A stretch of 64,000 bases of DNA, taken from contig NZ_QOLC01000051.1 in assembly GCF_003333325.1 (NCBI RefSeq), positions 55,451 to 119,450 of the forward strand. The letters run 5' to 3'. Below the pieces are notes generated by a model. That model ran no database searches. It saw only the letters and a program-made list of their open reading frames with translations, and was not told the DNA's origin. Source of the DNA: Candidatus Ulvibacter alkanivorans. GTDB lineage: Bacteria > Bacteroidota > Bacteroidia > Flavobacteriales > Flavobacteriaceae. The position numbers and the translations under genes are program-made. Positions 1 to 64,000 of this stretch are shown here, one piece after another; the first letter of the stretch is position 1; every line of letters begins with the position of its first letter.

Positions 1-42
1 ATTATACCCAATGAACCTGGGCAGGTAATGCTGCTAAGGGAA
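1..42 (+). promoter_or_regulatory. TPP (THI-box) riboswitch, 3' portion, cut by window start
   Basis: Positions 6-41 match the conserved 3' half of the thiamin pyrophosphate aptamer. ACCC is followed by TGAACCTG, then a GCAG/CTGC stem (21-24 with 31-34) closing a GTAATG loop, then AAGGGA, where GGG can pair back to CCC. This has the same order as the THI-box element GAACCTG..GG-TAATG-CC..AGGGA. The 5' half with the CTGAGA pyrimidine-sensing loop lies outside the window. The aptamer precedes a terminator and a TonB-dependent receptor, so thiamin control of that receptor is expected. Confidence 0.85.
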
Positions 43-75
43 TACGATGCTCACAAGCATCTTCGTTGTTATACC

Positions 76-109
76 CCTATTGCGTCTTAAGGATCCAATA
101 GGTTTTTTT
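76..109 (+). terminator. Intrinsic terminator of the riboswitch expression platform
   Basis: CCTATTG (76-82) pairs with CAATAGG (96-102) and is followed at once by seven T residues (103-109). It sits between the TPP aptamer and the receptor gene. The simplest reading is a ligand-controlled terminator that stops transcription when TPP is bound. A small GATGC/GCATC hairpin (46-61) lies between aptamer and terminator. Confidence 0.75.
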
Positions 110-177
110 ATACAACTATTTTAATAACCAAACTCAAGAATAAGACCCCTTTTATTCGTAACAAAACCAATGTACGA

Positions 178-2355
178 ATGAAACGTATTTTTTTATCCAT
201 CTTATTTTTAGCAGCTACAACTTGTACGCTAGCGCAAGAGAAAACAACAGACAGTACTAAAGTAGAAGCATTAGAAGAGGTGCTTATTAAATCGGTACGC
301 GTAGATGCCGATTCACCTATCACGCATTCTAATCTTGACAAAGAAGAACTGGAAAAGCGTAATTTGGGACAAGATATCCCGTATATGCTTTCGTATTTGC
401 CCTCGGTAGTTACAACCAGTGATGCCGGTGCGGGAATTGGATATACCTATATTCGAGTTCGAGGTAGTGATGCCTCACGAGTGAATGTAACTTTAAATGG
501 AATTCCATTTAACGATGCTGAAAGTCAAGGAACTTTCTTTGTGAATCTGCCCGATTTTACATCATCGGTTCAAAATTTACAACTGCAGCGTGGCGTAGGG
601 ACCAGTACGAATGGGTCTGGTGCTTTTGGAGCCAGCTTGAACATTCTTACCGATGGTGTTTCTGAAACGGCCTATGGTGAGATTTCAAATGCTGTGGGCT
701 CCTATAACACTCGAAAACACAATGTGAAATTTAGCACAGGCTTGTTGAACAACCGTATTGAAATTGCCGGGCGATTGTCTACCATTCAGTCTGATGGGTA
801 TATAGACCGGGCGAGCTCCGATCTTAAATCCTATTTTTTACATGCTGCTTACTTAGATAGAAATACGTTGATAAAAGCATTGGCCTTTGGCGGAAGAGAA
901 GAAACCTATCAAGCCTATTTTGGGATTGACGCCGAAACGTTGGCCAACGACCGCACCTTTAATCCTGCCGGGATGTACACCGATGAAGACGGTAATGTAA
1001 AGTTCTATGATAATGAAGTAGACAATTATGCACAAGATCATTATCAGTTGTTGTGGAACCAACGATACAACAATAAATGGAGCTCGAATGTGTCCTTAAA
1101 TTATACCTACGGAAGAGGATATTTTGAACAATATAAAGAGGATGAGGATTTTGAAACCTATAATTTCGATCCCATAGAAATAGGTGGAGAAACGATTAAT
1201 ACCACCGATCTAATTCGTCGCCGTTGGCTAGATAATGATTTCTATGCTGTAAATGCCAATGTAAACTATAAAGATAACGATGTTGAGGTAAGCAGTGGTG
1301 CGTTTTTTAGCACTTACAGTGGCGATCATTTTGGTGAGGTGATCTGGGCACAGTTCGCCGGTGGGAGTGAGATTAGAGATCGCTATTACTTTGGTGTAGG
1401 TGATAAGAATGAGTTTACCGTTTTTACAAAGGCCACATGGCGTATTGATGACCAATGGAGTGTTTTTGGAGATTTGCAAGGACGATTTATTAGTTATGAA
1501 ACCAGTGGAACTACTTCCGATCTTATTACCTTGAATGTAGACCAGTCGTATTCGTTCTTCAATCCGAAGGCGGGAGCATCGTTTCAGTTAAATGAAAAGA
1601 ACCAATTCTATGCTTCCTACGGAAGAGCAAATAGGGAGCCGCGACGTAGCGATTTTGAACAAGGCATCTTTACTGCCGAAAAATTAGATGACATTGAGTT
1701 GGGGTGGCGCTACGCTTCCGAAGCAACCAATATAAGCACCAACTTGTTCTACATGGATTATACCGATCAATTAGTGCTTACGGGAGCGATCGATGATGTT
1801 GGTGCACCAATTCGAGAGACAAGTGGAGAGAGCTACCGAATAGGACTAGAAGTAGATGCTGAAATTCGTTTGAGCCAATCATTTACAGTGCGACCTAATA
1901 TAGCATTAAGCAGTAATAAGAATGTAGATTTTGTATTTCAACGTGATGGAGAACTGGTGAACTTAGGGAATACCAATATTTCGTATTCACCCGAAATCGT
2001 TGCCGGAAATATAGTTGAATATAGACCTATTCCTAATCTGCAATTCGCTTTGTTGTCTAAGTATGTTGGAGAGCAGTTTATGGGGAATATAGACAGTGAG
2101 GTATCTAAATTAGACAGCTATTTTATTAATGACCTCAATATAGTTTATGAGTTAAGAGAAGTGCCGTTCGTCGACTCCATCTTGTTAAACGGTTTGGTAA
2201 ACAACCTCTTTAATGTGGAGTATGTGTCTAACGGATATTTCTTTACGTTCGATGATGATTTTAGCGAGCCGGGGACCATTACCACGATTGAAGGTGCCGG
2301 ATTCTACCCGCAAGCTACTATCAACTTCTTGGTGGGAGCCACTGTTCGGTTCTAG
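178..2355 (+). CDS. TonB-dependent outer-membrane receptor, probable thiamin transporter
   Basis: The 725-residue product is of normal length for a TonB-dependent receptor. It starts with a signal peptide (MKRIFLSILFLAATTCTLAQ) and a short linker, then a plug domain at about residues 45-160 with the typical VRGSDASRVNVTLNGIPFND segment. A long beta-barrel follows and ends in a C-terminal Phe (VGATVRF), as usual for outer-membrane barrels. The protein sequence alone does not give the substrate. The TPP riboswitch and terminator directly upstream point to thiamin or a thiamin precursor, and receptors under THI-box control are known in Bacteroidota. Import would be driven by TonB-ExbBD. The 3' end overlaps the convergent lipoprotein gene by about 3 bp. 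Confidence 0.88.
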   Translation: MKRIFLSILFLAATTCTLAQEKTTDSTKVEALEEVLIKSVRVDADSPITHSNLDKEELEKRNLGQDIPYMLSYLPSVVTTSDAGAGIGYTYIRVRGSDASRVNVTLNGIPFNDAESQGTFFVNLPDFTSSVQNLQLQRGVGTSTNGSGAFGASLNILTDGVSETAYGEISNAVGSYNTRKHNVKFSTGLLNNRIEIAGRLSTIQSDGYIDRASSDLKSYFLHAAYLDRNTLIKALAFGGREETYQAYFGIDAETLANDRTFNPAGMYTDEDGNVKFYDNEVDNYAQDHYQLLWNQRYNNKWSSNVSLNYTYGRGYFEQYKEDEDFETYNFDPIEIGGETINTTDLIRRRWLDNDFYAVNANVNYKDNDVEVSSGAFFSTYSGDHFGEVIWAQFAGGSEIRDRYYFGVGDKNEFTVFTKATWRIDDQWSVFGDLQGRFISYETSGTTSDLITLNVDQSYSFFNPKAGASFQLNEKNQFYASYGRANREPRRSDFEQGIFTAEKLDDIELGWRYASEATNISTNLFYMDYTDQLVLTGAIDDVGAPIRETSGESYRIGLEVDAEIRLSQSFTVRPNIALSSNKNVDFVFQRDGELVNLGNTNISYSPEIVAGNIVEYRPIPNLQFALLSKYVGEQFMGNIDSEVSKLDSYFINDLNIVYELREVPFVDSILLNGLVNNLFNVEYVSNGYFFTFDDDFSEPGTITTIEGAGFYPQATINFLVGATVRF

Positions 2356-2786
2356 TTAGTAATACGAACTGTATTGCCCGTGCGTACCGCACGGTATTGC
2401 TGCATAGGGTATTTTGAAGGATCTGTTCTATGTTCACCGGTGACGATGTTGTATTCGTTGTCATCGGTGGTACAGGGACACGTTGCAATTGGAGCTTCAA
2501 TTTCCATACGAGAACAATTATTTGGCGGGTGATTAGGATCGGTGAGATCGAAGGCCGTATAGAGTTCATTGTTCACGTTGTAAACCACTATTCCTCGAAT
2601 TCCTTGCTGATTTATAATCACGCTATTACCGGGAAAATTTAACGGATTGTATTGTGGGAGATTTAGATTTAGGGTAAGGCTCACCAACGGATCGATGAGA
2701 TTTGGGTTGTCTTCACGGTCATCGTCATTATTAGAGCAGGCTGTTAAAACGAGTGCCGCCACCACTATTAGGTATCTAATATTCAT
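2352..2786 (-). CDS. Small lipoprotein with a Rieske-like fold but degenerate ligands
   Basis: The 144-residue protein has a type II signal peptide with lipobox LTAC (Cys17) and an Asp/Asn-rich linker. The rest (about 60-144) resembles small Rieske-like proteins of flavobacteria: AFDLTDPNHPP, a Cys at CSRM, a CPC pair, YNIVTGEH and a C-terminal YRAVRTGNTVRI strand. The canonical CxH...CxxH cluster ligands are not present in that form, so iron-sulfur binding is doubtful. The family assignment rests on memory of similar proteins. It is convergent with, and touches, the thiamin-type receptor gene; a functional link is not shown. Confidence 0.75.
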   Translation of the reverse strand: MNIRYLIVVAALVLTACSNNDDDREDNPNLIDPLVSLTLNLNLPQYNPLNFPGNSVIINQQGIRGIVVYNVNNELYTAFDLTDPNHPPNNCSRMEIEAPIATCPCTTDDNEYNIVTGEHRTDPSKYPMQQYRAVRTGNTVRITN

Positions 2787-2843
2787 ATTTTAAAAGAAAT
2801 TTCGGTCAAAAGTACGATAAAATGTACAACAACTAATTTTTTG

Positions 2844-2851
2844 TATATTTG
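2844..2851 (+). promoter_or_regulatory. Promoter -7 box (TATATTTG) for greA-HIT
   Basis: TATATTTG matches the Bacteroidota -7 consensus TAnnTTTG. No clear TTTG -33 box is seen at the usual spacing. The start of transcription would fall about 5-10 bases downstream, just before the leader hairpin. Confidence 0.55.
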
Positions 2852-2859
2852 TGTAACGA

Positions 2860-2884
2860 AATCCCGTCACGCATGGGATTTTTT
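2860..2884 (+). terminator. Terminator-like hairpin in the greA leader
   Basis: AATCCC (2860-2865) pairs with GGGATT (2875-2880) across a nine-base loop and runs into TTTTTT. The hairpin lies immediately after the predicted transcription start and about 95 bases before the greA start codon. It is therefore placed as a leader attenuator, not as the end of a preceding gene: the upstream gene is on the other strand and divergent. Confidence 0.5.
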
Positions 2885-2978
2885 GTGTTTTATTCTGAAG
2901 TAGCCTCGTCGTTAAAAGGAGCATTCTTCAGAACTAAAAATGAAATGGAATGCTGTTTAGCATATAAACGATGAAGTT

Positions 2979-3455
2979 ATGAGTAAAGTATCTTATTACA
3001 CAGAAGAAGGACTAAAAAAACTACGTGAAGAATTAAATCAGTTAAAAGATGTAGAACGTCCTAAGGCGTCACAAGCTATTGCTGAAGCTAGAGATAAAGG
3101 AGATTTAAGTGAGAATGCTGAATACGATGCCGCTAAAGAGGCGCAGGGTATGTTAGAAATGCGCATATCTAAACTTGAAGAGGTAGTTGCCAATGCCAGA
3201 GTGATAGACGAGTCTCAATTAGATACGTCTAAGGTCTTGGTGCATTCTAAAGTAAAAATCAAGAATTTAACCAATAATGCCGAAATGATCTACAAGTTAG
3301 TAGCCCAAAGCGAAGCCGATCTCAAATCGGGAAAAATTTCGGTAGACTCTCCTATAGGAAAAGGATTGCTTGGTAAAAAAGTAGGGGAGATCGCAGAGAT
3401 CCAAGTACCTAATGGGGTAATGAAGTTCGAGATCCTAGAAATTTCAAGAAGTTAA
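2979..3455 (+). CDS. greA: Transcription elongation factor GreA
   Basis: The 158-residue product has the full GreA length. The N-terminal coiled coil (about 1-75) contains the family segment DKGDLSENAEYDAAKEAQG, with the acidic tip residues that enter the RNA polymerase secondary channel. The C-terminal FKBP-like domain (about 80-158) ends with SPIGKGLLGKKVGE. GreA rescues backtracked polymerase by stimulating transcript cleavage. The gene is two bases upstream of a HIT-family gene, so they are probably co-transcribed. The leader carries a promoter and a terminator-like hairpin, which would allow feedback control. Confidence 0.97.
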   Translation: MSKVSYYTEEGLKKLREELNQLKDVERPKASQAIAEARDKGDLSENAEYDAAKEAQGMLEMRISKLEEVVANARVIDESQLDTSKVLVHSKVKIKNLTNNAEMIYKLVAQSEADLKSGKISVDSPIGKGLLGKKVGEIAEIQVPNGVMKFEILEISRS

Positions 3456-3457
3456 TT

Positions 3458-3850
3458 ATGGCGACCGTATTTACAAAGATCATTAACGGAGAAATTCCCA
3501 GCTATAAGATAGCTGAAGATGAAAATTTTATTGCCTTTCTGGATATTAATCCAAACGCAAAAGGCCATACGCTATGTGTACCCAAACAAGAAGTAGATAA
3601 AATTTTCGATCTGGGAGAGCACGTGTATCTTCAATTGATGCAGTTCTCGAGAAAAGTCGCATTGGCCCTTCGGAAAGCAGTGCCATGTGAACGTGTTGGA
3701 ATGGCTGTTATCGGCTTGGAAGTTCCTCATGTGCATGTGCATCTAATTCCAATCAATGAAATGAAAGATATGACCTTCGATCATAAGGTCACCTTAAGCG
3801 AAGCCGAGTTTAAAGAATTGGCAGCCGAAATTTCAAGTCATATTTCCTAG
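3458..3850 (+). CDS. HIT-family (HinT-like) nucleotide hydrolase
   Basis: The 130-residue product shows the histidine-triad motif HVHVHLIP at residues 91-98. The first half has the usual EDENFIAFLDINPNAKGHTL nucleotide-binding strand region. Proteins of this branch hydrolyse purine nucleoside phosphoramidates or aminoacyl-adenylates in the cytoplasm. It follows greA with a two-base gap, a pairing that is frequent in Bacteroidota. The precise substrate cannot be told from the sequence. Confidence 0.93.
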   Translation: MATVFTKIINGEIPSYKIAEDENFIAFLDINPNAKGHTLCVPKQEVDKIFDLGEHVYLQLMQFSRKVALALRKAVPCERVGMAVIGLEVPHVHVHLIPINEMKDMTFDHKVTLSEAEFKELAAEISSHIS

Positions 3851-3852
3851 TC

Positions 3853-4197
3853 TTACCTAAGAATAACAAAATAAACGATCGCAATTAACACGAGAAGATC
3901 GGCTACAATGATCACGTAGGCGAGTGGCTTTAATTTGATCCCTTGGTGTTCGGGAACAGCAAGCTTTTTATGATAGTCGTTTACACGCTCAATATCTTCG
4001 GTCCAGTTAACCGGGTAGACCGCAGAATTACAATTATGGCAATACAGTGATCCGTTTACATTCTTTTCAGATTTTGAATATAGCGGAGTATCCTTGATTT
4101 GTTGCGTAAACGTAAATTCGAGTCCGTCGTTCGCATAACAAATTGGACAATTATTTGAAATAGTGGCCGTATGTACCACTTTTGAGGTTGCTTCCAT
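3853..4197 (-). CDS. Small zinc-ribbon membrane protein, function unknown
   Basis: The chosen start is the ATG at 4197-4195, one base after the stop of the upstream kinase gene. A longer reading to 4290 would lie inside that kinase gene and is unlikely. The 114-residue product has two Cys pairs (NCPICY and YCHNCN), suggesting a zinc ribbon, and one C-terminal transmembrane helix (LAYVIIVADLLVLIAIVYFVIL). The very short junction with the sensor kinase gene suggests co-transcription and perhaps a shared membrane function, but I do not recognise the family. Confidence 0.72.
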   Translation of the reverse strand: MEATSKVVHTATISNNCPICYANDGLEFTFTQQIKDTPLYSKSEKNVNGSLYCHNCNSAVYPVNWTEDIERVNDYHKKLAVPEHQGIKLKPLAYVIIVADLLVLIAIVYFVILR

Positions 4198-4198
4198 A

Positions 4199-5362
4199 TT
4201 ATTGTTGTAATCGTAAGGCGATTTCCATAGTGGTTCCTTTTCCGGGGGTACTTCTAAGAACGCGGATTTTACCGTTATGGTATTCTTCAATAATTCGTTT
4301 TACAAGTGAAAGACCTAATCCCCAGCCTCTTTTTTTGGTGGTATAGCCCGGACTAAAGACACGTTTAAAACTACGTTTAGGTATTCCTTTTCCTGTGTCG
4401 CTAACTCGAATCAAGGCATTCTTCGAAGTATGTTCTACCGTTATCGTAATGGTTCCTTTTCCCTTCATCGCATCGATCCCGTTTTTAACCAGGTTTTCAA
4501 TCGTCCATGAATACAATTGTGGGTTGAGATCGACATACAATGGTTTGTCTGTTAATTCCAGTTGAAATTCAATTAGTTTAGAACTGCGACTTTGTAAATA
4601 GGAAAATGCTTCTTTGGTTTCGTCTACGATGTTGGTTCGTTTTAAGGTGGGTAAAGACCCAATCTTCGAGAATCGTTCGGTAATGGTTTCGAGTCGAGCG
4701 ATATCTTTTTCCATCTCTTGTATGTACTCTTGGTTTACTTGCTCTGTTTTTAGGATCTCTGTCCATCCAACTAAGGAAGAAAGTGGCGTACCAATTTGAT
4801 GAGCCGTTTCTTTGGCCATACCTGCCCAAAGTTTATTTTGTTCTGCCGATTTAGACGTTTTGTAGAAAAAGTATAACACGGCCGCAGAAAGCAGTAAAAT
4901 TAAAATAAGGACAGCAGGATAGTATTTAAGTTTATTGATAATGGGTGAGTTTCCGTAGTAAATAGTAGTGAGTATCTCACCATTATAGGTTAATTGTAAC
5001 GGTTTGTATTCTTTAGCAAATTGATTGGCATAAGCAATTCGTTTGTTTCGCAACTTGACAGAGTCATTTGTTTTTTCTACGATATTCCTAGCATCATAGC
5101 TGTCTGAACTATGCGTATACAATATCATTGGGGTAGTTGTATTGCTCGAAAGCGCTTTGAGAACGGTCTCGCTTACCTCGGCGCTATTACTGAGATGAAT
5201 AGCTTCCAATTCTTGTTGCGCGCTTGCCCATACTTGCATCTTATCACGTTCGTTCTGTTTTAACTGATTAAAAAACGCATATGTATTCCACAGTATAAGC
5301 GTGATTATAAAAAGAAATAGAATAATAAAGAGCCAGCGATTAACAGCCTTTTTGTTTTGCAT
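4199..5362 (-). CDS. Membrane sensor histidine kinase (orphan)
   Basis: The 387-residue protein has transmembrane helices at about 11-31 and 148-167, flanking a roughly 115-residue extracytoplasmic sensor region. The kinase core is complete: H box ETAHQIGTPLSSL with His188, N box ENLVKNGIDAMKG, G1 box DTGKGIP, and G2 box GWGLGLSLVKRI. There is no response regulator next to it in the window; the downstream partner is a zinc-ribbon membrane protein instead. The signal is unknown. Confidence 0.92.
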   Translation of the reverse strand: MQNKKAVNRWLFIILFLFIITLILWNTYAFFNQLKQNERDKMQVWASAQQELEAIHLSNSAEVSETVLKALSSNTTTPMILYTHSSDSYDARNIVEKTNDSVKLRNKRIAYANQFAKEYKPLQLTYNGEILTTIYYGNSPIINKLKYYPAVLILILLLSAAVLYFFYKTSKSAEQNKLWAGMAKETAHQIGTPLSSLVGWTEILKTEQVNQEYIQEMEKDIARLETITERFSKIGSLPTLKRTNIVDETKEAFSYLQSRSSKLIEFQLELTDKPLYVDLNPQLYSWTIENLVKNGIDAMKGKGTITITVEHTSKNALIRVSDTGKGIPKRSFKRVFSPGYTTKKRGWGLGLSLVKRIIEEYHNGKIRVLRSTPGKGTTMEIALRLQQ

Positions 5363-5449
5363 GTAGTGTTTTCGTTTTCAGATTTAAATATAAAGGAATT
5401 ATGTTAATATTATTGTGTGATCAAATTTTTAAACCCATGATACTTTGGG

Positions 5450-5457
5450 TACATTTG
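5450..5457 (+). promoter_or_regulatory. Promoter -7 box (TACATTTG) close to the flavin-reductase start
   Basis: TACATTTG lies only five bases before the ATG at 5463. If it is used, the transcript would have almost no leader. The box overlaps the in-frame TTG extension of the gene, which argues that the TTG is not the start. Confidence 0.4.
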
Positions 5458-5462
5458 CAGCT

Positions 5463-6347
5463 ATGATTTCTATCGACCCTAAGGATATTAGTACTGGTAA
5501 ACTTCATGGCTATCTGCTTGGCGCCGTTTCTCCTAGACCCATTTGTTTTGCGAGTACGATCGACGGTAAAGGCAACGTGAATTTGTCACCGTTTAGTTTC
5601 TTCAACGTGTTTAGTGCAAATCCGCCGATCATGATATTCTCTCCGGCGCGGAGGGTGCGAAATAATACGACCAAGCATACACTTGAAAACGCTTTGGAGA
5701 CCAAAGAAGTTGTGATCAATATTGTAAGTTACGATATGGTACAACAAATGTCACTATCATCGACCGAATACGATAAAGGAATCAACGAATTTACAAAAGC
5801 GGGCTTTAATGCAATCGCTTCCGATCTTGTAAAACCCCCACGAGTTGCCGAAGCACCTGTTCAATTCGAATGTAAGGTGAACGAAGTGGTCGCACTTGGT
5901 GATAATGGAGGAGCCGGGAATTTGGTAATATGCGAGGTAATAAAACTACATATAGCTGAATCTATTTTAGATGGAGATGGCAGGATCGATCCTGAGAAAC
6001 TCGATGCCGTGGCGCGTATGGGAGGCAATTGGTACAGCCGTGCGAAAGAAGGAATGTTCGAAGTGCCAAAGCCACTGTCTACGATAGGAATTGGAGTTGA
6101 TGCACTGCCGGAACGAATTAGGAACAGTAGGGTGCTTACCGGAAATGATCTTGGTATGCTAGGAAATATAGAGGCACTACCAACAGCAGCAGTTGTTACT
6201 GATTTTTTAAATGCTTCGGAAGAAAACAAGTCGTTGATAGCATCAGGAAATACAGAGCAAATACATAAAAAAGCGCAGCAATTGCTTTGCGACGGAAATC
6301 TGTCCGAAGCATGGAAGCTGCTAGCAGCTCACGAAAGCAATACGTAA
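5463..6347 (+). CDS. Flavin reductase-like (FMN-binding split-barrel) protein
   Basis: Start ATG 5463 is chosen over an in-frame TTG at 5445, because the TTG sits on the probable promoter box. The 294-residue product begins with the split-barrel pattern of the flavin reductase/DIM6-NTAB family: LLGAVSPRPICFASTIDGKGNVNLSPFS, then SANPPIMIFSP and a DTKE-like dimer strand. Such proteins bind FMN and reduce flavins or act as oxygenase partners. The C-terminal third (about 200-294) is an extension beyond the flavin domain. It precedes a methyltransferase gene by six bases. Confidence 0.85.
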   Translation: MISIDPKDISTGKLHGYLLGAVSPRPICFASTIDGKGNVNLSPFSFFNVFSANPPIMIFSPARRVRNNTTKHTLENALETKEVVINIVSYDMVQQMSLSSTEYDKGINEFTKAGFNAIASDLVKPPRVAEAPVQFECKVNEVVALGDNGGAGNLVICEVIKLHIAESILDGDGRIDPEKLDAVARMGGNWYSRAKEGMFEVPKPLSTIGIGVDALPERIRNSRVLTGNDLGMLGNIEALPTAAVVTDFLNASEENKSLIASGNTEQIHKKAQQLLCDGNLSEAWKLLAAHESNT

Positions 6348-6353
6348 CAAGCC

Positions 6354-7091
6354 ATGTATGTGCAACTTAAAAATTGGGCTAAGAAAATAGTTCCAAACCA
6401 ATGGCTTCGAAAGCACGAAGGATTTTTAAGAGGCTTGATCGCGCTACAATATAAAGGCAAAACCTACCAATGTAATGTGTGTGGATATGCCTTACGAGCG
6501 TTCATTGAATTAGAAGATAAGGGTAAATTGTGTCCCAATTGTGGGAGCTTGGCGCGTACGCGTTATTTGTGGCAATTCCTCTTAGATGCGATCGGACTAA
6601 AAGATAAGGTCGTCTTGCATTTTTCACCACCGAAGAAGATCTCACAACGACTTAAAAGAAGTGGTGTGAAGGAGTATGTCACGACAGATTTTGAAAATGA
6701 ATTTACAGCCGATAAACAGCTTAATATTGAAGAAATTGATGAGCGTGACGCCGTTTACGATCTTATTATTTGTTTTCATGTTTTAGAACATATCGAGAAC
6801 GATCGTAAAGCGATGGCCGAATTATATCGAATTCTGAAACCCGGAGGTAGGTGTTTGGTGCAAACCCCTTTTAAAGAGGGAGCAATATACGAGGATGCCG
6901 ATATAAGCACTCCGGAAGCACGATTGAAGCACTTCGGGCAAGAAGATCACGTTCGGGTCTATTCGGTTAACGGATTGGAACAACGGCTACAGTCGGTCGG
7001 ATTTAAAGTAACCCGTCATACAAATACGGCAGCGGCAACCAATTTTCATGGGTTTCCGAAGCAATTAACACTATTAATAGCAGAAAAATAA
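6354..7091 (+). CDS. SAM-dependent methyltransferase with N-terminal zinc ribbon
   Basis: The 245-residue product carries four cysteines (40, 43, 60 and 63; CNVC and CPNC) that look like a zinc ribbon. A class I methyltransferase domain follows, with the acidic motif IICFHVLEHIENDRKAM and the LKPGG turn before a beta strand. The glycine-rich motif I is not clear; the segment VVLHFSPPKKI takes its place. The methyl acceptor is unknown. It is probably co-transcribed with the flavin-binding protein just upstream. Confidence 0.82.
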   Translation: MYVQLKNWAKKIVPNQWLRKHEGFLRGLIALQYKGKTYQCNVCGYALRAFIELEDKGKLCPNCGSLARTRYLWQFLLDAIGLKDKVVLHFSPPKKISQRLKRSGVKEYVTTDFENEFTADKQLNIEEIDERDAVYDLIICFHVLEHIENDRKAMAELYRILKPGGRCLVQTPFKEGAIYEDADISTPEARLKHFGQEDHVRVYSVNGLEQRLQSVGFKVTRHTNTAAATNFHGFPKQLTLLIAEK

Positions 7092-7114
7092 TACATAAAT
7101 TAAATTAGAATCGA

Positions 7115-7489
7115 ATGGAAGTACAAGGAAAGATAAAAATGATAGATGATACTAAAACTTACGGGAACAATGGTTTTAGAAAAAGAGAGATGGTGGTGAC
7201 CACCGAAGAACAATATCCGCAGCAAATCATGATCGAGTTTGTTCAAGATAAAACAGATTTGCTGAACAACTTTAAAGTGGGCCAAAATGTAAAGGTGAGC
7301 ATTAACCTAAGAGGTCGCGAATGGACTAATCCGCAAGGAGAAACTAAATATTTTAATTCCATTCAAGGATGGCGCATAGAAAATATAGATCAGTCGGTTT
7401 CTTCCAATATGCCACCAATGCCCCCAGCCGATGCATTTGAGCCTGCAAACGACTTGAACGAAGAAGATCACGACGATCTGCCATTCTAA
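7115..7489 (+). CDS. DUF3127 domain protein (OB-fold-like)
   Basis: The 124-residue protein matches the DUF3127 family: an N-terminal VQGKIKMI strand, then GFRKREMVVTTEEQYPQ, and a VGQNVKVSINLRGREW segment. An acidic, low-complexity tail (EDHDDLPF) follows, like the tail of single-stranded DNA-binding proteins. The overall shape suggests an OB fold that could bind nucleic acid, but the function of the family is not known to me. It stands between a methyltransferase and a transporter gene with no obvious link. Confidence 0.85.
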   Translation: MEVQGKIKMIDDTKTYGNNGFRKREMVVTTEEQYPQQIMIEFVQDKTDLLNNFKVGQNVKVSINLRGREWTNPQGETKYFNSIQGWRIENIDQSVSSNMPPMPPADAFEPANDLNEEDHDDLPF

Positions 7490-7527
7490 AAATCTGAAAT
7501 TGCCAGCATACTGGCTACATTAGATAG

Positions 7528-8904
7528 ATGAATATCACCAAAGCCATTGAAACGGTCTTTAATCGATTTTTGCCATCACCATTCGCGATCGCAATTATCT
7601 TAACGATGGTTACAATGGCTTTGGCATTGTGTTTTACGAACGCTCCTGCCGATCAAAATCATTTTCTGGCCATACTGTCGTTCTGGGAAAACGGTATATG
7701 GAACAACGCCTTGCTTGTTTTCGCCTACCAAATGATGCTCATCTTGGTACTTGGCCACATTTTGGTGCTAAGCAAACCAATGAGCAAGGCGATAGAAAAG
7801 CTTACCAATTTGGTAAGTAATACTTCGAATGCCGTCTTGCTCGTGAGCATTACTACCTTGCTCGTTTCCTTCTTTAATTGGGGACTTGGATTGATCTTTG
7901 GCGCGATCATGGCTCGCAAAGTTGCAGAAGCAGCACAATTGCGTAATTTCAGTATAAATTATCCATTGGTAGGTGCTTCAGGATATGTTGGTCTAATGAT
8001 CTGGCACGGGGGCATTAGCGGGTCTGCTCCATTAAAAGTGGCCGAGGCAGGACATCTCGCCAGTTTAATGTCGGGCATTAGCGATCCTACTATTCAAGCA
8101 CAATTGCCTACGGCTATTTCATTTAGTGAGACAGTTTTTAGTGTACCCAATTTACTGTTGTTCGGAGTATTGCTAGTGCTAATCCCGGGATTTCTATACC
8201 TGCTTTCTAAAAGAGTAAGTGTATCAAAAATAAACTTGCCAATTTACAACAACACAACAGAAGAGAAGCAAACAGTTATTGGCGCCGACCGATTAGACCA
8301 TTCAAAATACTTGGGAGCGATCTTCGGAATTCTTATCCTAATTGCGTTTGCCTATCAATATGCCGGAAACCTTACAGAGCTTGCTATCACCCCTAATCTT
8401 CTTAACTTTTTTATGTTGGGATTAGGACTCTTGCTACACGGAAGCTTTGCTTCATTTCTTAGAGCACTCCAAGAAGCGATATCGGGTGCTGCAGGAATCT
8501 TGATCCAATTTCCTTTATATTTTGGTATCATGGGAATCATGCGCGATAGCGGAATGGTAGTTCAAATATCCGACTTCTTTGTTTCGATCGCCACGCCACT
8601 TACTTTACCAATCTTTACTTTTTTTAGTGCTGGCCTTGTAAACGTATTTGTGCCAAGTGGTGGAGGACAGTGGGCCGTCCAAGGTCCTATTGTGGTAGAG
8701 TCGGCATTAAAGCTAGGCGTGCCGCTGCCAAAGGCGATCATGGCCTTGGCCTATGGAGATCAGATCACCAATATGCTGCAGCCCTTTTGGGCATTGCCAT
8801 TGCTCGCTATAACCCGATTAAAAGCCAAAGAAATTTTGCCGTATACCGTTCTTATTATGATCTTAGGAGCGATCGTCTTTCTTAGTGGTTTATTAATTTT
8901 TTAA
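7528..8904 (+). CDS. Short-chain fatty acid transporter (AtoE family)
   Basis: The 458-residue integral membrane protein has about 12 hydrophobic segments. It contains family features of AtoE-type permeases: a conserved FNWGLGLIFGA helix, the GASGYVGLMIWHGGISGSAPL loop, and NVFVPSGGGQWAVQGP near the C terminus. Known members carry acetoacetate or short-chain fatty acids across the inner membrane. No catabolic genes are adjacent, so the substrate here is inferred only from the family. Confidence 0.88.
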   Translation: MNITKAIETVFNRFLPSPFAIAIILTMVTMALALCFTNAPADQNHFLAILSFWENGIWNNALLVFAYQMMLILVLGHILVLSKPMSKAIEKLTNLVSNTSNAVLLVSITTLLVSFFNWGLGLIFGAIMARKVAEAAQLRNFSINYPLVGASGYVGLMIWHGGISGSAPLKVAEAGHLASLMSGISDPTIQAQLPTAISFSETVFSVPNLLLFGVLLVLIPGFLYLLSKRVSVSKINLPIYNNTTEEKQTVIGADRLDHSKYLGAIFGILILIAFAYQYAGNLTELAITPNLLNFFMLGLGLLLHGSFASFLRALQEAISGAAGILIQFPLYFGIMGIMRDSGMVVQISDFFVSIATPLTLPIFTFFSAGLVNVFVPSGGGQWAVQGPIVVESALKLGVPLPKAIMALAYGDQITNMLQPFWALPLLAITRLKAKEILPYTVLIMILGAIVFLSGLLIF

Positions 8905-8952
8905 TTGTAATGGTTGTTTCTGAAAGACCCTTGAATTACCAATTTTAAATAA

Positions 8953-9597
8953 ATGCATTTTCTCAGTTCTTCTGAAATTTATTTTCCTTCCCCTTCTGAA
9001 GCTTCAGAAGAAGGTCTGTTGGCCATTGGTGGTGATTTGTCTGAAGCACGAATCCTACTCGCATACCAATCGGGTATATTTCCATGGTACGAGGCGACAC
9101 AACCTATTTTATGGTGGAGTCCGGATCCGAGAATGGTACTGTTTCCGAAGCAATTCAAGGTATCTAAAAGCCTTCAGAAAAAAGTAGACAAAAACTATTT
9201 TAAGGTCACTTTTAATACACAGTTCGAGCAGGTAATACGAAAGTGCGCAAGTGTTCCGCGCAAAGAACAAGACGGTACGTGGATCTCAGAAGCCATGATA
9301 AAGGCATATATTAAGCTACATCGTAAGGGACATGCGTATTCGGTTGAGGTATGGCGTTCGTCGAAGTTGGTAGGAGGGCTTTACGGTATTGATCTTCCCA
9401 AACAAGGCGTATTTTGTGGAGAGAGTATGTTCAGTGAAGAATCGGATGCGTCTAAAGTTGGTTTTTATCATCTTGTAGCGCAGTTACAAGAAAAAAACTA
9501 TTCGTTGATCGATTGTCAAGTGTACTCTGAGCACTTGGAACGACTGGGAGCGAAAGAAATTTCCCGTGATCGATTCTTAGCGTATTTGAAGTGTTAA
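8953..9597 (+). CDS. aat: Leucyl/phenylalanyl-tRNA--protein transferase
   Basis: The 214-residue product shows typical Aat motifs: GLLAIGGDLS near the N terminus, YQSGIFPWYE, WWSPDPRMVL, then the GNAT-like core with VEVWRSSKLVGGLYGI and FCGESMFSE, and DCQVYSEHLERLGA. The enzyme adds Leu or Phe from aminoacyl-tRNA to proteins with N-terminal Arg or Lys and so feeds the N-end-rule pathway (ClpS-ClpAP in other bacteria). Length agrees with the family. Confidence 0.96.
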   Translation: MHFLSSSEIYFPSPSEASEEGLLAIGGDLSEARILLAYQSGIFPWYEATQPILWWSPDPRMVLFPKQFKVSKSLQKKVDKNYFKVTFNTQFEQVIRKCASVPRKEQDGTWISEAMIKAYIKLHRKGHAYSVEVWRSSKLVGGLYGIDLPKQGVFCGESMFSEESDASKVGFYHLVAQLQEKNYSLIDCQVYSEHLERLGAKEISRDRFLAYLKC

Positions 9598-9665
9598 GTT
9601 TTTAAATAAGCAAGCCTAAAAGGCTAAAAATAAGTATATTCGTTTCCTCAAATCCAGTTTTTACG

Positions 9666-11415
9666 ATGAAATTACATTACACTAAAGTGCTACTTGTCAT
9701 GTTATTGACGGTATGTACTACTTTTTCTTTTGGGCAGCAAAATGAAATATTGCCTGCAAATCTAACTCCTTCCGAAGAAGGAATCCTTACCCAATACGAG
9801 TTTACAAACTCACGCATTACGCCACCACCGGCCGGACCGGTACGAACAATGGCCGAATGGGAAGAAGTAGAATATCTAGTACTTACATGGCAACCAAGTT
9901 TTCCAAATATATTACGTCAAATCGTTGCAGCTGCCGTAAATGAGTGTAATGTGATTATTGTTACTCAAAATGAAGCTACAGTTTCTTCCTACCTAACTTC
10001 TAACGGAATCGATATTAGCAATGTTACTTTCTTGGACGTTCCATGGAACAGCATTTGGATTCGTGATTATGCAGGAAATACGGTGTATAGCGATGACGTT
10101 GGGCAACGCAACTTGGTAGATTGGATCTATAACAGGCCTAGACCCGATGATGATGTAATTCCTGCCGCACATGCCAGCTTATTGGGCCTTCCTTTTTATG
10201 CAACCGACTCGGGCACCAACGATCTGGTGAATACCGGAGGTAACTTTATGTCGGATGGCCTCGGAAATGCCTTTGCATCAGAATTAGTATTAGATGAAAA
10301 TGCTGCGGGCAATCCTTATGGTGTTTCTGCAAAGACGGAAGCACAGATAGACGATATCATGTTCAACTATATGGGCATAGAGAACTATATAAAAAATGAC
10401 CCCACTTCCCTACGATGTAATTAATCATATCGACATGCATATGAAGTTGTTGGACGAAGAAACGTTATTGGTGGCCGAATATCCTACTGGAGTAGCCGAT
10501 GGCCCACAGATAGAAGCCAATATCGACTACGTACTATCTAATTTTCAGTCGGCATTTGGAACTCCATTTAAGGTGAAAAGAATTGACTCACCACCAAGTG
10601 AAGGCGGTAATTACCCGGATAATGGAGGATATTATCGAAATTATACCAATGCGGTATTTATTAATAAAACAATTCTTATTCCAACCTATCGGCCGGAAGT
10701 CGATGGGCCTGCACTGGCGCAATGGGAAGAAATGATGCCGGGATACAATATTGTGGGAATAGATGTGGATAATCAAGGTGAAAACTTGATCTCTCAAGTA
10801 GGGGCGATACACTGTATAACACACACCATTGGCGTAGCCGATCCATTATTGATCGTGCACCAACCTATTGCAGAAGCAGGCGCAGGTAGTAATGTGTCCA
10901 TAGACGCTTTGATTAAACACGAATCGGATATTAGTGAAGCGAGTGTTTTCTGGAGACAAGAAGGAGATACCAACTTTTCGGAAGTTGCGATGAGTTTTGT
11001 AAGTGAAGACAATTGGACGGTCGATTTAAGTATTCCTTCGGAAGCGATAGACATTGAATATTATATTACTGCCGAATCAAATTCGGGTAAGACCATGAGT
11101 AGACCTATGGTAGCGCCGGAAGGATTCTGGACCATGAACGTTGCCAATCTTGGAGTTAACGACCTTGCAGCACAATCGATCTCAGCACCATATCCTAATC
11201 CGACAACGGGAGAAGTGCGATTTGATCTGGACCAAATCGACGGACCGGTACTTGTCACGGTTCACAATCTGTTGGGTCAAAAACTAGATGAGATAACTAT
11301 AGATTCAGGAAGAGGAACAATGAAATTGCAATTAAATCGAACTTGGCAAGGAACTTTATTTATAACCTTTGAAGGTGATTTTGGTCGTGTTACTAAGAAA
11401 GTAATTAAAATATAA
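9666..11415 (+). pseudogene. Secreted peptidylarginine/agmatine deiminase-family protein with T9SS domain, frameshifted
   Basis: Two overlapping reading frames (9666-10424 and 10396-11415) make one protein of about 582 residues if one A is removed from the A6 run at 10391-10396. Frame 1 holds a signal peptide and the deiminase motifs EEVEYLVLTWQP and WIRDYA. Frame 2 continues directly with TPLPYDVINHIDMHMK and GAIHCITHTIG, giving the Asp, His and Cys expected for the Porphyromonas-type deiminase fold (PF04371). A linker domain follows, then a type A T9SS sorting domain (SAPYPNPTTGEVRF to the end). No other damage is seen, so a recent mutation, phase variation or a sequencing error are all possible. 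A -1 ribosomal shift at the A run would meet a TGA at once. Confidence 0.85.
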
Positions 11416-11555
11416 TTGTTTAAATTAGATATAATAATTAAAGATTTTAGCAGTTTTAAGACACTGTGCCGCAGATATTTGTATTTTATCGAATATTTTT
11501 GGTACTTAGCTACTGATAAACCATCTTTGGTAAGATAATTCTTACAATTAATAGT

Positions 11556-11912
11556 ATGAAATTAAAGCACCTACTTTTCCTTTTCGCCCTAGTCATTTTC
11601 ACATTTTCAAGTGTCGCGCAGGTTCAAACCAAAACTTCTACCGATGTCAATAAGGACGTAGACGTAACAAAGGTGTACGAGCAGGTGGTAAAAGAAGGCT
11701 ATGGAACGCCTCTTATTTATAAAGATCTGGCAAATGCTTATTATTTTAAAAGCAATTATGCCATGGCTAGAAAATGGTATGAAAAATTGTTTTCGGTGGA
11801 ACCACCGACTGACGAAACCTTAAAGTTTCGATACAAGCAGTCACTAAAGGCATTGAACGCAAATATTGAAAAGAATAAATACCTATCGGCGCCAGCTGTA
11901 GGAACTAACTAG
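11556..11912 (+). CDS. Small periplasmic TPR-like protein
   Basis: The 118-residue product has a clear signal peptide (MKLKHLLFLFALVIFTFSSVAQ). It has one or two helix-turn-helix repeats of the tetratricopeptide type: YKDLANAYYFKSNYAMARKWYEKLFSV has the small-large spacing of a TPR. It resembles the TPR region at the front of some OmpA-family proteins of flavobacteria but ends before any OmpA domain. Function is unknown; a role in protein-protein contact in the envelope is likely. Confidence 0.7.
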   Translation: MKLKHLLFLFALVIFTFSSVAQVQTKTSTDVNKDVDVTKVYEQVVKEGYGTPLIYKDLANAYYFKSNYAMARKWYEKLFSVEPPTDETLKFRYKQSLKALNANIEKNKYLSAPAVGTN

Positions 11913-11922
11913 AATACTAGCA

Positions 11923-12504
11923 CTAATGCAATTGCGTACCCGTTACTTCCTTATGTCGAAAACAACTAGTTAAATGGTCGTTCACCATGCCCGTGGCTTG
12001 CATATGTGCATAAATAACGGTCGAACCTACAAATTTGAATCCGTGTTTCTTAAGATCCTTACTAATGGCATCACTTAAGGGTGTGTTTGCCGGAACGTCT
12101 TCCATTTTTTTGTAGTTATTCTGAATGGGTTTTCCATCTACAAAATCCCATATGTATTTACTAAAACTACCAAACTCCTTTTGAATATGTATAAAGGCTT
12201 GTGCATTGCTTACGGCCGAGCGTACTTTTAACTTGTTTCTAATGATACCGGGATCTTGAAGCAAACTAGCGATCTTGGGTTCATTGTAGGCTGCAATTTT
12301 CTGATAGTCGAAATCATCAAAGGCCTTTCGGAAATTCTCCCGCTTTCGTAAAATAGTGATCCAACTAAGTCCGGCTTGGAAGGTTTCCAAGAGTAAAAAT
12401 TCGAATAATGTAGCATCATCGTATACCGGTACTCCCCATTCGGTATCGTGATAACTAACATACAGTGGATCATCTCCACACCACGGACAGCGTTCTCGTT
12501 TCAT
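11923..12504 (-). CDS. tag: DNA-3-methyladenine glycosylase I
   Basis: The 193-residue protein fits Tag well: N-terminal RCPWCGDDPLYVSYHDTEWG with the zinc Cys and the HDTEWG motif, the LLLETFQAGLSWITILRKR helix with the base-pocket residues, FKFVGSTVIYAHMQATGMVNDH, and a C-terminal HLTSC with the remaining zinc ligands. It excises 3-methyladenine from alkylated DNA. The gene is convergent with the small TPR-protein gene and stands alone otherwise. Confidence 0.96.
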   Translation of the reverse strand: MKRERCPWCGDDPLYVSYHDTEWGVPVYDDATLFEFLLLETFQAGLSWITILRKRENFRKAFDDFDYQKIAAYNEPKIASLLQDPGIIRNKLKVRSAVSNAQAFIHIQKEFGSFSKYIWDFVDGKPIQNNYKKMEDVPANTPLSDAISKDLKKHGFKFVGSTVIYAHMQATGMVNDHLTSCFRHKEVTGTQLH

Positions 12505-12549
12505 ATTTTATGTTCGAATTCCGAAGGTACTAAGATTTGCAGCATTTGC

Positions 12550-13272
12550 TTAATACTGCCCCGGAAAATTGTAGGTAATAGTACCTAATTGTTTGTCTTT
12601 AGCGCTATTGGTAGTAAAGCGAGCGTCATTGGCATATTCTAATGCGCTCTCGATCAAGCAGCCATTGGTGGTCGTAGATAGGTTCTTGTTGTAGGTAGCC
12701 CTTGTGATCTTTCCCAAAGCGTTCACTTCTATAGAAATAACGATCTTTCCGCCACCTTCGCAAGTATATACGGGATTGGGCAGATCGATAGCAGTACGGC
12801 CAACAAGCCGATAACTTATAGTTGTTCTGCGATTGGCACCTCGGTTTATAACGGTTTCATTAGAAGATTCGTCTCCATTAGAAAGTCGTTCACGGGTTTC
12901 AATAATTTTTTCTTTCGCTTTTTCTATGCCCGCTTCGTTATTTGTTGCATTCGATTCGGCGATGGCTCGGTCGATCTCGGCTAACTTTCCTTCGATAGTT
13001 TCGGTAGGATCTTCCCTAAGATTTTCAGCATCATTTATAAATTCCTCCGCTTCATTGTACGCACGATTGGTTTCAACGGTCGTCTTTTCCGGAGTCATTA
13101 TGGCCAGTTCTTCCTCTTCCAAGAGTAGCTCTTCGGCTTTATATACTACATCGTAGTTCTCTAGTGGTACTTCTTCATAATTTCCCAATTTTATACTGTA
13201 AAGCACTAAGAAAAGAATTCCGAAGAGAAGAGAAGTGATTAGAAATGCTCGATATGAATAGTTCCAATTCAT
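12550..13272 (-). CDS. TonB C-terminal-domain (energy transducer-like) protein
   Basis: The 240-residue protein has one N-terminal transmembrane helix (about 9-27), a long acidic, helical, Glu/Asn-rich middle region (about 45-150), and a C-terminal domain with the TonB-type pattern (GGKIVISIEVNALGKITRATYNKNLSTTT region, then CLIESALEYANDARF and GTITYNFPGQY). The middle replaces the usual Pro-rich spacer of TonB. It could energise an outer-membrane receptor or be a structural relative. No ExbB/ExbD genes are adjacent. Confidence 0.78.
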   Translation of the reverse strand: MNWNYSYRAFLITSLLFGILFLVLYSIKLGNYEEVPLENYDVVYKAEELLLEEEELAIMTPEKTTVETNRAYNEAEEFINDAENLREDPTETIEGKLAEIDRAIAESNATNNEAGIEKAKEKIIETRERLSNGDESSNETVINRGANRRTTISYRLVGRTAIDLPNPVYTCEGGGKIVISIEVNALGKITRATYNKNLSTTTNGCLIESALEYANDARFTTNSAKDKQLGTITYNFPGQY

Positions 13273-13333
13273 GATTGCAAGTACTGAAATTTTAGCGGAA
13301 AAACCTTACAAACTGCTGAAAATTAAGGCTTTT

Positions 13334-14023
13334 TTAACTGGATAATGCGTTTTCGAAGGCTTCTATGGTCGTGCTGTCGGCTACATGGAAACTACCAATT
13401 TTAGTGCGTCTTAGACTTGACAGGTGCCCTCCATTATTTAAGGCGCGACCCAAATCATGTGCTAGGGATCGAATATAAGTTCCTTTACTGCACACGACTC
13501 TAAAATCGACTTGCGGTAGTTCGATCCGTGTGATCTCAAAAGAGGATATTCGTACGGTTCGCTTCGGAATGTCAACATCTTCGCCTGCACGTGCAAATTC
13601 ATACAATCGTTTTCCGTCTTTTTTTAATGCAGAAAACACCGGCGGTTGTTGTTGTATCTCGCCTACAAACTGTTGGGCGGTTGATTTAATTTTCTCTGAA
13701 GTCACTTCGGAAAGTGAATAGGTGGCATCAATTTCGGTCTCTAGATCATAACTGGGAGTCGTAGCGCCCAAGGTAATAGTGCCGGTGTATTCCTTTTCTT
13801 GCGCTTGAAAGCTTTCGATCTTTTTGGTGAACTTTCCGGTACATAAAATAAGTAAGCCGGTAGCCAACGGATCTAAAGTACCGGCATGTCCTACTTTAAT
13901 TTTTTTAATGTCAAATTGTTTTCTAATTAACCACCGAACTTTATTGACCACCTGAAATGAGGTCCAACCCAAAGGTTTATCGATAAGGAGTACTTGCCCC
14001 GATTTGTAGTCATCTGCTGTCAT
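13334..14023 (-). CDS. truB: tRNA pseudouridine-55 synthase
   Basis: Start ATG at 14023-14021 overlaps the stop codon of uppP by one base (TAATG). A longer in-frame reading upstream would lie within uppP. The 229-residue product has the TruB N-terminal motif LLIDKPLGWTSFQVVNKVR and the catalytic-Asp motif HAGTLDPLATGLL, followed by YTGTITLGATTPSYDLE and CSKGTYIRSLAHDLG. It makes pseudouridine 55 in the T-loop of tRNAs. The order ftsX, DUF3098, uppP, truB suggests one operon. Confidence 0.96.
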   Translation of the reverse strand: MTADDYKSGQVLLIDKPLGWTSFQVVNKVRWLIRKQFDIKKIKVGHAGTLDPLATGLLILCTGKFTKKIESFQAQEKEYTGTITLGATTPSYDLETEIDATYSLSEVTSEKIKSTAQQFVGEIQQQPPVFSALKKDGKRLYEFARAGEDVDIPKRTVRISSFEITRIELPQVDFRVVCSKGTYIRSLAHDLGRALNNGGHLSSLRRTKIGSFHVADSTTIEAFENALSS

Positions 14024-14814
14024 TATAAAATACTCACTAAAATGGCAAGCATGCCTATGAATACACAATATACTGCGAAATAACGCAGTTTACTCTTCCT
14101 AACCAGTGCGATCATCCAAGTACAAGCGATCAAGCCGCAAATAAATGCGGCTGCAAATCCAAGTCCGAGCACCGTAAAATTTGTAGATACGGTTGTGAGT
14201 TCTCCGCTTAGAAGGTCTTTTGCGATCTTTCCGAAGATCAAAGGCACGACCATAAGGAACGAAAATCGCGCAGCCTTACTTTTGTCGTTTCCAAGCAACA
14301 CCGAGGTCGATATTGTCGCGCCGCTCCTGGAAATTCCGGGTAGCATGGCGATTGCCTGTGCGATACCAATAATAAATGCGTTTCCATAGCTAACATGTTT
14401 GCCTGTATTCTTTGCACGATCTGCCAGCCAAAGTAATATGGCGGTCACGATCAACATGGCGCCAACAAAAGCAATGTTCCCGCCAAAAAAGGCTTCTAAT
14501 TGGGCCTCGAACAGCAAACCGACAATCACAGCCGGCAGCATAGAAACAAGAATCTTAACGGTAAATTGAGTTTCTTCGTTCCAAGTAAACTTTAGAAGTC
14601 CGCCCACAATCGCTACCACATCCTTTCGGAATACGACAATGGTACTTAACGCTGTAGCAAAATGGAGCACTACGGTAAATAGAAGGCTTTCTTCGGGCAG
14701 GGAGGTATCTCCCAAGATCGCTTTTCCTAATTCGAGATGTCCACTGGAAGAAACCGGTAGAAATTCGGTAAACCCTTGAATTATTCCAAGGAGAATGGCT
14801 TCCCAAGCATCCAT
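14023..14814 (-). CDS. uppP: Undecaprenyl-diphosphate phosphatase
   Basis: The 263-residue membrane protein has the two UppP/BacA signatures: GFTEFLPVSSSGHLELGKAIL near the N terminus and the PGISRSGATISTSVLLG segment in the second half, with about eight hydrophobic helices. It recycles the lipid carrier for peptidoglycan and other envelope polymers and can give bacitracin resistance. It is preceded by the DUF3098 gene with a three-base gap and overlaps truB by one base. Confidence 0.96.
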   Translation of the reverse strand: MDAWEAILLGIIQGFTEFLPVSSSGHLELGKAILGDTSLPEESLLFTVVLHFATALSTIVVFRKDVVAIVGGLLKFTWNEETQFTVKILVSMLPAVIVGLLFEAQLEAFFGGNIAFVGAMLIVTAILLWLADRAKNTGKHVSYGNAFIIGIAQAIAMLPGISRSGATISTSVLLGNDKSKAARFSFLMVVPLIFGKIAKDLLSGELTTVSTNFTVLGLGFAAAFICGLIACTWMIALVRKSKLRYFAVYCVFIGMLAILVSIL

Positions 14815-14817
14815 GTG

Positions 14818-15078
14818 TTAATCTTTCTTTTTTGGATTGAGCAAGATCGCGTAGACCTCAATACCGAAACCTATAAGCACCAAAGCCGGTGCAAGACGAA
14901 TACGGCGCCAACTGTAAATTTCCGGATTGAATACTGTAGGATCGTCACTGCCACCACCGGTCATTAGTATAAATCCGAGAGCAATAAAAGCAATTCCTAT
15001 AAGCATGAACTTATAGTTTTCTCGTTCAAAAATAAATTCTGTTTTCTTCGCTTCTTCTCGTCGTTTCTTTTCTCCCAA
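14818..15078 (-). CDS. DUF3098 small membrane protein
   Basis: The 86-residue protein has a charged N terminus (GEKKRREEAKK) and two transmembrane helices (about 28-42 and 64-79) around a GGGSDDPTVFNPEIYSWRR loop, the mark of DUF3098. The gene sits between ftsX and uppP, its usual place in Bacteroidota, so a role in cell-envelope growth or division is plausible but unproven. Confidence 0.88.
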   Translation of the reverse strand: MGEKKRREEAKKTEFIFERENYKFMLIGIAFIALGFILMTGGGSDDPTVFNPEIYSWRRIRLAPALVLIGFGIEVYAILLNPKKKD

Positions 15079-15210
15079 AATATAAATTTTACGAATTTAA
15101 AAGTATAGTTTTTTAGGCAATGTATTTACAGCTTCCTCCAAACTAATAGGAATAAGTGCAAGGTAGCTTTTTTATTTAAATGCGCATTTCCTAGTACGCT
15201 TTGAATGCTA

Positions 15211-16089
15211 TTAATAGTACAGCTCATCGGTTCTCAGATTTAAGAATCGTTGAGTTGCAAAAAAGGTGCTTATCCAAGTAATAACAAATCCCATTAAAAA
15301 TATGAATGCGAACAGAACGATTAGTAACACCTTGTCTTCTAGTAATTGCAATTCGGAAAAATTCTGGTTTAAATAATACAGGACAATCCCCATTCCAATC
15401 ATTGCTATGACCGCTCCTATCATCCCTAACTTTACACTTTTCCAAATAAACGGTAGTCGAATAAACCGTTTGGTCGCGCCAACCATTTGCATGGTCTTAA
15501 TCGTAAACCGCTTGGCGTAAACCGATAAACGAATAGAGCTATTAATTAAGAGTACGGCAATAAAGGTAAATACCCCACTAATAATGAGTATCCAGAGGCT
15601 GATCTTTTTTACATTGTCGTTCAACAGCTCGATCAAGGGTTTGTCGTACACCACTTCGTCAACAAAATCTTTGGTCATGATCTCATTACTGATCTCTTCC
15701 AATTTTGCCGGAGACACATAATCGGCCAAAACATGCACGTCTATGCTGTTCTGCAAAGGGTTATACCCAAGAAACTCCATATAATTCTCGCCAATGGTGG
15801 CGCTGTGTTCTTCGGCTGCTTGTTCTTTCGAAATAAATTCAGCCGATTTGGTATATTCGGCTAAAGCTAAGCTTTGTTTTAGTTGTGTGATCTCTACTTC
15901 TTTCGCGCTATCTTTTAAGTATACCGTGAGCGCTATCTTCTCTTTGAAATGGTCTCCTACTTTCTTAGTGTTTAATACCAACAGCCCCAAAAGTCCTAGT
16001 AAGAATAAGACTAATGAGATACTAATCACCACCGAAAAATAGGAAGAGATCAATCTGCGTTTTTGGTATTTTTCGAAAGAAGACGCCAT
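15211..16089 (-). CDS. ftsX: Cell division protein FtsX
   Basis: Start ATG at 16089-16087 (MASSFEKYQKRRL) is preferred; an upstream ATG at 16122 adds a poor leader. The 292-residue product has the FtsX layout: one N-terminal helix (about 20-40), an extracytoplasmic domain with KIALTVYLKDSAKE and the EFISKEQAAEE segment, then three C-terminal helices with RFTIKTMQMVGATKRFIRLPF, the ABC-permease contact region. FtsX works with FtsE to control peptidoglycan hydrolases at the septum. ftsE is not in the window. Confidence 0.95.
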   Translation of the reverse strand: MASSFEKYQKRRLISSYFSVVISISLVLFLLGLLGLLVLNTKKVGDHFKEKIALTVYLKDSAKEVEITQLKQSLALAEYTKSAEFISKEQAAEEHSATIGENYMEFLGYNPLQNSIDVHVLADYVSPAKLEEISNEIMTKDFVDEVVYDKPLIELLNDNVKKISLWILIISGVFTFIAVLLINSSIRLSVYAKRFTIKTMQMVGATKRFIRLPFIWKSVKLGMIGAVIAMIGMGIVLYYLNQNFSELQLLEDKVLLIVLFAFIFLMGFVITWISTFFATQRFLNLRTDELYY

Positions 16090-16158
16090 AGGTTTTGTTG
16101 AATTACAGCTGTAAAAATACAAGGAATTTTACACCTAATACATAACAACGTTTAAACT

Positions 16159-16188
16159 TTTGTCTTTCGTACAATAGCCGTAAATTTG
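16159..16188 (+). promoter_or_regulatory. Bacteroidota-type promoter for leuS
   Basis: TTTG at 16159-16162 and TAAATTTG at 16181-16188 are 18 bp apart, a full match to the Bacteroidota -33/-7 consensus. An ATG at 16186 overlaps this element, so it cannot be the translation start. Confidence 0.7.
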
Positions 16189-16242
16189 CCCCCGCACTTC
16201 TTCTCCCGTTGTAAGCGGTGCTTTACTTTTAATTTTTCTTTA

Positions 16243-19116
16243 ATGAGTAGTTATCACTTTAACGATATTGAGGCCAAATGGCAAGCAAATTGGGCTAAGA
16301 ACAACACGTTTAAAGCAAAAAATCCATCCGATTCCAATGCTGAACTTCCACCTAGTTACTATGTGCTAGATATGTTCCCCTATCCCTCGGGAGCCGGTTT
16401 ACATGTAGGCCATCCCTTGGGTTATATTGCCAGCGATGTGTATGCCAGATACAAGCGACATAAAGGATTTAATGTATTACACCCTATGGGCTACGACAGC
16501 TTTGGGTTACCGGCAGAACAGTATGCCATTCAAACGGGACAGCATCCGGCCGAAACTACGAAGGTAAATATTGAAGGCGGTGTCGATAAAAGTGGAAAAC
16601 AGATAGAAGGATACCGAAGACAATTAGATAGAATTGGATTTTCGTTCGATTGGAGTAGGGAAGTGCGCACCTCCAATCCGGAGTATTACAAATGGACGCA
16701 ATGGATCTTTATTCAGCTTTTCGAGAGCTGGTACGACGAAAAACAAGACAAGGCTAGGCCTATTTCTGACTTGATTTCTATCTTTTCTTCGGAAGGAAAC
16801 ACAACGGTACAAGCGACCTGTGATGCCAATACCGAATCCTTTACTGCCGAAGAATGGACAAATCTTTCCGAAGCAGCACAACAAAAGATATTACTTAAAT
16901 ACCGACTTACCTACTTGGCGGAAACAGAAGTGAATTGGTGTCCACAATTAGGAACAGTCCTGGCAAATGATGAGATCGTAAATGGTGTGTCAGAACGCGG
17001 GGGATATCCTGTCGTTCGTAAGAAAATGAAGCAATGGAGCATGCGAATTACAGCCTACGCCCAACGCTTGTTAGACGGATTGCAGACCATAGATTGGCCA
17101 CAGCCGCTAAAAGATTCTCAAACCAACTGGATTGGTCGAAGTGAAGGAGCTAGTGTAACTTTTTCGGTAAAAGATCACGATGCCACCATCGATGTTTTTA
17201 CCACACGTCCCGACACTATTTTTGGAGTGAGTTTTATGACTCTTGCGCCCGAACATGAGCTGGTTGGCGAAATCACTTCCGAAGCACAACAACAAGCCGT
17301 TAACGAATATATCGAAGCTACAGCTAAACGTAGCGAACGAGAACGTATGGCCGATGTAAAGACCATTAGTGGTGTTTTTACAGGCGCCTATGCGATCCAC
17401 CCTTTTTCCGGAAAGGAAATTCCTATTTGGATTGGCGACTATGTTTTGGCAGGGTATGGGACCGGAGCGGTCATGAGTGTTCCATGTGGCGATCAACGTG
17501 ATTACGATTTTGCCAAACACTTTGCTATCGAGATCCCGAATATTTTTAAAGGGGTCGATATTTCCGAAGCAGCCTTTGCAGATAAAGAAAATACGATAAT
17601 TACCAATAGTGACTTTCTAAACGACCTTTCGTACAAGGAGGCGACAAAAAAAGCGATTGAAGCCTTAGAAGCCAAAGGCCATGGAACCGGCAAGATAAAC
17701 TATAGATTGCGCGATGCCGTTTTTTCAAGGCAGCGCTATTGGGGAGAGCCATTTCCCGTGTATTACAAGAATGGACTGCCACAAATGATCGCATTGGAAC
17801 ATTTGCCGCTAACCTTACCTGAGGTCGAAAAATACCTACCGACCGAAGATGGGGAACCACCACTGGGTCGAGCTGATGTATGGGCTTGGGACACCAAGGC
17901 GAACAAGGTTGTGGCCAATACACTCGTTGATGATGAGACAGTATTTCCACTAGAATTAAATACCATGCCGGGATGGGCAGGGAGTAGTTGTTATATGTTT
18001 CGATATATGGATCCAAACAATTCTGATGCCCTAGCCGCAACCGAAGCGATGAGGTATTGGGATAGTGTCGATTTGTATGTAGGCGGAAGCGAACACGCAA
18101 CCGGCCATTTATTATACAGTCGTTTCTGGGTAAAATTTCTTTACGATCGTGGACATCTGCTGGTAGACGAGCCTATTAAAAAATTGATCAACCAAGGGAT
18201 GATCTTGGGTGAAAGTGCCTTTGTGCATAGAGTGGAGGGTGAGCATAAATTGGTTTCGGCAGGTCTTGCGAACAACTATAATACACAACCCATTCATGCA
18301 GATGTTTCGTTAGTGAATACTTCAAACGAGTTGGATGTAGCTGCCTTCAAACAATGGCGCACTGAATTTGAGGATGCGGAGTTTATAACCGAAGGAGAGG
18401 GTACATTTAAAGTGAGCCGCGAGGTCGAAAAAATGTCAAAATCGAAATACAACGTGGTAAGCCCCGATGAGATTTGCGACCGATATGGAGCCGACACCTT
18501 GCGAATGTACGAGATGTTCTTGGGGCCATTAGAGCAAGCGAAGCCTTGGAATACCGCTGGGATCACAGGGGTGCATAGTTTTCTTAAAAAATTATGGAAA
18601 TTGTATCACAACGGTGCAAACAATAGCTTTCAAGTAACCGACAAACCTGCTTCAAAAGACAGCTTAAAGACCTTGCATAAAACGATTAAAAAAGTAGAAG
18701 AAGATATAGAAAACTTTAGTTTTAACACTTCTGTGTCTACTTTTATGATTGCGGTTAATGAACTTGGTGCGCAAAAGTGTAATTCGAAAGAAGTTTTACA
18801 GCCTTTATTGGTGCTTATTTCACCGTATGCGCCCCATATAGCCGAAGAACTTTGGAACAAGCTAGGGCATCCCGAGAGTATTGCCACAGCACAATTTCCA
18901 GTATTCGACGAGAAACATTTGGTAGAAAGTAGTAAGGAGTATCCAATTTCTTTTAATGGAAAGATGCGATTTACACTCGAACTACCGTTGGATATGAGCA
19001 AAGATGACATTGAGGCTGCCGTAATGGCACATGAGAAGACTGCCCATTATCTCGAAGGTCGCAGCCCGAAAAAGGTAATTGTAGTGCCCGGAAAGATTGT
19101 CAATATCGTGGGATAA
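16243..19116 (+). CDS. leuS: Leucyl-tRNA synthetase
   Basis: Start ATG 16243 (MSSYHFNDIEAKWQ) lies about 50 bases after the promoter and matches the family start. The 957-residue enzyme has the class I signatures HVGH (54-57, in PYPSGAGLHVGHPLG) and KMSKS (about 729-733). A CP1 editing domain carries TTRPDTIFGVSF and GTGAVMSVP, and the C terminus holds the anticodon-binding region. It is longer than the E. coli enzyme because of insertions, one after the catalytic WTQWIFIQLFESW segment and one before KMSKS. It charges tRNA-Leu. Confidence 0.97.
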   Translation: MSSYHFNDIEAKWQANWAKNNTFKAKNPSDSNAELPPSYYVLDMFPYPSGAGLHVGHPLGYIASDVYARYKRHKGFNVLHPMGYDSFGLPAEQYAIQTGQHPAETTKVNIEGGVDKSGKQIEGYRRQLDRIGFSFDWSREVRTSNPEYYKWTQWIFIQLFESWYDEKQDKARPISDLISIFSSEGNTTVQATCDANTESFTAEEWTNLSEAAQQKILLKYRLTYLAETEVNWCPQLGTVLANDEIVNGVSERGGYPVVRKKMKQWSMRITAYAQRLLDGLQTIDWPQPLKDSQTNWIGRSEGASVTFSVKDHDATIDVFTTRPDTIFGVSFMTLAPEHELVGEITSEAQQQAVNEYIEATAKRSERERMADVKTISGVFTGAYAIHPFSGKEIPIWIGDYVLAGYGTGAVMSVPCGDQRDYDFAKHFAIEIPNIFKGVDISEAAFADKENTIITNSDFLNDLSYKEATKKAIEALEAKGHGTGKINYRLRDAVFSRQRYWGEPFPVYYKNGLPQMIALEHLPLTLPEVEKYLPTEDGEPPLGRADVWAWDTKANKVVANTLVDDETVFPLELNTMPGWAGSSCYMFRYMDPNNSDALAATEAMRYWDSVDLYVGGSEHATGHLLYSRFWVKFLYDRGHLLVDEPIKKLINQGMILGESAFVHRVEGEHKLVSAGLANNYNTQPIHADVSLVNTSNELDVAAFKQWRTEFEDAEFITEGEGTFKVSREVEKMSKSKYNVVSPDEICDRYGADTLRMYEMFLGPLEQAKPWNTAGITGVHSFLKKLWKLYHNGANNSFQVTDKPASKDSLKTLHKTIKKVEEDIENFSFNTSVSTFMIAVNELGAQKCNSKEVLQPLLVLISPYAPHIAEELWNKLGHPESIATAQFPVFDEKHLVESSKEYPISFNGKMRFTLELPLDMSKDDIEAAVMAHEKTAHYLEGRSPKKVIVVPGKIVNIVG

Positions 19117-19172
19117 CTTTAGCATACTTTTTGCATTTCAATTTGTACTTTTAATTTTCAAATAAAGAACAA

Positions 19173-19862
19173 ATGATAGGGTATTATATATTAGCGGGAA
19201 TCATCTTTTTGGTGAGCATGTACGTAAGCAACAGACTAAAAAGTAAGTTTAAGAAGTATTCCCAAACTCATTTACAGAACGGCATGAGTGGTAAAGAGAT
19301 CGCAGAGAAAATGCTTTCTGATAATGGAATCCACGATGTAAAAGTAATCTCGGTGCAAGGAAAGTTGACCGATCACTACAATCCGGCAAATAAAACAGTA
19401 AACCTTAGTGAGCAGGTTTATATGCAGCGTAATGCTGCCGCTGCTGCCGTGGCTGCTCATGAGTGTGGTCATGCAATACAACATGCCACAGCGTATAGTT
19501 GGTTAAAGCTACGATCGGCCATCGTGCCTGCAGTAAGTGTTTCGAGCAAGCTGTCTAATTTTGTAATTATGGCAGGATTGGTATTGTCGGTATCCGGTTC
19601 ACTGCTGGGAAATACGATATTCTTAATAGGAATTATATTATTTGCAGCGACCACCGTTTTCGCGTTTATCACCTTGCCGGTAGAATTTGATGCAAGTAAA
19701 AGAGCGTTGGCATGGTTAGAAACCGAAAATATGGTTACACCACAAGAGCACGCCGGTGCCAAAGACGCACTAAAATGGGCGGCCCGAACCTACGTAGTTG
19801 CCGCAATTGGATCCTTAGCAACACTCTTATATTTTATAAGTATCTTTTTAGGAAGACGCTAA
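19173..19862 (+). CDS. Membrane zinc metallopeptidase (YugP-like, PF04298)
   Basis: The 229-residue protein has an N-terminal helix (about 2-20), a zinc-binding HECGH motif at 96-100 within AAVAAHECGHAIQHA, two to three central hydrophobic helices, and a second acidic helix with LPVEFDASKRALAWL that supplies the likely third zinc ligand (Glu). This is the layout of the neutral zinc metallopeptidase family. Substrates are not known. The gene ends just before a bidirectional terminator. Confidence 0.92.
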   Translation: MIGYYILAGIIFLVSMYVSNRLKSKFKKYSQTHLQNGMSGKEIAEKMLSDNGIHDVKVISVQGKLTDHYNPANKTVNLSEQVYMQRNAAAAAVAAHECGHAIQHATAYSWLKLRSAIVPAVSVSSKLSNFVIMAGLVLSVSGSLLGNTIFLIGIILFAATTVFAFITLPVEFDASKRALAWLETENMVTPQEHAGAKDALKWAARTYVVAAIGSLATLLYFISIFLGRR

Positions 19863-19890
19863 TTGCTTCAGAAACAAGAATAAAATAGAG

Positions 19891-19914
19891 CCGCTTCCTA
19901 GAAGCGGTTTTTTT
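19891..19914. terminator. Intrinsic terminator between convergent genes
   Basis: CCGCTTC (19891-19897) and GAAGCGG (19901-19907) form a tight hairpin followed by seven T residues. It closes the metallopeptidase gene on the plus strand and overlaps the end of the minus-strand saccharopine-dehydrogenase-like gene, whose stop is at 19913. Confidence 0.8.
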
Positions 19915-21283
19915 ATCCGGCTACGTTATCGGGATTGTATCCTAAATAAGGGACTTCGGTCTCGTTAAAAGAAATGCCAAAGCTTTCTAACTCCTTGAGT
20001 ATTGGGGTATATACCTCTTTAGTAATTGGAAGTTGTACGCCCGGCGTGGTTATTTCTTCATTTAATATTTTGAGTGCCGCAATGGCGACGGGAAGCCCAA
20101 CGGTTTTTGCCATTGCCGTATGGGTTTGGTTTTCACCTTTAATGACCATATTACTGTCTATCTGTTTTTTCTCGCCATTTATTTCGTAGCCAAATTTATG
20201 ATACATAACAATCATATCTTTATCTTCTTGTTGTAGTGTCCATTTGTCCTCAAGAATTCGCTGTAACGCTTTGGCCGGGGTTGCATCTTTTATTCCAATC
20301 GTTTTTTTGGCGTTAAAGATGTCTAGTTCTAACAGCTTTCCCCACATTAGGTCATCTTGATCGATTTTTAGATTATGACGTAGTTTAAGTTCTACGGAAT
20401 CGGTTGGAGAATAGGGTAAGAATAGGTTTACAAAGTCACGATACGATAAGTCTTCAGAATTCGGAATGGTGTAGCTGTCATCGGTCATGCCAAGTTGCAC
20501 GAACATATTCCATGCTTTACTGAAGCCCACGCGTCGAATGGTTCCGCGATATAAGGTCAATACATCTTCGAGCCCGTAAACGCTTCTGTACTTCAATGAA
20601 TTTCGATTGGCATAGCCTTCAAACCGACCGTGGCCTTCAATCTCTAGGAACTCAGTTCTTCTAAAGAGTCGGTGATACGGTATGTATTTATACGTACCCT
20701 CTTGTATAAATTCGGCTGCGCCCCCTTGACCTGCCAGCACTACATTTCTTGGGTTCCAGGTAAACTTGTAATGCCATAAGTTGTCATCGCTTTCGGGCGC
20801 GACAAGTCCGCCGGTAAACGACTCGAACAACAACATTTTTCCCCCGTTATCGCGAATACGATCTATTAGTTGCATGGCGCTCATGTGGTCGATCCCAGGA
20901 TCGAGTCCGATCTCGTTCATAAACACCAGTCCTTTTGCGGTTACTTTAGTGTCCAGCGATTGCATCTCGTCACTTATATAAGAGGCGGTCACCATATGTT
21001 TTCCAAATTCCAAACAATCTTTGGCTACTTCAATATGATAACGTGCGGGTAACATCGAAATTACCAGGTCACTGTTCTCGATAGCCTCCCGGCGTTGTCT
21101 TGAATTGAAAACATCTAATAGAATTCCGCGTCCGTTCGGGTGTCCTTCGGTAAATTTTTGCGCTTGTTGTATTGAAATATCACCAATGGTCAAGAACAGA
21201 TCTTCGGCTTCCGATTTATCCAGTAAATAACGGATTAAGCTTGTGGCTGAGCGTCCTGCTCCAATGATCAAAATATTTCTCAT
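19913..21283 (-). CDS. Saccharopine dehydrogenase-family (lysine-degradation-type) oxidoreductase
   Basis: Start ATG at 21283-21281 is chosen because it places the Rossmann motif NILIIGAGRSATSL at residue 3; an upstream in-frame start adds an unrelated leader. The 456-residue protein has an NAD(P)-binding domain with DLVISMLPARYHIEVAKDC, the motif MNEIGLDPGIDHMSAM and FTGGLVAPESDDNLWHYKFTW, typical of saccharopine dehydrogenase and related lysine dehydrogenases. The direction of use (lysine breakdown or synthesis) cannot be told. No LKR partner gene is adjacent. Confidence 0.88.
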   Translation of the reverse strand: MRNILIIGAGRSATSLIRYLLDKSEAEDLFLTIGDISIQQAQKFTEGHPNGRGILLDVFNSRQRREAIENSDLVISMLPARYHIEVAKDCLEFGKHMVTASYISDEMQSLDTKVTAKGLVFMNEIGLDPGIDHMSAMQLIDRIRDNGGKMLLFESFTGGLVAPESDDNLWHYKFTWNPRNVVLAGQGGAAEFIQEGTYKYIPYHRLFRRTEFLEIEGHGRFEGYANRNSLKYRSVYGLEDVLTLYRGTIRRVGFSKAWNMFVQLGMTDDSYTIPNSEDLSYRDFVNLFLPYSPTDSVELKLRHNLKIDQDDLMWGKLLELDIFNAKKTIGIKDATPAKALQRILEDKWTLQQEDKDMIVMYHKFGYEINGEKKQIDSNMVIKGENQTHTAMAKTVGLPVAIAALKILNEEITTPGVQLPITKEVYTPILKELESFGISFNETEVPYLGYNPDNVAG

Positions 21284-21298
21284 ACGTAGGTTTTTTGG

Positions 21299-21306
21299 TA
21301 TCTTTG
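21299..21306 (+). promoter_or_regulatory. Promoter -7 box (TATCTTTG) for the DUF423 gene
   Basis: TATCTTTG matches TAnnTTTG and stands about 48 bases before the ATG at 21355, in the gap between divergent genes. No TTTG -33 box is clear at the normal spacing. Confidence 0.4.
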
Positions 21307-21354
21307 TGAAGGTTCGTTTACTAGGACGAAAATACAAATTTGAGTGCGGAACTT

Positions 21355-21750
21355 ATGAAGATAAGCGAAAAAAAAATCATGCTATGGGCTGCTGTATTGG
21401 CAGCCACGACCATTGCTATAGGAGCTTTTGGAGCCCATGCGTTAGAACGTTTGGTTCCGGAAGATGCTGTAGCAAGTTTTGAGACCGGCGTGCGTTATCA
21501 AATGTACCACGCATTAGCATTGCTCGTAGTTGGAGTTGCTTCGCACATCTCGGTAGCCACCAAAAAATGGGTGTTCTTTTTCTTTGTCTTCGGAATACTA
21601 TTATTTTCAGGATCTATCTATATATTGTCGTTAAAAACCGTGCTACCCTTTTCTCCTACTTTTTTAGGTCCGGTGACACCAATAGGGGGATTGTTGTTTA
21701 TAGTAGGCTGGATACGATTGGCCTACGGATTGTTAACAAATAAGCGATAG
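21355..21750 (+). CDS. DUF423 (YgdD-like) inner-membrane protein
   Basis: ATG 21355 is chosen over an in-frame TTG at 21340. The 131-residue protein has four hydrophobic helices and the DUF423 signatures IGAFGAHAL near the N terminus, FETGVRYQMYHALALL, and LGPVTPIGGLLFIVGW near the C terminus. It is a conserved inner-membrane protein of unknown function. It is separated by about 70 bases from pckA and may be independently transcribed. Confidence 0.9.
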   Translation: MKISEKKIMLWAAVLAATTIAIGAFGAHALERLVPEDAVASFETGVRYQMYHALALLVVGVASHISVATKKWVFFFFVFGILLFSGSIYILSLKTVLPFSPTFLGPVTPIGGLLFIVGWIRLAYGLLTNKR

Positions 21751-21790
21751 AATTAAGGTTTTTTAACGGTGCTATCTATTTCAGATTTAT

Positions 21791-21798
21791 TATTTTTG
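21791..21798 (+). promoter_or_regulatory. Promoter -7 box (TATTTTTG) for pckA
   Basis: TATTTTTG fits TAnnTTTG and lies about 23 bases before the ATG at 21822. An in-frame GTG at 21798 overlaps the box and is therefore an unlikely start. Confidence 0.5.
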
Positions 21799-21821
21799 TG
21801 TCGCAACTATTAAAACAAGTT

Positions 21822-23423
21822 ATGGTCGATAAAAACCAAACTGCGAAAACGATTTCAGTAGAGAACTACGGGATCAAGAATGCCACGGTTAAATACCAAC
21901 TCTCCTCTCAAGAATTACACAACGAAACCCTTCAAAAAGGACAAGGAAAAGAAGCCAGCAGCGGTGCTCTTGCGGTTCATACCGGCGAGTTTACAGGCCG
22001 TTCTCCTAAAGATAGGTTTATTGTTAAAGACGATGTAACTCGAGATAAAGTGTGGTGGGGGAATATCAACATTCCCTTTCCTACCAATATGTTCGACGAT
22101 CTTTACGACAAAGTTGTCGATTACTTAAGTGGAAAAGAAATTTATGTTCGCGATAGTTATGCCTGTGCCGACGATGACTATCGTTTAAACATTAGAGTGA
22201 TCAATGAGTATCCTTGGTCGAATATGTTCGCGCATAATATGTTCCTACGTCCGACCGAAGCTGAATTAGCAAGTTTCGATCCGGAATGGACCATTATAAA
22301 CGCGCCGGGCTTTATGGCCAACCCTGAAGTGGACGGAACACGTCAACATAACTTCGCGATTCTTAATTTCACTAAAAAAATCGCCTTGATCGGCGGTACA
22401 GGGTATACCGGTGAAATTAAAAAGGGAATCTTTTCAGCACTTAATTTTATACTACCTGTCGATAAGAACACTATGCCTATGCATTGTTCTGCAAATGTTG
22501 GTGAGAATGGAGAAACTGCTATTTTCTTCGGATTATCGGGAACCGGGAAAACAACATTGTCTGCAGACCCGAATCGTAAATTAATTGGTGATGATGAGCA
22601 TGGGTGGACTAAAGACAATACCATTTTCAACTTTGAAGGAGGATGCTACGCCAAGGTGATCAATCTTTCCGAAGAGAACGAGCCGGATATCTATAAGGCT
22701 ATAAAGCCGGGAGCTATCTTGGAGAATGTGATCATGGATGAAGATGGCAATGTAGATTTTGAAGATACTTCTATTACACAAAATACCCGAGTAAGTTACC
22801 CAATCTACCACATCGATAACATTCAAGAACCATCGATAGGGAAGAACCCAAAGAATATTTTCTTTTTAACTGCCGACGCGTTTGGTGTACTGCCTCCAAT
22901 TTCTAAGCTTACACCGGGACAAGCGGCCTACCACTTTATTAGTGGTTATACTGCAAAAGTAGCCGGAACGGAAGAAGGGATCAATGAGCCTACACCTAGC
23001 TTTTCAGCTTGTTTTGGTGCACCATTCATGCCACTACATCCTACTAAATACGGTGAGATGTTAAGCAAGAAAATGAAAGATTCGGGGGTGAACGTTTGGT
23101 TGGTCAATACAGGATGGACCGGCGGACCTTATGGCGTTGGGAACAGAATGAAACTGAAATTTACGCGTGCCATGATTACAGCGGCACTTGAAGGGGAACT
23201 AAAGGAGGTATCCTATTTGGAACATCCGGTATTCGGACTTCAAGTACCACAATCTTGTCCAAATGTACCCGATGAGGTGTTGAACCCTAAAGATACTTGG
23301 AAGAACAAAAAAGCGTACGATATCCAAGCACAAGAATTGGCAAGCTCATTTAAAGACAACTTCAAAAAGTTTGAGGAATTTGCTAATGACGAAATATTGT
23401 CTGGAGCACCTCTTAAAGGATAG
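21822..23423 (+). CDS. pckA: Phosphoenolpyruvate carboxykinase (ATP)
   Basis: ATG 21822 is preferred to the GTG at 21798, which lies in the promoter. The 533-residue product contains the PEPCK substrate-binding segment GEFTGRSPKDRFIV, the phosphate-binding loop GLSGTGKTTLS, the metal-binding LIGDDEHGW, and NTGWTGGPYGVGNRMKL. It converts oxaloacetate and ATP to phosphoenolpyruvate, the first step of gluconeogenesis. It is followed by a strong terminator. Confidence 0.97.
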   Translation: MVDKNQTAKTISVENYGIKNATVKYQLSSQELHNETLQKGQGKEASSGALAVHTGEFTGRSPKDRFIVKDDVTRDKVWWGNINIPFPTNMFDDLYDKVVDYLSGKEIYVRDSYACADDDYRLNIRVINEYPWSNMFAHNMFLRPTEAELASFDPEWTIINAPGFMANPEVDGTRQHNFAILNFTKKIALIGGTGYTGEIKKGIFSALNFILPVDKNTMPMHCSANVGENGETAIFFGLSGTGKTTLSADPNRKLIGDDEHGWTKDNTIFNFEGGCYAKVINLSEENEPDIYKAIKPGAILENVIMDEDGNVDFEDTSITQNTRVSYPIYHIDNIQEPSIGKNPKNIFFLTADAFGVLPPISKLTPGQAAYHFISGYTAKVAGTEEGINEPTPSFSACFGAPFMPLHPTKYGEMLSKKMKDSGVNVWLVNTGWTGGPYGVGNRMKLKFTRAMITAALEGELKEVSYLEHPVFGLQVPQSCPNVPDEVLNPKDTWKNKKAYDIQAQELASSFKDNFKKFEEFANDEILSGAPLKG

Positions 23424-23443
23424 TCAATACAGATATTAATTAG

Positions 23444-23473
23444 AAAAAGGCTTCGTTAATCGAAGCCTTTTTT
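23444..23473 (+). terminator. Intrinsic terminator of pckA
   Basis: A run AAAAAGGCTTCG, a TTAAT loop, then CGAAGCCTTTTTT forms a 12-bp A/T-flanked hairpin ending in T residues, 20 bases after the pckA stop. Confidence 0.88.
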
Positions 23474-23484
23474 GTTGAAAATGA

Positions 23485-23585
23485 CTTATATAAAATAGAA
23501 AAGCCATCACAGATGTGATGACTTTTCGCCCCAAATTTGATTAATACCCCCGAGGGTATCAACCTACTTATGTCCTACAAAAGTA
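23485..23585 (-). ncRNA. Candidate small RNA (or leader-less terminator region) on the minus strand
   Basis: On the minus strand TACTTTTG (complement of 23578-23585) matches the -7 promoter consensus. Downstream of it lie two inverted repeats: ATACCC/GGGTAT (23544-23559) and a 13-position arm pair with one mismatch (23498-23527), the second followed by a T-rich stretch. The order promoter, hairpin, terminator within about 100 bases resembles a small RNA gene. A plain alternative is that the second hairpin only terminates the minus-strand transporter operon. Confidence 0.3.
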
Positions 23586-23636
23586 CAAAATTTATCGGTT
23601 GTTACTAAATTTAATTGTAAATACTGTACAACCTTA

Positions 23637-24968
23637 TTATTTTCTAACGTGTCGTAAATTATTTGTTTTCAGTTTTTTATAACCAAAGTATAATATATAC
23701 GCGTAACATGCTACTAATAAAAAGAGTGCGATCTTAAATCCGGCAACATCGCTAAAATATCCGTATAGAGGAGGAACGATTGCCCCACCCACAATGGCCA
23801 TACACAAGAGTCCCGAGGCTTGTGGTTTTAAATCGCCCAGCCCTTCCAATGTGAGCGTAAAAATGGTTGGGAACATGATAGAATTGAACAAGCCCACACC
23901 TAAAATAGAAAGCATCGCTGTTAGTCCGTTTGTGTTCATCGAGATTAGAAGTAATGAGATGGCTAATAATGCAAAGGCTCCCAATACTTTAGCCGGAGCT
24001 AGGATCTTGGTTAAATAGGCTCCTATAAAGCGTCCTATCATTGCGCCTCCCCAATAAAATAGCACGAAGATGCCAACTAATGATTTAGGGTCGGAAGTTG
24101 AAAATTCTAATGTAAAGAAGGACGCAATGTTATTCGCAATGGTCATCATACTGCTATTTTCCGTAATAACGGCTGCCATGTTCATATCCATAAAGTACAA
24201 AACTAAATAGCTGCCTATGGCAACTTCGGCACCTACATATACAAAGATTCCGAAGAAACCCATCAAAGCGAACTTATTCTTCAATAAGCTGCCGTAACCA
24301 CCTTTTGGTGCTTCTTGTAATAGCTTCGGAAGCTGTATAAATAGAAAGAGTAGCGCCAATAATCCAATAAAGGCAGCAATAAATAGAAATGGTTTTTGAA
24401 CCGTGGCTGCTTCAGCAACAAAATAAGCCATCCTGTCGGCATCAGAAAGTACCGAAAGCTCTTCCGAAGTCATTATAGTATCACTCAACAAGAACACAGC
24501 ACCAATCACCGGAGCAATGGTAGTTCCCAAGGAGTTAAATGCCTGCGACAAATTAAGTCGACTCGAAGCGCCGGCCTCTGTGCCTAAAACTGCGACGTAC
24601 GGATTTGCCGCTACTTGTAAAACCGTTATCCCGGCCGCCAAAGTGAAATAGCCCAAAAGGAACACCCAAAATAAGCGATAGGACGCAGCCGGATAGAATA
24701 GCAAACATCCAATTGCCATGGTCGTTAACCCTAAAATAATGCCTTTTTTGTATCCAATCTTACTTAGTAAGGAACCCGCAGGCAGGGAGAATACGAAGAA
24801 TGCGATAAAGAAGGCAAACTGCACCAATCCCGATTGAAAATTTGAAAGTTCAAAAACATCTTTTAATCTGGGAATTAAACTGTCTACCAAAACGGTGATA
24901 AATCCCCATAAAAAAAAGAGGACAGTGACGATAATAAATGCAGAACGATACCCTTTAGAAGTTGACAT
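23637..24968 (-). CDS. MFS sugar transporter (FucP/GlcP family)
   Basis: The 443-residue protein has 12 predicted transmembrane helices and the sugar:H+ symporter pattern of the FucP branch: FFLWGFITVLVDSLIPRLKD in helix 1, QFAFFIAFFVFSLPAG, LQVAANPYVAVLG in helix 4, and FWGGAMIGRF-like in the second half. The substrate is likely a neutral monosaccharide. It is eight bases downstream of a glycosylasparaginase gene, which in turn follows a GH92 mannosidase gene. Mannose or N-acetylglucosamine released from N-glycans is therefore a reasonable guess. Confidence 0.9.
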   Translation of the reverse strand: MSTSKGYRSAFIIVTVLFFLWGFITVLVDSLIPRLKDVFELSNFQSGLVQFAFFIAFFVFSLPAGSLLSKIGYKKGIILGLTTMAIGCLLFYPAASYRLFWVFLLGYFTLAAGITVLQVAANPYVAVLGTEAGASSRLNLSQAFNSLGTTIAPVIGAVFLLSDTIMTSEELSVLSDADRMAYFVAEAATVQKPFLFIAAFIGLLALLFLFIQLPKLLQEAPKGGYGSLLKNKFALMGFFGIFVYVGAEVAIGSYLVLYFMDMNMAAVITENSSMMTIANNIASFFTLEFSTSDPKSLVGIFVLFYWGGAMIGRFIGAYLTKILAPAKVLGAFALLAISLLLISMNTNGLTAMLSILGVGLFNSIMFPTIFTLTLEGLGDLKPQASGLLCMAIVGGAIVPPLYGYFSDVAGFKIALFLLVACYAYILYFGYKKLKTNNLRHVRK

Positions 24969-24976
24969 AGGCGGGA

Positions 24977-25996
24977 TTATGATTTTTTATAGAAGTCGAC
25001 GGCCACATTCTCATTCTTTCCGTCTTGATAGCGCATCATGGTAAACCCTTCGTGTATACAATAGGCACCGGTTTCACCTGCTTTGTTCATCGCGATATAG
25101 GCGACTTGAAAATCTTTGTAGCGATCATTTTTTTTAACGATGCGGTGTACAGCTTCTTCGCAAGCTTCTTGAGGCGACATTCCATTTCGCATTAATTCGA
25201 CGATCAAGAAACTACCCACTGTTTTTAAAACCTCTTCTCCCATTCCTGTAGCCACGGCGCCACCTATTTCATTGTCTAGAAAAAGTCCGCTTCCTATGAT
25301 GGGGGAATCGCCTACGCGTCCCTTCATTTTGTAGGAGAGACCGCTGGTGGTGCAAGCACCGGCGATGTCGCCGTTACCGTCCATAGTAAGCATACCAATA
25401 GTATCGTGATTTTCAATATTTATTAACGGTTTGTATTCGCTGGTCTTTAGCCATTCCTGCCAAGCTTCTTTAGATGCTTCGGTGAGCAGGTTTTCTTTTT
25501 CGAATCCGTTCGCTAAGGCAAATTCTTCCGCGCCTTCACCGGCTAGGATCACATGAGGCGTTTCTTCCATGACTTTGCGAGCCAATGCAGCTACATTGGT
25601 AATATGTGCTACACACAATACAGCCCCACAATCACCACTAGGGTCCATTACACAAGCATCAAGTGTAACATTACCTTCACGATCTGGGGCGCCCCCTTTA
25701 CCCACGGTGGTGTTTTTTAGGTTTTCTTCCTCTACACTTACTCCTTTAATGGCAGCATCTAGGGCAGGATCACCATTTTTTAACGCAATACCAGCTGCTT
25801 CATTGGCTTTTGTAAAACCCCAGGTACATATAGCAATGGGTGTCGGTTTTTCTGTGTTTTTCATGGTGTCGACAGGGTTTTCTTTTGAATTTGCTTCGGA
25901 AGTTGATGAGGTATTATTACAAGCTAAAACTGTTGTGCCGGCTACCACGCCTAAACCGGAAAGCGATGCATTTTGAATAAAGGTTCTTCGTTTCAT
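24977..25996 (-). CDS. N4-(beta-N-acetylglucosaminyl)-L-asparaginase (glycosylasparaginase)
   Basis: The 339-residue protein starts with a twin-arginine type signal (MKRRTFIQNASLSG) that also has a lipobox-like VLAC (Cys26). The Ntn-hydrolase core shows NHDTIGMLTMDGNGD, where Thr199 is the expected autoproteolysis site and nucleophile, and GRVGDSPIIGSGLFLDNEIG. Known flavobacterial glycosylasparaginase splits the GlcNAc-Asn bond of N-glycoproteins. It lies three bases after the GH92 gene and eight bases before the sugar transporter gene, so the three form an N-glycan-use operon. Confidence 0.93.
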   Translation of the reverse strand: MKRRTFIQNASLSGLGVVAGTTVLACNNTSSTSEANSKENPVDTMKNTEKPTPIAICTWGFTKANEAAGIALKNGDPALDAAIKGVSVEEENLKNTTVGKGGAPDREGNVTLDACVMDPSGDCGAVLCVAHITNVAALARKVMEETPHVILAGEGAEEFALANGFEKENLLTEASKEAWQEWLKTSEYKPLINIENHDTIGMLTMDGNGDIAGACTTSGLSYKMKGRVGDSPIIGSGLFLDNEIGGAVATGMGEEVLKTVGSFLIVELMRNGMSPQEACEEAVHRIVKKNDRYKDFQVAYIAMNKAGETGAYCIHEGFTMMRYQDGKNENVAVDFYKKS

Positions 25997-25999
25997 AGC

Positions 26000-28927
26000 T
26001 TAGTTGATTTCGATTTCGTCTATAAAGATCCATGCTGTACCGTCGTAAGGGGCTCCCAAATGCCAATCGGGAAGGTCTCCTAAGTTTTTCGCTATGATCT
26101 TTATATAGCGATACGGAGTCGTTGGTTGATCAAATTGTATCGTTTTAATACGTGTTTCTTCGGAAGGGGTTTCTGCTGCTATGCTACGTTCTCCCAATAG
26201 GGTAAAATTGGTGCCGTCATTAGAGACCAAACATTGTACTTGAGTAGGGTAGAAGATCCAGCTTCGCTGATCTTGCAAGAAATTAACGGCTATCGAGTTA
26301 ATAGTTTTCGTAGTACCTAGATCTACTGTTGCGATCACATCGGTGTCTTGATATCCTTGCCAAGCACCGGTCCTAAAATCCTTCGCACCGCGAATTCCAT
26401 CGATCAAGGCATCGTTCCCCCCACCGTTGTACTGATTGGCGTAGTTGGTTTCAAGAGATATACTTAGATTGGGATCGATCTTATAGAATTGAGTGCTAAT
26501 CTCTGCACTTTTTGTATCCTCTTTTTTCGCAAACACGGTTAATTCGGCAGTTTCAGTAATAGTGATAGGCGATTCATATTTTTTGAATTCTGAATTATCT
26601 ATGCTGTAAAAAATATCGGTCGCTGCAGTTGCAACAGCCAACGTTACTTTGGTTGTTTCCTTAAATGCCACTTCGCCGGAAGCAATATATGGAGCAGGAA
26701 CAATTGTGTGATCTACAATGGCTGTTACCGGTTCTTCTCCTTCCGAAGTACCCCAAGAACTAGGTGAATGGGTCATAAAGAACTCCAAGGTCCCACCTTC
26801 CATTATTTCTGAATGTTCTAGATACGTTCGGGACAATTCGCTGCCATTAAGTTCGACCTTTTCGATATAATGGTTGGCATTAGAACGGTTATGGGCGACT
26901 ATTGTAAACTGGGCTCCATTCTCCAAATTGATAGTGGCACGGTCTAGTAACGGACTTCCAATGATGTACTGGTTGCTTCCCGGTGTGACAGGATAAAAGC
27001 CCATGGCACTAAATACATACCAAGCGCTCATTTGTCCGCAATCCTCATTACCGCTAATTCCGTCGGGTTCGTTGGTATAAAGTTCGGTAAGAATTTGATG
27101 TACTTTTTCCTGTGTTTTATGCGGTTTGTTTACAAAGTTATAAAGATACGCCATGTGATGACTAGGTTCGTTCCCATGTGCGTATTGGCCTATTAGACCC
27201 GTAATATCTGCCTGATCACGACCAGAAGTTTGTGTTGCGGCGGTAAATAAGGTATCTAAATGCTCTTCCAATTTATCTTTTCCGCCCATAAGCGACATTA
27301 GTCCGCTAATATCCTGCGGAACGTACAAGCTGTATTGCCAGGCATTGGCTTCGGTATAATTAAAATTTACCTCATAAGGATCAAATGGTGCAAACCAAGT
27401 GTTTCTAAATCGGCCTCGCATAAACTTGGTTTCAGGATCGTAACTATTCTTGTAATATTGAGCTCTTTCAGAAAAAAGTCGGTAATCTTCATGCTGCCCC
27501 ATTTCCTTGGCCATGGCCGCAATGGTCCAGTCGTCGTACGCGTATTCTAAGGTCTTAGAAACCGACTCGCTTTCCTCTTCTACCGGGATGTATCCAAATT
27601 TTTTGTAGGACGCTAGTCCTAAGTGCTGCTGCATGGCACTGTGTTTCATGGCGTTTAATGCTTTGTTTGCATCGTAAGACCTAATGCCTTTTAGGTACGC
27701 ATCGGCGATCACAGGCACCGCATGATAACCAATCATGCAACCTGTATAATTGGCAGATAGGTCCCAAATAGGCATAATACCACCCTCATCATACTTAGCC
27801 AAGAAAGTGTTTATAAAATCGTTGGTTCGTTCGGTTTCGATGATCGTATACAATGGATGCGCTGCGCGATAGGTATCCCATAAAGAAAAGACAGTATAGT
27901 AGTCAAACGCAGTGGTGGAATGTACTTCCAAGTCCATGCCTCTATAGCGTCCATCCACATCTTGATACAAGTTTGGCGCCAACATAGTATGATACAAGGA
28001 AGTGTAAAAATTGATCTTGTCATCGTTAGATTGGGTTTCAACAATGATCTTTTCGAGTTGTCGTTCCCAGCTATTTTCGGCGGCTATTTTTAACTGCTCG
28101 AACGAACTATCTCCAATTTCTTCTTCTCTGTTTTTTTTAGCTCCTGCTTCGTCAACCGCCGAGATACCGATACTAACGTAAATAGGCTCGTTAGTCGGGT
28201 TGTCGAAAAGAAGACCTATTTTGGTAGTTTCTTCAGAAAAGGTTTGAGTGTTTTGCCCAAGTATAGTAAATGGTTTCGATGTCTTTAAATTAAAATAGAG
28301 TTGCTGTTCTTTGGCCCAAGCATCAGAAAAACGATAGCCTTGAACTTCGGTGTTAGACACTAGGGTGATGTTATGCTGAAGCAGCTTATCTCGATGTTCT
28401 AGGTCTAAGATCACAATTTGATTGTCGGCAGAGGGGTACACATACTTGTGTATACCGGCCCTTTTGGTAACGGTGAGGCCAACTTCAATATGGGTCGAAT
28501 CTAAAGTGACTCCGTAGAATCCCGGCGTAGCAATTTCGTTATCGTGAGAAAAATGGGCGCGATATCCTTGCTTGCCATCTGCGCCATTATTGAATAACAA
28601 AGCATTGGTGGGCATTAATAAGATATCACCATAATCACTAACCCCGGTACCACTTAAATGCGTATGCGAAAAACCATAGATGTACGAATCGCTATAATGA
28701 TATCCGCTGCATCCATCCCAACCATCTAGTCTAGTGTCCGGACTTAATTGCATCATTCCAAATGGAAGCGTTGCTCCCGGATAGGTATGTCCGTGGCCAC
28801 CTGTACCTATAAACGGATTTACAAAGGATGTAAGTGATTTATCTTTTTGAGCAGGTTCTAGCCTTTGTTTTTCTGAACAACCTAGTAAAAGACCGAACAG
28901 TACTAACAAAACAAGGGTGTTTCTCAT
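26000..28927 (-). CDS. GH92 alpha-mannosidase, lipoprotein
   Basis: The 975-residue protein has a lipobox (LLLGC, Cys17). The GH92 fold follows with GTGGHGHTYPGATLPFGMMQ, the HTHLSGTGVSDYGD segment, GGIMPIWDLSANYTGCMIGYHAVPV and GNEDCGQMSAWYVFSAMGFYPVTP, the usual catalytic and calcium-site motifs. The C terminus adds a chitobiase/FN3-like domain (about 745-835) and an F5/8-type carbohydrate-binding domain (about 840-975). GH92 enzymes are exo-acting calcium-dependent mannosidases, mostly on alpha-1,2/1,3-mannose of N-glycans. First gene of an operon with glycosylasparaginase and a sugar transporter. Confidence 0.95.
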   Translation of the reverse strand: MRNTLVLLVLFGLLLGCSEKQRLEPAQKDKSLTSFVNPFIGTGGHGHTYPGATLPFGMMQLSPDTRLDGWDGCSGYHYSDSYIYGFSHTHLSGTGVSDYGDILLMPTNALLFNNGADGKQGYRAHFSHDNEIATPGFYGVTLDSTHIEVGLTVTKRAGIHKYVYPSADNQIVILDLEHRDKLLQHNITLVSNTEVQGYRFSDAWAKEQQLYFNLKTSKPFTILGQNTQTFSEETTKIGLLFDNPTNEPIYVSIGISAVDEAGAKKNREEEIGDSSFEQLKIAAENSWERQLEKIIVETQSNDDKINFYTSLYHTMLAPNLYQDVDGRYRGMDLEVHSTTAFDYYTVFSLWDTYRAAHPLYTIIETERTNDFINTFLAKYDEGGIMPIWDLSANYTGCMIGYHAVPVIADAYLKGIRSYDANKALNAMKHSAMQQHLGLASYKKFGYIPVEEESESVSKTLEYAYDDWTIAAMAKEMGQHEDYRLFSERAQYYKNSYDPETKFMRGRFRNTWFAPFDPYEVNFNYTEANAWQYSLYVPQDISGLMSLMGGKDKLEEHLDTLFTAATQTSGRDQADITGLIGQYAHGNEPSHHMAYLYNFVNKPHKTQEKVHQILTELYTNEPDGISGNEDCGQMSAWYVFSAMGFYPVTPGSNQYIIGSPLLDRATINLENGAQFTIVAHNRSNANHYIEKVELNGSELSRTYLEHSEIMEGGTLEFFMTHSPSSWGTSEGEEPVTAIVDHTIVPAPYIASGEVAFKETTKVTLAVATAATDIFYSIDNSEFKKYESPITITETAELTVFAKKEDTKSAEISTQFYKIDPNLSISLETNYANQYNGGGNDALIDGIRGAKDFRTGAWQGYQDTDVIATVDLGTTKTINSIAVNFLQDQRSWIFYPTQVQCLVSNDGTNFTLLGERSIAAETPSEETRIKTIQFDQPTTPYRYIKIIAKNLGDLPDWHLGAPYDGTAWIFIDEIEIN

Positions 28928-29033
28928 AATCTAAAAGTGAGCTCAAAAGATACAAAAACCGTTAAATAAAAGTGAATGTGGCCTACAACTTTTTAAAACC
29001 CCCTATCTTTAAAACCGTCAAAAATTTACCTGA

Positions 29034-30260
29034 ATGCTTCGTTGGATCATTTTTATTGTTATTTATATTTTAGTAGACGTATATGCGTTTCAAGCGGTAC
29101 GTTCCTTAACACGTAATAGTTGGTTACATGGCCTATATGTGTTAGTCTCCGTAGGGATTTTAGCCTTGTTCATTTATCAACTTAGTTATGGAAGCTCGCG
29201 TACAATGACACCGGAACGAATGTATATTTTCGGACTGTTCCTAGCTGTATTTATTCCGAAGCTAATACTCATCATTTTTATGTTTGGGGAAGATATTATT
29301 CGATTGTTCGTTGGGGTGTTCTCTAAATTAGCAGGCAGCGATGAAGGCTTCTATGTGCCATCTCGGAGGAAGTTTATTAGTACCATTGCGCTTGGTGTCG
29401 CGGCCATTCCTTTCGCCTCCTTGTTGTACGGCATGTATAAAGGAAAGTATAATTACAAAGTTTTAAGTTATGCGTTAGCGTTTGATGATCTGCCGGAGGA
29501 ATTCGACGGATTTACACTTACGCAAATAAGTGATATCCATAGTGGAAGTTTTGATAATGCAAAAAAAATAGAATACGCTGTAGATCTTATCAACGAACAA
29601 AAAAGTGACATTATAGTATTTACGGGAGACCTCGTTAATAATGTAGCCGACGAGATGAACGATTGGAAAGCGCTCTTCGGAAGCTTACGCGCAAAAAACG
29701 GTGTGTATTCGGTCTTAGGGAATCACGATTATGGCGATTATGTGAATTGGGAAACAAAAGCTGAAAAAGAAGCGAATCTTTCAGCATTAAAAGACCTACA
29801 ACAAGAAATGGGCTGGGACCTATTACTTAACGAGAATAGAACATTGACGCGCAATGGCGCTACCATTAAACTTATTGGCGTCGAAAACTGGGGCGCTGGA
29901 GGTTTTAAGAAAGCGGGAGATCTTGATAAAGCATGTGAGGGTGTTTCAGAAACCGATTTTAAAATTCTTATGAGTCATGATCCCTCCCATTGGAAAGAAC
30001 AAGTAAAACAAGATCCTAGGAACATACAGCTCACATTAAGTGGTCATACACATGGAATGCAGTTTGGAATTGAAATTCCGGGTTGGTTCAAGTGGAGCCC
30101 GGTGAAATATAGATATGAAAATTGGGCAGGAATCTATGAGGAGTTTGGACGCTATATTAATGTAAACCGGGGCTTCGGATTTCTTGGTTACCCAGGTAGA
30201 GTGGGAATCTGGCCCGAGATCACTGTTATTAAACTGAAAAAGAAGACGAATACCGCATAA
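29034..30260 (+). CDS. Membrane-anchored metallophosphoesterase
   Basis: The 408-residue protein has about four N-terminal hydrophobic helices (1-130). A calcineurin-type phosphoesterase domain follows with the metal-binding motifs DIHSGSF, FTGDLVNN, LGNHDYGDY, MSHDPSHW and LSGHTHGMQFG. Relatives of this layout act on lipid or envelope phosphoesters, for example in UDP-sugar or lipid A steps, but the substrate is unknown here. It is divergent from the GH92 operon and precedes a thioredoxin-like gene. Confidence 0.9.
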   Translation: MLRWIIFIVIYILVDVYAFQAVRSLTRNSWLHGLYVLVSVGILALFIYQLSYGSSRTMTPERMYIFGLFLAVFIPKLILIIFMFGEDIIRLFVGVFSKLAGSDEGFYVPSRRKFISTIALGVAAIPFASLLYGMYKGKYNYKVLSYALAFDDLPEEFDGFTLTQISDIHSGSFDNAKKIEYAVDLINEQKSDIIVFTGDLVNNVADEMNDWKALFGSLRAKNGVYSVLGNHDYGDYVNWETKAEKEANLSALKDLQQEMGWDLLLNENRTLTRNGATIKLIGVENWGAGGFKKAGDLDKACEGVSETDFKILMSHDPSHWKEQVKQDPRNIQLTLSGHTHGMQFGIEIPGWFKWSPVKYRYENWAGIYEEFGRYINVNRGFGFLGYPGRVGIWPEITVIKLKKKTNTA

Positions 30261-30314
30261 TTTGTGGGAAATGCTATATTTGTAATTCCATTGTTCAAGT
30301 AACACTTTAGATAG

Positions 30315-30611
30315 ATGTCAAAATTTGGAGAATTAATTGAAACCAAGGTTCCTGTACTGCTCGACTTTTATGCAGAATGGGATGAAGCTTGTAAGGGGAT
30401 GCACCCGGTGCTACGCGATGTGGCAGCTGCCTTGGGTGATAAAGCTCGAGTAATCAAGATTGATATTGAGAAAAACAAAGAATTGGCCGAAGCGTTACGC
30501 GTAAAAGGACTCCCCACATTGATGATCTACAAAGGGGGTGAAATGAAATGGCGCCAAAGTGGTGAACAAGATGCTAATACGCTTATCGGCCTCGTTAAAG
30601 AATACGTATAA
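30315..30611 (+). CDS. Thioredoxin-fold protein lacking the first active-site cysteine
   Basis: The 98-residue protein has the thioredoxin fold order, with LLDFYAEWDEACKGMHP and the cis-Pro segment VKGLPTLMIYKGGEM. In place of the WCGPCK active site it has WDEACK (Trp22-Asp-Glu-Ala-Cys26), so only the second cysteine is left. It should not act as a dithiol reductase; a monothiol or binding role is more likely. A -7-like box (TATATTTG, 30275-30282) lies 33 bases upstream. Confidence 0.88.
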   Translation: MSKFGELIETKVPVLLDFYAEWDEACKGMHPVLRDVAAALGDKARVIKIDIEKNKELAEALRVKGLPTLMIYKGGEMKWRQSGEQDANTLIGLVKEYV

Positions 30612-30816
30612 CACCTCGTTATCCATAAATCCCTAAGGTTTAGGCATTTTATTTTAAAGCTGTGTCGAGAGCGACCTCATAGTCTTCTCGCAATCAGAGG
30701 GTTGTAGGAAATTCTTACACTTTAACACTATTTAGCCCTGATTTCTTCGACAAAAGTTGTATTTTTTAGATTAAATGTATTTATTTCGCACAAATTTTAA
30801 TCTCACAAAAACAGCT

Positions 30817-32256
30817 ATGAAAAAAATACTCCCCTCACAATCAGTGCCTAATATGGCGGTGCTCTTGGTTGTTAGTTTATTTCTTATCTCTTTTTCTACA
30901 TTCGCTCAAGTAGGTATTGGAACAACAACACCAGACGCCTCATCAGTTTTAGATGTTTCATCTAACACCCAAGGGTTATTAGCACCAAGAATGTCTACTA
31001 CCGATAGGACCAATATTTCGTCACCGGCCGAAGGATTGCTAGTCTTCGATACCGATGAAGATGCTTTCTTTTATTACGATACTACTTCTGGTTCTTGGAT
31101 CGAAATGATCGCTAGTAAAGAAACTCGCGATAATTTTGTACTCGTTAAAAGTGAAGCCGACTTCCCGACGCCTTCAGGAGGTGTTATCACCTTAGACCCA
31201 AATACCTATTATGAGATCAATGGTCTTGTCACATTAAGTAACCCTATTAACTTAAATGACGCATATCTAGCCGGGCTAGACGCTAATGAAGATATACTGT
31301 TCTCTGCTGGAACCGTCTTTTCGGGCAACATGGGAGGAAGTATACGTAACATTACCATCGCCGGAGGCGGTACAGCGTTTAATATCACCGGTGGTTCCTC
31401 ACTTTTATTGCAAAACACCATAGTTAGCGGAATGGCTAATGTAGGGACTATTTCTAATGTCGGACTCTATTTTTCAAACATAGTGCAGTATGTAGGCAAT
31501 ACGAATGGGATTACCTATAATAATATTGGTAGTTTACTTTTGAGCAACCAAGGCTGGTTTGGGAATAACGCAGGAACCTTCGAAACTTTTACCGGTTCGT
31601 TCGATCTTATTCAAAAGGTAAGTGGATTTAGTACTGTAAACGGTTCGGCTGTTGGTATAGATGTAAGTAACAATCCGGCTGTGACCGATGGTGTGATCAT
31701 TGGTACCGCGTTCTCCGGTACTAGTACCACATTTATCGATAAATACACCACCAACACCTACCCGGGCTACAGTTTTACTAATAAATGGACGGTAGACTGC
31801 CCCGGTATCTCTAAAGAAAGTGATGACGATGCCACAGGAAATGTATATTATACCGCTGCTTCAGTTTATACAATTAGTAACAACAACGCGGCCAAAGTAC
31901 AAGTAACAACAACGCCTACACGAATGCTTAGAACCTCTACCGATAACGGTTCCGGGGCGATGAGTAATCGATTGGTGTATGAAGGGTCTAAAACGCGTAA
32001 TTTCATTGTAAATGCCGCACTTTCGTATACGGCCACAGGTGGAAGTCAATTCCGGTTTTCTATTTTTAAGAACGGTGTTGAGGTTCCGGGAACGAGTGTA
32101 CTAATAAACACTTTGGTCACTAACCAAAACCAATCGGTAGCGATCTTAGGAACGGTAGACCTTAAGCCGAACGATTATATAGAAGTGTATGTTCAAAAAA
32201 CATCTTCAGGAAACGAGAGTTTCTTAATACAGTCTTTTAGTATGTTGCTTATGTAG
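30817..32256 (+). CDS. Secreted protein with flavobacterial cell-surface N-terminal motif, unknown function
   Basis: ATG 30817 (MKKILPSQ) gives a normal signal peptide ending in FSTFAQ; an ATG 42 bases upstream would make the leader too long. The 479-residue product starts after cleavage with VGIGTTTPDASSVLDVSS and LLAPRMSTTDR. This phrase is common in surface and adhesin-type proteins of flavobacteria. The middle (about 125-330) is rich in Gly, Asn and Ser with short hydrophobic repeats, consistent with a beta-helix. The C-terminal part looks like a beta-sandwich. No T9SS domain is seen. Confidence 0.75.
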   Translation: MKKILPSQSVPNMAVLLVVSLFLISFSTFAQVGIGTTTPDASSVLDVSSNTQGLLAPRMSTTDRTNISSPAEGLLVFDTDEDAFFYYDTTSGSWIEMIASKETRDNFVLVKSEADFPTPSGGVITLDPNTYYEINGLVTLSNPINLNDAYLAGLDANEDILFSAGTVFSGNMGGSIRNITIAGGGTAFNITGGSSLLLQNTIVSGMANVGTISNVGLYFSNIVQYVGNTNGITYNNIGSLLLSNQGWFGNNAGTFETFTGSFDLIQKVSGFSTVNGSAVGIDVSNNPAVTDGVIIGTAFSGTSTTFIDKYTTNTYPGYSFTNKWTVDCPGISKESDDDATGNVYYTAASVYTISNNNAAKVQVTTTPTRMLRTSTDNGSGAMSNRLVYEGSKTRNFIVNAALSYTATGGSQFRFSIFKNGVEVPGTSVLINTLVTNQNQSVAILGTVDLKPNDYIEVYVQKTSSGNESFLIQSFSMLLM

Positions 32257-32259
32257 TAC

Positions 32260-32919
32260 CTAGAGGCAGACAGCGTCCCATTGCTGCGACCCAATATAAC
32301 TTAAAACCTTCGGTAATGTGTACTGAAGGTTTTTTTGTGCTTTTAGACTATCGTGAAAGACGATGATACTTCCGGGTTTAATGTAATTTTTTACATTCTC
32401 AAGACATTGTGCTTCGGAAACTTTTGTGCTGTAATCCATCGATAGTACATCCCACATTATGACCTGATACCCGTTTTTCCGAAGTAAAGAAACTTGCGCA
32501 CTTGTAATTTTACCGTATGGCGGACGAAAAAGTTTAGTGGTATCTGAAGGCTTTAGATTGTCATTTGCTTGTATTACTTCTTTAAAAGTAGCTTCCGCTT
32601 TGTTTACATCTTCTAAATATGTATGGTTCTTCGTGTCCCAACCTTTAAGATGATGATATGTATGGTTTCCAATGCTATGGCCTTCAGAAATAATACGCGA
32701 AAAAAGTGCAGGTTGTTTCCGCACATTATCTCCAATACAAAAGAAGGTCGCTTTGGCATCCCATTCTTTGAGCTGATCCAGCACCCAAGGAGTGACTTCG
32801 GGTATGGGGCCGTCATCGAAAGTGAGATAGACCTTGTTCTCATTATTAGGAAGCGCCCATGTCACTTTAGGAAATAATCGTTGCAGTGCTTTGGGCGGGT
32901 GTACCAATAATTTTTTCAA
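32260..32919 (-). CDS. Polysaccharide deacetylase (NodB domain)
   Basis: The 219-residue protein has the NodB motifs: TFDDGP (catalytic and metal Asp pair), HSIGNHTYHH (metal His), RPPYG, and VFHDS near the C terminus. It lacks an obvious signal peptide, though the N terminus is short and basic. Such enzymes remove N- or O-acetyl groups from peptidoglycan, chitin-like or other glycans. It lies seven bases downstream of the DUF2723 gene, so the two are likely one unit. Confidence 0.92.
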   Translation of the reverse strand: MKKLLVHPPKALQRLFPKVTWALPNNENKVYLTFDDGPIPEVTPWVLDQLKEWDAKATFFCIGDNVRKQPALFSRIISEGHSIGNHTYHHLKGWDTKNHTYLEDVNKAEATFKEVIQANDNLKPSDTTKLFRPPYGKITSAQVSLLRKNGYQVIMWDVLSMDYSTKVSEAQCLENVKNYIKPGSIIVFHDSLKAQKNLQYTLPKVLSYIGSQQWDAVCL

Positions 32920-32926
32920 GACATTT

Positions 32927-35900
32927 TTATTGTTCTAATTCAACATTTACATTGTCTTGAGCCACCGTGTCGAGTGGAAGATCGACATCGGGTTCTTCGA
33001 TGACCTCTCTATCGAGGTCCATACCTTCATCGGGTGAATAGAAGTGTCTAAACAATTTTAAATAGTCATTGAACTTAGCAGCTTCGGCACGTGCGTATTC
33101 TTCAGAATCCATTACAATTAAGATGTCCACAAGACCGCGATAGCGTTCCATATCGCTAATAATTTCATCGGCAATTTCATACTGCTTTTGTACTTTCATA
33201 CCGCTGTAGTACAACAGGTGTTCCTGATAGATTTGAGAAACTTCTTCATACAAGGCTCTTGCTTTTTCATTTTTACCGATCTCGTAATACCCTAATACGT
33301 ATGGCTCTAACAACGAATAGAATGAGAAATACTTCACCGGCATTTTTTCCATGGCGAGATCGAAAACCTGTTCGGCCTTATCGTTCTTGCCTTCATTAAT
33401 TAGTTTTTCTGCCAAACGAGCGAGATTGCTACGGTAGGTAATACCGTTTCTTCGCGTTTCTATATCGTGGTAAATATCCGGGCTACCGCTATTACCCCAA
33501 TCCCAATTCATTACGATCTCAAACATTTTATCGCTATCCACACGTCCCATATCAAATGGGTTTCGTTGGTCTACAGGAGTTCTAATAGGTACGAGTTTAT
33601 AAGTGACACCATCGAGTTGAAGATAATCCTTCATCCATAGATAGTCATCATCCCCAAATGCACCTCCACTAAAATATATGGGTCGCTCCCAGTTGTTGTT
33701 CGCGATCACGTCCAACATCGCCATTCGATTCTTGTACAAGATATTGCCGTTCAGTGTAATATCGATATACGGTACGATCTTGTCTGCATCCTTTTCAGGG
33801 ACGATTCCGTTTCTAAGTACTGCTTCTTTATCTACTGGGATTCGTATCACTTTAGAAGGGAACGTATGTGCCATCTGACCGCTTTCAAGCTCTACTTGCG
33901 TAACTGGGCTGTCATTGGCCACCCAGTTCATCCAGGTCTTAATATCGATAGTGTCCTGTTTTGTTTGCTGATAGAAAAGGAAATCCCGAGTTCCGAAGGT
34001 ATACTTATCGTGGGTTAATTGCATAGGCAACGGGTCGCTGTCGTACTGTTTGGTCTTCATATCATCGATATACCAATCGGTTTGGAACAAACTTGTATTT
34101 ACAATACGAACGTCTTGTCGATAGCCTTCAATTCCTTGTGCATACCAAAGTGCAAACGTATCATTATCTCCAATGGTAAAGAGGATGGCGTTTTCATCTA
34201 CCGAATCCAGATACATTTTTCCCATCGAATTTGCGGTATATCGGTTCGACCTGTCGTGATCGTCCCAATTTTGGGTCGCCAATAGCACTGGAGCGGCTAA
34301 GGTAGTTGCCGCCATAACAATAGGTAGGGCTAACTTGGGCTTTATGTACTCCTTTAGCATTTCGTACAGCGCATACACCCCAAAACCTATCCACATGGCA
34401 AACACATAGAAAGATCCAACCAAGGCATAATCCCGTTCTCGCGGTTCGAACGGACGCTCATTTAGATAAATTTTTAATGCCAAACCTGTAAATAAGAAGA
34501 AGACCAGCAACACCCAAAAATTCTTAGGATCGTTCTTAAAATGAAACACCAATCCTATGATACCAATAATTAGTGGTAGCATATAATAGGTATTGCGAGC
34601 TTTGTTGTTTTCTATATCGCTGGGTAGGTTTTCTTGAGACCCTAATCGTAGGCTGTCTAAGAAATTGATCCCACTAAGCCAATTACCGTGCAGATCGGTA
34701 TACTGCCCTTGAATATCGTCTTGTCGCCCGGCAAAGTTCCACATAAAATAGCGCCAATACATATATCCAAATTGGTATTCGAACATAAACTTAATGTTCT
34801 GTGCGAAGGAAGGTTTCTGAATATCTAAATACAGCCCAAAATTCTTTAAAAAGGCATCGTAATCCTCTCCACTAACCAACCCCTCTTCGTAGGCCTGTTT
34901 AAACTTTGCGACCTCTTCCATCAAGCGAGGTTCACTTCTGTAATCGCTTTTTACAGAGAATTCTAAGCCATTGGTAAACTCTAAATAATTTGCGTTGTTC
35001 TCTATACTCCACATACGAGGCAAAAATGCTTTATGAGCGTCATCGGTATTCTGACTCGCATTTTTGTAATCGTTAACTATTACATATTTACCGGTTTTCT
35101 CGTCTTGCTCGTATTTTGGTTTGTCGTCCTTATAAGGGTTGTCCGGATCTAATCCTGCGTAGGCTTCGGTGAACAACGGTCCGTAGAATAAGTGTGTTTC
35201 AGGATATTGCTCTCGGTTGTAATAGGCGAGAAGTTCGCGTGCATTGTTTGGATTGTTCTCATTAATCACCGTACCTGCGTTAGCTCTTATGGGTAACATT
35301 AACCAGCTCGAAAAACCAATAAAAATAAAGAGGATGCACAGAATCAAGGTGTTGAATTGTGCATAACCACGCTTACGTGTGTAGCGTAAACCGTAATAGA
35401 ACAAGGCAATAAAGACAAGACCGGCGATAATGGTACCCGAATTGAACGGCAACCCAATACTATTAATGAAAAAGATTTCCGAAGCACTAAAGAACTTCAT
35501 GGTCATTGGCAGTAATAGCTTGAAAATGAAAAGCAAGATGGCAACCACGACCACATTCGCCACTATAAAATTTTTGAAGGTCACCGTTTTGTAATTCTTG
35601 AAGAAATACAAAAAGCCCATGGCCGGTATGGTAAGCAATCCCATAAAGTGAATTCCAAACGATAAACCGATAATAAAAGCTATTAAGATCACCCATCTAT
35701 TGCCACGCGGATTGTTCATATCTCGTTCCCAACGCAAGGCGGCGTAGAACAAAACTGCCATCATAAAGGCGGCGGCGGCATATACCTCGGCCTCAACCGC
35801 ATTAAACCAAAAACTATCGGTAAACGTAAAGGCTAACGATCCAACGGCAGCGCTACCCAAGATGGCCACGGCATTGTTGGTGTTGAGTTCTTGATTTTTG

Positions 35901-36223
35901 GCAACTAGGTTTCGCAGTAAGATGGTTAACGACCAAAACATAAACAGGATCGTAAATGCGCTGGCAAAAACAGACATGAGGTTAATCGTTAGTGCAATAT
36001 TGGTTGGTTCCATTGCGAAAATGGAGAAAAAAGCACCAAGTAACTGATAAAGAGGCGCTCCCGGCGGGTGCCCAACTTCCAAATTACTGGAAGTAGTGAT
36101 GTATTCTCCCGCATCCCAGAAGCTTGCAGTAGGTTCTACTGTGAGCCAATACGTTAGTAAAGCGATGGCAAAAACCGACCAGCCTAGGATATTATTCCAT
36201 CTTGAAAAGTTAAAAGAACCCAT
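32927..36223 (-). CDS. DUF2723 (GT117-like) multi-membrane protein with C-terminal TPR region
   Basis: The 1098-residue protein starts with about ten transmembrane helices. The first loop, WDAGEYITTSSNLEVGHPPGAPLYQLLG, holds the acidic/His motif of DUF2723 and resembles the first loop of protein mannosyltransferase-type GT-C enzymes. A large soluble part follows (ENAILFTIGDNDTFALWYAQGIEGYRQDVRIVN and so on), with TPR-like helices (about 920-1060). This family is almost confined to Bacteroidota and is thought to transfer sugars at the envelope. Acceptor and donor are unknown here. Confidence 0.9.
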   Translation of the reverse strand: MGSFNFSRWNNILGWSVFAIALLTYWLTVEPTASFWDAGEYITTSSNLEVGHPPGAPLYQLLGAFFSIFAMEPTNIALTINLMSVFASAFTILFMFWSLTILLRNLVAKNQELNTNNAVAILGSAAVGSLAFTFTDSFWFNAVEAEVYAAAAFMMAVLFYAALRWERDMNNPRGNRWVILIAFIIGLSFGIHFMGLLTIPAMGFLYFFKNYKTVTFKNFIVANVVVVAILLFIFKLLLPMTMKFFSASEIFFINSIGLPFNSGTIIAGLVFIALFYYGLRYTRKRGYAQFNTLILCILFIFIGFSSWLMLPIRANAGTVINENNPNNARELLAYYNREQYPETHLFYGPLFTEAYAGLDPDNPYKDDKPKYEQDEKTGKYVIVNDYKNASQNTDDAHKAFLPRMWSIENNANYLEFTNGLEFSVKSDYRSEPRLMEEVAKFKQAYEEGLVSGEDYDAFLKNFGLYLDIQKPSFAQNIKFMFEYQFGYMYWRYFMWNFAGRQDDIQGQYTDLHGNWLSGINFLDSLRLGSQENLPSDIENNKARNTYYMLPLIIGIIGLVFHFKNDPKNFWVLLVFFLFTGLALKIYLNERPFEPRERDYALVGSFYVFAMWIGFGVYALYEMLKEYIKPKLALPIVMAATTLAAPVLLATQNWDDHDRSNRYTANSMGKMYLDSVDENAILFTIGDNDTFALWYAQGIEGYRQDVRIVNTSLFQTDWYIDDMKTKQYDSDPLPMQLTHDKYTFGTRDFLFYQQTKQDTIDIKTWMNWVANDSPVTQVELESGQMAHTFPSKVIRIPVDKEAVLRNGIVPEKDADKIVPYIDITLNGNILYKNRMAMLDVIANNNWERPIYFSGGAFGDDDYLWMKDYLQLDGVTYKLVPIRTPVDQRNPFDMGRVDSDKMFEIVMNWDWGNSGSPDIYHDIETRRNGITYRSNLARLAEKLINEGKNDKAEQVFDLAMEKMPVKYFSFYSLLEPYVLGYYEIGKNEKARALYEEVSQIYQEHLLYYSGMKVQKQYEIADEIISDMERYRGLVDILIVMDSEEYARAEAAKFNDYLKLFRHFYSPDEGMDLDREVIEEPDVDLPLDTVAQDNVNVELEQ

Positions 36224-36364
36224 ATAAATGTCTTATTTTGGTAGTGCGAATTTAATAATAATATGTGGAGTCTGGCTATGAAATATTGCTAACGTATAAT
36301 TTTAAAGAGTAGTATCTTATAAAAAGCCTTAAATTAGCATAGTTGTATTTTTTGCCGAAAAATG

Positions 36365-36395
36365 TTTGTACAACAGAAACTTTGTTTTAAATTTG
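36365..36395 (+). promoter_or_regulatory. Bacteroidota-type promoter for tRNA-Gln
   Basis: TTTG (36365-36368), 19 bp, then TAAATTTG (36388-36395) is a full consensus promoter, 17 bases before the tRNA. Confidence 0.75.
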
Positions 36396-36412
36396 CACCC
36401 GCATTATAGTAT

Positions 36413-36485
36413 TGGCCTATGGTGTAACTGGCAACACGTCTGGTTTTGGTCCAGAAGAGTCTAGGTTCGAGCCCTAGTAGGCCAA
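36413..36485 (+). tRNA. tRNA-Gln (anticodon TTG)
   Basis: A 73-base cloverleaf: the acceptor arms TGGCCTA and TAGGCCA pair fully, the D-arm is GGTGTAACTGGCAACAC, the anticodon stem TCTGG/CCAGA encloses TTTTGGT with anticodon TTG, and the T-arm contains GGTTCGAGCC with the closing stem. CCA is not encoded at the 3' end. It has its own promoter and a strong terminator. Confidence 0.95.
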
Positions 36486-36493
36486 CAACATTG

Positions 36494-36525
36494 AAATCCC
36501 GATCCTTATCCGATCGGGATTTTTG
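36494..36525 (+). terminator. Intrinsic terminator of tRNA-Gln
   Basis: AAATCCCGATC (36494-36504) pairs with GATCGGGATTT (36512-36522): 11 bp with a seven-base loop, then a T run. Confidence 0.88.
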
Positions 36526-37018
36526 TTTTATATGGTTACCACTTGTCCCTCATGGCCTACGGGACTGTAGGTGCCCGATTCAAAAAAGTTGTAATTTTTT
36601 AGACAACTTTTTTGAATCGGGCGTTCCCCACACTTTATCCCGATTGTACATTTTTTGAATCTGTGGTTCCTCGCTGCTTTTCCAAGTTGAGTTTTTTTGT
36701 ATTGCTAAAGGTTGGGTTCGATGGTCCCTAATTCCCGAAGACTTTTTTGAATCGGGCGTTCCCCACCTACAATCTCGATCCTGCGTTTTACTTAGACCTT
36801 TGGGTCCGCGGTGCAATTGCCATTCAATTATTGTTATTTGTTGCTAAGATGGGTGGTAGTTCGTTATCAGGATCCGATTGCTTTTTGTCTGGGCGATCCC
36901 CGCTTTCGGCGGGTCGGGTCTTCGCTACTCGCTCTGCCGTTTACTTCCGGCAGGAGCTTATACAGGCCGCTCAACCCCTATCGCGCTTGACTGGCTATCA
37001 AAATTCTAAATATGGGTG
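36526..37018. repeat. Gene-free repeat block downstream of tRNA-Gln
   Basis: No credible gene is seen in these 490 bases; short ORFs have no recognisable protein content. A 26-base sequence ending in GAATCGGGCGTTCCCCAC occurs exactly twice (36606-36631 and 36741-36766). A degraded copy is near 36652-36675 and a GGGCGATCCCC copy is near 36891-36901. The first copy pairs with 36573-36592 to form a 20-bp perfect hairpin with a ten-base loop. GC-rich hairpins CCCGC/GCGGG (36899-36913) and CTGCCG/CGGCAG (about 36933-36953) follow. It looks like remains of a repeated, mobile-type element beside a tRNA. Confidence 0.7.
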
Positions 37019-38281
37019 CTAGGTGTTGTCCTTATTTGCAGCCTGCTCGAGATCGATCACATGAGCCACTGTTTTTACCAAACGGTGGTGATTCTTAACA
37101 AATGGATTGGATTGGTCCCATACATAGCCCGCCAAGACAGCACAGATCTGTCGTTTGATCTCCGGATTGCTATTGGATTGAAAAAATATTTTCTGAAGAT
37201 TCCCGGTATACCATTCTGCTACATAGGTGCCGAAAACAGTTATTCCTTCTTTGATATAACCGCTATACTCCTTTTCCCAGTCTACCGTTATGCCTTGTAA
37301 TTCTTTGGTAATAAGTTTCGCTGCCAACAAGCCCGATTCGGTGGCAAAGGTCACTCCGGACGAAAATACCGGATCTAAGAATTCGGCACTATTGCCGGTT
37401 AAAGCATAGCCATTGCCGTACAATTGTTTCACCGACTTCGAATAATTTTGAATCACCTTTGGCTCAAATAAAAAGTCCAACGCTTCAAAGCGGTCGTGAT
37501 AGTGATTGGACATTTTTAACAGGGATCGTAATTTTTCCGAAGCACTTTCCGAAGTAGCCATAATAACATCCGTAGGGCCTACAAACCCTATGCTGGTAAT
37601 TCCATTCGAAAAAGGAATCACCCATAACCAGGTATCGTCGGTAACCACATCGAAAGTGATCAAGGTGCCTTCGGTACCTTCAGGGCGTTCGGGTTCTTTT
37701 ACATGGGTAAATATAGAACTGTGTTTAGGAAGACTCGAAGGGGCATTCAGATCAAGCATGCGAGGCAGCACCCTTCCGAAGCCACTGGCATCGATAATAA
37801 ATGTAGAATGAATGGTTCGAGTAGTACCTTTTTCGTCTAAAACGGTAGTTGTAGAACTTCCATCTTCAGCAAATACAACATCGACCACTTCTGTATTAAA
37901 GTGAATATCCACACCTTTGGCTTGTAGGGTGTCGGTTAGTGTTTTATCGAAATGAGCTCTGGGAACTTGCCAGGTCCAATCCCAACCTTGCGTGTATTTG
38001 TCGCTAAAATCGAAATGGCACACCACATCTTTTTTAATAAATCGGGCGCCTCGCTTGACCTCGTATTGTTGGGCCTTTAGACTGTCTAACAACCCTACTT
38101 CTTCAAAATGGTCCATACAACGTGGTAACAAACTTTCGCCTATCACAAAACGAGGAAATACCGATTTTTCGACGACAGCTATCTCAATACCGTGGTTGTG
38201 TAGATACGCCGCAGCAACGCAGCCCGAAGGACCGGCTCCTATAATTAGCACATCGATTTTTAGATCTTTGTTCCGATTCAA
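37019..38281 (-). CDS. FAD-dependent halogenase-like oxidoreductase of the pigment cluster
   Basis: The 420-residue protein has the FAD-binding GAGPSG motif (15-20), GESLLPRC (48-55), Lys76 in YEVKRGARF, and WLWVIP at 218-223, which fits the WxWxIP signature of flavin-dependent halogenases. A tryptophan-rich WDWTWQVPR (100-108) and ASGFGRVLPR are also typical of the phenol-halogenase branch. It may chlorinate or hydroxylate the aryl head group of the polyene, as expected in chlorinated flexirubins. It is divergent from the tyrosine ammonia-lyase operon across a 100-base gap. A flavin reductase would be needed; none is adjacent. Confidence 0.85.
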   Translation of the reverse strand: MNRNKDLKIDVLIIGAGPSGCVAAAYLHNHGIEIAVVEKSVFPRFVIGESLLPRCMDHFEEVGLLDSLKAQQYEVKRGARFIKKDVVCHFDFSDKYTQGWDWTWQVPRAHFDKTLTDTLQAKGVDIHFNTEVVDVVFAEDGSSTTTVLDEKGTTRTIHSTFIIDASGFGRVLPRMLDLNAPSSLPKHSSIFTHVKEPERPEGTEGTLITFDVVTDDTWLWVIPFSNGITSIGFVGPTDVIMATSESASEKLRSLLKMSNHYHDRFEALDFLFEPKVIQNYSKSVKQLYGNGYALTGNSAEFLDPVFSSGVTFATESGLLAAKLITKELQGITVDWEKEYSGYIKEGITVFGTYVAEWYTGNLQKIFFQSNSNPEIKRQICAVLAGYVWDQSNPFVKNHHRLVKTVAHVIDLEQAANKDNT

Positions 38282-38303
38282 AATAAAGCTGCTGAATTTA
38301 TGT

Positions 38304-38311
38304 TAAATTTG
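38304..38311 (+). promoter_or_regulatory. Promoter -7 box (TAAATTTG) of the pigment operon
   Basis: TAAATTTG lies 71 bases before the tyrosine ammonia-lyase ATG in the divergent gap. No TTTG -33 box is clear. It is the best candidate for the start of the long plus-strand operon. Confidence 0.5.
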
Positions 38312-38382
38312 CCATTCAAAATAACTACTTTACTTTTAGTTATAAATTATAAATTGCCAAAACTTTTTAGAAAACAACATAC

Positions 38383-39909
38383 ATGCTAAAAGACAAGGGG
38401 AACTTACAATTAGAAGATTTTTATGAAGTTGTTTTCAATAACGCCCAAGTCACTATTCCTTCAGAAGTCCTCAAAACAGTACAAGAGAGTTTCGATTTCC
38501 TAACAAGATTTTCAGAAAATAAGATCATTTACGGTGTCAACACAGGTTTTGGGCCTATGGCACAATACAAGATCGAAGACGCCAAACGTATCGAACTGCA
38601 ATACAATTTAATTCGAAGCCACTCGTCGGGAAGTGGTAACCCAATACCGGCTAGCTATGTAAAAGCGGCTATGTTGGCACGATTAAATACACTAAGCATT
38701 GGTAATTCGGGTGTGCATACCTCTGTGATCGAGCTCATGACACAATTGATAAACCGAAATATTATTCCGGTGGTCTATGAGCATGGCGGAGTGGGAGCCA
38801 GTGGTGATCTTGTACAATTGGCGCATATCTCTTTGGTGTTAATTGGCGAAGGAGAAGTTTACTATAAAGGCGAACAACGAAAGACAAAAGCTGTTTTCGA
38901 AGAAGAAGGACTTAATCCTATCACCATCGCATTGCGCGAAGGCTTGGCATTGATGAATGGAACTTCCGTAATGAGTGGAGTAGGGATCGTTAATGTAATT
39001 CGTACGCGTAAATTATTACATTGGATGGTTTCTTGCGCTTCGGCAATCAATGAAATAGTGAAAGCCTACGACGACCATTTGTCGGCACCCTTGAATCAGG
39101 CGAAAAAACATTTGGGCCAACGGCAAATCGCACAAATGATGCGCGAGCATCTGGCCGACAGCAAACTAACTAGAAAGCGCGAGCATCACCTGTACAAAGA
39201 TGTGGGTGATCATGCCGTATTTGAAGAGAAAGTTCAAGAATATTACTCGCTGCGCTGTGTTCCTCAAATTTTGGGTCCGGTGTTAGATACCCTAAACAAT
39301 GTAGAAAAGATCTTGATCGAAGAAGTAAACTCTGCCAACGATAATCCTATTGTCGACATAGCGTCACAACAGGTATATCACGGCGGAAACTTCCACGGTG
39401 ATTACGTCTCATTAGAAATGGATAAGCTTAAATTAGTGGTGACTAAAATGAGCGTGCTTGCCGAACGACAACTTAATTACTTGCTAAATCCGAAACTGAA
39501 CGATATACTCCCTCCATTTGTAAATCTGGGCGAATTAGGATTAAATTTCGGTATGCAAGGGGTACAATTTACGGCAACTTCAACAACAGCCGAAAATCAG
39601 ATGTTGTCAAATTCGATGTATGTGCATAGCATTCCAAATAATAACGACAATCAGGATGTGGTGAGCATGGGTGCCAATGCCGCACTCATTACAAAAAAGG
39701 TCATCGAGAATGCTTTTGAAGTTGTCGCAATAGAATTAATTACCATTACGCAAGCCATTGAATACTTAAAGGTCCAAGACAAGGTGTCTTCAAAGACCAA
39801 GCTCATGTACGACCAAATTCGCGAATTGGTGCCGGTACTTAAGAAAGATGTGGTCATGTATCGGTATGTCGCCAAGGTAAAGGCGTTTATTATGGCTTCG
39901 GAAAGATAA
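38383..39909 (+). CDS. Tyrosine ammonia-lyase (aromatic amino acid lyase)
   Basis: The 508-residue protein belongs to the HAL/PAL/TAL family: Tyr50 in IIYGVNTGFGP, His80 in LIRSHSSG, the MIO-forming Ala139-Ser140-Gly141 in GGVGASGDLVQLAH, and NDNPIVD plus FTATSTTAENQMLS. The wording is very close to my memory of the tyrosine ammonia-lyase of the Flavobacterium johnsoniae flexirubin cluster. It deaminates tyrosine to 4-coumarate, the aryl starter of the polyene. It is the first gene of the plus-strand pigment operon and is followed 11 bases later by the FabG-like gene. Confidence 0.93.
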   Translation: MLKDKGNLQLEDFYEVVFNNAQVTIPSEVLKTVQESFDFLTRFSENKIIYGVNTGFGPMAQYKIEDAKRIELQYNLIRSHSSGSGNPIPASYVKAAMLARLNTLSIGNSGVHTSVIELMTQLINRNIIPVVYEHGGVGASGDLVQLAHISLVLIGEGEVYYKGEQRKTKAVFEEEGLNPITIALREGLALMNGTSVMSGVGIVNVIRTRKLLHWMVSCASAINEIVKAYDDHLSAPLNQAKKHLGQRQIAQMMREHLADSKLTRKREHHLYKDVGDHAVFEEKVQEYYSLRCVPQILGPVLDTLNNVEKILIEEVNSANDNPIVDIASQQVYHGGNFHGDYVSLEMDKLKLVVTKMSVLAERQLNYLLNPKLNDILPPFVNLGELGLNFGMQGVQFTATSTTAENQMLSNSMYVHSIPNNNDNQDVVSMGANAALITKKVIENAFEVVAIELITITQAIEYLKVQDKVSSKTKLMYDQIRELVPVLKKDVVMYRYVAKVKAFIMASER

Positions 39910-39920
39910 CGATTCAAACT

Positions 39921-40652
39921 ATGAAATACGCATTAGTTACAGGCGGTTCTAGAGGTATAGGTCGAGCAATTTGTGTTCAAATCGCAAAGGACACCTCTTA
40001 TCATGTCCTTATCAATTACAACAAGAACAAAGAGGCTGCATTAGAAACGTTGGCTGCGGTAAAATCGGTTGGAGGCTCCGGGAGCCTGCTGGCCTTCGAT
40101 GTAAGTGATGCTAGTTCGGTAGAAAAGGCGTTAAACGATTTTGAACAACAGCAGCCGGAGGCGATCATAGAAGTGTTGGTAAACAATGCCGGGCTAACCA
40201 AAGACGGACTCTTTGTTTGGATGCCTTCCGAAGATTGGCACAGTGTGATCGATACCAGTCTGCATGGTTTTTACCATGTAACACGTCAGCTTTTAGAAAA
40301 GATGGTGTTAAATCGCTTCGGAAGAATTGTAAATCTGGTTTCTGTTTCGGGATTAAAAGGAACCGCCGGACAAGCAAATTATGCTGCGGCCAAAGCCGGA
40401 GTTATTGGTGCAACGAAATCATTAGCCCAAGAAGTGGCCAAACGCAAGGTTACAGTAAATGCGGTTGCACCCGGATTTATCGCTACCGATATGACTGCTT
40501 CCATAAATGAAAAAGACGCAAAGAAACTCATTCCGGCAAACCGTTTTGGAACCGCCGAAGAAGTGGCTCATCTAGTATCCTTCTTGGTTTCAGAAAAGGC
40601 ATCCTACATCACCGGTGAGGTGATAAATATTAACGGCGGACTCTATTCGTAA
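39921..40652 (+). CDS. 3-oxoacyl-ACP reductase (FabG-like, pigment cluster)
   Basis: The 243-residue SDR protein has GGSRGIGRAI (cofactor loop), NNAGLTKDGLFVWM, a Ser in VNLVSVSGLKG, the catalytic YAAAKAG, and APGFIATDMT with the C-terminal FLVSEKASYITGEVININGG. It matches FabG in length. In this setting it should reduce the 3-keto group in each round of polyene extension. The codon composition is like that of its neighbours. Confidence 0.93.
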   Translation: MKYALVTGGSRGIGRAICVQIAKDTSYHVLINYNKNKEAALETLAAVKSVGGSGSLLAFDVSDASSVEKALNDFEQQQPEAIIEVLVNNAGLTKDGLFVWMPSEDWHSVIDTSLHGFYHVTRQLLEKMVLNRFGRIVNLVSVSGLKGTAGQANYAAAKAGVIGATKSLAQEVAKRKVTVNAVAPGFIATDMTASINEKDAKKLIPANRFGTAEEVAHLVSFLVSEKASYITGEVININGGLYS

Positions 40653-40681
40653 CGAAGTTTCCGAAGTCATAAAAATTCCCG

Positions 40682-40703
40682 TAAGTTTGTGAGATCACAC
40701 AAA
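40682..40703 (+). promoter_or_regulatory. Possible internal promoter with overlapping inverted repeat
   Basis: TAAGTTTG (40682-40689) fits the -7 box. It overlaps the inverted repeat TTTGTG..CACAAA (40686-40703), whose inner part reads TGTGA GA TCACA. This is the largest gap (92 bases) in the pigment operon. Such a site could bind a repressor or simply be a weak internal promoter. Confidence 0.35.
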
Positions 40704-40744
40704 TTCACCTTCCACAACGGAAAATTAACTAAGGAATTCAACGC

Positions 40745-41626
40745 ATGGCGGCAGAGTGGGACGGCAAATCGAGAGGAACAGTCTTTGGGTTCAAAGTGTT
40801 TGTATTCTTTATTAAAAATTTCGGAATACGCGCGGCCTATACATTAATGCATCTTCCCATCCCTTATTTTTGTTTGTTCTCCCGCAAAAATGTGCGCGGA
40901 CTGTATTACTACTTCCATAAACGTCGCGGCTATTCTTGGTTAAAAAGCTCGATAAGCATCTACAAATCGTATTACGTCTTCGGCCAAACCTTAGTGGATA
41001 AGGTGGCAATTTCTTCAGGCTTACGAAAATCCTACACCTTCGAATTCGATGGAGAAGAGGTGTTGAACGAGGCCCTTGCACAGCAACAAGGAGGAATCCT
41101 AATAAGTGCGCATGTAGGTAATTTTGAATTGGCACAGTATTTCTTTGCCGAACGTCTTACAAATGCCTCAGTTAGTATCGTCATCACCGATCAGGAACAT
41201 CAGGATATTAAGGAATACTTGGATCAATATTTAAAAAGAGAACGCACGCATTTTATCATTATTAAAGAGGATCTTTCGCATATCTTTGAGATAAATGCCG
41301 CACTTTCAGAAAATAGAATTATCTGTATTACCGGCGATCGTTATCTCGATGGCGCAAAATGTATGCGATCTACCTTATTGGGAAAAGAAGCAAAATTTCC
41401 TGTAGGTCCTTTTCATTTAGGGGCTAGATTACGTGTTCCGGTGCTGTTCGTGTATGTAATGCGGGAACCAAAACGACATTACCATTTATACGCACGACGT
41501 GTGGAAGTAAAGCCGAAAGATGCACAAGATCTTTTAAATAAATACACCGATCATGTGTCACGCGTATTGAATAAATATCCGTTACAGTGGTTTAATTTTT
41601 ACGATTTTTGGGACGATATAGACTAA
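40745..41626 (+). CDS. LpxL-like lipid acyltransferase (pigment cluster)
   Basis: The 293-residue protein has one N-terminal hydrophobic segment and the HX4(D/E) acyltransferase motif in ISAHVGNFELAQ, with Glu in the acid place, and a later CITGDRYLDG segment. It is related to the lipid A secondary acyltransferases LpxL/LpxM. In aryl-polyene and flexirubin clusters such proteins are thought to attach the polyene chain to a membrane lipid. It ends with a one-base overlap (TAATG) with the next gene. Confidence 0.88.
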   Translation: MAAEWDGKSRGTVFGFKVFVFFIKNFGIRAAYTLMHLPIPYFCLFSRKNVRGLYYYFHKRRGYSWLKSSISIYKSYYVFGQTLVDKVAISSGLRKSYTFEFDGEEVLNEALAQQQGGILISAHVGNFELAQYFFAERLTNASVSIVITDQEHQDIKEYLDQYLKRERTHFIIIKEDLSHIFEINAALSENRIICITGDRYLDGAKCMRSTLLGKEAKFPVGPFHLGARLRVPVLFVYVMREPKRHYHLYARRVEVKPKDAQDLLNKYTDHVSRVLNKYPLQWFNFYDFWDDID

Positions 41627-42087
41627 TGGATCAACTCAATAACATACTAAAACTACCGCTTCAAGGAAAAGCACACATGGAACAGTTGCTTCCACATCGC
41701 GACCCTATGGTATTGGTCGATACGTTGGTCGAACATTCTGAAAACCGTGCCTTAGTGCACTTAACAGTTATGAATTCAACCCTATTTGTTTCCGAAGGAA
41801 AATTGGTGGCATCAGGCCTTATTGAACATATGGCCCAAGCTGCAGCGCTGCACGCCGGGTATACCAAGTATCAGCAAAATCTTCCTGCGCAAGAGGGCTA
41901 TATCGCGGCGATTAAAGAAGTTGAAATCACTAAGGTGCCAGAAGTTGGTAATCGAATAGAGACCGAAGTACAATTGACCTTCTCCGCTGCAGAATTGTCC
42001 CAAGTGCAAGTTACAAGTCGTGTTGGTGATAACGTATTTGCCGCCGCAACTATGACCGTGATTACCAAAAAACAAGATGACCTATGA
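41626..42087 (+). CDS. Hotdog-fold 3-hydroxyacyl-ACP dehydratase-like protein (ApeP/FabZ type)
   Basis: ATG 41626 overlaps the stop of the previous gene by one base; a GTG in the same frame at 41608 is inside that gene. The 153-residue hotdog protein has LLPHRDPMVLVDTLVEH and ASGLIEHMAQAAALHAGY, which resemble the FabZ/ApeP dehydratase core (His and Glu on the two helices). It likely dehydrates the 3-hydroxy intermediate to give the conjugated double bonds. It overlaps the thioesterase gene by four bases (ATGA). Confidence 0.86.
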   Translation: MDQLNNILKLPLQGKAHMEQLLPHRDPMVLVDTLVEHSENRALVHLTVMNSTLFVSEGKLVASGLIEHMAQAAALHAGYTKYQQNLPAQEGYIAAIKEVEITKVPEVGNRIETEVQLTFSAAELSQVQVTSRVGDNVFAAATMTVITKKQDDL

Positions 42088-42521
42088 AAACAACCAAAAC
42101 ACAACTAACCGTTTCACATCCGATAAGGGTACGCTTCAACGAAACAGATTCGTTAGGCATTGTGTGGCATGGTAATTATTTGAGTTATTTTGAAGAAGGT
42201 CGCGAAGCATTTGGTCGGCAGTACGACCTAACCTATTTAGACATTCAAAACAAAGGCTTTGCGGTGCCTATAGTCGAGTCCACATTGTCTCACAAGAAAC
42301 CATTACGATACGGTGATGTAGCCACCATAGAGACCACTTTTCTCGATTGCAAGGCTGCCAAACTAATGTTCAACTATACCATTTTTAATGCGTCAAAAGA
42401 AGTGGTGTGCACCGGCAAAACCACCCAGGTCTTCACCCGAACTTCAAATGGGGAACTAGCACTCCTAGTCCCTCAATTTTTAACCCAATGGAAGAAAAAA
42501 GTAGGTTTGTTACATGGGTAA
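42084..42521 (+). CDS. 4-hydroxybenzoyl-CoA thioesterase-family protein (pigment cluster)
   Basis: The 145-residue hotdog protein has VRFNETDSLGIVWHGNYLSYFEEGRE, with Asp22 and His29 as in the 4HBT thioesterase family. It probably releases the aryl-polyene acid from the carrier protein, or edits stalled chains. It overlaps both neighbours (ATGA upstream, eight bases with the ketosynthase downstream), which indicates translational coupling. Confidence 0.88.
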   Translation: MKTTKTQLTVSHPIRVRFNETDSLGIVWHGNYLSYFEEGREAFGRQYDLTYLDIQNKGFAVPIVESTLSHKKPLRYGDVATIETTFLDCKAAKLMFNYTIFNASKEVVCTGKTTQVFTRTSNGELALLVPQFLTQWKKKVGLLHG

Positions 42522-43665
42522 GGTATATTTATCATACAACAACATTATATCGCCACTGGGTAGCGATAGTGTATCGGTTGTCGATGCTGTTCAGCAAGGC
42601 AGGTCCGGTTTAAAACGTATTAATGATCCTCGACTATCTCCAAACCCTTTTTATGGTTCGCGTATTTCTTCGGAAGAATTAAAAGATCATAAAAGCATTC
42701 CATCACCGTCGAAGTCATATACGCGACTGGAGACGCTTATGATCGCAGCTATCGATTCGGTATTGAAAGCTTCTAACTTAGAGCTAACGGACAGGGTAGG
42801 CCTCTTTATTGCTACTACTAAAGGAAACATCGATGTGTTAGACAAAGCACATCCCTTTTCCGAAGATAGGGCTTACTTAAATACGCTCGGAAAGGTCATT
42901 CAACATCACTTTAAATTTACCAACGAAGCACTTTTGGTGTCTAATGCTTGTGTTTCGGGTTTGTTAGCTGTGGTAATGGCAAAACGCTATATCGATCTTG
43001 GTGTTTACGATCATGTGATCGTCACGGGAGGCGATGTGTTGTCGAAATTTGTGTTGTCCGGATTTAGTGCGTTTCAGGCGATGAGCCATGAACAGTGTAA
43101 GCCATATGATCTAAACCGATCGGGGATCAATATTGGAGAGGCCATTGCAAGTCTGTTGGTCACTAAAGACACGCAATTGCTTAGCGATGACGCAGTGCAA
43201 ATCCTTGGCGGGAGTTCTTGTAATGACGCCAATCATATTTCTGGTCCGTCGAGAACAGGTGAAGGCTTATACCGTAGTGTGCAGTCTGCCATGAAAGAAG
43301 CTAAAATACATACTGAAGCGATAGATTATATTGCTGCGCACGGAACGGCGACCCTATTCAATGACGAGATGGAATCCGTAGCTTTCGACCGATTAGGAAT
43401 GAATTTAATTCCGCTCAACAGTTTAAAAGGCTATTTTGGACATACCATGGGTGCTTCAGGTCTAGTAGAGACCATTGTAGGGATGCATTCCCTTCATAGA
43501 AATACGTTATTCGCCTCTTTAGGATTTGAAGCGATAGGGGTTTCAAAACCCATACATGTAATTCCAGAGACCAAGCAAGTTCCCTTAACCACATTTCTAA
43601 AAACCAGTTCGGGATTTGGAGGCTGTAATACGGCGGCCATATTTCAGAAAATAAAAGAAAACTAA
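42514..43665 (+). CDS. Beta-ketoacyl-ACP synthase (intact Cys-His-His)
   Basis: The 383-residue ketosynthase keeps the three catalytic residues: Cys in LVSNACVSGLLAV, His in AAHGTATLFNDEME, and His in GYFGHTMGASGL. It lacks a long N-terminal extension and resembles FabF in fold. It should elongate the polyene chain with malonyl-ACP, perhaps together with the Cys-less ketosynthase later in the cluster. It begins inside the previous gene (eight bases overlap). Confidence 0.9.
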   Translation: MGKVYLSYNNIISPLGSDSVSVVDAVQQGRSGLKRINDPRLSPNPFYGSRISSEELKDHKSIPSPSKSYTRLETLMIAAIDSVLKASNLELTDRVGLFIATTKGNIDVLDKAHPFSEDRAYLNTLGKVIQHHFKFTNEALLVSNACVSGLLAVVMAKRYIDLGVYDHVIVTGGDVLSKFVLSGFSAFQAMSHEQCKPYDLNRSGINIGEAIASLLVTKDTQLLSDDAVQILGGSSCNDANHISGPSRTGEGLYRSVQSAMKEAKIHTEAIDYIAAHGTATLFNDEMESVAFDRLGMNLIPLNSLKGYFGHTMGASGLVETIVGMHSLHRNTLFASLGFEAIGVSKPIHVIPETKQVPLTTFLKTSSGFGGCNTAAIFQKIKEN

Positions 43666-43676
43666 CCACCACGCAT

Positions 43677-44756
43677 ATGAATAGTAATTCCTCAATAACC
43701 AAAAAACCGCTTCGTGCAATAGATGCACTAGCCGAAGCACAGAAGATTGCATTTGCCCCCTTTATATTTCAAACCACTGTATCCCTTCGGAATCTGGGTG
43801 TTTTTAATCTAATATTCGATAAAAGATCGAAAGGCGGCGTAACTATTGAAGAATTATCGACGGCCTTGTCACTTAGCACCTACGGCTTGGGAGTTTTACT
43901 TGAAATCGCAGAAAGCGCCGGTATCGTATTAAAAAATGAGGCTGAAAAATACGAACTAACCAAAACGGGCTATTTCCTAAATTATAACAAGACGGTAGAC
44001 GTGAATATTAATTTTACGCAAGATGTTTGCTACAAAGGGCTTTTTTACTTGGAAGAAGCCATAAGAACAGGAAAACCGGCCGGCTTAAAAGAATTTGGTG
44101 ATTGGAATACCATTTACGACGGCCTATCACAATTGGACCCGGAAGTACAACGATCATGGTTCGAATTCGACCATCATTATTCCGATGAGATCTTTGAACA
44201 CGCACTCGAACGTGCCTTCGCTTCAAATCCTTCCAGCCTTTATGACGTAGGTGGGAACACCGGTAAATTTGCCATGCAATGTTGTGCATACAACAAGGAT
44301 GTGAAGATCACAATTTTTGATCTTCCGGGGCAGTTAAAAAAAGCCTTAACAAATGTGGCTGATGCCGGATATGGGGAACGAGTAAACGGAGTGCCAATCG
44401 ATTGGTTGGCTCCTAACCCACAAATGGTTTCCGGTGCCGATGTGATTTGGATGAGTCAGTTTTTAGACTGTTTTTCCGAAGAAGAGATCGTGAAAATACT
44501 ATCGGTTTGTGTGCAAGCAATGGATGCAACGACCGAATTGTTTATCATAGAAACATTTACCGACCGACAGCAATTTGATAATGCGAAATTTGTGTTGGAA
44601 GCAACATCCTTATATTTTACGGCATTAGCGAATGGCAATAGTAAGATGTATTCGTCGACGGTATTCCTTCGACTTATTGAAAAGGCGGGGTTAAAAGTAA
44701 TGGAGGACACCGCTTTAGGCGACTTCCACACCATGCTGGTTTGTAAAAAGCAATAA
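43677..44756 (+). CDS. SAM-dependent methyltransferase with winged-helix dimerisation domain
   Basis: The 359-residue protein has an N-terminal helix-turn-helix dimerisation part (TIEELSTALSLSTYGLGVLLEIAESAGIV, about 55-85) and a methyltransferase core with LYDVGGNTGKFAMQ (motif I), GVPIDWL and WMSQFLDCFSEEEIVKIL. This is the class I O-methyltransferase fold. The acceptor may be the aryl head (ring methylation or O-methylation). It is joined to the next gene by a one-base overlap (TAATG). Confidence 0.85.
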   Translation: MNSNSSITKKPLRAIDALAEAQKIAFAPFIFQTTVSLRNLGVFNLIFDKRSKGGVTIEELSTALSLSTYGLGVLLEIAESAGIVLKNEAEKYELTKTGYFLNYNKTVDVNINFTQDVCYKGLFYLEEAIRTGKPAGLKEFGDWNTIYDGLSQLDPEVQRSWFEFDHHYSDEIFEHALERAFASNPSSLYDVGGNTGKFAMQCCAYNKDVKITIFDLPGQLKKALTNVADAGYGERVNGVPIDWLAPNPQMVSGADVIWMSQFLDCFSEEEIVKILSVCVQAMDATTELFIIETFTDRQQFDNAKFVLEATSLYFTALANGNSKMYSSTVFLRLIEKAGLKVMEDTALGDFHTMLVCKKQ

Positions 44757-45367
44757 TGAAGAACGACCATTTTATACAGGATTATATTCGTATCAAGGAC
44801 AACCGCATCAAATTGGGTGAGAAAGTTCTATTTGAAAGCGATTCAAAAAGTTTTGCAGCTTTTGCAAAAGCGACGTACCAACATTTTAATGGTAAGTATC
44901 CTAAGTTCTTTAAAATGGACGCATTAAGTAAACTTGCATTCTTGGCCGCTGAGATCCTTTTATCAAATCAAAAATACGTGGACGAGAATACAGCCTTGGT
45001 ATTTTCAAATAGAGCGGGTAGTTTAGACACCGACCGTAAACACCAAGAAACCATCGCAGACGCGAATAATTACTATCCCAGTCCGGCTGTTTTTGTGTAT
45101 ACACTGCCTAATATTTGTTTGGGGGAGATTAGTATTAAACATAAGCTACATTCCGAGAATAGTTTTTTTATATTTGACCACTTTAATGCAAACCATTTGT
45201 TTCAGTACAGCAGCGGTTTGTTACAAGCAAATAAAACAGCTTCAGTGCTGTGTGGATGGGTAGAAATGGACACCGAAAATTACGATGCATTTCTTTATCT
45301 TGTAGGAGAAAATGGGGCGCTTCCGCACACAACCGATGCTATTAATGAAGTGTATAACAATGAATGA
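44756..45367 (+). CDS. Short ketosynthase-like protein without catalytic residues
   Basis: The 203-residue protein resembles the first half of a thiolase-fold ketosynthase: LAAEILLSNQKYVDENTALVFSNRAGSLDTDRKHQ and YPSPAVFVYTLPNICLGEISIKHKL. No nucleophilic Cys or His pair is in the right place and the second half of the fold is missing. Similar short proteins appear in flexirubin-type clusters and are often labelled 3-oxoacyl-ACP synthase. It may be a partner of another ketosynthase. It overlaps the acyl carrier protein gene by eight bases. Confidence 0.75.
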   Translation: MKNDHFIQDYIRIKDNRIKLGEKVLFESDSKSFAAFAKATYQHFNGKYPKFFKMDALSKLAFLAAEILLSNQKYVDENTALVFSNRAGSLDTDRKHQETIADANNYYPSPAVFVYTLPNICLGEISIKHKLHSENSFFIFDHFNANHLFQYSSGLLQANKTASVLCGWVEMDTENYDAFLYLVGENGALPHTTDAINEVYNNE

Positions 45368-45617
45368 ACTAAAACAAGAGTTAAAAGCTCAAATTATAGA
45401 ACAATTGAATTTAGAGGATATGACGGTTGCCGAAATTGAAGACGATGACGCGCTGTTTGGCGACGGATTAGGACTTGATTCCATTGACGCCCTCGAATTA
45501 ATCGTTATGCTAGATAAAGATTACGGTATAAAATTAACCGATCCCCAACAAGGTAAAGAGATTTTTCAGTCAGTCAACGTATTAGCAAACTATATTGCCG
45601 AACACCGGACCAAATAA
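45360..45617 (+). CDS. Acyl carrier protein (pigment cluster)
   Basis: ATG 45360 (MNELKQEL) overlaps the previous stop and gives an 85-residue ACP; a longer in-frame reading lies within the previous gene. The phosphopantetheine site is Ser41 in GLGLDSIDALELIVML, a full match to the DSx motif. It carries the growing polyene. Only this one ACP is seen in the cluster, and no phosphopantetheinyl transferase gene is in the window. Confidence 0.92.
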   Translation: MNELKQELKAQIIEQLNLEDMTVAEIEDDDALFGDGLGLDSIDALELIVMLDKDYGIKLTDPQQGKEIFQSVNVLANYIAEHRTK

Positions 45618-46815
45618 TACCTCACAACCTCGGGTTGCGATCACCGGAATGGGAATCATTTCGGCCATCGGGAATTCGGTCGATGAAAATCTTAGCGCAT
45701 TACTTGCTTCGGAAAGTGGGATTGGTACCATTCAACATATCAACACCAACCACAAACAGCAAATTCAAGTAGGAGAAGTGCGTTATAGCAATTCAGAGCT
45801 CGCTGAAATACTACAATTACCTTCAACGAACAATTACACTCGCACTGCCTTACTAGGTACGATCGCAGCAACAGAAGCCTTACAACAAGCCGGAAAGCTG
45901 AGCAATGCAAGTCGCGTCGGACTCATTTCGGCAACGACCGTTGGCGGGATGGACCAAACCGAACGTTATTATAAAGAATTCACAAGCCGCCCGGAAGTGC
46001 AACACTTTATTTCGAGTCACCACGCAGGCGATAGTACACAAAAAATTGCGACACAACTAGACATCACCGGTTATGTAACAACCATAAGTACGGCCTGTTC
46101 TTCGGCGGCAAACGCGATTATGCTTGGCGCTCGACTCATTCGAGCAGGAAAATTAGATCGTGTCGTAGTAGGCGGTGCCGATCCTTTGTCGAAGTTTACC
46201 ATCAACGGATTTAAGTCGTTGATGATCTTAAGTGACGAAGCCTGTGCACCTTTCGATGCGAATCGCAAAGGGTTAAATTTAGGCGAAGGCGCAGCCTATC
46301 TGGTGTTAGAATCTGAAGAAATTGCTAAAAAACACCATCATTCTGTTTTGGCCTATGTGTCGGGCTACGGAAATGCCAACGATGCCTTTCATCAAACGGC
46401 TTCTTCAGAAACGGGCGAAGGTGCTTATTTAGCCATGAAACAAGCTATAAATTTGGCGGGTCTTACCACCAGCGATATCAGTTATGTTAATGCTCATGGT
46501 ACGGCGACCCTTAATAATGATCTTTCAGAGAGCGTTGCGCTATCACGCTTGTTCGGGGAGCAGGTTCCAGCTTTTAGTTCTACAAAATCATTTACGGGAC
46601 ATACTTTGGCTGCAGCCGGTGGCTTAGAGGCAGTCTTTTCTGTGATGGCATTACAGCAACAGAAGATCTTTGCAAATTTGAATTGGGAAAATGCGATGCC
46701 CGAAACCAATTTACGACCCGTTACTAAATTGCAACAACAAACCCTTTCTCACGTATTGTCTAATTCCTTCGGATTTGGAGGAAATTGTTCCTCCTTGTTA
46801 TTATCGAGATCATGA
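45595..46815 (+). CDS. Beta-ketoacyl-ACP synthase (intact Cys-His-His, TTG start)
   Basis: No ATG is available before the conserved VAITGMGIISAIG core, so the best start is TTG 45595, which overlaps the ACP gene by 23 bases. The 406-residue protein has the catalytic Cys in ISTACSSAANAIM and His in NAHGTATLNNDLSE and KSFTGHTLAAAGG. It is FabF-like and should be an elongating ketosynthase. Its stop overlaps the start of the next gene (ATGA). Confidence 0.88.
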   Translation: MPNTGPNNTSQPRVAITGMGIISAIGNSVDENLSALLASESGIGTIQHINTNHKQQIQVGEVRYSNSELAEILQLPSTNNYTRTALLGTIAATEALQQAGKLSNASRVGLISATTVGGMDQTERYYKEFTSRPEVQHFISSHHAGDSTQKIATQLDITGYVTTISTACSSAANAIMLGARLIRAGKLDRVVVGGADPLSKFTINGFKSLMILSDEACAPFDANRKGLNLGEGAAYLVLESEEIAKKHHHSVLAYVSGYGNANDAFHQTASSETGEGAYLAMKQAINLAGLTTSDISYVNAHGTATLNNDLSESVALSRLFGEQVPAFSSTKSFTGHTLAAAGGLEAVFSVMALQQQKIFANLNWENAMPETNLRPVTKLQQQTLSHVLSNSFGFGGNCSSLLLSRS

Positions 46816-47840
46816 AAGGCTGTTTTATACATAGTGCTGTTTCGATCTCGCCGCAACTTACTTTCGATGCAGATGATCTGTTGTTCGAGATTCTTCCGAA
46901 GCAAGAACAGAAAATCACCGCTTATCACCCCGATTATAAAAAAATGATCGCGCCCGCTGCTTCGCGCAGAATGGCTCCCGGAGTAAAGATGGGAGTTGCC
47001 AGTGCATCGAAAGCACTAGAAATTGCTAATCTAAAATCACCAGAGGCTATAATCGTAGGTTCCGGGATGGGATGTATAGCCGACACCGAAAAATTCTTAG
47101 ACGCTATCATTACCAACGACGAAGCCTTTATTAGTCCAACAGCCTTCATACAGTCTACCCATAATACAGTAGGGGCTCAAATTGCCTTAGGGCTAGAATG
47201 CAGAGCGTATAACAATACATTTGTTCATGGATCGGCCTCGTTCGAGTCGGCCTTAGCCGATGCACATCTCATGATCCAACAACAAGAAATTACAACGGCT
47301 TTGGTAGGAGGAGTAGACGAGTTGGGAACACAGTTTATCGATTATCAATTATTAATCGAAGCCAAAGAATCGCAACCGGTCAGGGTTCCTTTCGGGGAAG
47401 GCGCACACTTTTTTGTGATGTCCTCAGAACGTAACCCTCATGGTTTCGCGCAGGTAATGGACGTTGCACTTTTTGATACGATCGCCACTTCGGAAATTGA
47501 GGTGGAAGCACGTAGCTTCCTAGCATCGAATCAACTTTCCGAAGAAAATATTGACGCTGTAATCTTTGGAACAAATGGCGATGGCTATGATGTGTATTAT
47601 GAGTTGTTGGCAAACACATTGTTTAGCAACCTTCCACAAATGAGCTACAAGCATGTAGGAGGAGAATATTATACGGCCTCCGGATTTGGTTTTTGGTTGG
47701 CCGCGAAAATGCTGAAACACCAACAATTCCCTGCTACTTTTCTTCGGAAAGGGACGGTCAAAAACACAGTGAACACTATTTTATTGTACAATCAATTTAA
47801 AGGAAAACAGCACAGTATTGTGCTGCTAAGAAGATGTTAA
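46812..47840 (+). CDS. Ketosynthase-like protein lacking the active-site Cys (chain-length-factor type)
   Basis: ATG 46812 overlaps the previous stop by four bases. The 342-residue protein has the ketosynthase fold, but the nucleophile region reads NTFVHGSASFESAL, with no Cys. The later segment has DAVIFGTNGDGYD, and the catalytic His pair is not evident. By analogy with KS-beta/CLF subunits of polyketide pathways and ApeC of aryl polyene systems, it probably forms a heterodimer with one of the intact ketosynthases and sets chain length. Confidence 0.8.
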   Translation: MKGCFIHSAVSISPQLTFDADDLLFEILPKQEQKITAYHPDYKKMIAPAASRRMAPGVKMGVASASKALEIANLKSPEAIIVGSGMGCIADTEKFLDAIITNDEAFISPTAFIQSTHNTVGAQIALGLECRAYNNTFVHGSASFESALADAHLMIQQQEITTALVGGVDELGTQFIDYQLLIEAKESQPVRVPFGEGAHFFVMSSERNPHGFAQVMDVALFDTIATSEIEVEARSFLASNQLSEENIDAVIFGTNGDGYDVYYELLANTLFSNLPQMSYKHVGGEYYTASGFGFWLAAKMLKHQQFPATFLRKGTVKNTVNTILLYNQFKGKQHSIVLLRRC

Positions 47841-48598
47841 ATCATAGAGCTACATCCTTTCTTGCGATCTTAGTCTTGTTAGTGCTGGCTATTGCGCATC
47901 AGTTTGTACCTCTATGGATGGGGTGGTATCTATTGGTGGCCTTGCTTTGGTTGGGAATCACTGTGTATGGCTCATTTACCCTGCGTTCTAATTATTTTTT
48001 AACTGCAGTTACTCAAGGTCCGAGTACCGCGAAAAAAGTGGCAATCACGTTCGATGACGGGCCCAACTCCACCTATACGCCACAAGTGTTGCAGTTGTTA
48101 GCGCAGTATAATGCAAAAGCAACTTTTTTTTGCATTGGGAAACGGTTGGAGTCGCAGATTGATCTTGCGAAACAGATGGTAGCAGCAGGACATGAATTGG
48201 GAAATCACTCTTATTCGCATTCTTGGTTTTTTGATTTCTTCGGAAAGAAACGCGTGACCAACGAACTTAAGAGGACCAATGCATTAGTGTCGGAAGTCTC
48301 CAAGCAATCCAATGATTTATTTAGACCGCCCTACGGAGTAACAAATCCCGCAATTGCGAAAGCTATTTCAGAAACCAATAACACAGTGGTGGGATGGAAT
48401 GTGCGTTCTTTCGACACGGTTAGTAAGGACCCGAAAGCTGTGATCAACCGACTCACAAAAAAAGTACAACCCGGTGCAATCATCTTGTTGCATGATTCTC
48501 ATGATCGCATTCAATCTATTTTGGAACATTTGTTGCTATTTTTGCAACAACAAGGTTACGAAATGGTAACCGTTAACGAGTTGCTGTATGATTCATAA
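47834..48598 (+). CDS. Membrane-anchored polysaccharide deacetylase (NodB domain, pigment cluster)
   Basis: The 254-residue protein has two N-terminal hydrophobic segments (about 6-45) and a NodB domain with AITFDDGPNST, ELGNHSYSHSW, RPPYG and ILLHDSHD. The metal-binding Asp/His residues are present. What it deacetylates is unknown; its place in the cluster suggests an ester or amide on the polyene conjugate or its lipid anchor. A second NodB gene of the window lies at 32260-32919. Confidence 0.9.
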   Translation: MLNHRATSFLAILVLLVLAIAHQFVPLWMGWYLLVALLWLGITVYGSFTLRSNYFLTAVTQGPSTAKKVAITFDDGPNSTYTPQVLQLLAQYNAKATFFCIGKRLESQIDLAKQMVAAGHELGNHSYSHSWFFDFFGKKRVTNELKRTNALVSEVSKQSNDLFRPPYGVTNPAIAKAISETNNTVVGWNVRSFDTVSKDPKAVINRLTKKVQPGAIILLHDSHDRIQSILEHLLLFLQQQGYEMVTVNELLYDS

Positions 48599-49220
48599 GC
48601 ATATTTTAATAGTACTCTTCACATTTTTATCGACCGCGATCGCAATTGGTCAAGAGGAACTTTCCGAAGAAGAACGAACTACTTTTAAAGAGAAAGTTCG
48701 GGAATCGGCACAAAACACAACTACTATCGTAAGTGATTTTAAGCAAACGAAACATGTAAGTGTCTTGGATAACGACATTGTTTCTAAAGGAAAATTGAAG
48801 TTTAAAGATCCTAATAAGGTAAAATGGAGTTATACCGAACCATTTGATAATACAGCGATCTTTAAGAACAATGCCTTGTATGTGATCGAGGAAGGAAAGA
48901 CCAATACTATTGATCTCGGTGCTAACAAGATCTTTAAAAGCTTGAATAGTTTGATCGTACAAAGCATTAAAGGAGATATGTTCGACGAATCACAATTTGA
49001 CATCACTTACTTCAAAACTTCGAATGGGTATCTAGTTCGATTTGCTCCTATTGAACGACGTTTACGACGGTACATCGCAGCTTTCGAATTGCAATTCACC
49101 AAAGACGATGCAACAGTTGTATCGGTGCGGCTAATAGAACCTAACAGTGATTTTACGCATATTGAATTTGTAGATCGAAAGCAGAATGTCGCAGTAGGTG
49201 ATTCCGAATTTAAGCATTAA
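48588..49220 (+). CDS. LolA-like outer-membrane lipoprotein carrier protein (pigment cluster)
   Basis: The 210-residue protein has a signal peptide (MIHKHILIVLFTFLSTAIAIGQ) and the LolA-type domain: TTIVSDFKQTKHVSVLDNDIVSKGKLKF, DPNKVKWSYTEPFDN and the ANKIFKSLN helix. LolA relatives carry a hydrophobic load across the periplasm. In aryl-polyene clusters such a protein (ApeF-ApeI block) is thought to carry the lipidated polyene to the outer membrane. It starts within the deacetylase gene. Confidence 0.87.
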   Translation: MIHKHILIVLFTFLSTAIAIGQEELSEEERTTFKEKVRESAQNTTTIVSDFKQTKHVSVLDNDIVSKGKLKFKDPNKVKWSYTEPFDNTAIFKNNALYVIEEGKTNTIDLGANKIFKSLNSLIVQSIKGDMFDESQFDITYFKTSNGYLVRFAPIERRLRRYIAAFELQFTKDDATVVSVRLIEPNSDFTHIEFVDRKQNVAVGDSEFKH

Positions 49221-49231
49221 TCCAATTTACC

Positions 49232-49606
49232 ATGCCCCTATTAGATTTTTACACTGTTTTAGAAAAGGCGATAACAGAAGCAGGGCATGTAAAATATGTG
49301 ATACAGTTAGACCCTGACCATTTAATTTTTGAAGGGCACTTTCCACAGCATCCTATCTTGCCCGGTGTGGCTATGCTCCAACTACTTAAAGAATTGGCAG
49401 AACAGCAATTAAATAATGAGTTGCATTTGCAGAGAGCGACGAATGTCAAGTTTTTAAGTTTAGTCAACCCCAAGATACATTCTATTCTGGTATGCAATCT
49501 CCACATAGATCGTCACCAAAACATGGTGAAGCTGAAAAATAGCATTACTTTTGAAGACGAAACTGTGGTACTAAAGTACAACGGCACCTATACAATAAAC
49601 TCGTAG
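49232..49606 (+). CDS. FabZ-like 3-hydroxyacyl-ACP dehydratase (pigment cluster)
   Basis: The 124-residue hotdog protein has DPDHLIFEGHFPQHPILPGVAMLQLLKELAEQ. The FEGHFPxxPILPGV motif with His and the following helix is that of FabZ. It is the second dehydratase of the cluster, besides 41626-42087. Together they probably make the trans double bonds of the polyene. It is short of a full FabZ by about 20 residues at the N terminus. Confidence 0.88.
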   Translation: MPLLDFYTVLEKAITEAGHVKYVIQLDPDHLIFEGHFPQHPILPGVAMLQLLKELAEQQLNNELHLQRATNVKFLSLVNPKIHSILVCNLHIDRHQNMVKLKNSITFEDETVVLKYNGTYTINS

Positions 49607-49624
49607 CCCTAACGAGGCACTTTT

Positions 49625-50821
49625 ATGGAGCATGCTACAATTCATACAAAAATGAAGGCACTGCGCTGCTGCGTGGTAATTCCTACTTACAACAATCACA
49701 AAACACTGCCACAAGTGCTGGTTGGCGTGTTGCAATATACCAATGACATTGTCGTGGTTAACGATGGTTCTACCGACGATACAAAAAACATCCTTGCCAA
49801 TTATCCACAAATAAAAACGCTGCATCTAGCAACCAACCGAGGAAAAGGCAACGCCCTCAAATTAGGATTTAAAAAGGCAGTTTCACTGGGTTTTGATTAC
49901 GCCATTACTTTAGATAGTGATGGGCAGCATTTTCCTTCAGACATTCCTTCCTTCGTAAACAAACTAGCAGGTTCAAAGAATAAAGACATGTTGCTAATTG
50001 GCGATAGGAATATGAACGAATCCAATGTGTTGGCGCGTAGCAGGAAAGGAAACAGAGTGTCGGGATATTGGGTAAAAGCAGTAACAGGTCTGAATTTAAA
50101 CGACACTCAGTCCGGCTTCCGACTATATCCAATTAAAAAGTTGGATCAATTGCGTTTTTTTAGAAGTACCCGCAAGTTTGAGTTCGAGGTAGAGGTGATC
50201 GTAAAAGCACATTGGGCGGGAGTTGCGGTTAAGAATATTCCAATAAATATCTTATACGATCAAGCCGAGCGCGTGTCTCACTTTAGGCCGTTTATGGATA
50301 TTGCTCGTATCGTGATCTTGATCACCTGGTTTCTTTTGGTCAAACTTTTTTATATCCTTCCTCGAGAGCTCTACAGGAAGGCAAAAAAAAAAGGAATTAG
50401 AAGGTTCTTTGCCGAAGACCTTTTAGGAAGTAGCGATACGCCCAAAAAGAAAGCGTTGTCTATTGCCTTAGGGGTGTTTATCGGACTTTCACCTTTATGG
50501 GGATTTCACACGGTGATCGTTATCTTTTTAGCCATCCTTTTTAGGTTGAATAAAGTGATTGCCTTTGCTTTTTCGAATATTAGCTTGCCGCCTTTTATAC
50601 CGCTTGTATTATTTTTAAGTGTGCAAACCGGAAACCTAGTCTTAGGAGAAGACACTGTATTTGCAATGGAACAATTACAAGACTTCGAAATGGTTCGTCA
50701 TTTAAAGTCGTATATCGTTGGAAGCATTACCTTGTCGGTTTCTTCTGCCTTGATAACCGGTGTGATAAGTTATATCTTATTTTCCTTGTTTCAGCCTAAC
50801 AAACAATTGAAGCGTGCCTAG
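49625..50821 (+). CDS. Family 2 glycosyltransferase fused to a DUF2062 membrane domain
   Basis: The 398-residue protein has a GT2 (dolichol-phosphate-mannose-synthase-like) domain: CVVIPTYNNHKTL, VVVNDGSTDDT, DYAITLDSDGQHFP and QSGFRLYP (about 1-230). The C-terminal part (about 270-390) is DUF2062 with two to three membrane helices (SIALGVFIGLSPLWGFHTVI). Such fusions occur in flexirubin-type clusters. A role in glycosylating or anchoring the pigment is an inference. A second in-frame ATG at 49652 could be the real start. Confidence 0.88.
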   Translation: MEHATIHTKMKALRCCVVIPTYNNHKTLPQVLVGVLQYTNDIVVVNDGSTDDTKNILANYPQIKTLHLATNRGKGNALKLGFKKAVSLGFDYAITLDSDGQHFPSDIPSFVNKLAGSKNKDMLLIGDRNMNESNVLARSRKGNRVSGYWVKAVTGLNLNDTQSGFRLYPIKKLDQLRFFRSTRKFEFEVEVIVKAHWAGVAVKNIPINILYDQAERVSHFRPFMDIARIVILITWFLLVKLFYILPRELYRKAKKKGIRRFFAEDLLGSSDTPKKKALSIALGVFIGLSPLWGFHTVIVIFLAILFRLNKVIAFAFSNISLPPFIPLVLFLSVQTGNLVLGEDTVFAMEQLQDFEMVRHLKSYIVGSITLSVSSALITGVISYILFSLFQPNKQLKRA

Positions 50822-53291
50822 TTATTTTTTACGTCAATATCGTTATTTTAAAGCACATCGTCCGTTGTTCTGGATACTGCTTATTCTCGCTTTTGCAGTC
50901 TTAGGCATACTGGCTAGCAAAATTTCTTTTGAGGAAGATATTACCAAGCTCATTCCTTCCAAAACTGAGAATCAACAGCTTCAAAAGGTCATGAAGACCA
51001 TCGATTTTACCGATAAGATCGTGGTGAACATAGAACGAACCGACAGTGGAACGGTAGACGATCTTACTCAAATGGCTTCGCGATTTATTACAGAGATCGA
51101 CAGTACTTCCGAAGCATTTATAAAAGGTATTCAAGGAAAGGTTGAAGAGGAAACCGCCTTAAAAACCTTAGACTTTGTTTATAAGAACCTACCACTGTTC
51201 TTGAACCAAACCGATTATCGTACTTTGGATGCTACACTGCATTCAGACAGTATTGCCAACCTATTAAAAGGGCATTATAAGACCTTGATTTCACCTTCGG
51301 GCATTGTTGCAAAAGAAACAGTGTTACGCGATCCGTTCGGGCTTTCGTTAGAAGGGTTGCAGCAATTAAAACAACTAGGGGTTGGTGATGATTTTATAAT
51401 ACACAATGGTTTTTTATTGAGTGCAGACAAACAAAATTTATTGTTGTTTATCACCCCTCAATTTGAATCGGGAGATTCGAATGCGAATCAGCAACTTGCG
51501 ACCAATTTGTATTCGTTGCAAACGCAATTAAACGCCGATTACCAAAACAGCGCAACCATTTCTTATTATGGAGGGGGGCTTGTGGCAGCTGCAAACGCCC
51601 AACAAATAAAAACCGATATTCAATATACGGTTGGGATCGCACTTACCCTGCTACTGCTAATTTTTATAGGATTCTACCGCAAAATAACGATCCCAATGTT
51701 ACTGCTGTTACCAACGGTCTTTGGAGCCTTGCTAGCCATCGCATTCCTTTATATTGTGCGCACGCAAATTTCGGCTATCTCCTTAGGCATAGGTTCGGTG
51801 TTGTTGGGTGTTACCTTAGATTATTCTTTGCATATATTAACCCATCTGCGCAATAATGAACGGGTAGAAACACTGTATGCAACTATTACCAATCCAATTC
51901 TATTAAGCAGTGTCACGACTGCCATTGCATTCTTGTGTTTGTTGTTTTTAAAGGCGCCTGCCCTGCAGGATTTAGGAATTTTCGCTGCGGTTAGTGTGAT
52001 TGGCTCTGCCGTGTTTGCCTTGCTATTTATACCGCAATTGTATAGGAAGCCTCCAACTAAAAAAGTTGTGATTGCTTCGGAAACTGATACATACTCCATA
52101 AAACATCGCACAGTATTAGACAGGTTGGCGGCTTTCAATTTTCATAAGAGCAAGCTGGCTATTAGTGCCTTGTCGTTCCTTTTGATTCTAAGTGTATTTT
52201 TCTACGGAAAGGTCAGGTTTAATAACGATCTGTCACAACTTAATTACGAGCCTGAGCATTTGCAACAGGCACAACAAAAACTTGACGCCTTGACCGATGC
52301 GGGGGCGAAGTCGTTGTATGTGGTTTCCTTCGGAAATGATCTTCAGTCGGCTTTGGCGGTCAATGATTCTGTGTTTAGCATCTTACAGTCGTTAAAAGCG
52401 AACGGCACGATTCGAAGCTTTTCGTCGGTGGGGGCATTGGTAACGGCTGAAACAACACAACGCAGAAAAATTGATCATTGGAACACATTTTGGTCACCGG
52501 AACGCATAGACAGTACGAAAAAGTTGCTCATTTTAAATGGGGAACGCTTCGGATTTAAACCAACGACGTTTCAGCAGTTTTATAAAACACTCGAAGGTGA
52601 TTTCTCTACCCGCTCTGTAGCCGACTATCGTGAACTAAATACCTTCGCGATCGATGATTTTATTACTTCCGAAGCAGCAATTACAACCATTATGTCTCCC
52701 GTAAAATTAGATGAAACCAATGTGCAAAAGGTCAAGGAGGTTTTTTCAGAAATACCACAACTCGTGCTTATAGATAGACAAGAATTGAATGAGGATCTAC
52801 TAGGCAATCTAAAGGACGAATTTAATTCGCTAATCGTTTACAGCCTGTGCGCGGTGGTACTGTTATTAGTGCTTTTTTATCGAAATTGGCGTCTAACGCT
52901 GGTAACTGCGATCCCTATTTTGCTTTCTTGGTTTATTACCATAGGCGTTATGGGCGTGTTCAAATTCGACTTTAATATTTTCAATGTAATAATTTCAACC
53001 TTTATCTTTGGATTGGGAGTGGATTACAGTATTTTTATTACCAACGGTTTGCTACGAGAGAACACGACTAATTCAAACGCATTTATGACACATAAAACCT
53101 CTATTATACTGTCGGTTCTTACCACCATGTTGGGAGTGGGTGTGCTTGTTTTTGCAAAACATCCCGCTTTATATTCGTTGGCAGTAGTATCGATTATTGG
53201 GATAGGTACTACAATGTTGGTTGCTTTTATTTGTCAACCCATATTGTTTCAAGTTCTTGTAAAGGACCGGGCAACACAAATATCAAAATAA
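50814..53291 (+). CDS. MMPL/RND-family exporter (pigment cluster)
   Basis: The GTG start at 50814 overlaps the previous gene by eight bases; no better start is near. The 825-residue protein has about 12 membrane helices in two halves, each with a large extracytoplasmic loop. Helix motifs include GSVLLGVTLDYSLHIL and FGLGVDYSIFI, the usual proton-relay region of MMPL proteins. Aryl-polyene clusters carry such an exporter to flip or extrude the lipid-linked product. It pairs well with the LolA-like carrier in the same operon. Confidence 0.9.
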   Translation: MPSYFLRQYRYFKAHRPLFWILLILAFAVLGILASKISFEEDITKLIPSKTENQQLQKVMKTIDFTDKIVVNIERTDSGTVDDLTQMASRFITEIDSTSEAFIKGIQGKVEEETALKTLDFVYKNLPLFLNQTDYRTLDATLHSDSIANLLKGHYKTLISPSGIVAKETVLRDPFGLSLEGLQQLKQLGVGDDFIIHNGFLLSADKQNLLLFITPQFESGDSNANQQLATNLYSLQTQLNADYQNSATISYYGGGLVAAANAQQIKTDIQYTVGIALTLLLLIFIGFYRKITIPMLLLLPTVFGALLAIAFLYIVRTQISAISLGIGSVLLGVTLDYSLHILTHLRNNERVETLYATITNPILLSSVTTAIAFLCLLFLKAPALQDLGIFAAVSVIGSAVFALLFIPQLYRKPPTKKVVIASETDTYSIKHRTVLDRLAAFNFHKSKLAISALSFLLILSVFFYGKVRFNNDLSQLNYEPEHLQQAQQKLDALTDAGAKSLYVVSFGNDLQSALAVNDSVFSILQSLKANGTIRSFSSVGALVTAETTQRRKIDHWNTFWSPERIDSTKKLLILNGERFGFKPTTFQQFYKTLEGDFSTRSVADYRELNTFAIDDFITSEAAITTIMSPVKLDETNVQKVKEVFSEIPQLVLIDRQELNEDLLGNLKDEFNSLIVYSLCAVVLLLVLFYRNWRLTLVTAIPILLSWFITIGVMGVFKFDFNIFNVIISTFIFGLGVDYSIFITNGLLRENTTNSNAFMTHKTSIILSVLTTMLGVGVLVFAKHPALYSLAVVSIIGIGTTMLVAFICQPILFQVLVKDRATQISK

Positions 53292-53295
53292 GCAG

Positions 53296-54177
53296 ATGGG
53301 AACGATTAAGACCATTCCGATAGCGCGTGTAAAAAACATCACCAAAGAAACGTTTGTAAAAGAGTATTATAAGCCACAACGCCCTGTTCTTATTGAAGAT
53401 CTCACCAGATCTTGGCCGGCCTATGAAAAATGGAACCTAGACTACATTCAAAGCTTGGCCGGAGACCAAATCGTACCACTATACAATAATGAACCTACCA
53501 AGGGTCGGAAAAAATCGGTTGTGCCTGCTAAAAAAATGAAACTGTATGACTATATAGAAATTTTAAAATCAGGTCCTACCGATCTTCGAATGTTCTTTTA
53601 TAATGTGTTGCAGAAAATGCCCGAGCTGACCAAAGATTTTTCTTATCCGGATATAGGGCTGCCTTTCTTTAAAAAACTACCGGTGATGTTCTTTGGCGGA
53701 AAAGGTTCTAAGGTGTTGGCGCATTACGACATGGATTTGGCAGATCTGCTTCATGTACACTTTCATGGGGAGAAGACAGTAACGCTATTTCGTCCGGATC
53801 AAGCAAAATACCTATATAAAGTCCCTTTCACTGTACATAATTTGGAAACCATCGATATGGATAATCCCGATTTTACCAAATATCCCGCTTTGCAACAAGT
53901 AGAAGGGATCTCAGTAACTATGAAACACGGTGATGCCCTTTATATGCCAAGCGGATATTGGCACTATATCACCTATCTAAATGGGGGCTTTTCGATAACA
54001 TTAAGAGCTTTCCCTCGCCATCCAAAAAAATTAGCCAAACTGTTCTCCAATTTGCTTTTTATGCGCAATTTCGAAAATATAATGAGGCGTACATTAGGAC
54101 AAAAATGGATCGATTATAAAGAGAATAGAGTCGTTGCTCGATTAAATCGGCGTTACTCAAAACAACAGCATGATTAA
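53296..54177 (+). CDS. Cupin-like (JmjC-type, cupin_8) protein of the pigment cluster
   Basis: The 293-residue protein has the cupin_8 pattern: RPVLIEDLTRSWPAYEKW, the metal site HYDMD with His and Asp, VHFHGEKTVTLFRPDQ, and MKHGDALYMPSGYWHYI with the distal His. This fits an Fe(II)/2-oxoglutarate hydroxylase fold. It may oxidise the polyene or its lipid. It overlaps the Ntn hydrolase gene by eight bases. Confidence 0.87.
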   Translation: MGTIKTIPIARVKNITKETFVKEYYKPQRPVLIEDLTRSWPAYEKWNLDYIQSLAGDQIVPLYNNEPTKGRKKSVVPAKKMKLYDYIEILKSGPTDLRMFFYNVLQKMPELTKDFSYPDIGLPFFKKLPVMFFGGKGSKVLAHYDMDLADLLHVHFHGEKTVTLFRPDQAKYLYKVPFTVHNLETIDMDNPDFTKYPALQQVEGISVTMKHGDALYMPSGYWHYITYLNGGFSITLRAFPRHPKKLAKLFSNLLFMRNFENIMRRTLGQKWIDYKENRVVARLNRRYSKQQHD

Positions 54178-55861
54178 AAAGTTTGCATCATTTTTACCCC
54201 TTCTTGCGTTGTTGCTTTCGTTACTGTTTGTTTCCTGCGGAATCAATAGGTCGCTAAAGCATCGTCCGGACCTTTCACAGTACAATAGTGAGGAACCCGT
54301 GAAGACGGTTGTAAATGATTCTACTTTTTTCGTCGGAAACAGTTTTCTTACTAAGAACCAACACGGGCTATGGGAAATGTATGTTGAAGGCGATGCCTTA
54401 GAACGCGGACTGCGAATGGGAAGTCTTACTGAAGCGTTACTGCAAAAGCAGGAAGCGGTGTTCTTAAATAAGGTGAACGAATTAGTACCGTCCCCATCCA
54501 AACAAAAATTTCTTCGGAAGTTCTTATCATGGTACAATCGAAAACTACACCTTCATATAACTCCCGAGTATCAAGCCGAGATCTATGGCGTTTCCAGATT
54601 TGCTTCCAACGAATTCAACGAAATTGCACCGCCCTACCTTAGGGCTATGTATCTACATGGAGCTCATGATATTGGTCACGCTTTGCAGGACTTGGCGTTG
54701 GTTGGTTGTACCTCTTTTGCGGTCTGGGACGATAAAAGCGCCGATGGGCAGTTGCTAATAGGCCGAAACTTTGATTTCTATGCAGGTGATGCTTTTGCCG
54801 AAGAGAAGATCATAGCATTTGTAAATCCGGAACACGGTTATAAATTTATGTCGGTGACCTGGGGTGGAATGATCGGAGTAGTTTCGGGTATGAACGAACA
54901 CGGCCTCACGGTTACGATCAATGCAGGGAAATCGAAAATCCCCTTGGTCGCTAAAACACCCATATCGTTAGTGACACGAGAGATCTTACAGTATGCTACC
55001 ACCATAGATGAGGCGATCGATATTGCCAAAAGGAGAGAAGTGTTTGTTTCCGAAGCCATTTTTATTGGAAGTGCCAAAGACGACCGCGCAGCGCTTATTG
55101 AAGTGGCCCCTAGGAAGTTTGGAGTGTATGAGGTCGAAAATTCGGCAAATCAATTGATCTGTTCAAATCATTTTCAAAGTGAAACCTATGTGAACGACCG
55201 CCGTAATCGCAAGACCATAGAAGAGAGTCACACCCAGTACCGATTTGATCGAATGGAAGAATTATTAGATAACGCCCAAAAGATCGATCCCGCTCTCGCA
55301 GTTTCTATTCTTCGGAACAAAAAAGGATTGAACGATAAAGATCTAGGGTATGGAAATGAAAAGGCGATCAATCAGTTATTAGCACATCACGGTATTGTTT
55401 TTCAACCGGAAGAGCGACGCGTATGGATATCCACAAATCCGTATCAATTAGGAGAATTTGTTGCTTACGACTTAGATGATGTCTTTGCCAATCGCAGCGG
55501 CAACCCTTCCGAAGTAAGCCTTTCTATACCTGCCGAAACCATTGCGCAAGATCCGTTCGTTGATAGCGACACTTTTGCTCAATACGAGGAATACCGTACA
55601 CTTGAACGCAAATTTGAAAATGCATTGGACGGTGAGAGCCATACCTTAAAAACACAAGAAGCCGAACAACTCATCGCGCTCAACAGCGCTTATTGGAAGG
55701 CATATTACTTGGCCGGTCGTTATTATTACGATACAGAAAATTATGATCGTGCTGTAGAAAAATTATCGATTGCCGTACAAAAAGAAATACCTTCGCTGGC
55801 AGAATTGGAAGAGGTGGAAAAATACCTTCGGAAGGCGAAACGTAAACATTCTAACCAATAG
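54170..55861 (+). CDS. C45-type Ntn acyltransferase/hydrolase, lipoprotein (pigment cluster)
   Basis: The 563-residue protein has a lipobox (LFVSC, Cys23). The Ntn core has Cys180 in LALVGCTSFAVWDD as likely nucleophile after autocleavage, followed by GRNFDFYAGD and GMNEHGLTVTINAG, as in acyl-CoA:6-APA acyltransferase-like C45 proteins. The C terminus has TPR-like helices (about 500-560). Proteins of this type are common in flexirubin-type clusters and could form or cleave an amide or ester link outside the inner membrane. Confidence 0.85.
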   Translation: MIKKFASFLPLLALLLSLLFVSCGINRSLKHRPDLSQYNSEEPVKTVVNDSTFFVGNSFLTKNQHGLWEMYVEGDALERGLRMGSLTEALLQKQEAVFLNKVNELVPSPSKQKFLRKFLSWYNRKLHLHITPEYQAEIYGVSRFASNEFNEIAPPYLRAMYLHGAHDIGHALQDLALVGCTSFAVWDDKSADGQLLIGRNFDFYAGDAFAEEKIIAFVNPEHGYKFMSVTWGGMIGVVSGMNEHGLTVTINAGKSKIPLVAKTPISLVTREILQYATTIDEAIDIAKRREVFVSEAIFIGSAKDDRAALIEVAPRKFGVYEVENSANQLICSNHFQSETYVNDRRNRKTIEESHTQYRFDRMEELLDNAQKIDPALAVSILRNKKGLNDKDLGYGNEKAINQLLAHHGIVFQPEERRVWISTNPYQLGEFVAYDLDDVFANRSGNPSEVSLSIPAETIAQDPFVDSDTFAQYEEYRTLERKFENALDGESHTLKTQEAEQLIALNSAYWKAYYLAGRYYYDTENYDRAVEKLSIAVQKEIPSLAELEEVEKYLRKAKRKHSNQ

Positions 55862-55867
55862 GTGCTA

Positions 55868-57166
55868 ATGAAAATACCAACTATTGAATTACGATCGAGA
55901 GCAGACATCAAGGCGTTTCAAGAAGAAAAATTGAAACACCTATTAGAATATCTGTTTGCGAATTCTCCCTACTATCAACGTATCTTTAAGCAGCATCAAA
56001 TTGAGGTCTCGTCCATACGGTCGTTAGAAGATCTGCGAAAGATTCCGTTTACTACCAAGGACGATCTACAACACTACAACGAAGAATTTTTATGTGTATC
56101 ACACAAAGAGATAATCGATTATGTGACTACTTCTGGTACTCTGGGCGAACCGGTTACTGTTGCATTAACGGACGCCGACCTCGACCGTCTTGCATATAAT
56201 GAAGCTATTTCCTTTGCTTGTTCGGGTATTACTGCCAATGATACCATACAATTAATGACGACCATAGATCGTCGATTTATGGCCGGTCTCGCGTATTTCT
56301 TAGGGGCTCGAAAATTAGGCGCCGGTATTGTTCGTGTTGGCTCCGGTGTTCCCGAATTACAATGGGACAGTATTCTAAAATTTAATCCAACGTATTTGGT
56401 ATGCGTTCCTTCTTTTCTTCTGAAACTGATCGACTACGCAAAGCAACATGATATTTCACTTTCAGAAACGAGTGTAAAAGCAGCCATTTGTATTGGTGAA
56501 CCCATTCGTGAAGCCGACTTTGGTTTAAACCTGTTGGCTAACAATATTAAAGAAGCTTGGGATATCGAGCTATACGCTACTTATGCATCTACCGAAATGA
56601 GTACCGCATTTAATGAATGTGCAAGCCATCGCGGAGGTCACCAGCACCCGGAATTGATCATTACCGAAATAGTAGATGAGAATGATGTGCCTGTCGAGGA
56701 AGGGGTAGCCGGCGAATTAGTGATCACTACCTTAGGAGTTGAAGGAATGCCGTTACTCCGATTTAAGACCGGAGATATTGTGGAAGCACATACAGATGGT
56801 TGTGAGTGTGGTAGGAACACGCCTCGACTTGGTCCGGTTTTAGGGAGGAAACAGCAAATGATAAAGTATAAAGGAACCACCTTATATCCGCCGGCCCTTT
56901 ACAATGTGTTACATCATTTTACCGAGATTGAAACCTTTGTAATAGAGTTGTTTCAAAACGAGCTCAACACCGATGAGATACGAATAAAGATTGCGGTCGA
57001 GCAACCTTCCGAAGCATTGACCCAAAAGATCATAGATCATTTTAGAGCTAAATTAAGAGTACGTCCCACCATAGCGTTTTGTACGGCAGCAGAAATAGAC
57101 TCGATTCGACAACCGGCTATGAGCAGAAAACCTGTTTGGTTGATCGACACCCGAAACAAGCATTAA
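55868..57166 (+). CDS. Phenylacetate-CoA ligase-like adenylate-forming enzyme (pigment cluster)
   Basis: ATG 55868 is preferred to GTG 55862. The 432-residue protein has the adenylation motif DYVTTSGTLGEPVTVALT, ELYATYASTEM and LRFKTGDIVEAHTDGCECGRNTPRLGPVLGRKQQMIKYKG, the PaaK-type layout. It likely activates 4-coumarate (made by the tyrosine ammonia-lyase) as the starter and loads it on CoA or ACP. It is the last gene of the operon and its stop overlaps the convergent lipoprotein gene by four bases. Confidence 0.87.
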   Translation: MKIPTIELRSRADIKAFQEEKLKHLLEYLFANSPYYQRIFKQHQIEVSSIRSLEDLRKIPFTTKDDLQHYNEEFLCVSHKEIIDYVTTSGTLGEPVTVALTDADLDRLAYNEAISFACSGITANDTIQLMTTIDRRFMAGLAYFLGARKLGAGIVRVGSGVPELQWDSILKFNPTYLVCVPSFLLKLIDYAKQHDISLSETSVKAAICIGEPIREADFGLNLLANNIKEAWDIELYATYASTEMSTAFNECASHRGGHQHPELIITEIVDENDVPVEEGVAGELVITTLGVEGMPLLRFKTGDIVEAHTDGCECGRNTPRLGPVLGRKQQMIKYKGTTLYPPALYNVLHHFTEIETFVIELFQNELNTDEIRIKIAVEQPSEALTQKIIDHFRAKLRVRPTIAFCTAAEIDSIRQPAMSRKPVWLIDTRNKH

Positions 57167-57765
57167 TCGTTGATCGGAATACGCTCGCTCAACAGCCGCC
57201 ATGTATATCCAAGATCACTAGTCTCATCTAGGTCAAAAACGGAATAGTACCTTAGCATGTAATTAGGATTTTCGGGATCTACGCGTATGGGAACCAAGGT
57301 GTCGCTCATATTGTCTTTATGGATCGCGAAGCTGTTCACAACCATAGACCATTGACCGTTTTTTAATTGATAGAGGTAATATTTGTTAAAGACGGGATCT
57401 TTTATTTTGGCCGTTACAAGCAAGAGGTCGCTTTCAAATTCGGGAAACCGCAGCATGCTCAAATTGGCACCATAGGTCTTTGGAATTTTGATGGTAGGTG
57501 CCTTATTCGATTCGAACGAAATGATCGCCAATCCGTTTCGTTTATCGATCTTTTCTACGAAGGCATAGAATGGAACATTGCCTGCTTCATAATTAGCGGT
57601 AACAGCACCTTTAGGTAAAACCGGTTTAATTGGGACCACCTCTACCTCGTCTTCGACCTCGGTTTCTTCTGTAGGGTCGTTGCCTATCACGTTCTTATTC
57701 TTTTGCGGCGGAGTGCCGCAATTTAGAAATAGTAGGCATATTCCAATTCGAAAGAGATGCTTCAT
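57163..57765 (-). CDS. Hypothetical lipoprotein
   Basis: The 200-residue protein has a lipobox LLFLNCG (Cys16) and an acidic, Glu/Val-rich linker (about 30-50). The rest is beta-rich, with no motif I recognise. It is one base from the universal stress protein gene, so the two may be co-transcribed. It is not clearly part of the pigment cluster, because it is on the other strand. Confidence 0.7.
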   Translation of the reverse strand: MKHLFRIGICLLFLNCGTPPQKNKNVIGNDPTEETEVEDEVEVVPIKPVLPKGAVTANYEAGNVPFYAFVEKIDKRNGLAIISFESNKAPTIKIPKTYGANLSMLRFPEFESDLLLVTAKIKDPVFNKYYLYQLKNGQWSMVVNSFAIHKDNMSDTLVPIRVDPENPNYMLRYYSVFDLDETSDLGYTWRLLSERIPIND

Positions 57766-58586
57766 TAGATCTTAAATGTGATCACTGGCATGTTAGCATG
57801 GTTTACCATATCTTCACTTATACTTCCGTTAAAGAAATGCGACAGTCCTTTACGACCATGGGTGCTCATACCCACTAATTGGGCATTGGTTTCTTTGGCG
57901 AAATTGAGAATTCCTTTTTCTACCGAATTGTCATTGTAAACATTTAAACTGTAATTTTCAACATTGGATCCTTTTACGAAATCCTGCATCATTTTCTGTG
58001 CTTCGGAAGAAGTTTTAAATCCGGCAGGCGTGTTCACATACAGTAAGTTGATCTTAGCCCCAACGGTCTTTGCAAATTTTTGAGCTTCCTCAAAACTTTT
58101 TTTACATTCTGAAGAGAAGTCGGTAGCAAAAACAAAATTGTCGACATCGAAAGAAGGGTGTTCGTTCTTTATAACGAGTACCGGGATTTTAGAAGTGCGA
58201 ACAACTTTTTCTGTATTACTTCCAATAAACATTTCTTTAAATCCACTAGCTCCGTGTGAGCCCATGATGATCAATTCGATATCGTTGGTGCGTACGGCTT
58301 CGGAAATATCGTCGTAGATCTCTCCATGACCAATGGTCTGGTACACCGGTACATCTTGAAGAAATGGTTTTTTGAGGGTTTCTTCAAAGTGTTTTTCGGC
58401 CAATTTTATAAAGTACAACGCTTCGGGTAGACTTCCGGTACTTCCAGAATTAGCCAGGTGTAACGGCATTTCCATAGAGTGCAGCAAAAAAATCTCACTA
58501 TCGTGTTTTTTTGCCATTTGAGCCGCTACTTTCAAGGCATTGTCTGCCTGCGGAGAGAAATCGGAAGGTACTAAAATTCGTTTCAT
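57765..58586 (-). CDS. Tandem universal stress protein (two UspA domains)
   Basis: Start ATG 58586-58584 (MKRILVPSDFS) is chosen; an upstream TTG/ATG adds no homology. The 273-residue protein has two UspA domains (about 1-140 and 145-273), each with a start strand (ILVPSDFSPQADNAL; FVFATDFSSECKKSF) and an ATP-binding loop (GSHGASGFKEMFIGSNTE; STHGRKGLSHFFNGSISE). Such proteins bind ATP and help cells to survive stress or growth arrest. Confidence 0.93.
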   Translation of the reverse strand: MKRILVPSDFSPQADNALKVAAQMAKKHDSEIFLLHSMEMPLHLANSGSTGSLPEALYFIKLAEKHFEETLKKPFLQDVPVYQTIGHGEIYDDISEAVRTNDIELIIMGSHGASGFKEMFIGSNTEKVVRTSKIPVLVIKNEHPSFDVDNFVFATDFSSECKKSFEEAQKFAKTVGAKINLLYVNTPAGFKTSSEAQKMMQDFVKGSNVENYSLNVYNDNSVEKGILNFAKETNAQLVGMSTHGRKGLSHFFNGSISEDMVNHANMPVITFKI

Positions 58587-58674
58587 ACAAGATCTAATTT
58601 GAAGTTGGTTTAATAGCATTAAGGTACAAAAATAAATCAGGGCGCAGTCGTTTTTATAATCGTAAAATTTGTAG

Positions 58675-58682
58675 TATATTTG
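58675..58682 (+). promoter_or_regulatory. Promoter -7 box (TATATTTG) of rimP-nusA-infB
   Basis: TATATTTG is identical to the greA -7 box and lies 62 bases before the rimP ATG. No TTTG -33 box is seen at normal spacing. Confidence 0.55.
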
Positions 58683-58707
58683 CAGCGAATTTGATATGCA
58701 ACGAGTT

Positions 58708-58733
58708 GAGGGGACGGAAAGTCCCCTCTTTTT
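58708..58733 (+). terminator. Terminator-like hairpin in the rimP-nusA-infB leader
   Basis: GAGGGGAC (58708-58715), a GGAAA loop, GTCCCCTC (58721-58728), then five T residues. It is a perfect 8-bp stem located between promoter and start codon, ten bases before the rimP ATG. It has all features of an intrinsic terminator but stands in the leader, so it is probably an attenuator. Confidence 0.7.
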
Positions 58734-58743
58734 ATAGCCAAAA

Positions 58744-59211
58744 ATGATGCAGGAAAAAGTTTTACCATTGTTGGAGCAGGCCTTAGCCGATAATCCATCG
58801 CTGTTTTTAATTGATGTGAGAATTTCTGAAAATAATCAGATTCGCGTTATAATAGACGGTGATAATGGGGTGACTGTGGAAGATTGTATAGCCGTGAGTC
58901 GTGCCATAGAGCACAACCTCGATAGAGAGACCGAAGATTTTTCGTTAGAGGTGATGTCTGCGGGTGTTTCGGAACCGTTAACACTTCCGAGGCAATACAA
59001 AAAGAACGTAGGAAGAAAGCTAAAGGTGAAGACGGAAGCGGGTGAAACCATAGAAGGAGAACTCACCCAAAGTGATGAGGATACAGTAACCTTGCAGTGG
59101 AAGGCAAGAGAACCAAAACCGGTTGGAAAAGGAAAAGTAACCGTTCAAAAAGAAGCGGTGTTACCATATAAAGAGATTGTTGAAGCAAAAGTGATGATAA
59201 CATTTAATTAA
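58744..59211 (+). CDS. rimP: Ribosome maturation factor RimP
   Basis: The 155-residue protein shows RimP motifs: VRISENNQIRVIIDGDNGVTVEDCIAVSRAIE, DFSLEVMSAGVSEPLTLPRQYKKNVGRKLKV and a C-terminal SH3-like strand set. It is needed for 30S subunit maturation. First gene of the rimP-nusA-infB operon, with a seven-base gap to nusA and a hairpin leader upstream. Confidence 0.96.
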   Translation: MMQEKVLPLLEQALADNPSLFLIDVRISENNQIRVIIDGDNGVTVEDCIAVSRAIEHNLDRETEDFSLEVMSAGVSEPLTLPRQYKKNVGRKLKVKTEAGETIEGELTQSDEDTVTLQWKAREPKPVGKGKVTVQKEAVLPYKEIVEAKVMITFN

Positions 59212-59218
59212 TAATGAC

Positions 59219-60451
59219 ATGGAAAATTTAGCGTTAATTGATTCTTTTTCAGAATTCAAGGACGATAAACTGATTGATAGAGTAACGCTGATGGCGATAC
59301 TTGAAGACGTTTTTAGAAACGCGTTAAAGAAGAAATATGGTAGTGATGACAATTTTGATATCATTATCAATCCCGATAAAGGAGATTTAGAGATCTGGAG
59401 AAACCGTGTGGTTGTTGCCGATGGTGAAGTAGAAGAGCCAAATGAAGAGATTTCTTTAACGGAAGCTCGTAAGATTGAAGCGGATTTTGAAATTGGTGAG
59501 GATGTTTCCGAAGAGGTAAAATTAATCGACCTTGGACGTCGTTCTATTTTGGCATTACGTCAAAATTTGATCTCCAAGATCCACGAACACGATAACACCA
59601 ATATTTACAAGCAGTTTAAAGAACTGGAAGGAGAGATCTATACGGCCGAAGTTCATCACATTCGTCATCGTGCCGTAATTTTACTAGACGATGAAGGAAA
59701 TGAGATCATTCTTCCGAAGGACAAACAAATTCCTTCCGACTTTTTTAGAAAAGGAGATAATGTTCGTGGAATTATTGAAAGTGTGGAACTTAAAGGGAAC
59801 AAGCCGGCAATTATCATGTCGAGAGCAAACCCATTGTTCCTTGAAAAATTATTTGAACAAGAGATCCCGGAAGTGTTCGACGGACTTATTACCGTTAAGA
59901 AGGTGGTGCGTATCCCCGGAGAAAAGGCTAAAGTGGCGGTAGACTCCTACGATGATCGTATCGATCCTGTGGGTGCCTGTGTGGGTATGAAAGGTTCAAG
60001 AATTCATGGCATTGTTCGTGAATTAGGAAATGAGAACATCGATGTAATCAATTATACTAATAACTTACAGTTGTTTATCACAAGAGCGTTGAGCCCTGCA
60101 AAAGTGACCTCTATCAAATTGAACGAGGAGACGAAACGCGCCGAAGTAATTCTTCGACCTGAAGAAGTAAGTAAGGCCATTGGTCGTGGTGGACATAACA
60201 TTCGTTTGGCGGGACAACTTACTGGTTACGAGATCGACGTATTGAGAGAAGGTGCCGAGGAAGACGTAGAATTAAGAGAATTCTCTGATGAGATCGAAGG
60301 ATGGATCATCGATGAATTCCGTAAAATTGGTCTGGACACAGCTAAAAGTGTGTTAGAGCAAGATATTCATGATTTGGTGAAGCGAACCGACCTAGAGGAA
60401 GAAACGATCGCCGAAGTTATCAACATATTAAAAGAAGAATTTGAAGAGTAG
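59219..60451 (+). CDS. nusA: Transcription termination/antitermination factor NusA
   Basis: The 410-residue protein has the N-terminal RNA-polymerase-binding domain (about 1-125), an S1 domain (about 130-200: [19 protein letters not shown]), and two KH domains with [19 protein letters not shown] and [17 protein letters not shown] short acidic C-terminal tail follows. The two C-terminal acidic repeats of the E. coli protein are absent, as in other Bacteroidota. NusA controls pausing and termination, so it could act on the leader hairpin of its own operon. Confidence 0.97.
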
Positions 60452-60507
60452 TTGAAAGTTTAACTACTTTTATATTTATATTACAAAGAAAAGAACAGAC
60501 CCAATTT

Positions 60508-63237
60508 ATGGCTGAAGTAAAAACAATGAGGCTTAACAAAGTATTACGGGAATTCAATATCTCTCTTGATCGTGCCGTGGAATTTTTAAGTTCCAAAGGA
60601 TACGAGGTGGACGCACGTCCAACCACGAAGATCACGGGTGAAGAATACCAAGTGCTTTTTGATGAATTCCAAACCGACAAAAGTAAGAAGATAGAATCGA
60701 AAGAGGTCGGTGAGGAAAAGCGAAAAGAGAAAGAAGAGCTTCGCCTAGAACGGGAACGTGAGCTTGAAGAAAAGCAGAAGAAGGAAGCTCCCGAAGTGAT
60801 AAAGGGAGAAGCCAAACTCGACGGACCGAAACAAGTAGGGAAGATCGACCTGGATGCTAAAAAGAAAGAAGTCAAGACCGAAGAGGTCAAGGAAGAGAAG
60901 GCTAAGGAAGAGAAAGTCGAGAAAAAGGAAACGCCTAAGGCCGAGGCCAAGGTAGAAAAACCTGCTGCTAAATCGGAAGAAGCCGAAAAGCCAAAGGCAA
61001 AGGCGCCCGAGAAAAAAGCCGAGAAAGAAGATGCCAAACCTGCTAAAGCAAAGGAGGAGCCTAAAGAAGAAAAGCAGGAGGAAGCCGAAGGGGGTAACAA
61101 GATCGTCGAGACCAATTACAAAAAATTAGACGGACCGAATTTTACAGGCGAAAAGATCGACCTGTCGAAATTTAAAAAGCCTGAAAAGAAAAAAGATAAG
61201 AAAGACGATAAGAAGTCTGAAAAGAAAGGACGTCGTCGTCGTATAAGTAAAGATACTTCAAAAGGTGGTGGAAACTACCGAGACAATCGAGGCAAAGGAA
61301 GAGGACGTTCTAACGTGCCTAAAGAAGAGCCGAGCGAGGAAGAAGTGCAAAGACAAGTTCGGGAGACCCTTGAAAAACTTCAAGGAAAGTCTTCTAAAGG
61401 TAAAGGAGCCAAATACAGAAGAGAGAAGCGTGATAGTCACCGTCAAAAGACAGAGGACGAACTGGCACAACAAGAAATGGACAGCAAATTGCTAAAAGTA
61501 ACCGAGTTTGTTACTGTAAGTGAGGTTGCTACCATGATGGATGTTCCTGTTACCAAGATTATCTCTGCGTGTATGTCCCTCGGAATGATGGTGACCATGA
61601 ACCAGCGCCTCGATGCAGAAACTTTATCGATCGTAGCCGATGAATTTGGGTACGATGTTGAGTTTATTACAGCCGATATTGAAGAATCCATCCAAGAAGA
61701 AGAGGATGCTCCGGAAGATCTCGAGCCTCGTGCACCAATTGTTACAGTAATGGGTCACGTAGATCACGGTAAAACGTCATTGTTGGATTATATTCGAGAA
61801 GAGAATGTGATCGCCGGTGAGTCTGGTGGAATCACACAACATATTGGGGCCTACGGAGTGCAGTTAGAGAATGGTCAGAAGATCGCATTCTTAGATACTC
61901 CGGGTCACGAAGCGTTTACCGCCATGCGTGCCAGAGGAGCACAGGTAACCGATCTTGCTATTATTGTAGTAGCAGCAGATGATGATATCATGCCTCAAAC
62001 CAAAGAGGCAATAAGCCATGCACAGGCGGCTGGAGTGCCAATCGTGTTTGCTATTAACAAAATTGATAAACCTACAGCCAACCCCGATAAGATCAAAGAA
62101 GGCTTAGCCTCTATGAACTTATTGGTTGAAGACTGGGGTGGTAAAATTCAATCACACGATATTTCTGCAAAAACAGGAGAAGGTGTGAACGAACTATTAG
62201 AAAAAGTACTGCTAGAAGCAGAATTATTAGAGCTAACAGCGAATCCGGATAAACCTGCTAATGGAACTGTAGTAGAAGCGTTCTTGGATAAAGGTCGTGG
62301 ATACGTTTCCACTATCTTGGTACAAGGAGGAACGTTGCGAATAGGTGATTATGTATTGGCAGGACAGCACAGTGGTAAGGTAAAAGCCATGCACGATGAG
62401 CGCGGAAATAAAATCAAGAAAGCAGGACCTTCCACACCGGTATCTATATTAGGTCTGGATGGAGCGCCGCAGGCAGGTGACAAATTCAATGTATTTGAGG
62501 ACGAACGCGAAGCTAAAGATATTGCCGGTCGTCGTACACAATTACAACGCGAACAATCTGTAAGAACACAACGCCATATCACATTAGATGAGATTGGTCG
62601 TCGTATTGCCCTAGGAGAGTTTAAAGAGCTCAACATTATCCTTAAAGGTGATGTGGACGGATCTGTTGAAGCCTTGACCGACTCGTTCCAAAAGCTATCT
62701 ACGGAAGAAATCCAAGTAAATATAATACATAAGGCGGTAGGACCAATAACCGAAAGTGATGTGTTGTTGGCTTCGGCCTCAGATGCGATTATCATCGGAT
62801 TTAATGTGCGACCTATGGGTAATGCTCGTCAAATCGCCGATAAAGAAGAGATCGATATTAGAACCTATTCGATCATCTACGATGCGATCAACGATCTCAA
62901 AGATGCGATGGAAGGAATGCTCTCTCCTGAAATGAAGGAAGAGGTAACCGGTACCGCAGAGATCCGTGAAACATTTAAGATTTCCAAGGTCGGTACCATC
63001 GCAGGTTGTATGGTACTTACCGGAAAGATCTTTAGAAATTCCGGTATCCGTTTGATCCGCGAAGGAGTTGTTGTACATACGGGTGAATTAGACTCGTTAA
63101 AACGATTTAAGGATGATGTGAAAGAAGTTTCTAAAGGGTACGATTGTGGTATTCAGATCAAGAACTATAACGATATCAAGGAAGGCGATACAATAGAAGC
63201 GTTCCAAGAAGTTGCAGTAAAGAAGAAATTAAAATAA
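60508..63237 (+). CDS. infB: Translation initiation factor IF-2
   Basis: The 909-residue protein starts with the IF2-N helical motif ([20 protein letters not shown]). A long Lys/Glu-rich region follows (about 60-310), then a second IF2-N motif ([20 protein letters not shown]) and the GTPase core with GHVDHGKT (about residue 415), DTPGHEAF and NKID. The C-terminal domains follow. It places initiator tRNA on the ribosome. The charged linker is highly repetitive in Lys, Glu and Ala and differs in length between species. Confidence 0.98.
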
Positions 63238-63259
63238 GAAGTTTTTCTTCGGAAGAAAA

Positions 63260-63289
63260 GCGCTCGCCATTGGCGAGCGCTTTTTTTTT
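63260..63289 (+). terminator. Intrinsic terminator of the rimP-nusA-infB operon
   Basis: GCGCTCGCC (63260-63268), loop ATT, GGCGAGCGC (63272-63280), then nine T residues. It is a strong hairpin, 22 bases after the infB stop. Confidence 0.92.
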
Positions 63290-63290
63290 A

Positions 63291-63495
63291 TTGTCATCTC
63301 GAATTGTCATCTCGAACGTAGGTGAGAGATCTCTCTTGGAGTGATAATGTAGTTGTAAGATTCTTCGCTTCGCTCTGAATGACAGTTATATGTCATCTCG
63401 AACGTAGGTGAGAGATCTCTCTTGGAGTGATATTTTGTAAGATTCTTCGCTTCGCTCTGAATGACATGAGATTCTTCGCTTTGCTCTGAATGACA
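63291..63495. repeat. REP/MITE-like repeat array downstream of infB
   Basis: Two nearly identical units (63305-63384 and 63391-63466) start with TGTCATCTCGAACGTAGG and end with TTCGCTCTGAATGACA. Each has terminal inverted repeats TGTCAT/ATGACA and a central palindrome GAGAGATCTCTC. A leading fragment (63291-63303) and a 3' fragment (63468-63495) flank them. The copies differ by a short deletion near the middle (AATGTAG-type bases). This is a dispersed palindromic repeat, not CRISPR. No gene is seen here. Confidence 0.85.
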
Positions 63496-63513
63496 GTGCG
63501 GATCACAGCAAGC

Positions 63514-63909
63514 TTACTTGCGGCGTTCAGGCTTTAGGATAAAAGCAGAACTAAAATTATCTTGAATGGCAAGTAAGGCACGATCGGCGTCTAACCGACT
63601 GCTAAAATTTCCAACCCAAACCTTATAATTAGGTGTTTCATACTCGATAGAAGCGGGCCAAGTTCCATACAAACCACGGTATTTTTTTATGATCGAATTC
63701 GCGCGATTTAACTCTCCATAATACAACTGTATGGTGTACCCATCACTTAATTTATTGTCCTTTTCCAGTGACTTCTTTAATTCTAATAATTGTGGGATTT
63801 TCCCATCTTGATTTATAGTGACACTGCCCGATTGTCCAAAAGTTGCTTCCGAAGCGAACAGGGCTAAAAAACTGAAAATAAATAGGTTACGATATATTGT
63901 AGAATTCAT
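63514..63909 (-). CDS. SPOR-domain secreted protein
   Basis: The 131-residue protein has a signal peptide (about 1-26, ending FGQ), then a short linker. Its C-terminal domain has the SPOR layout: GYTIQLYYGELNRANSIIKKYRGLY, PNYKVWVGNFSSRLDADRALLAIQDNF and SAFILKPE. SPOR domains bind septal peptidoglycan that lacks stem peptides. The gene is alone on the minus strand, at the edge of the window, and its upstream region runs out to the end. Confidence 0.9.
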   Translation of the reverse strand: MNSTIYRNLFIFSFLALFASEATFGQSGSVTINQDGKIPQLLELKKSLEKDNKLSDGYTIQLYYGELNRANSIIKKYRGLYGTWPASIEYETPNYKVWVGNFSSRLDADRALLAIQDNFSSAFILKPERRK

Positions 63910-64000
63910 GGGTTTGTATGTTTAGTGCAAATGTAAATCTTATTAACTTCCGAAGTGATAAAAATATTATTTAGAATAAATATAAATTAACGATTAACAC

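Follow-up and report, generated by a model that had tools for sequence, protein, structure and literature searches.

The octamer and its excess

What makes one octamer recur about once per kilobase in flavobacterial DNA? The question is raised by a stretch of 64,000 nt of Candidatus Ulvibacter alkanivorans (NZ_QOLC01000051.1, assembly GCF_003333325.1, positions 55,451 to 119,450; hereafter, the window). The initial annotation reported roughly 60 copies in both orientations where about two were expected, and named DNA uptake, repair or segregation, and methylation as possible roles of the site. The observation itself is confirmed: the window contains 67 copies (Table 1), 38 as TTCCGAAG and 29 as CTTCGGAA on the plus strand (binomial p 0.33), against 1.7 expected under an order-0 model, and all 20 positions that had been checked earlier carry the exact octamer. 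It ranks first among the 8-mers of the window, and the next five 8-mers overlap it. Markov models of orders 1, 3, 4 and 5 predict 2.5, 5.3, 9.3 and 30.6 copies, respectively; the excess over the third-order model, one of the two orders that the annotation had suggested for a check, is 12.7-fold, and only the order-6 model, which uses 7-mers of the same sequence, approaches the observed count (64.4 vs 67). The over-representation is real. Two subsidiary claims did not hold: only 7 of the 50 CGG arginine codons lie within the motif, and the supposed paucity of copies in the first 9 kb amounts to 5 against 9.4 expected (Poisson 0.09).

The density is 1.05 per kb in the window and 0.40-0.76 per kb in the sampled parts of six other motif-rich genomes. 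This resembles the established uptake sequences, USS and DUS, which are described in the relevant passages of PMC1626085 as occurring about once per kb, without orientation bias and with an unusually strong consensus.

Table 1. Octamer cores in the 64-kb window; every entry is an exact match.
Feature	Position	Strand
octamer core TTCCGAAG	1716..1723	+
octamer core	3668..3675	-
octamer core	6214..6221	-
octamer core	7054..7061	+
octamer core	8322..8329	-
octamer core	9143..9150	+
octamer core	9770..9777	+
octamer core	11036..11043	-
octamer core, intergenic	12519..12526	+
octamer core	13218..13225	+
octamer core	13562..13569	-
octamer core	13705..13712	-
octamer core	14229..14236	+
octamer core	16787..16794	-
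octamer core	16866..16873	+
octamer core	17277..17284	+
octamer core	17562..17569	+
octamer core	21588..21595	-
octamer core	22667..22674	+
octamer core	24248..24255	+
octamer core	24324..24331	-
octamer core	24462..24469	+
octamer core	25894..25901	-
octamer core	26158..26165	-
octamer core	26741..26748	+
octamer core	29254..29261	+
octamer core	29675..29682	-
octamer core	32412..32419	-
octamer core	32477..32484	+
octamer core	33991..33998	+
octamer core	35477..35484	+
octamer core, pair 12 bp apart with 37547 copy	37535..37542	+
octamer core, pair 12 bp apart with 37535 copy	37547..37554	+
octamer core	37774..37781	+
octamer core	39896..39903	-
octamer core	40226..40233	+
octamer core	40316..40323	-
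octamer core, intergenic	40659..40666	+
octamer core	41790..41797	+
octamer core	42668..42675	-
octamer core	42858..42865	+
octamer core	43785..43792	-
octamer core	44474..44481	+
octamer core	45707..45714	-
octamer core	46894..46901	+
octamer core	47488..47495	-
octamer core	47537..47544	+
octamer core	47742..47749	-
octamer core	48238..48245	-
octamer core	48662..48669	+
octamer core	51107..51114	+
octamer core	52075..52082	-
octamer core	52328..52335	-
octamer core	52667..52674	+
octamer core	54512..54519	-
octamer core	55048..55055	+
octamer core	55310..55317	-
octamer core	55507..55514	+
octamer core	55826..55833	-
octamer core	57007..57014	+
octamer core	58001..58008	-
octamer core	58298..58305	-
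octamer core	59506..59513	+
octamer core	59712..59719	+
octamer core, intergenic	63247..63254	-
octamer core	63847..63854	+
octamer core, intergenic	63948..63955	+

A signal at the DNA level

Reading frames cover 93% of the window and contain 63 of the 67 copies, as would suit a word that arises as a by-product, either of codon or codon-pair preferences or of mutation that depends on context, an explanation that we consider very improbable. Synonymous shuffles retain only 5.8 copies against the 63 observed in the window, 29.2 against 269 in genome G294 and 24.9 against 145 in genome G117, which contradicts codon usage as the cause. The non-coding DNA of the window holds 4 copies in 4,271 bases, where composition predicts 0.09; these are the same four that the initial annotation had placed in gaps between genes, and the lack of intergenic excess that it named as grounds for rejection was not found. 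Sense and antisense copies are equally frequent (31:32 in the window, 133:136 in G294, 72:73 in G117). The suggested test of strand skew showed even orientation relative to GC skew (79:79 in G117 and 140:148 in G294), and the plain contig strands of G294 carry 158 and 130 copies (p 0.11). Because synonymous shuffles leave few copies, non-coding DNA shows an excess and the strand is immaterial, for coding and replication alike, the octamer is a signal at the DNA level. The strand symmetry, the non-coding excess, the background level of one-off words and the conservation at identical amino acids (see below) all speak against the by-product explanation.

In RNA, CTTCGG reads C(UUCG)G, so that a UUCG tetraloop hairpin or a terminator could be envisaged. 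Such an RNA-level element is disfavoured by the equal sense and antisense counts, and the base preceding CTTCGGAA in the window is G in 27 cases and T in 22, of which G fails to extend the stem; we give this explanation negligible credence.

A sharp, conserved word found genome-wide in coding and non-coding DNA would also fit a site bound by an intracellular protein that acts in repair, in recombination or in organising the chromosome, with selection acting on how densely the site is spread over the chromosome. Chi and KOPS, however, are polar sites that are strand-biased relative to the direction of replication, and the even orientation reported above contradicts the polar type of the repair or segregation site proposed initially. 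The spacing is likewise random rather than regular (CV 0.94 and 1.10 vs 0.98 and 1.00 for random placement). Relatives also differ greatly, with 20 copies per Mb in L053 beside 247 in L108, and a core chromosomal function is hard to reconcile with relatives that almost lack the octamer. This explanation appears unlikely.

Structure of the element

The element consists of an oriented core, strongest as YTTCCGAAG, followed on its 3' side only by an A-rich tail of some 15 bp; a second, weaker form of the core has A at the centre, for example, TTTCAGAAA. The consensus is sharp. The 21 one-off words with an unchanged centre occur, when pooled, at background level relative to the order-2 expectation (60 vs 70.5 in the window, 352 vs 402.5 in G294 and 460 vs 426.1 in G117), and in five genomes the perfect word is 5.3-14.9 times as frequent as one-off words are on average. 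Certain individual one-off words are enriched, by as much as 3.4-fold in the window and 3.1-fold in G117. In USS and DUS, perfect copies are commoner than those with one mismatch. Here the literal counts run the other way, with 67 perfect copies and 108 with one mismatch in the window (288 and 726, and 158 and 717, elsewhere); this was counted against the uptake reading, although it is expected for a word of only 8 bp.

The tail is present in all seven rich genomes analysed, with an A fraction of 0.354-0.462 over positions +8 to +22 against a background of 0.277-0.314 (z 6.6-20.9), whereas the 5' side of the core shows no A enrichment in the same genomes (z -0.8 to 1.4). It follows sense, antisense and non-coding copies alike, and the A fraction behind the motif is 0.412, compared to 0.311 behind one-off words and 0.307 behind other GAAG words. 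An AT-rich 3' flank is also a property of the USS of H. influenzae, for which two AT-rich motifs 3' of the core are described in part of PMC1626085. GAAG words in general, the motif included, are slightly A-rich on the 3' side in the seven rich genomes (0.293-0.336), and so is TTCAGAAG in motif-poor genomes (n=21, z 3.9); both observations were counted against the uptake reading.

Scans for half-sites rank CTTCN1GAAG and TTCN1GAA first in both the window and an 80-kb part of G294, and TTCN1GAA first in an 80-kb part of G117. The core, an interrupted palindrome, is nearly palindromic, and the one-sided tail renders the whole element asymmetric. The palindrome would fit a highly iterated palindrome of the HIP1 kind, the sites of which would be made and kept by an orphan DNA methyltransferase or by methylation-dependent mismatch repair. 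Alternate HIPs take the place of HIP1 in some cyanobacteria (PMC4390886, in the passages on these words), and here, similarly, the octamer is replaced in five other genomes by a different iterated palindrome, the 16-bp CGCTTTCGCGAAAGCG, which also has A-rich 3' flanks. HIPs are reported together with matching methyltransferases, but 5 of the 15 rich genomes, several of them drafts, yielded no match over the cut-off to PF00145, PF01555 or PF02086, the three families covered by the search (G079, G379, G023, G213 and G094, the last with one sub-cut-off PF01555 match). The methylation site proposed initially is weakened to that extent, that is, for these three families. The asymmetry of the element also argues against a HIP1-like word, and the C-to-T products are not strongly depleted (TTTCGAAG 0.7-fold, TTCCAAAG 0.7 to 1.2, TTCTGAAG raised). 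We regard this explanation as improbable.

Distribution and conservation

The rich genomes belong to the Altibacter-Aequorivita part of the Flavobacteriaceae and to a line near Christiangramia. Between the species represented by G258 and G028, the octamer is conserved at 70 of 125 sites (56%), compared to a fraction of 0.151 for permuted control words. At identical amino acids, it is retained in 52 of 76 cases against 710 of 3,790, so that the comparison of orthologs proposed in the initial annotation revealed conservation beyond amino acid requirements. The second form of the core is poorly conserved (TTTCTGAAG 0/11, TTTCTGAAA 6/18).

A low-GC island of G028 carries 8 copies in 100 kb compared to 174 in 228 kb sampled elsewhere, about tenfold rarer, and a trough in G117 has 11 copies in 120 kb. 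Judging from the low GC and from 10 of the 134 listed frames, both regions are presumed to be acquired. Rarity in such presumably acquired DNA parallels the atypical distribution of DUS in integrated mobile elements (PMC7371117, in part).

A candidate uptake sequence

We propose, with a probability of roughly 0.57, that the octamer forms the core of a sequence resembling uptake signals, most likely bound by a putative DNA receptor that drives uptake. This receptor, either surface-exposed or periplasmic, would bind the element, and fragments carrying it would be taken up; the receptor for DUS is reportedly ComP. ComEC would then import a single strand, which RecA would recombine, and perfect copies would accumulate in long-resident DNA by molecular drive because element-bearing alleles would be taken up more often. 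Among the three options raised initially, the uptake signal is the best supported, by density, orientation, consensus, 3' flank, conservation and rarity in the island. It lacks support in other respects: copies are not denser in non-coding than in coding DNA (0.93 vs 1.06 per kb in the window, 0.53 vs 0.74 and 0.32 vs 0.40 elsewhere), and neither regular spacing, nor a bias by gene quintile toward gene ends (p 0.17 and 0.15), nor a commoner orientation in the reading frames of the window, G294 and G117 was found.

A ComEC match was detected in 30 of the 31 genomes searched and a DUF5689 match in 29, motif-poor genomes included in both cases, whereas motif-rich G315 had no DUF5689 match. The wide presence of ComEC was counted in favour of the uptake reading; the occurrence of ComEC and DUF5689 in motif-poor genomes and the missing DUF5689 match of G315 were counted against it, as were the small number of inverted pairs of the octamer, the raised one-off words, the near-palindromic core and the poorly conserved second form.

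The presence of uptake sequences is established for Pasteurellaceae and Neisseriaceae; according to a 2006 statement in PMC1626085, they were unknown elsewhere. Compared to the USS of Haemophilus influenzae and other Pasteurellaceae, the flavobacterial element has another core, nearly palindromic unlike those quoted in the passages of that paper on cores, and is found in another phylum. USS and DUS favour non-coding DNA and are spaced more evenly than at random. They are also commoner in one orientation within reading frames, with a gene-end bias in Pasteurellaceae (PMC2346458); unlike USS, the element shows no non-coding preference, regular spacing, gene-end bias or reading-frame bias. It resembles the DUS of Neisseriaceae in density and in its putative dialects (PMC7371117, in part), but has an A tail, whereas DUS are described without flanking motifs in the corresponding passages of PMC1626085. 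Within the Bacteroidota, Riemerella columbina DNA competes best in transformation of its own species, and the pertinent part of PMC7965970 lists k-mers that are A/T-rich runs, with no uptake sequence established. Homologues of the Riemerella uptake machinery are reported across Flavobacteriaceae in part of PMC8459023.

Implications

It is possible, if rather doubtful, that Bacteroidota have an uptake-signal system of their own, read by Riemerella-type machinery without known homologues and divided into dialects: YTTCMGAAR with an A tail in the Altibacter-Aequorivita line and the line near Christiangramia, and CGCTTTCGCGAAAGCG perhaps in Dokdonia-like genomes. The missing DUF5689 match in motif-rich G315 makes this reading less likely. 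If the octamer is an uptake sequence, Bacteroidota would have evolved such sequences on their own and with a different machinery, and it could be tested whether uptake bias alone drives such words into genomes. It would also suggest how the self-preference of Riemerella might be explained and provide a tool for the genetics of marine flavobacteria, as well as a means of recognising DNA that their genomes acquired recently.

Abundance of the octamer and its origin at the DNA level

The octamer TTCCGAAG and its complement CTTCGGAA occur 67 times in the window (64,000 bases, 41.4% GC), against 1.7 copies expected from base composition, 5.3 under an order 3 model and 9.3 under an order 4 model. 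These counts bear out the claim of the initial annotation that the word appears about once per kilobase, far above chance, and all 20 positions named there are exact. Copies had also been reported between genes, which holds: 4, 19 and 13 octamers lie in the non-coding DNA of the window and of the compared genomes G294 and G117, respectively, versus 0.09, 0.62 and 0.92 expected from composition, at a density slightly below that of coding DNA.

Codon usage is insufficient as a source of the octamer and was ruled out by within-gene synonymous shuffling that kept the proteins and the codon usage. In the window, 20 shuffles left 5.8 copies (maximum 12) versus 63; for 400 kb each of G294 and G117, the corresponding values were 29.2 versus 269 and 24.9 versus 145. 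Sense and antisense copies are equally numerous (31:32, 133:136 and 72:73 in the window, G294 and G117), making a role in RNA unlikely. Codon or RNA effects are thus contradicted as the origin of the octamer. Hairpins and terminators were rejected as well, close inverted octamer pairs being few.

When octamer orientation was set against GC skew, the notion of a site that is polar relative to replication did not hold up: no skew was seen, with counts of 140:148 in G294 and 79:79 in G117, the latter from 20 stretches spread around a 3.14-Mb contig; the plain strands of G294 showed no clear bias either (158:130, p 0.11). The motif could still be the putative binding site of an intracellular protein, but its lack of polarity and its scarcity in some close relatives make this improbable. 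Octamer spacing did not clearly differ from random (CV 0.94 and 1.10 vs 0.98 and 1.00), and no bias towards gene ends was seen.

Shape of the element

The 21 words that differ from the octamer by one non-centre base are, in sum, close to the order 2 expectation (60 vs 70.5 in the window, 352 vs 402.5 in G294 and 460 vs 426.1 in G117), with individual words ranging from 0 to 3.4-fold, led by TTCCGTAG in the window and TGCCGAAG in G117. Centre variants are elevated 1.9 to 6.5-fold; TTCGGAAG in part overlaps perfect copies because CTTCCGAAG holds both. When half-sites of 3-4 bases were scanned with spacers of 0-8, CTTCN1GAAG and TTCN1GAA ranked highest both in the window and in an 80-kb part of G294, and TTCN1GAA ranked highest in 80 kb of G117.

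The flanks render this near-symmetric core asymmetric, being A-rich on the 3' side only. Positions +8 to +22 3' of TTCCGAAG have an A fraction of 0.412 (n=798 from five genomes); on the 5' side the value is 0.297, and behind one-off words and the remaining GAAG words it is 0.311 and 0.307, respectively. Copies in the sense orientation (0.440), in the antisense orientation (0.385) and in non-coding DNA (0.405) all carry the tail. All seven octamer-rich genomes sampled have it, with z between 6.6 and 20.9, among them G256 and G023 from a second motif-rich line near Christiangramia. With the five genomes pooled, the tail follows TTCAGAAA (A 0.391) but not TTCTGAAA (0.295), and the oriented element is therefore written YTTCMGAAR plus tail. 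In some genomes the second form, with A at the core centre, has a weaker tail (0.285, z 0.4 for TTCAGAAG in G028), and TTCAGAAG also has an A-rich 3' tail in octamer-poor genomes (n=21, z 3.9).

The palindromic core would suit an iterated element similar to the cyanobacterial HIP1, kept by a methyltransferase, and the replacement of the octamer by another word (CGCTTTCGCGAAAGCG) in other genomes fits as well. However, the A tail lies on one side only, and five octamer-rich genomes (G079, G379, G023, G213 and G094) have no above-cut-off match to PF00145, PF01555 or PF02086; across 31 genomes, these profiles revealed no methyltransferase common to all rich ones. We consider such an element unlikely.

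Conservation and octamer-poor stretches

Conservation at orthologous sites, proposed initially as a check, was evident between G258 and G028 (87.7 kb aligned, 78% identity), where 70 of 125 octamers, counted from both sides, are kept, versus a fraction of 0.151 for permuted words (1,307 words, 5,289 sites). It exceeds codon needs: where the amino acids of the codons are identical, 52 of 76 octamers are kept versus 710 of 3,790 controls. For the second form, conservation between these genomes is not clear (TTTCTGAAA 6/18, TTTCTGAAG 0/11). At unkept sites, the one-off partners comprise at least 10 different words, the commonest being TTCGGAAG (6/23) and TTCCGAAA (4/23), so that no single mutational precursor stands out.

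Some stretches are poor in octamers, with 8 copies in 100 kb of G028 (174 in 228 kb sampled elsewhere) and 11 in 120 kb of G117 (9 in the next 20 kb). Both are lower in GC, and several of the ten frames examined, among 134 listed, encode metal efflux proteins or multicopper oxidases; the stretches are therefore presumed to be acquired DNA.

Separately, GATCGGA (16 vs 76) and GATCCGA (10 vs 61, order 3) are depleted in G117 (L131-L150), and in the window the palindrome TACGCGTA, counted on both strands, reaches 12 (6 sites) versus 1.1 expected (order 3).

Positions of the features and repeat loci
Feature	Sequence	Position or loci	Remarks
Flexirubin biosynthesis genes	window	38383-57163	run of frames whose two end genes encode FlxA tyrosine ammonia-lyase and FlxY ligase
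Octamer-poor stretch	G117	2.36-2.48 Mb (L221-L225)	a few palindrome-core (CGCTTTCGCGAAAGCG) copies
Octamer-poor stretch	G094	L227-L228	a few palindrome-core copies
Octamer-poor stretch	G028	L229-L234	a few palindrome-core copies
Octamer-poor stretch	G230	L237-L238	a few palindrome-core copies
Palindrome-core pair, exactly 933 bp apart	G117	436.6 kb	outside the octamer-poor stretch
Palindrome-core pairs, exactly 933 bp apart	G094, G230, G103
CGCTTTCGCGAAAGCG loci	G257, G206	L209-L212, L239, L240
Six repeats, core CAGGCTCAGCCTG	L024 (Gillisia mitskevichiae)	13082-13902	outside frames of at least 80 aa; five spaced 118-120 bp

Distribution among genomes

The window is a piece of flavobacterial chromosome that carries leuS, nusA and infB as well as flexirubin genes. 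Its IF-2 is nearest (89%) to those of G117 and of G002, the genome of an Altibacter MAG, and in a tree of 91 IF-2 proteins it adjoins the Aequorivita group (support 0.67). Within the family of G005, 35 of 397 genomes contain at least 150 octamers per Mb, headed by G294 (705), G028 (683) and G258 (681), as read from a table with rounded genome sizes. In a phylum sample of 395 genomes, only G005 exceeds 150 per Mb, the next reaching about 120.

Rich genomes belong chiefly to the Altibacter-Aequorivita part of the tree and to the second line, near Christiangramia, in which L101-L104 have 210-412 octamers per Mb; Salegentibacter sp. 24 itself has 71. Relatives with low counts (L053, L049 and L044, 16-31 per Mb) stand beside L108 with 247, and scattered rich genomes occur elsewhere (L105, 231; L109, 341). 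TTTCTGAAR tracks the octamer: its ratio to the reversed control lies between 5.0 and 10.8 across 15 rich genomes and between 0.9 and 3.6 across 16 poor genomes.

A second iterated palindrome

The genome G257, with 5 octamers, led to CGCTTTCGCGAAAGCG, a dispersed, perfect 16-bp palindrome. Its 12-bp core has 445 to 917 copies, about one per 4-7 kb, in G026, G206, G221, G257 and G407 (7, 90, 75, 5 and 10 octamers, respectively), and at most 21 in the remaining 392 of the 397 genomes. Of the 23 sites in 80 kb of G257, 14 fall within reading frames. One-base variants are rare (6 copies over 18 words vs 29 perfect copies in 120 kb), and A is enriched in the 3' flanks (0.405 vs 0.307). A possible link to Dokdonia consists of two copies in G431, one in L043, from a Dokdonia MAG, and one in L184. 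This second word prompts a more speculative 'dialect' reading, in which lineages would differ in their uptake word.

The core pairs with 933-bp spacing recur as if one element had spread. Iterated palindromes in loci of Gillisia, Flavivirga and Christiangramia proved to be local or copied repeats.

A probable uptake-signal-like sequence

The octamer is a genuine genomic word, conserved and specific to certain clades, and it shares many structural features with uptake signals. An uptake-signal-like sequence is probably the best explanation of the element (probability of roughly 0.57), judging from its sequence properties. Compared with the uptake sequences of Pasteurellaceae (USS) and Neisseriaceae (DUS) as described in PMC1626085, it has a similar density, an AT-rich flank on the 3' side, no bias in orientation, types that are specific to clades, and stability from species to species. 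Unlike USS and DUS, the octamer has no preference for non-coding DNA, no regular spacing and no notable inverted pairs, and it lacks the reading-frame and gene-end biases described in PMC2346458. For a word as short as 8 bp, the comparison of perfect with one-off copies speaks neither for nor against this likeness.

Riemerella, placed in the Flavobacteriaceae by the authors of the papers cited here, is naturally competent; R. columbina prefers self-DNA (PMC7965970), and competence of R. anatipestifer depends on proteins unlike known ones (PMC8459023). ComEC is encoded in 30 of 31 genomes and DUF5689 in 29 (absent from G315 and G419), rich and poor alike. Neither gene separates rich from poor genomes, and their presence in both permits the uptake reading without singling it out. 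No description of the motif was found among the papers listed in searches, largely outside subscription journals, for the octamer, TTCNGAA, the 16-mer and uptake or iterated words. We know of no uptake signal in this phylum. If the element is an uptake signal, it belongs to a phylum for which the literature searched showed no such case.
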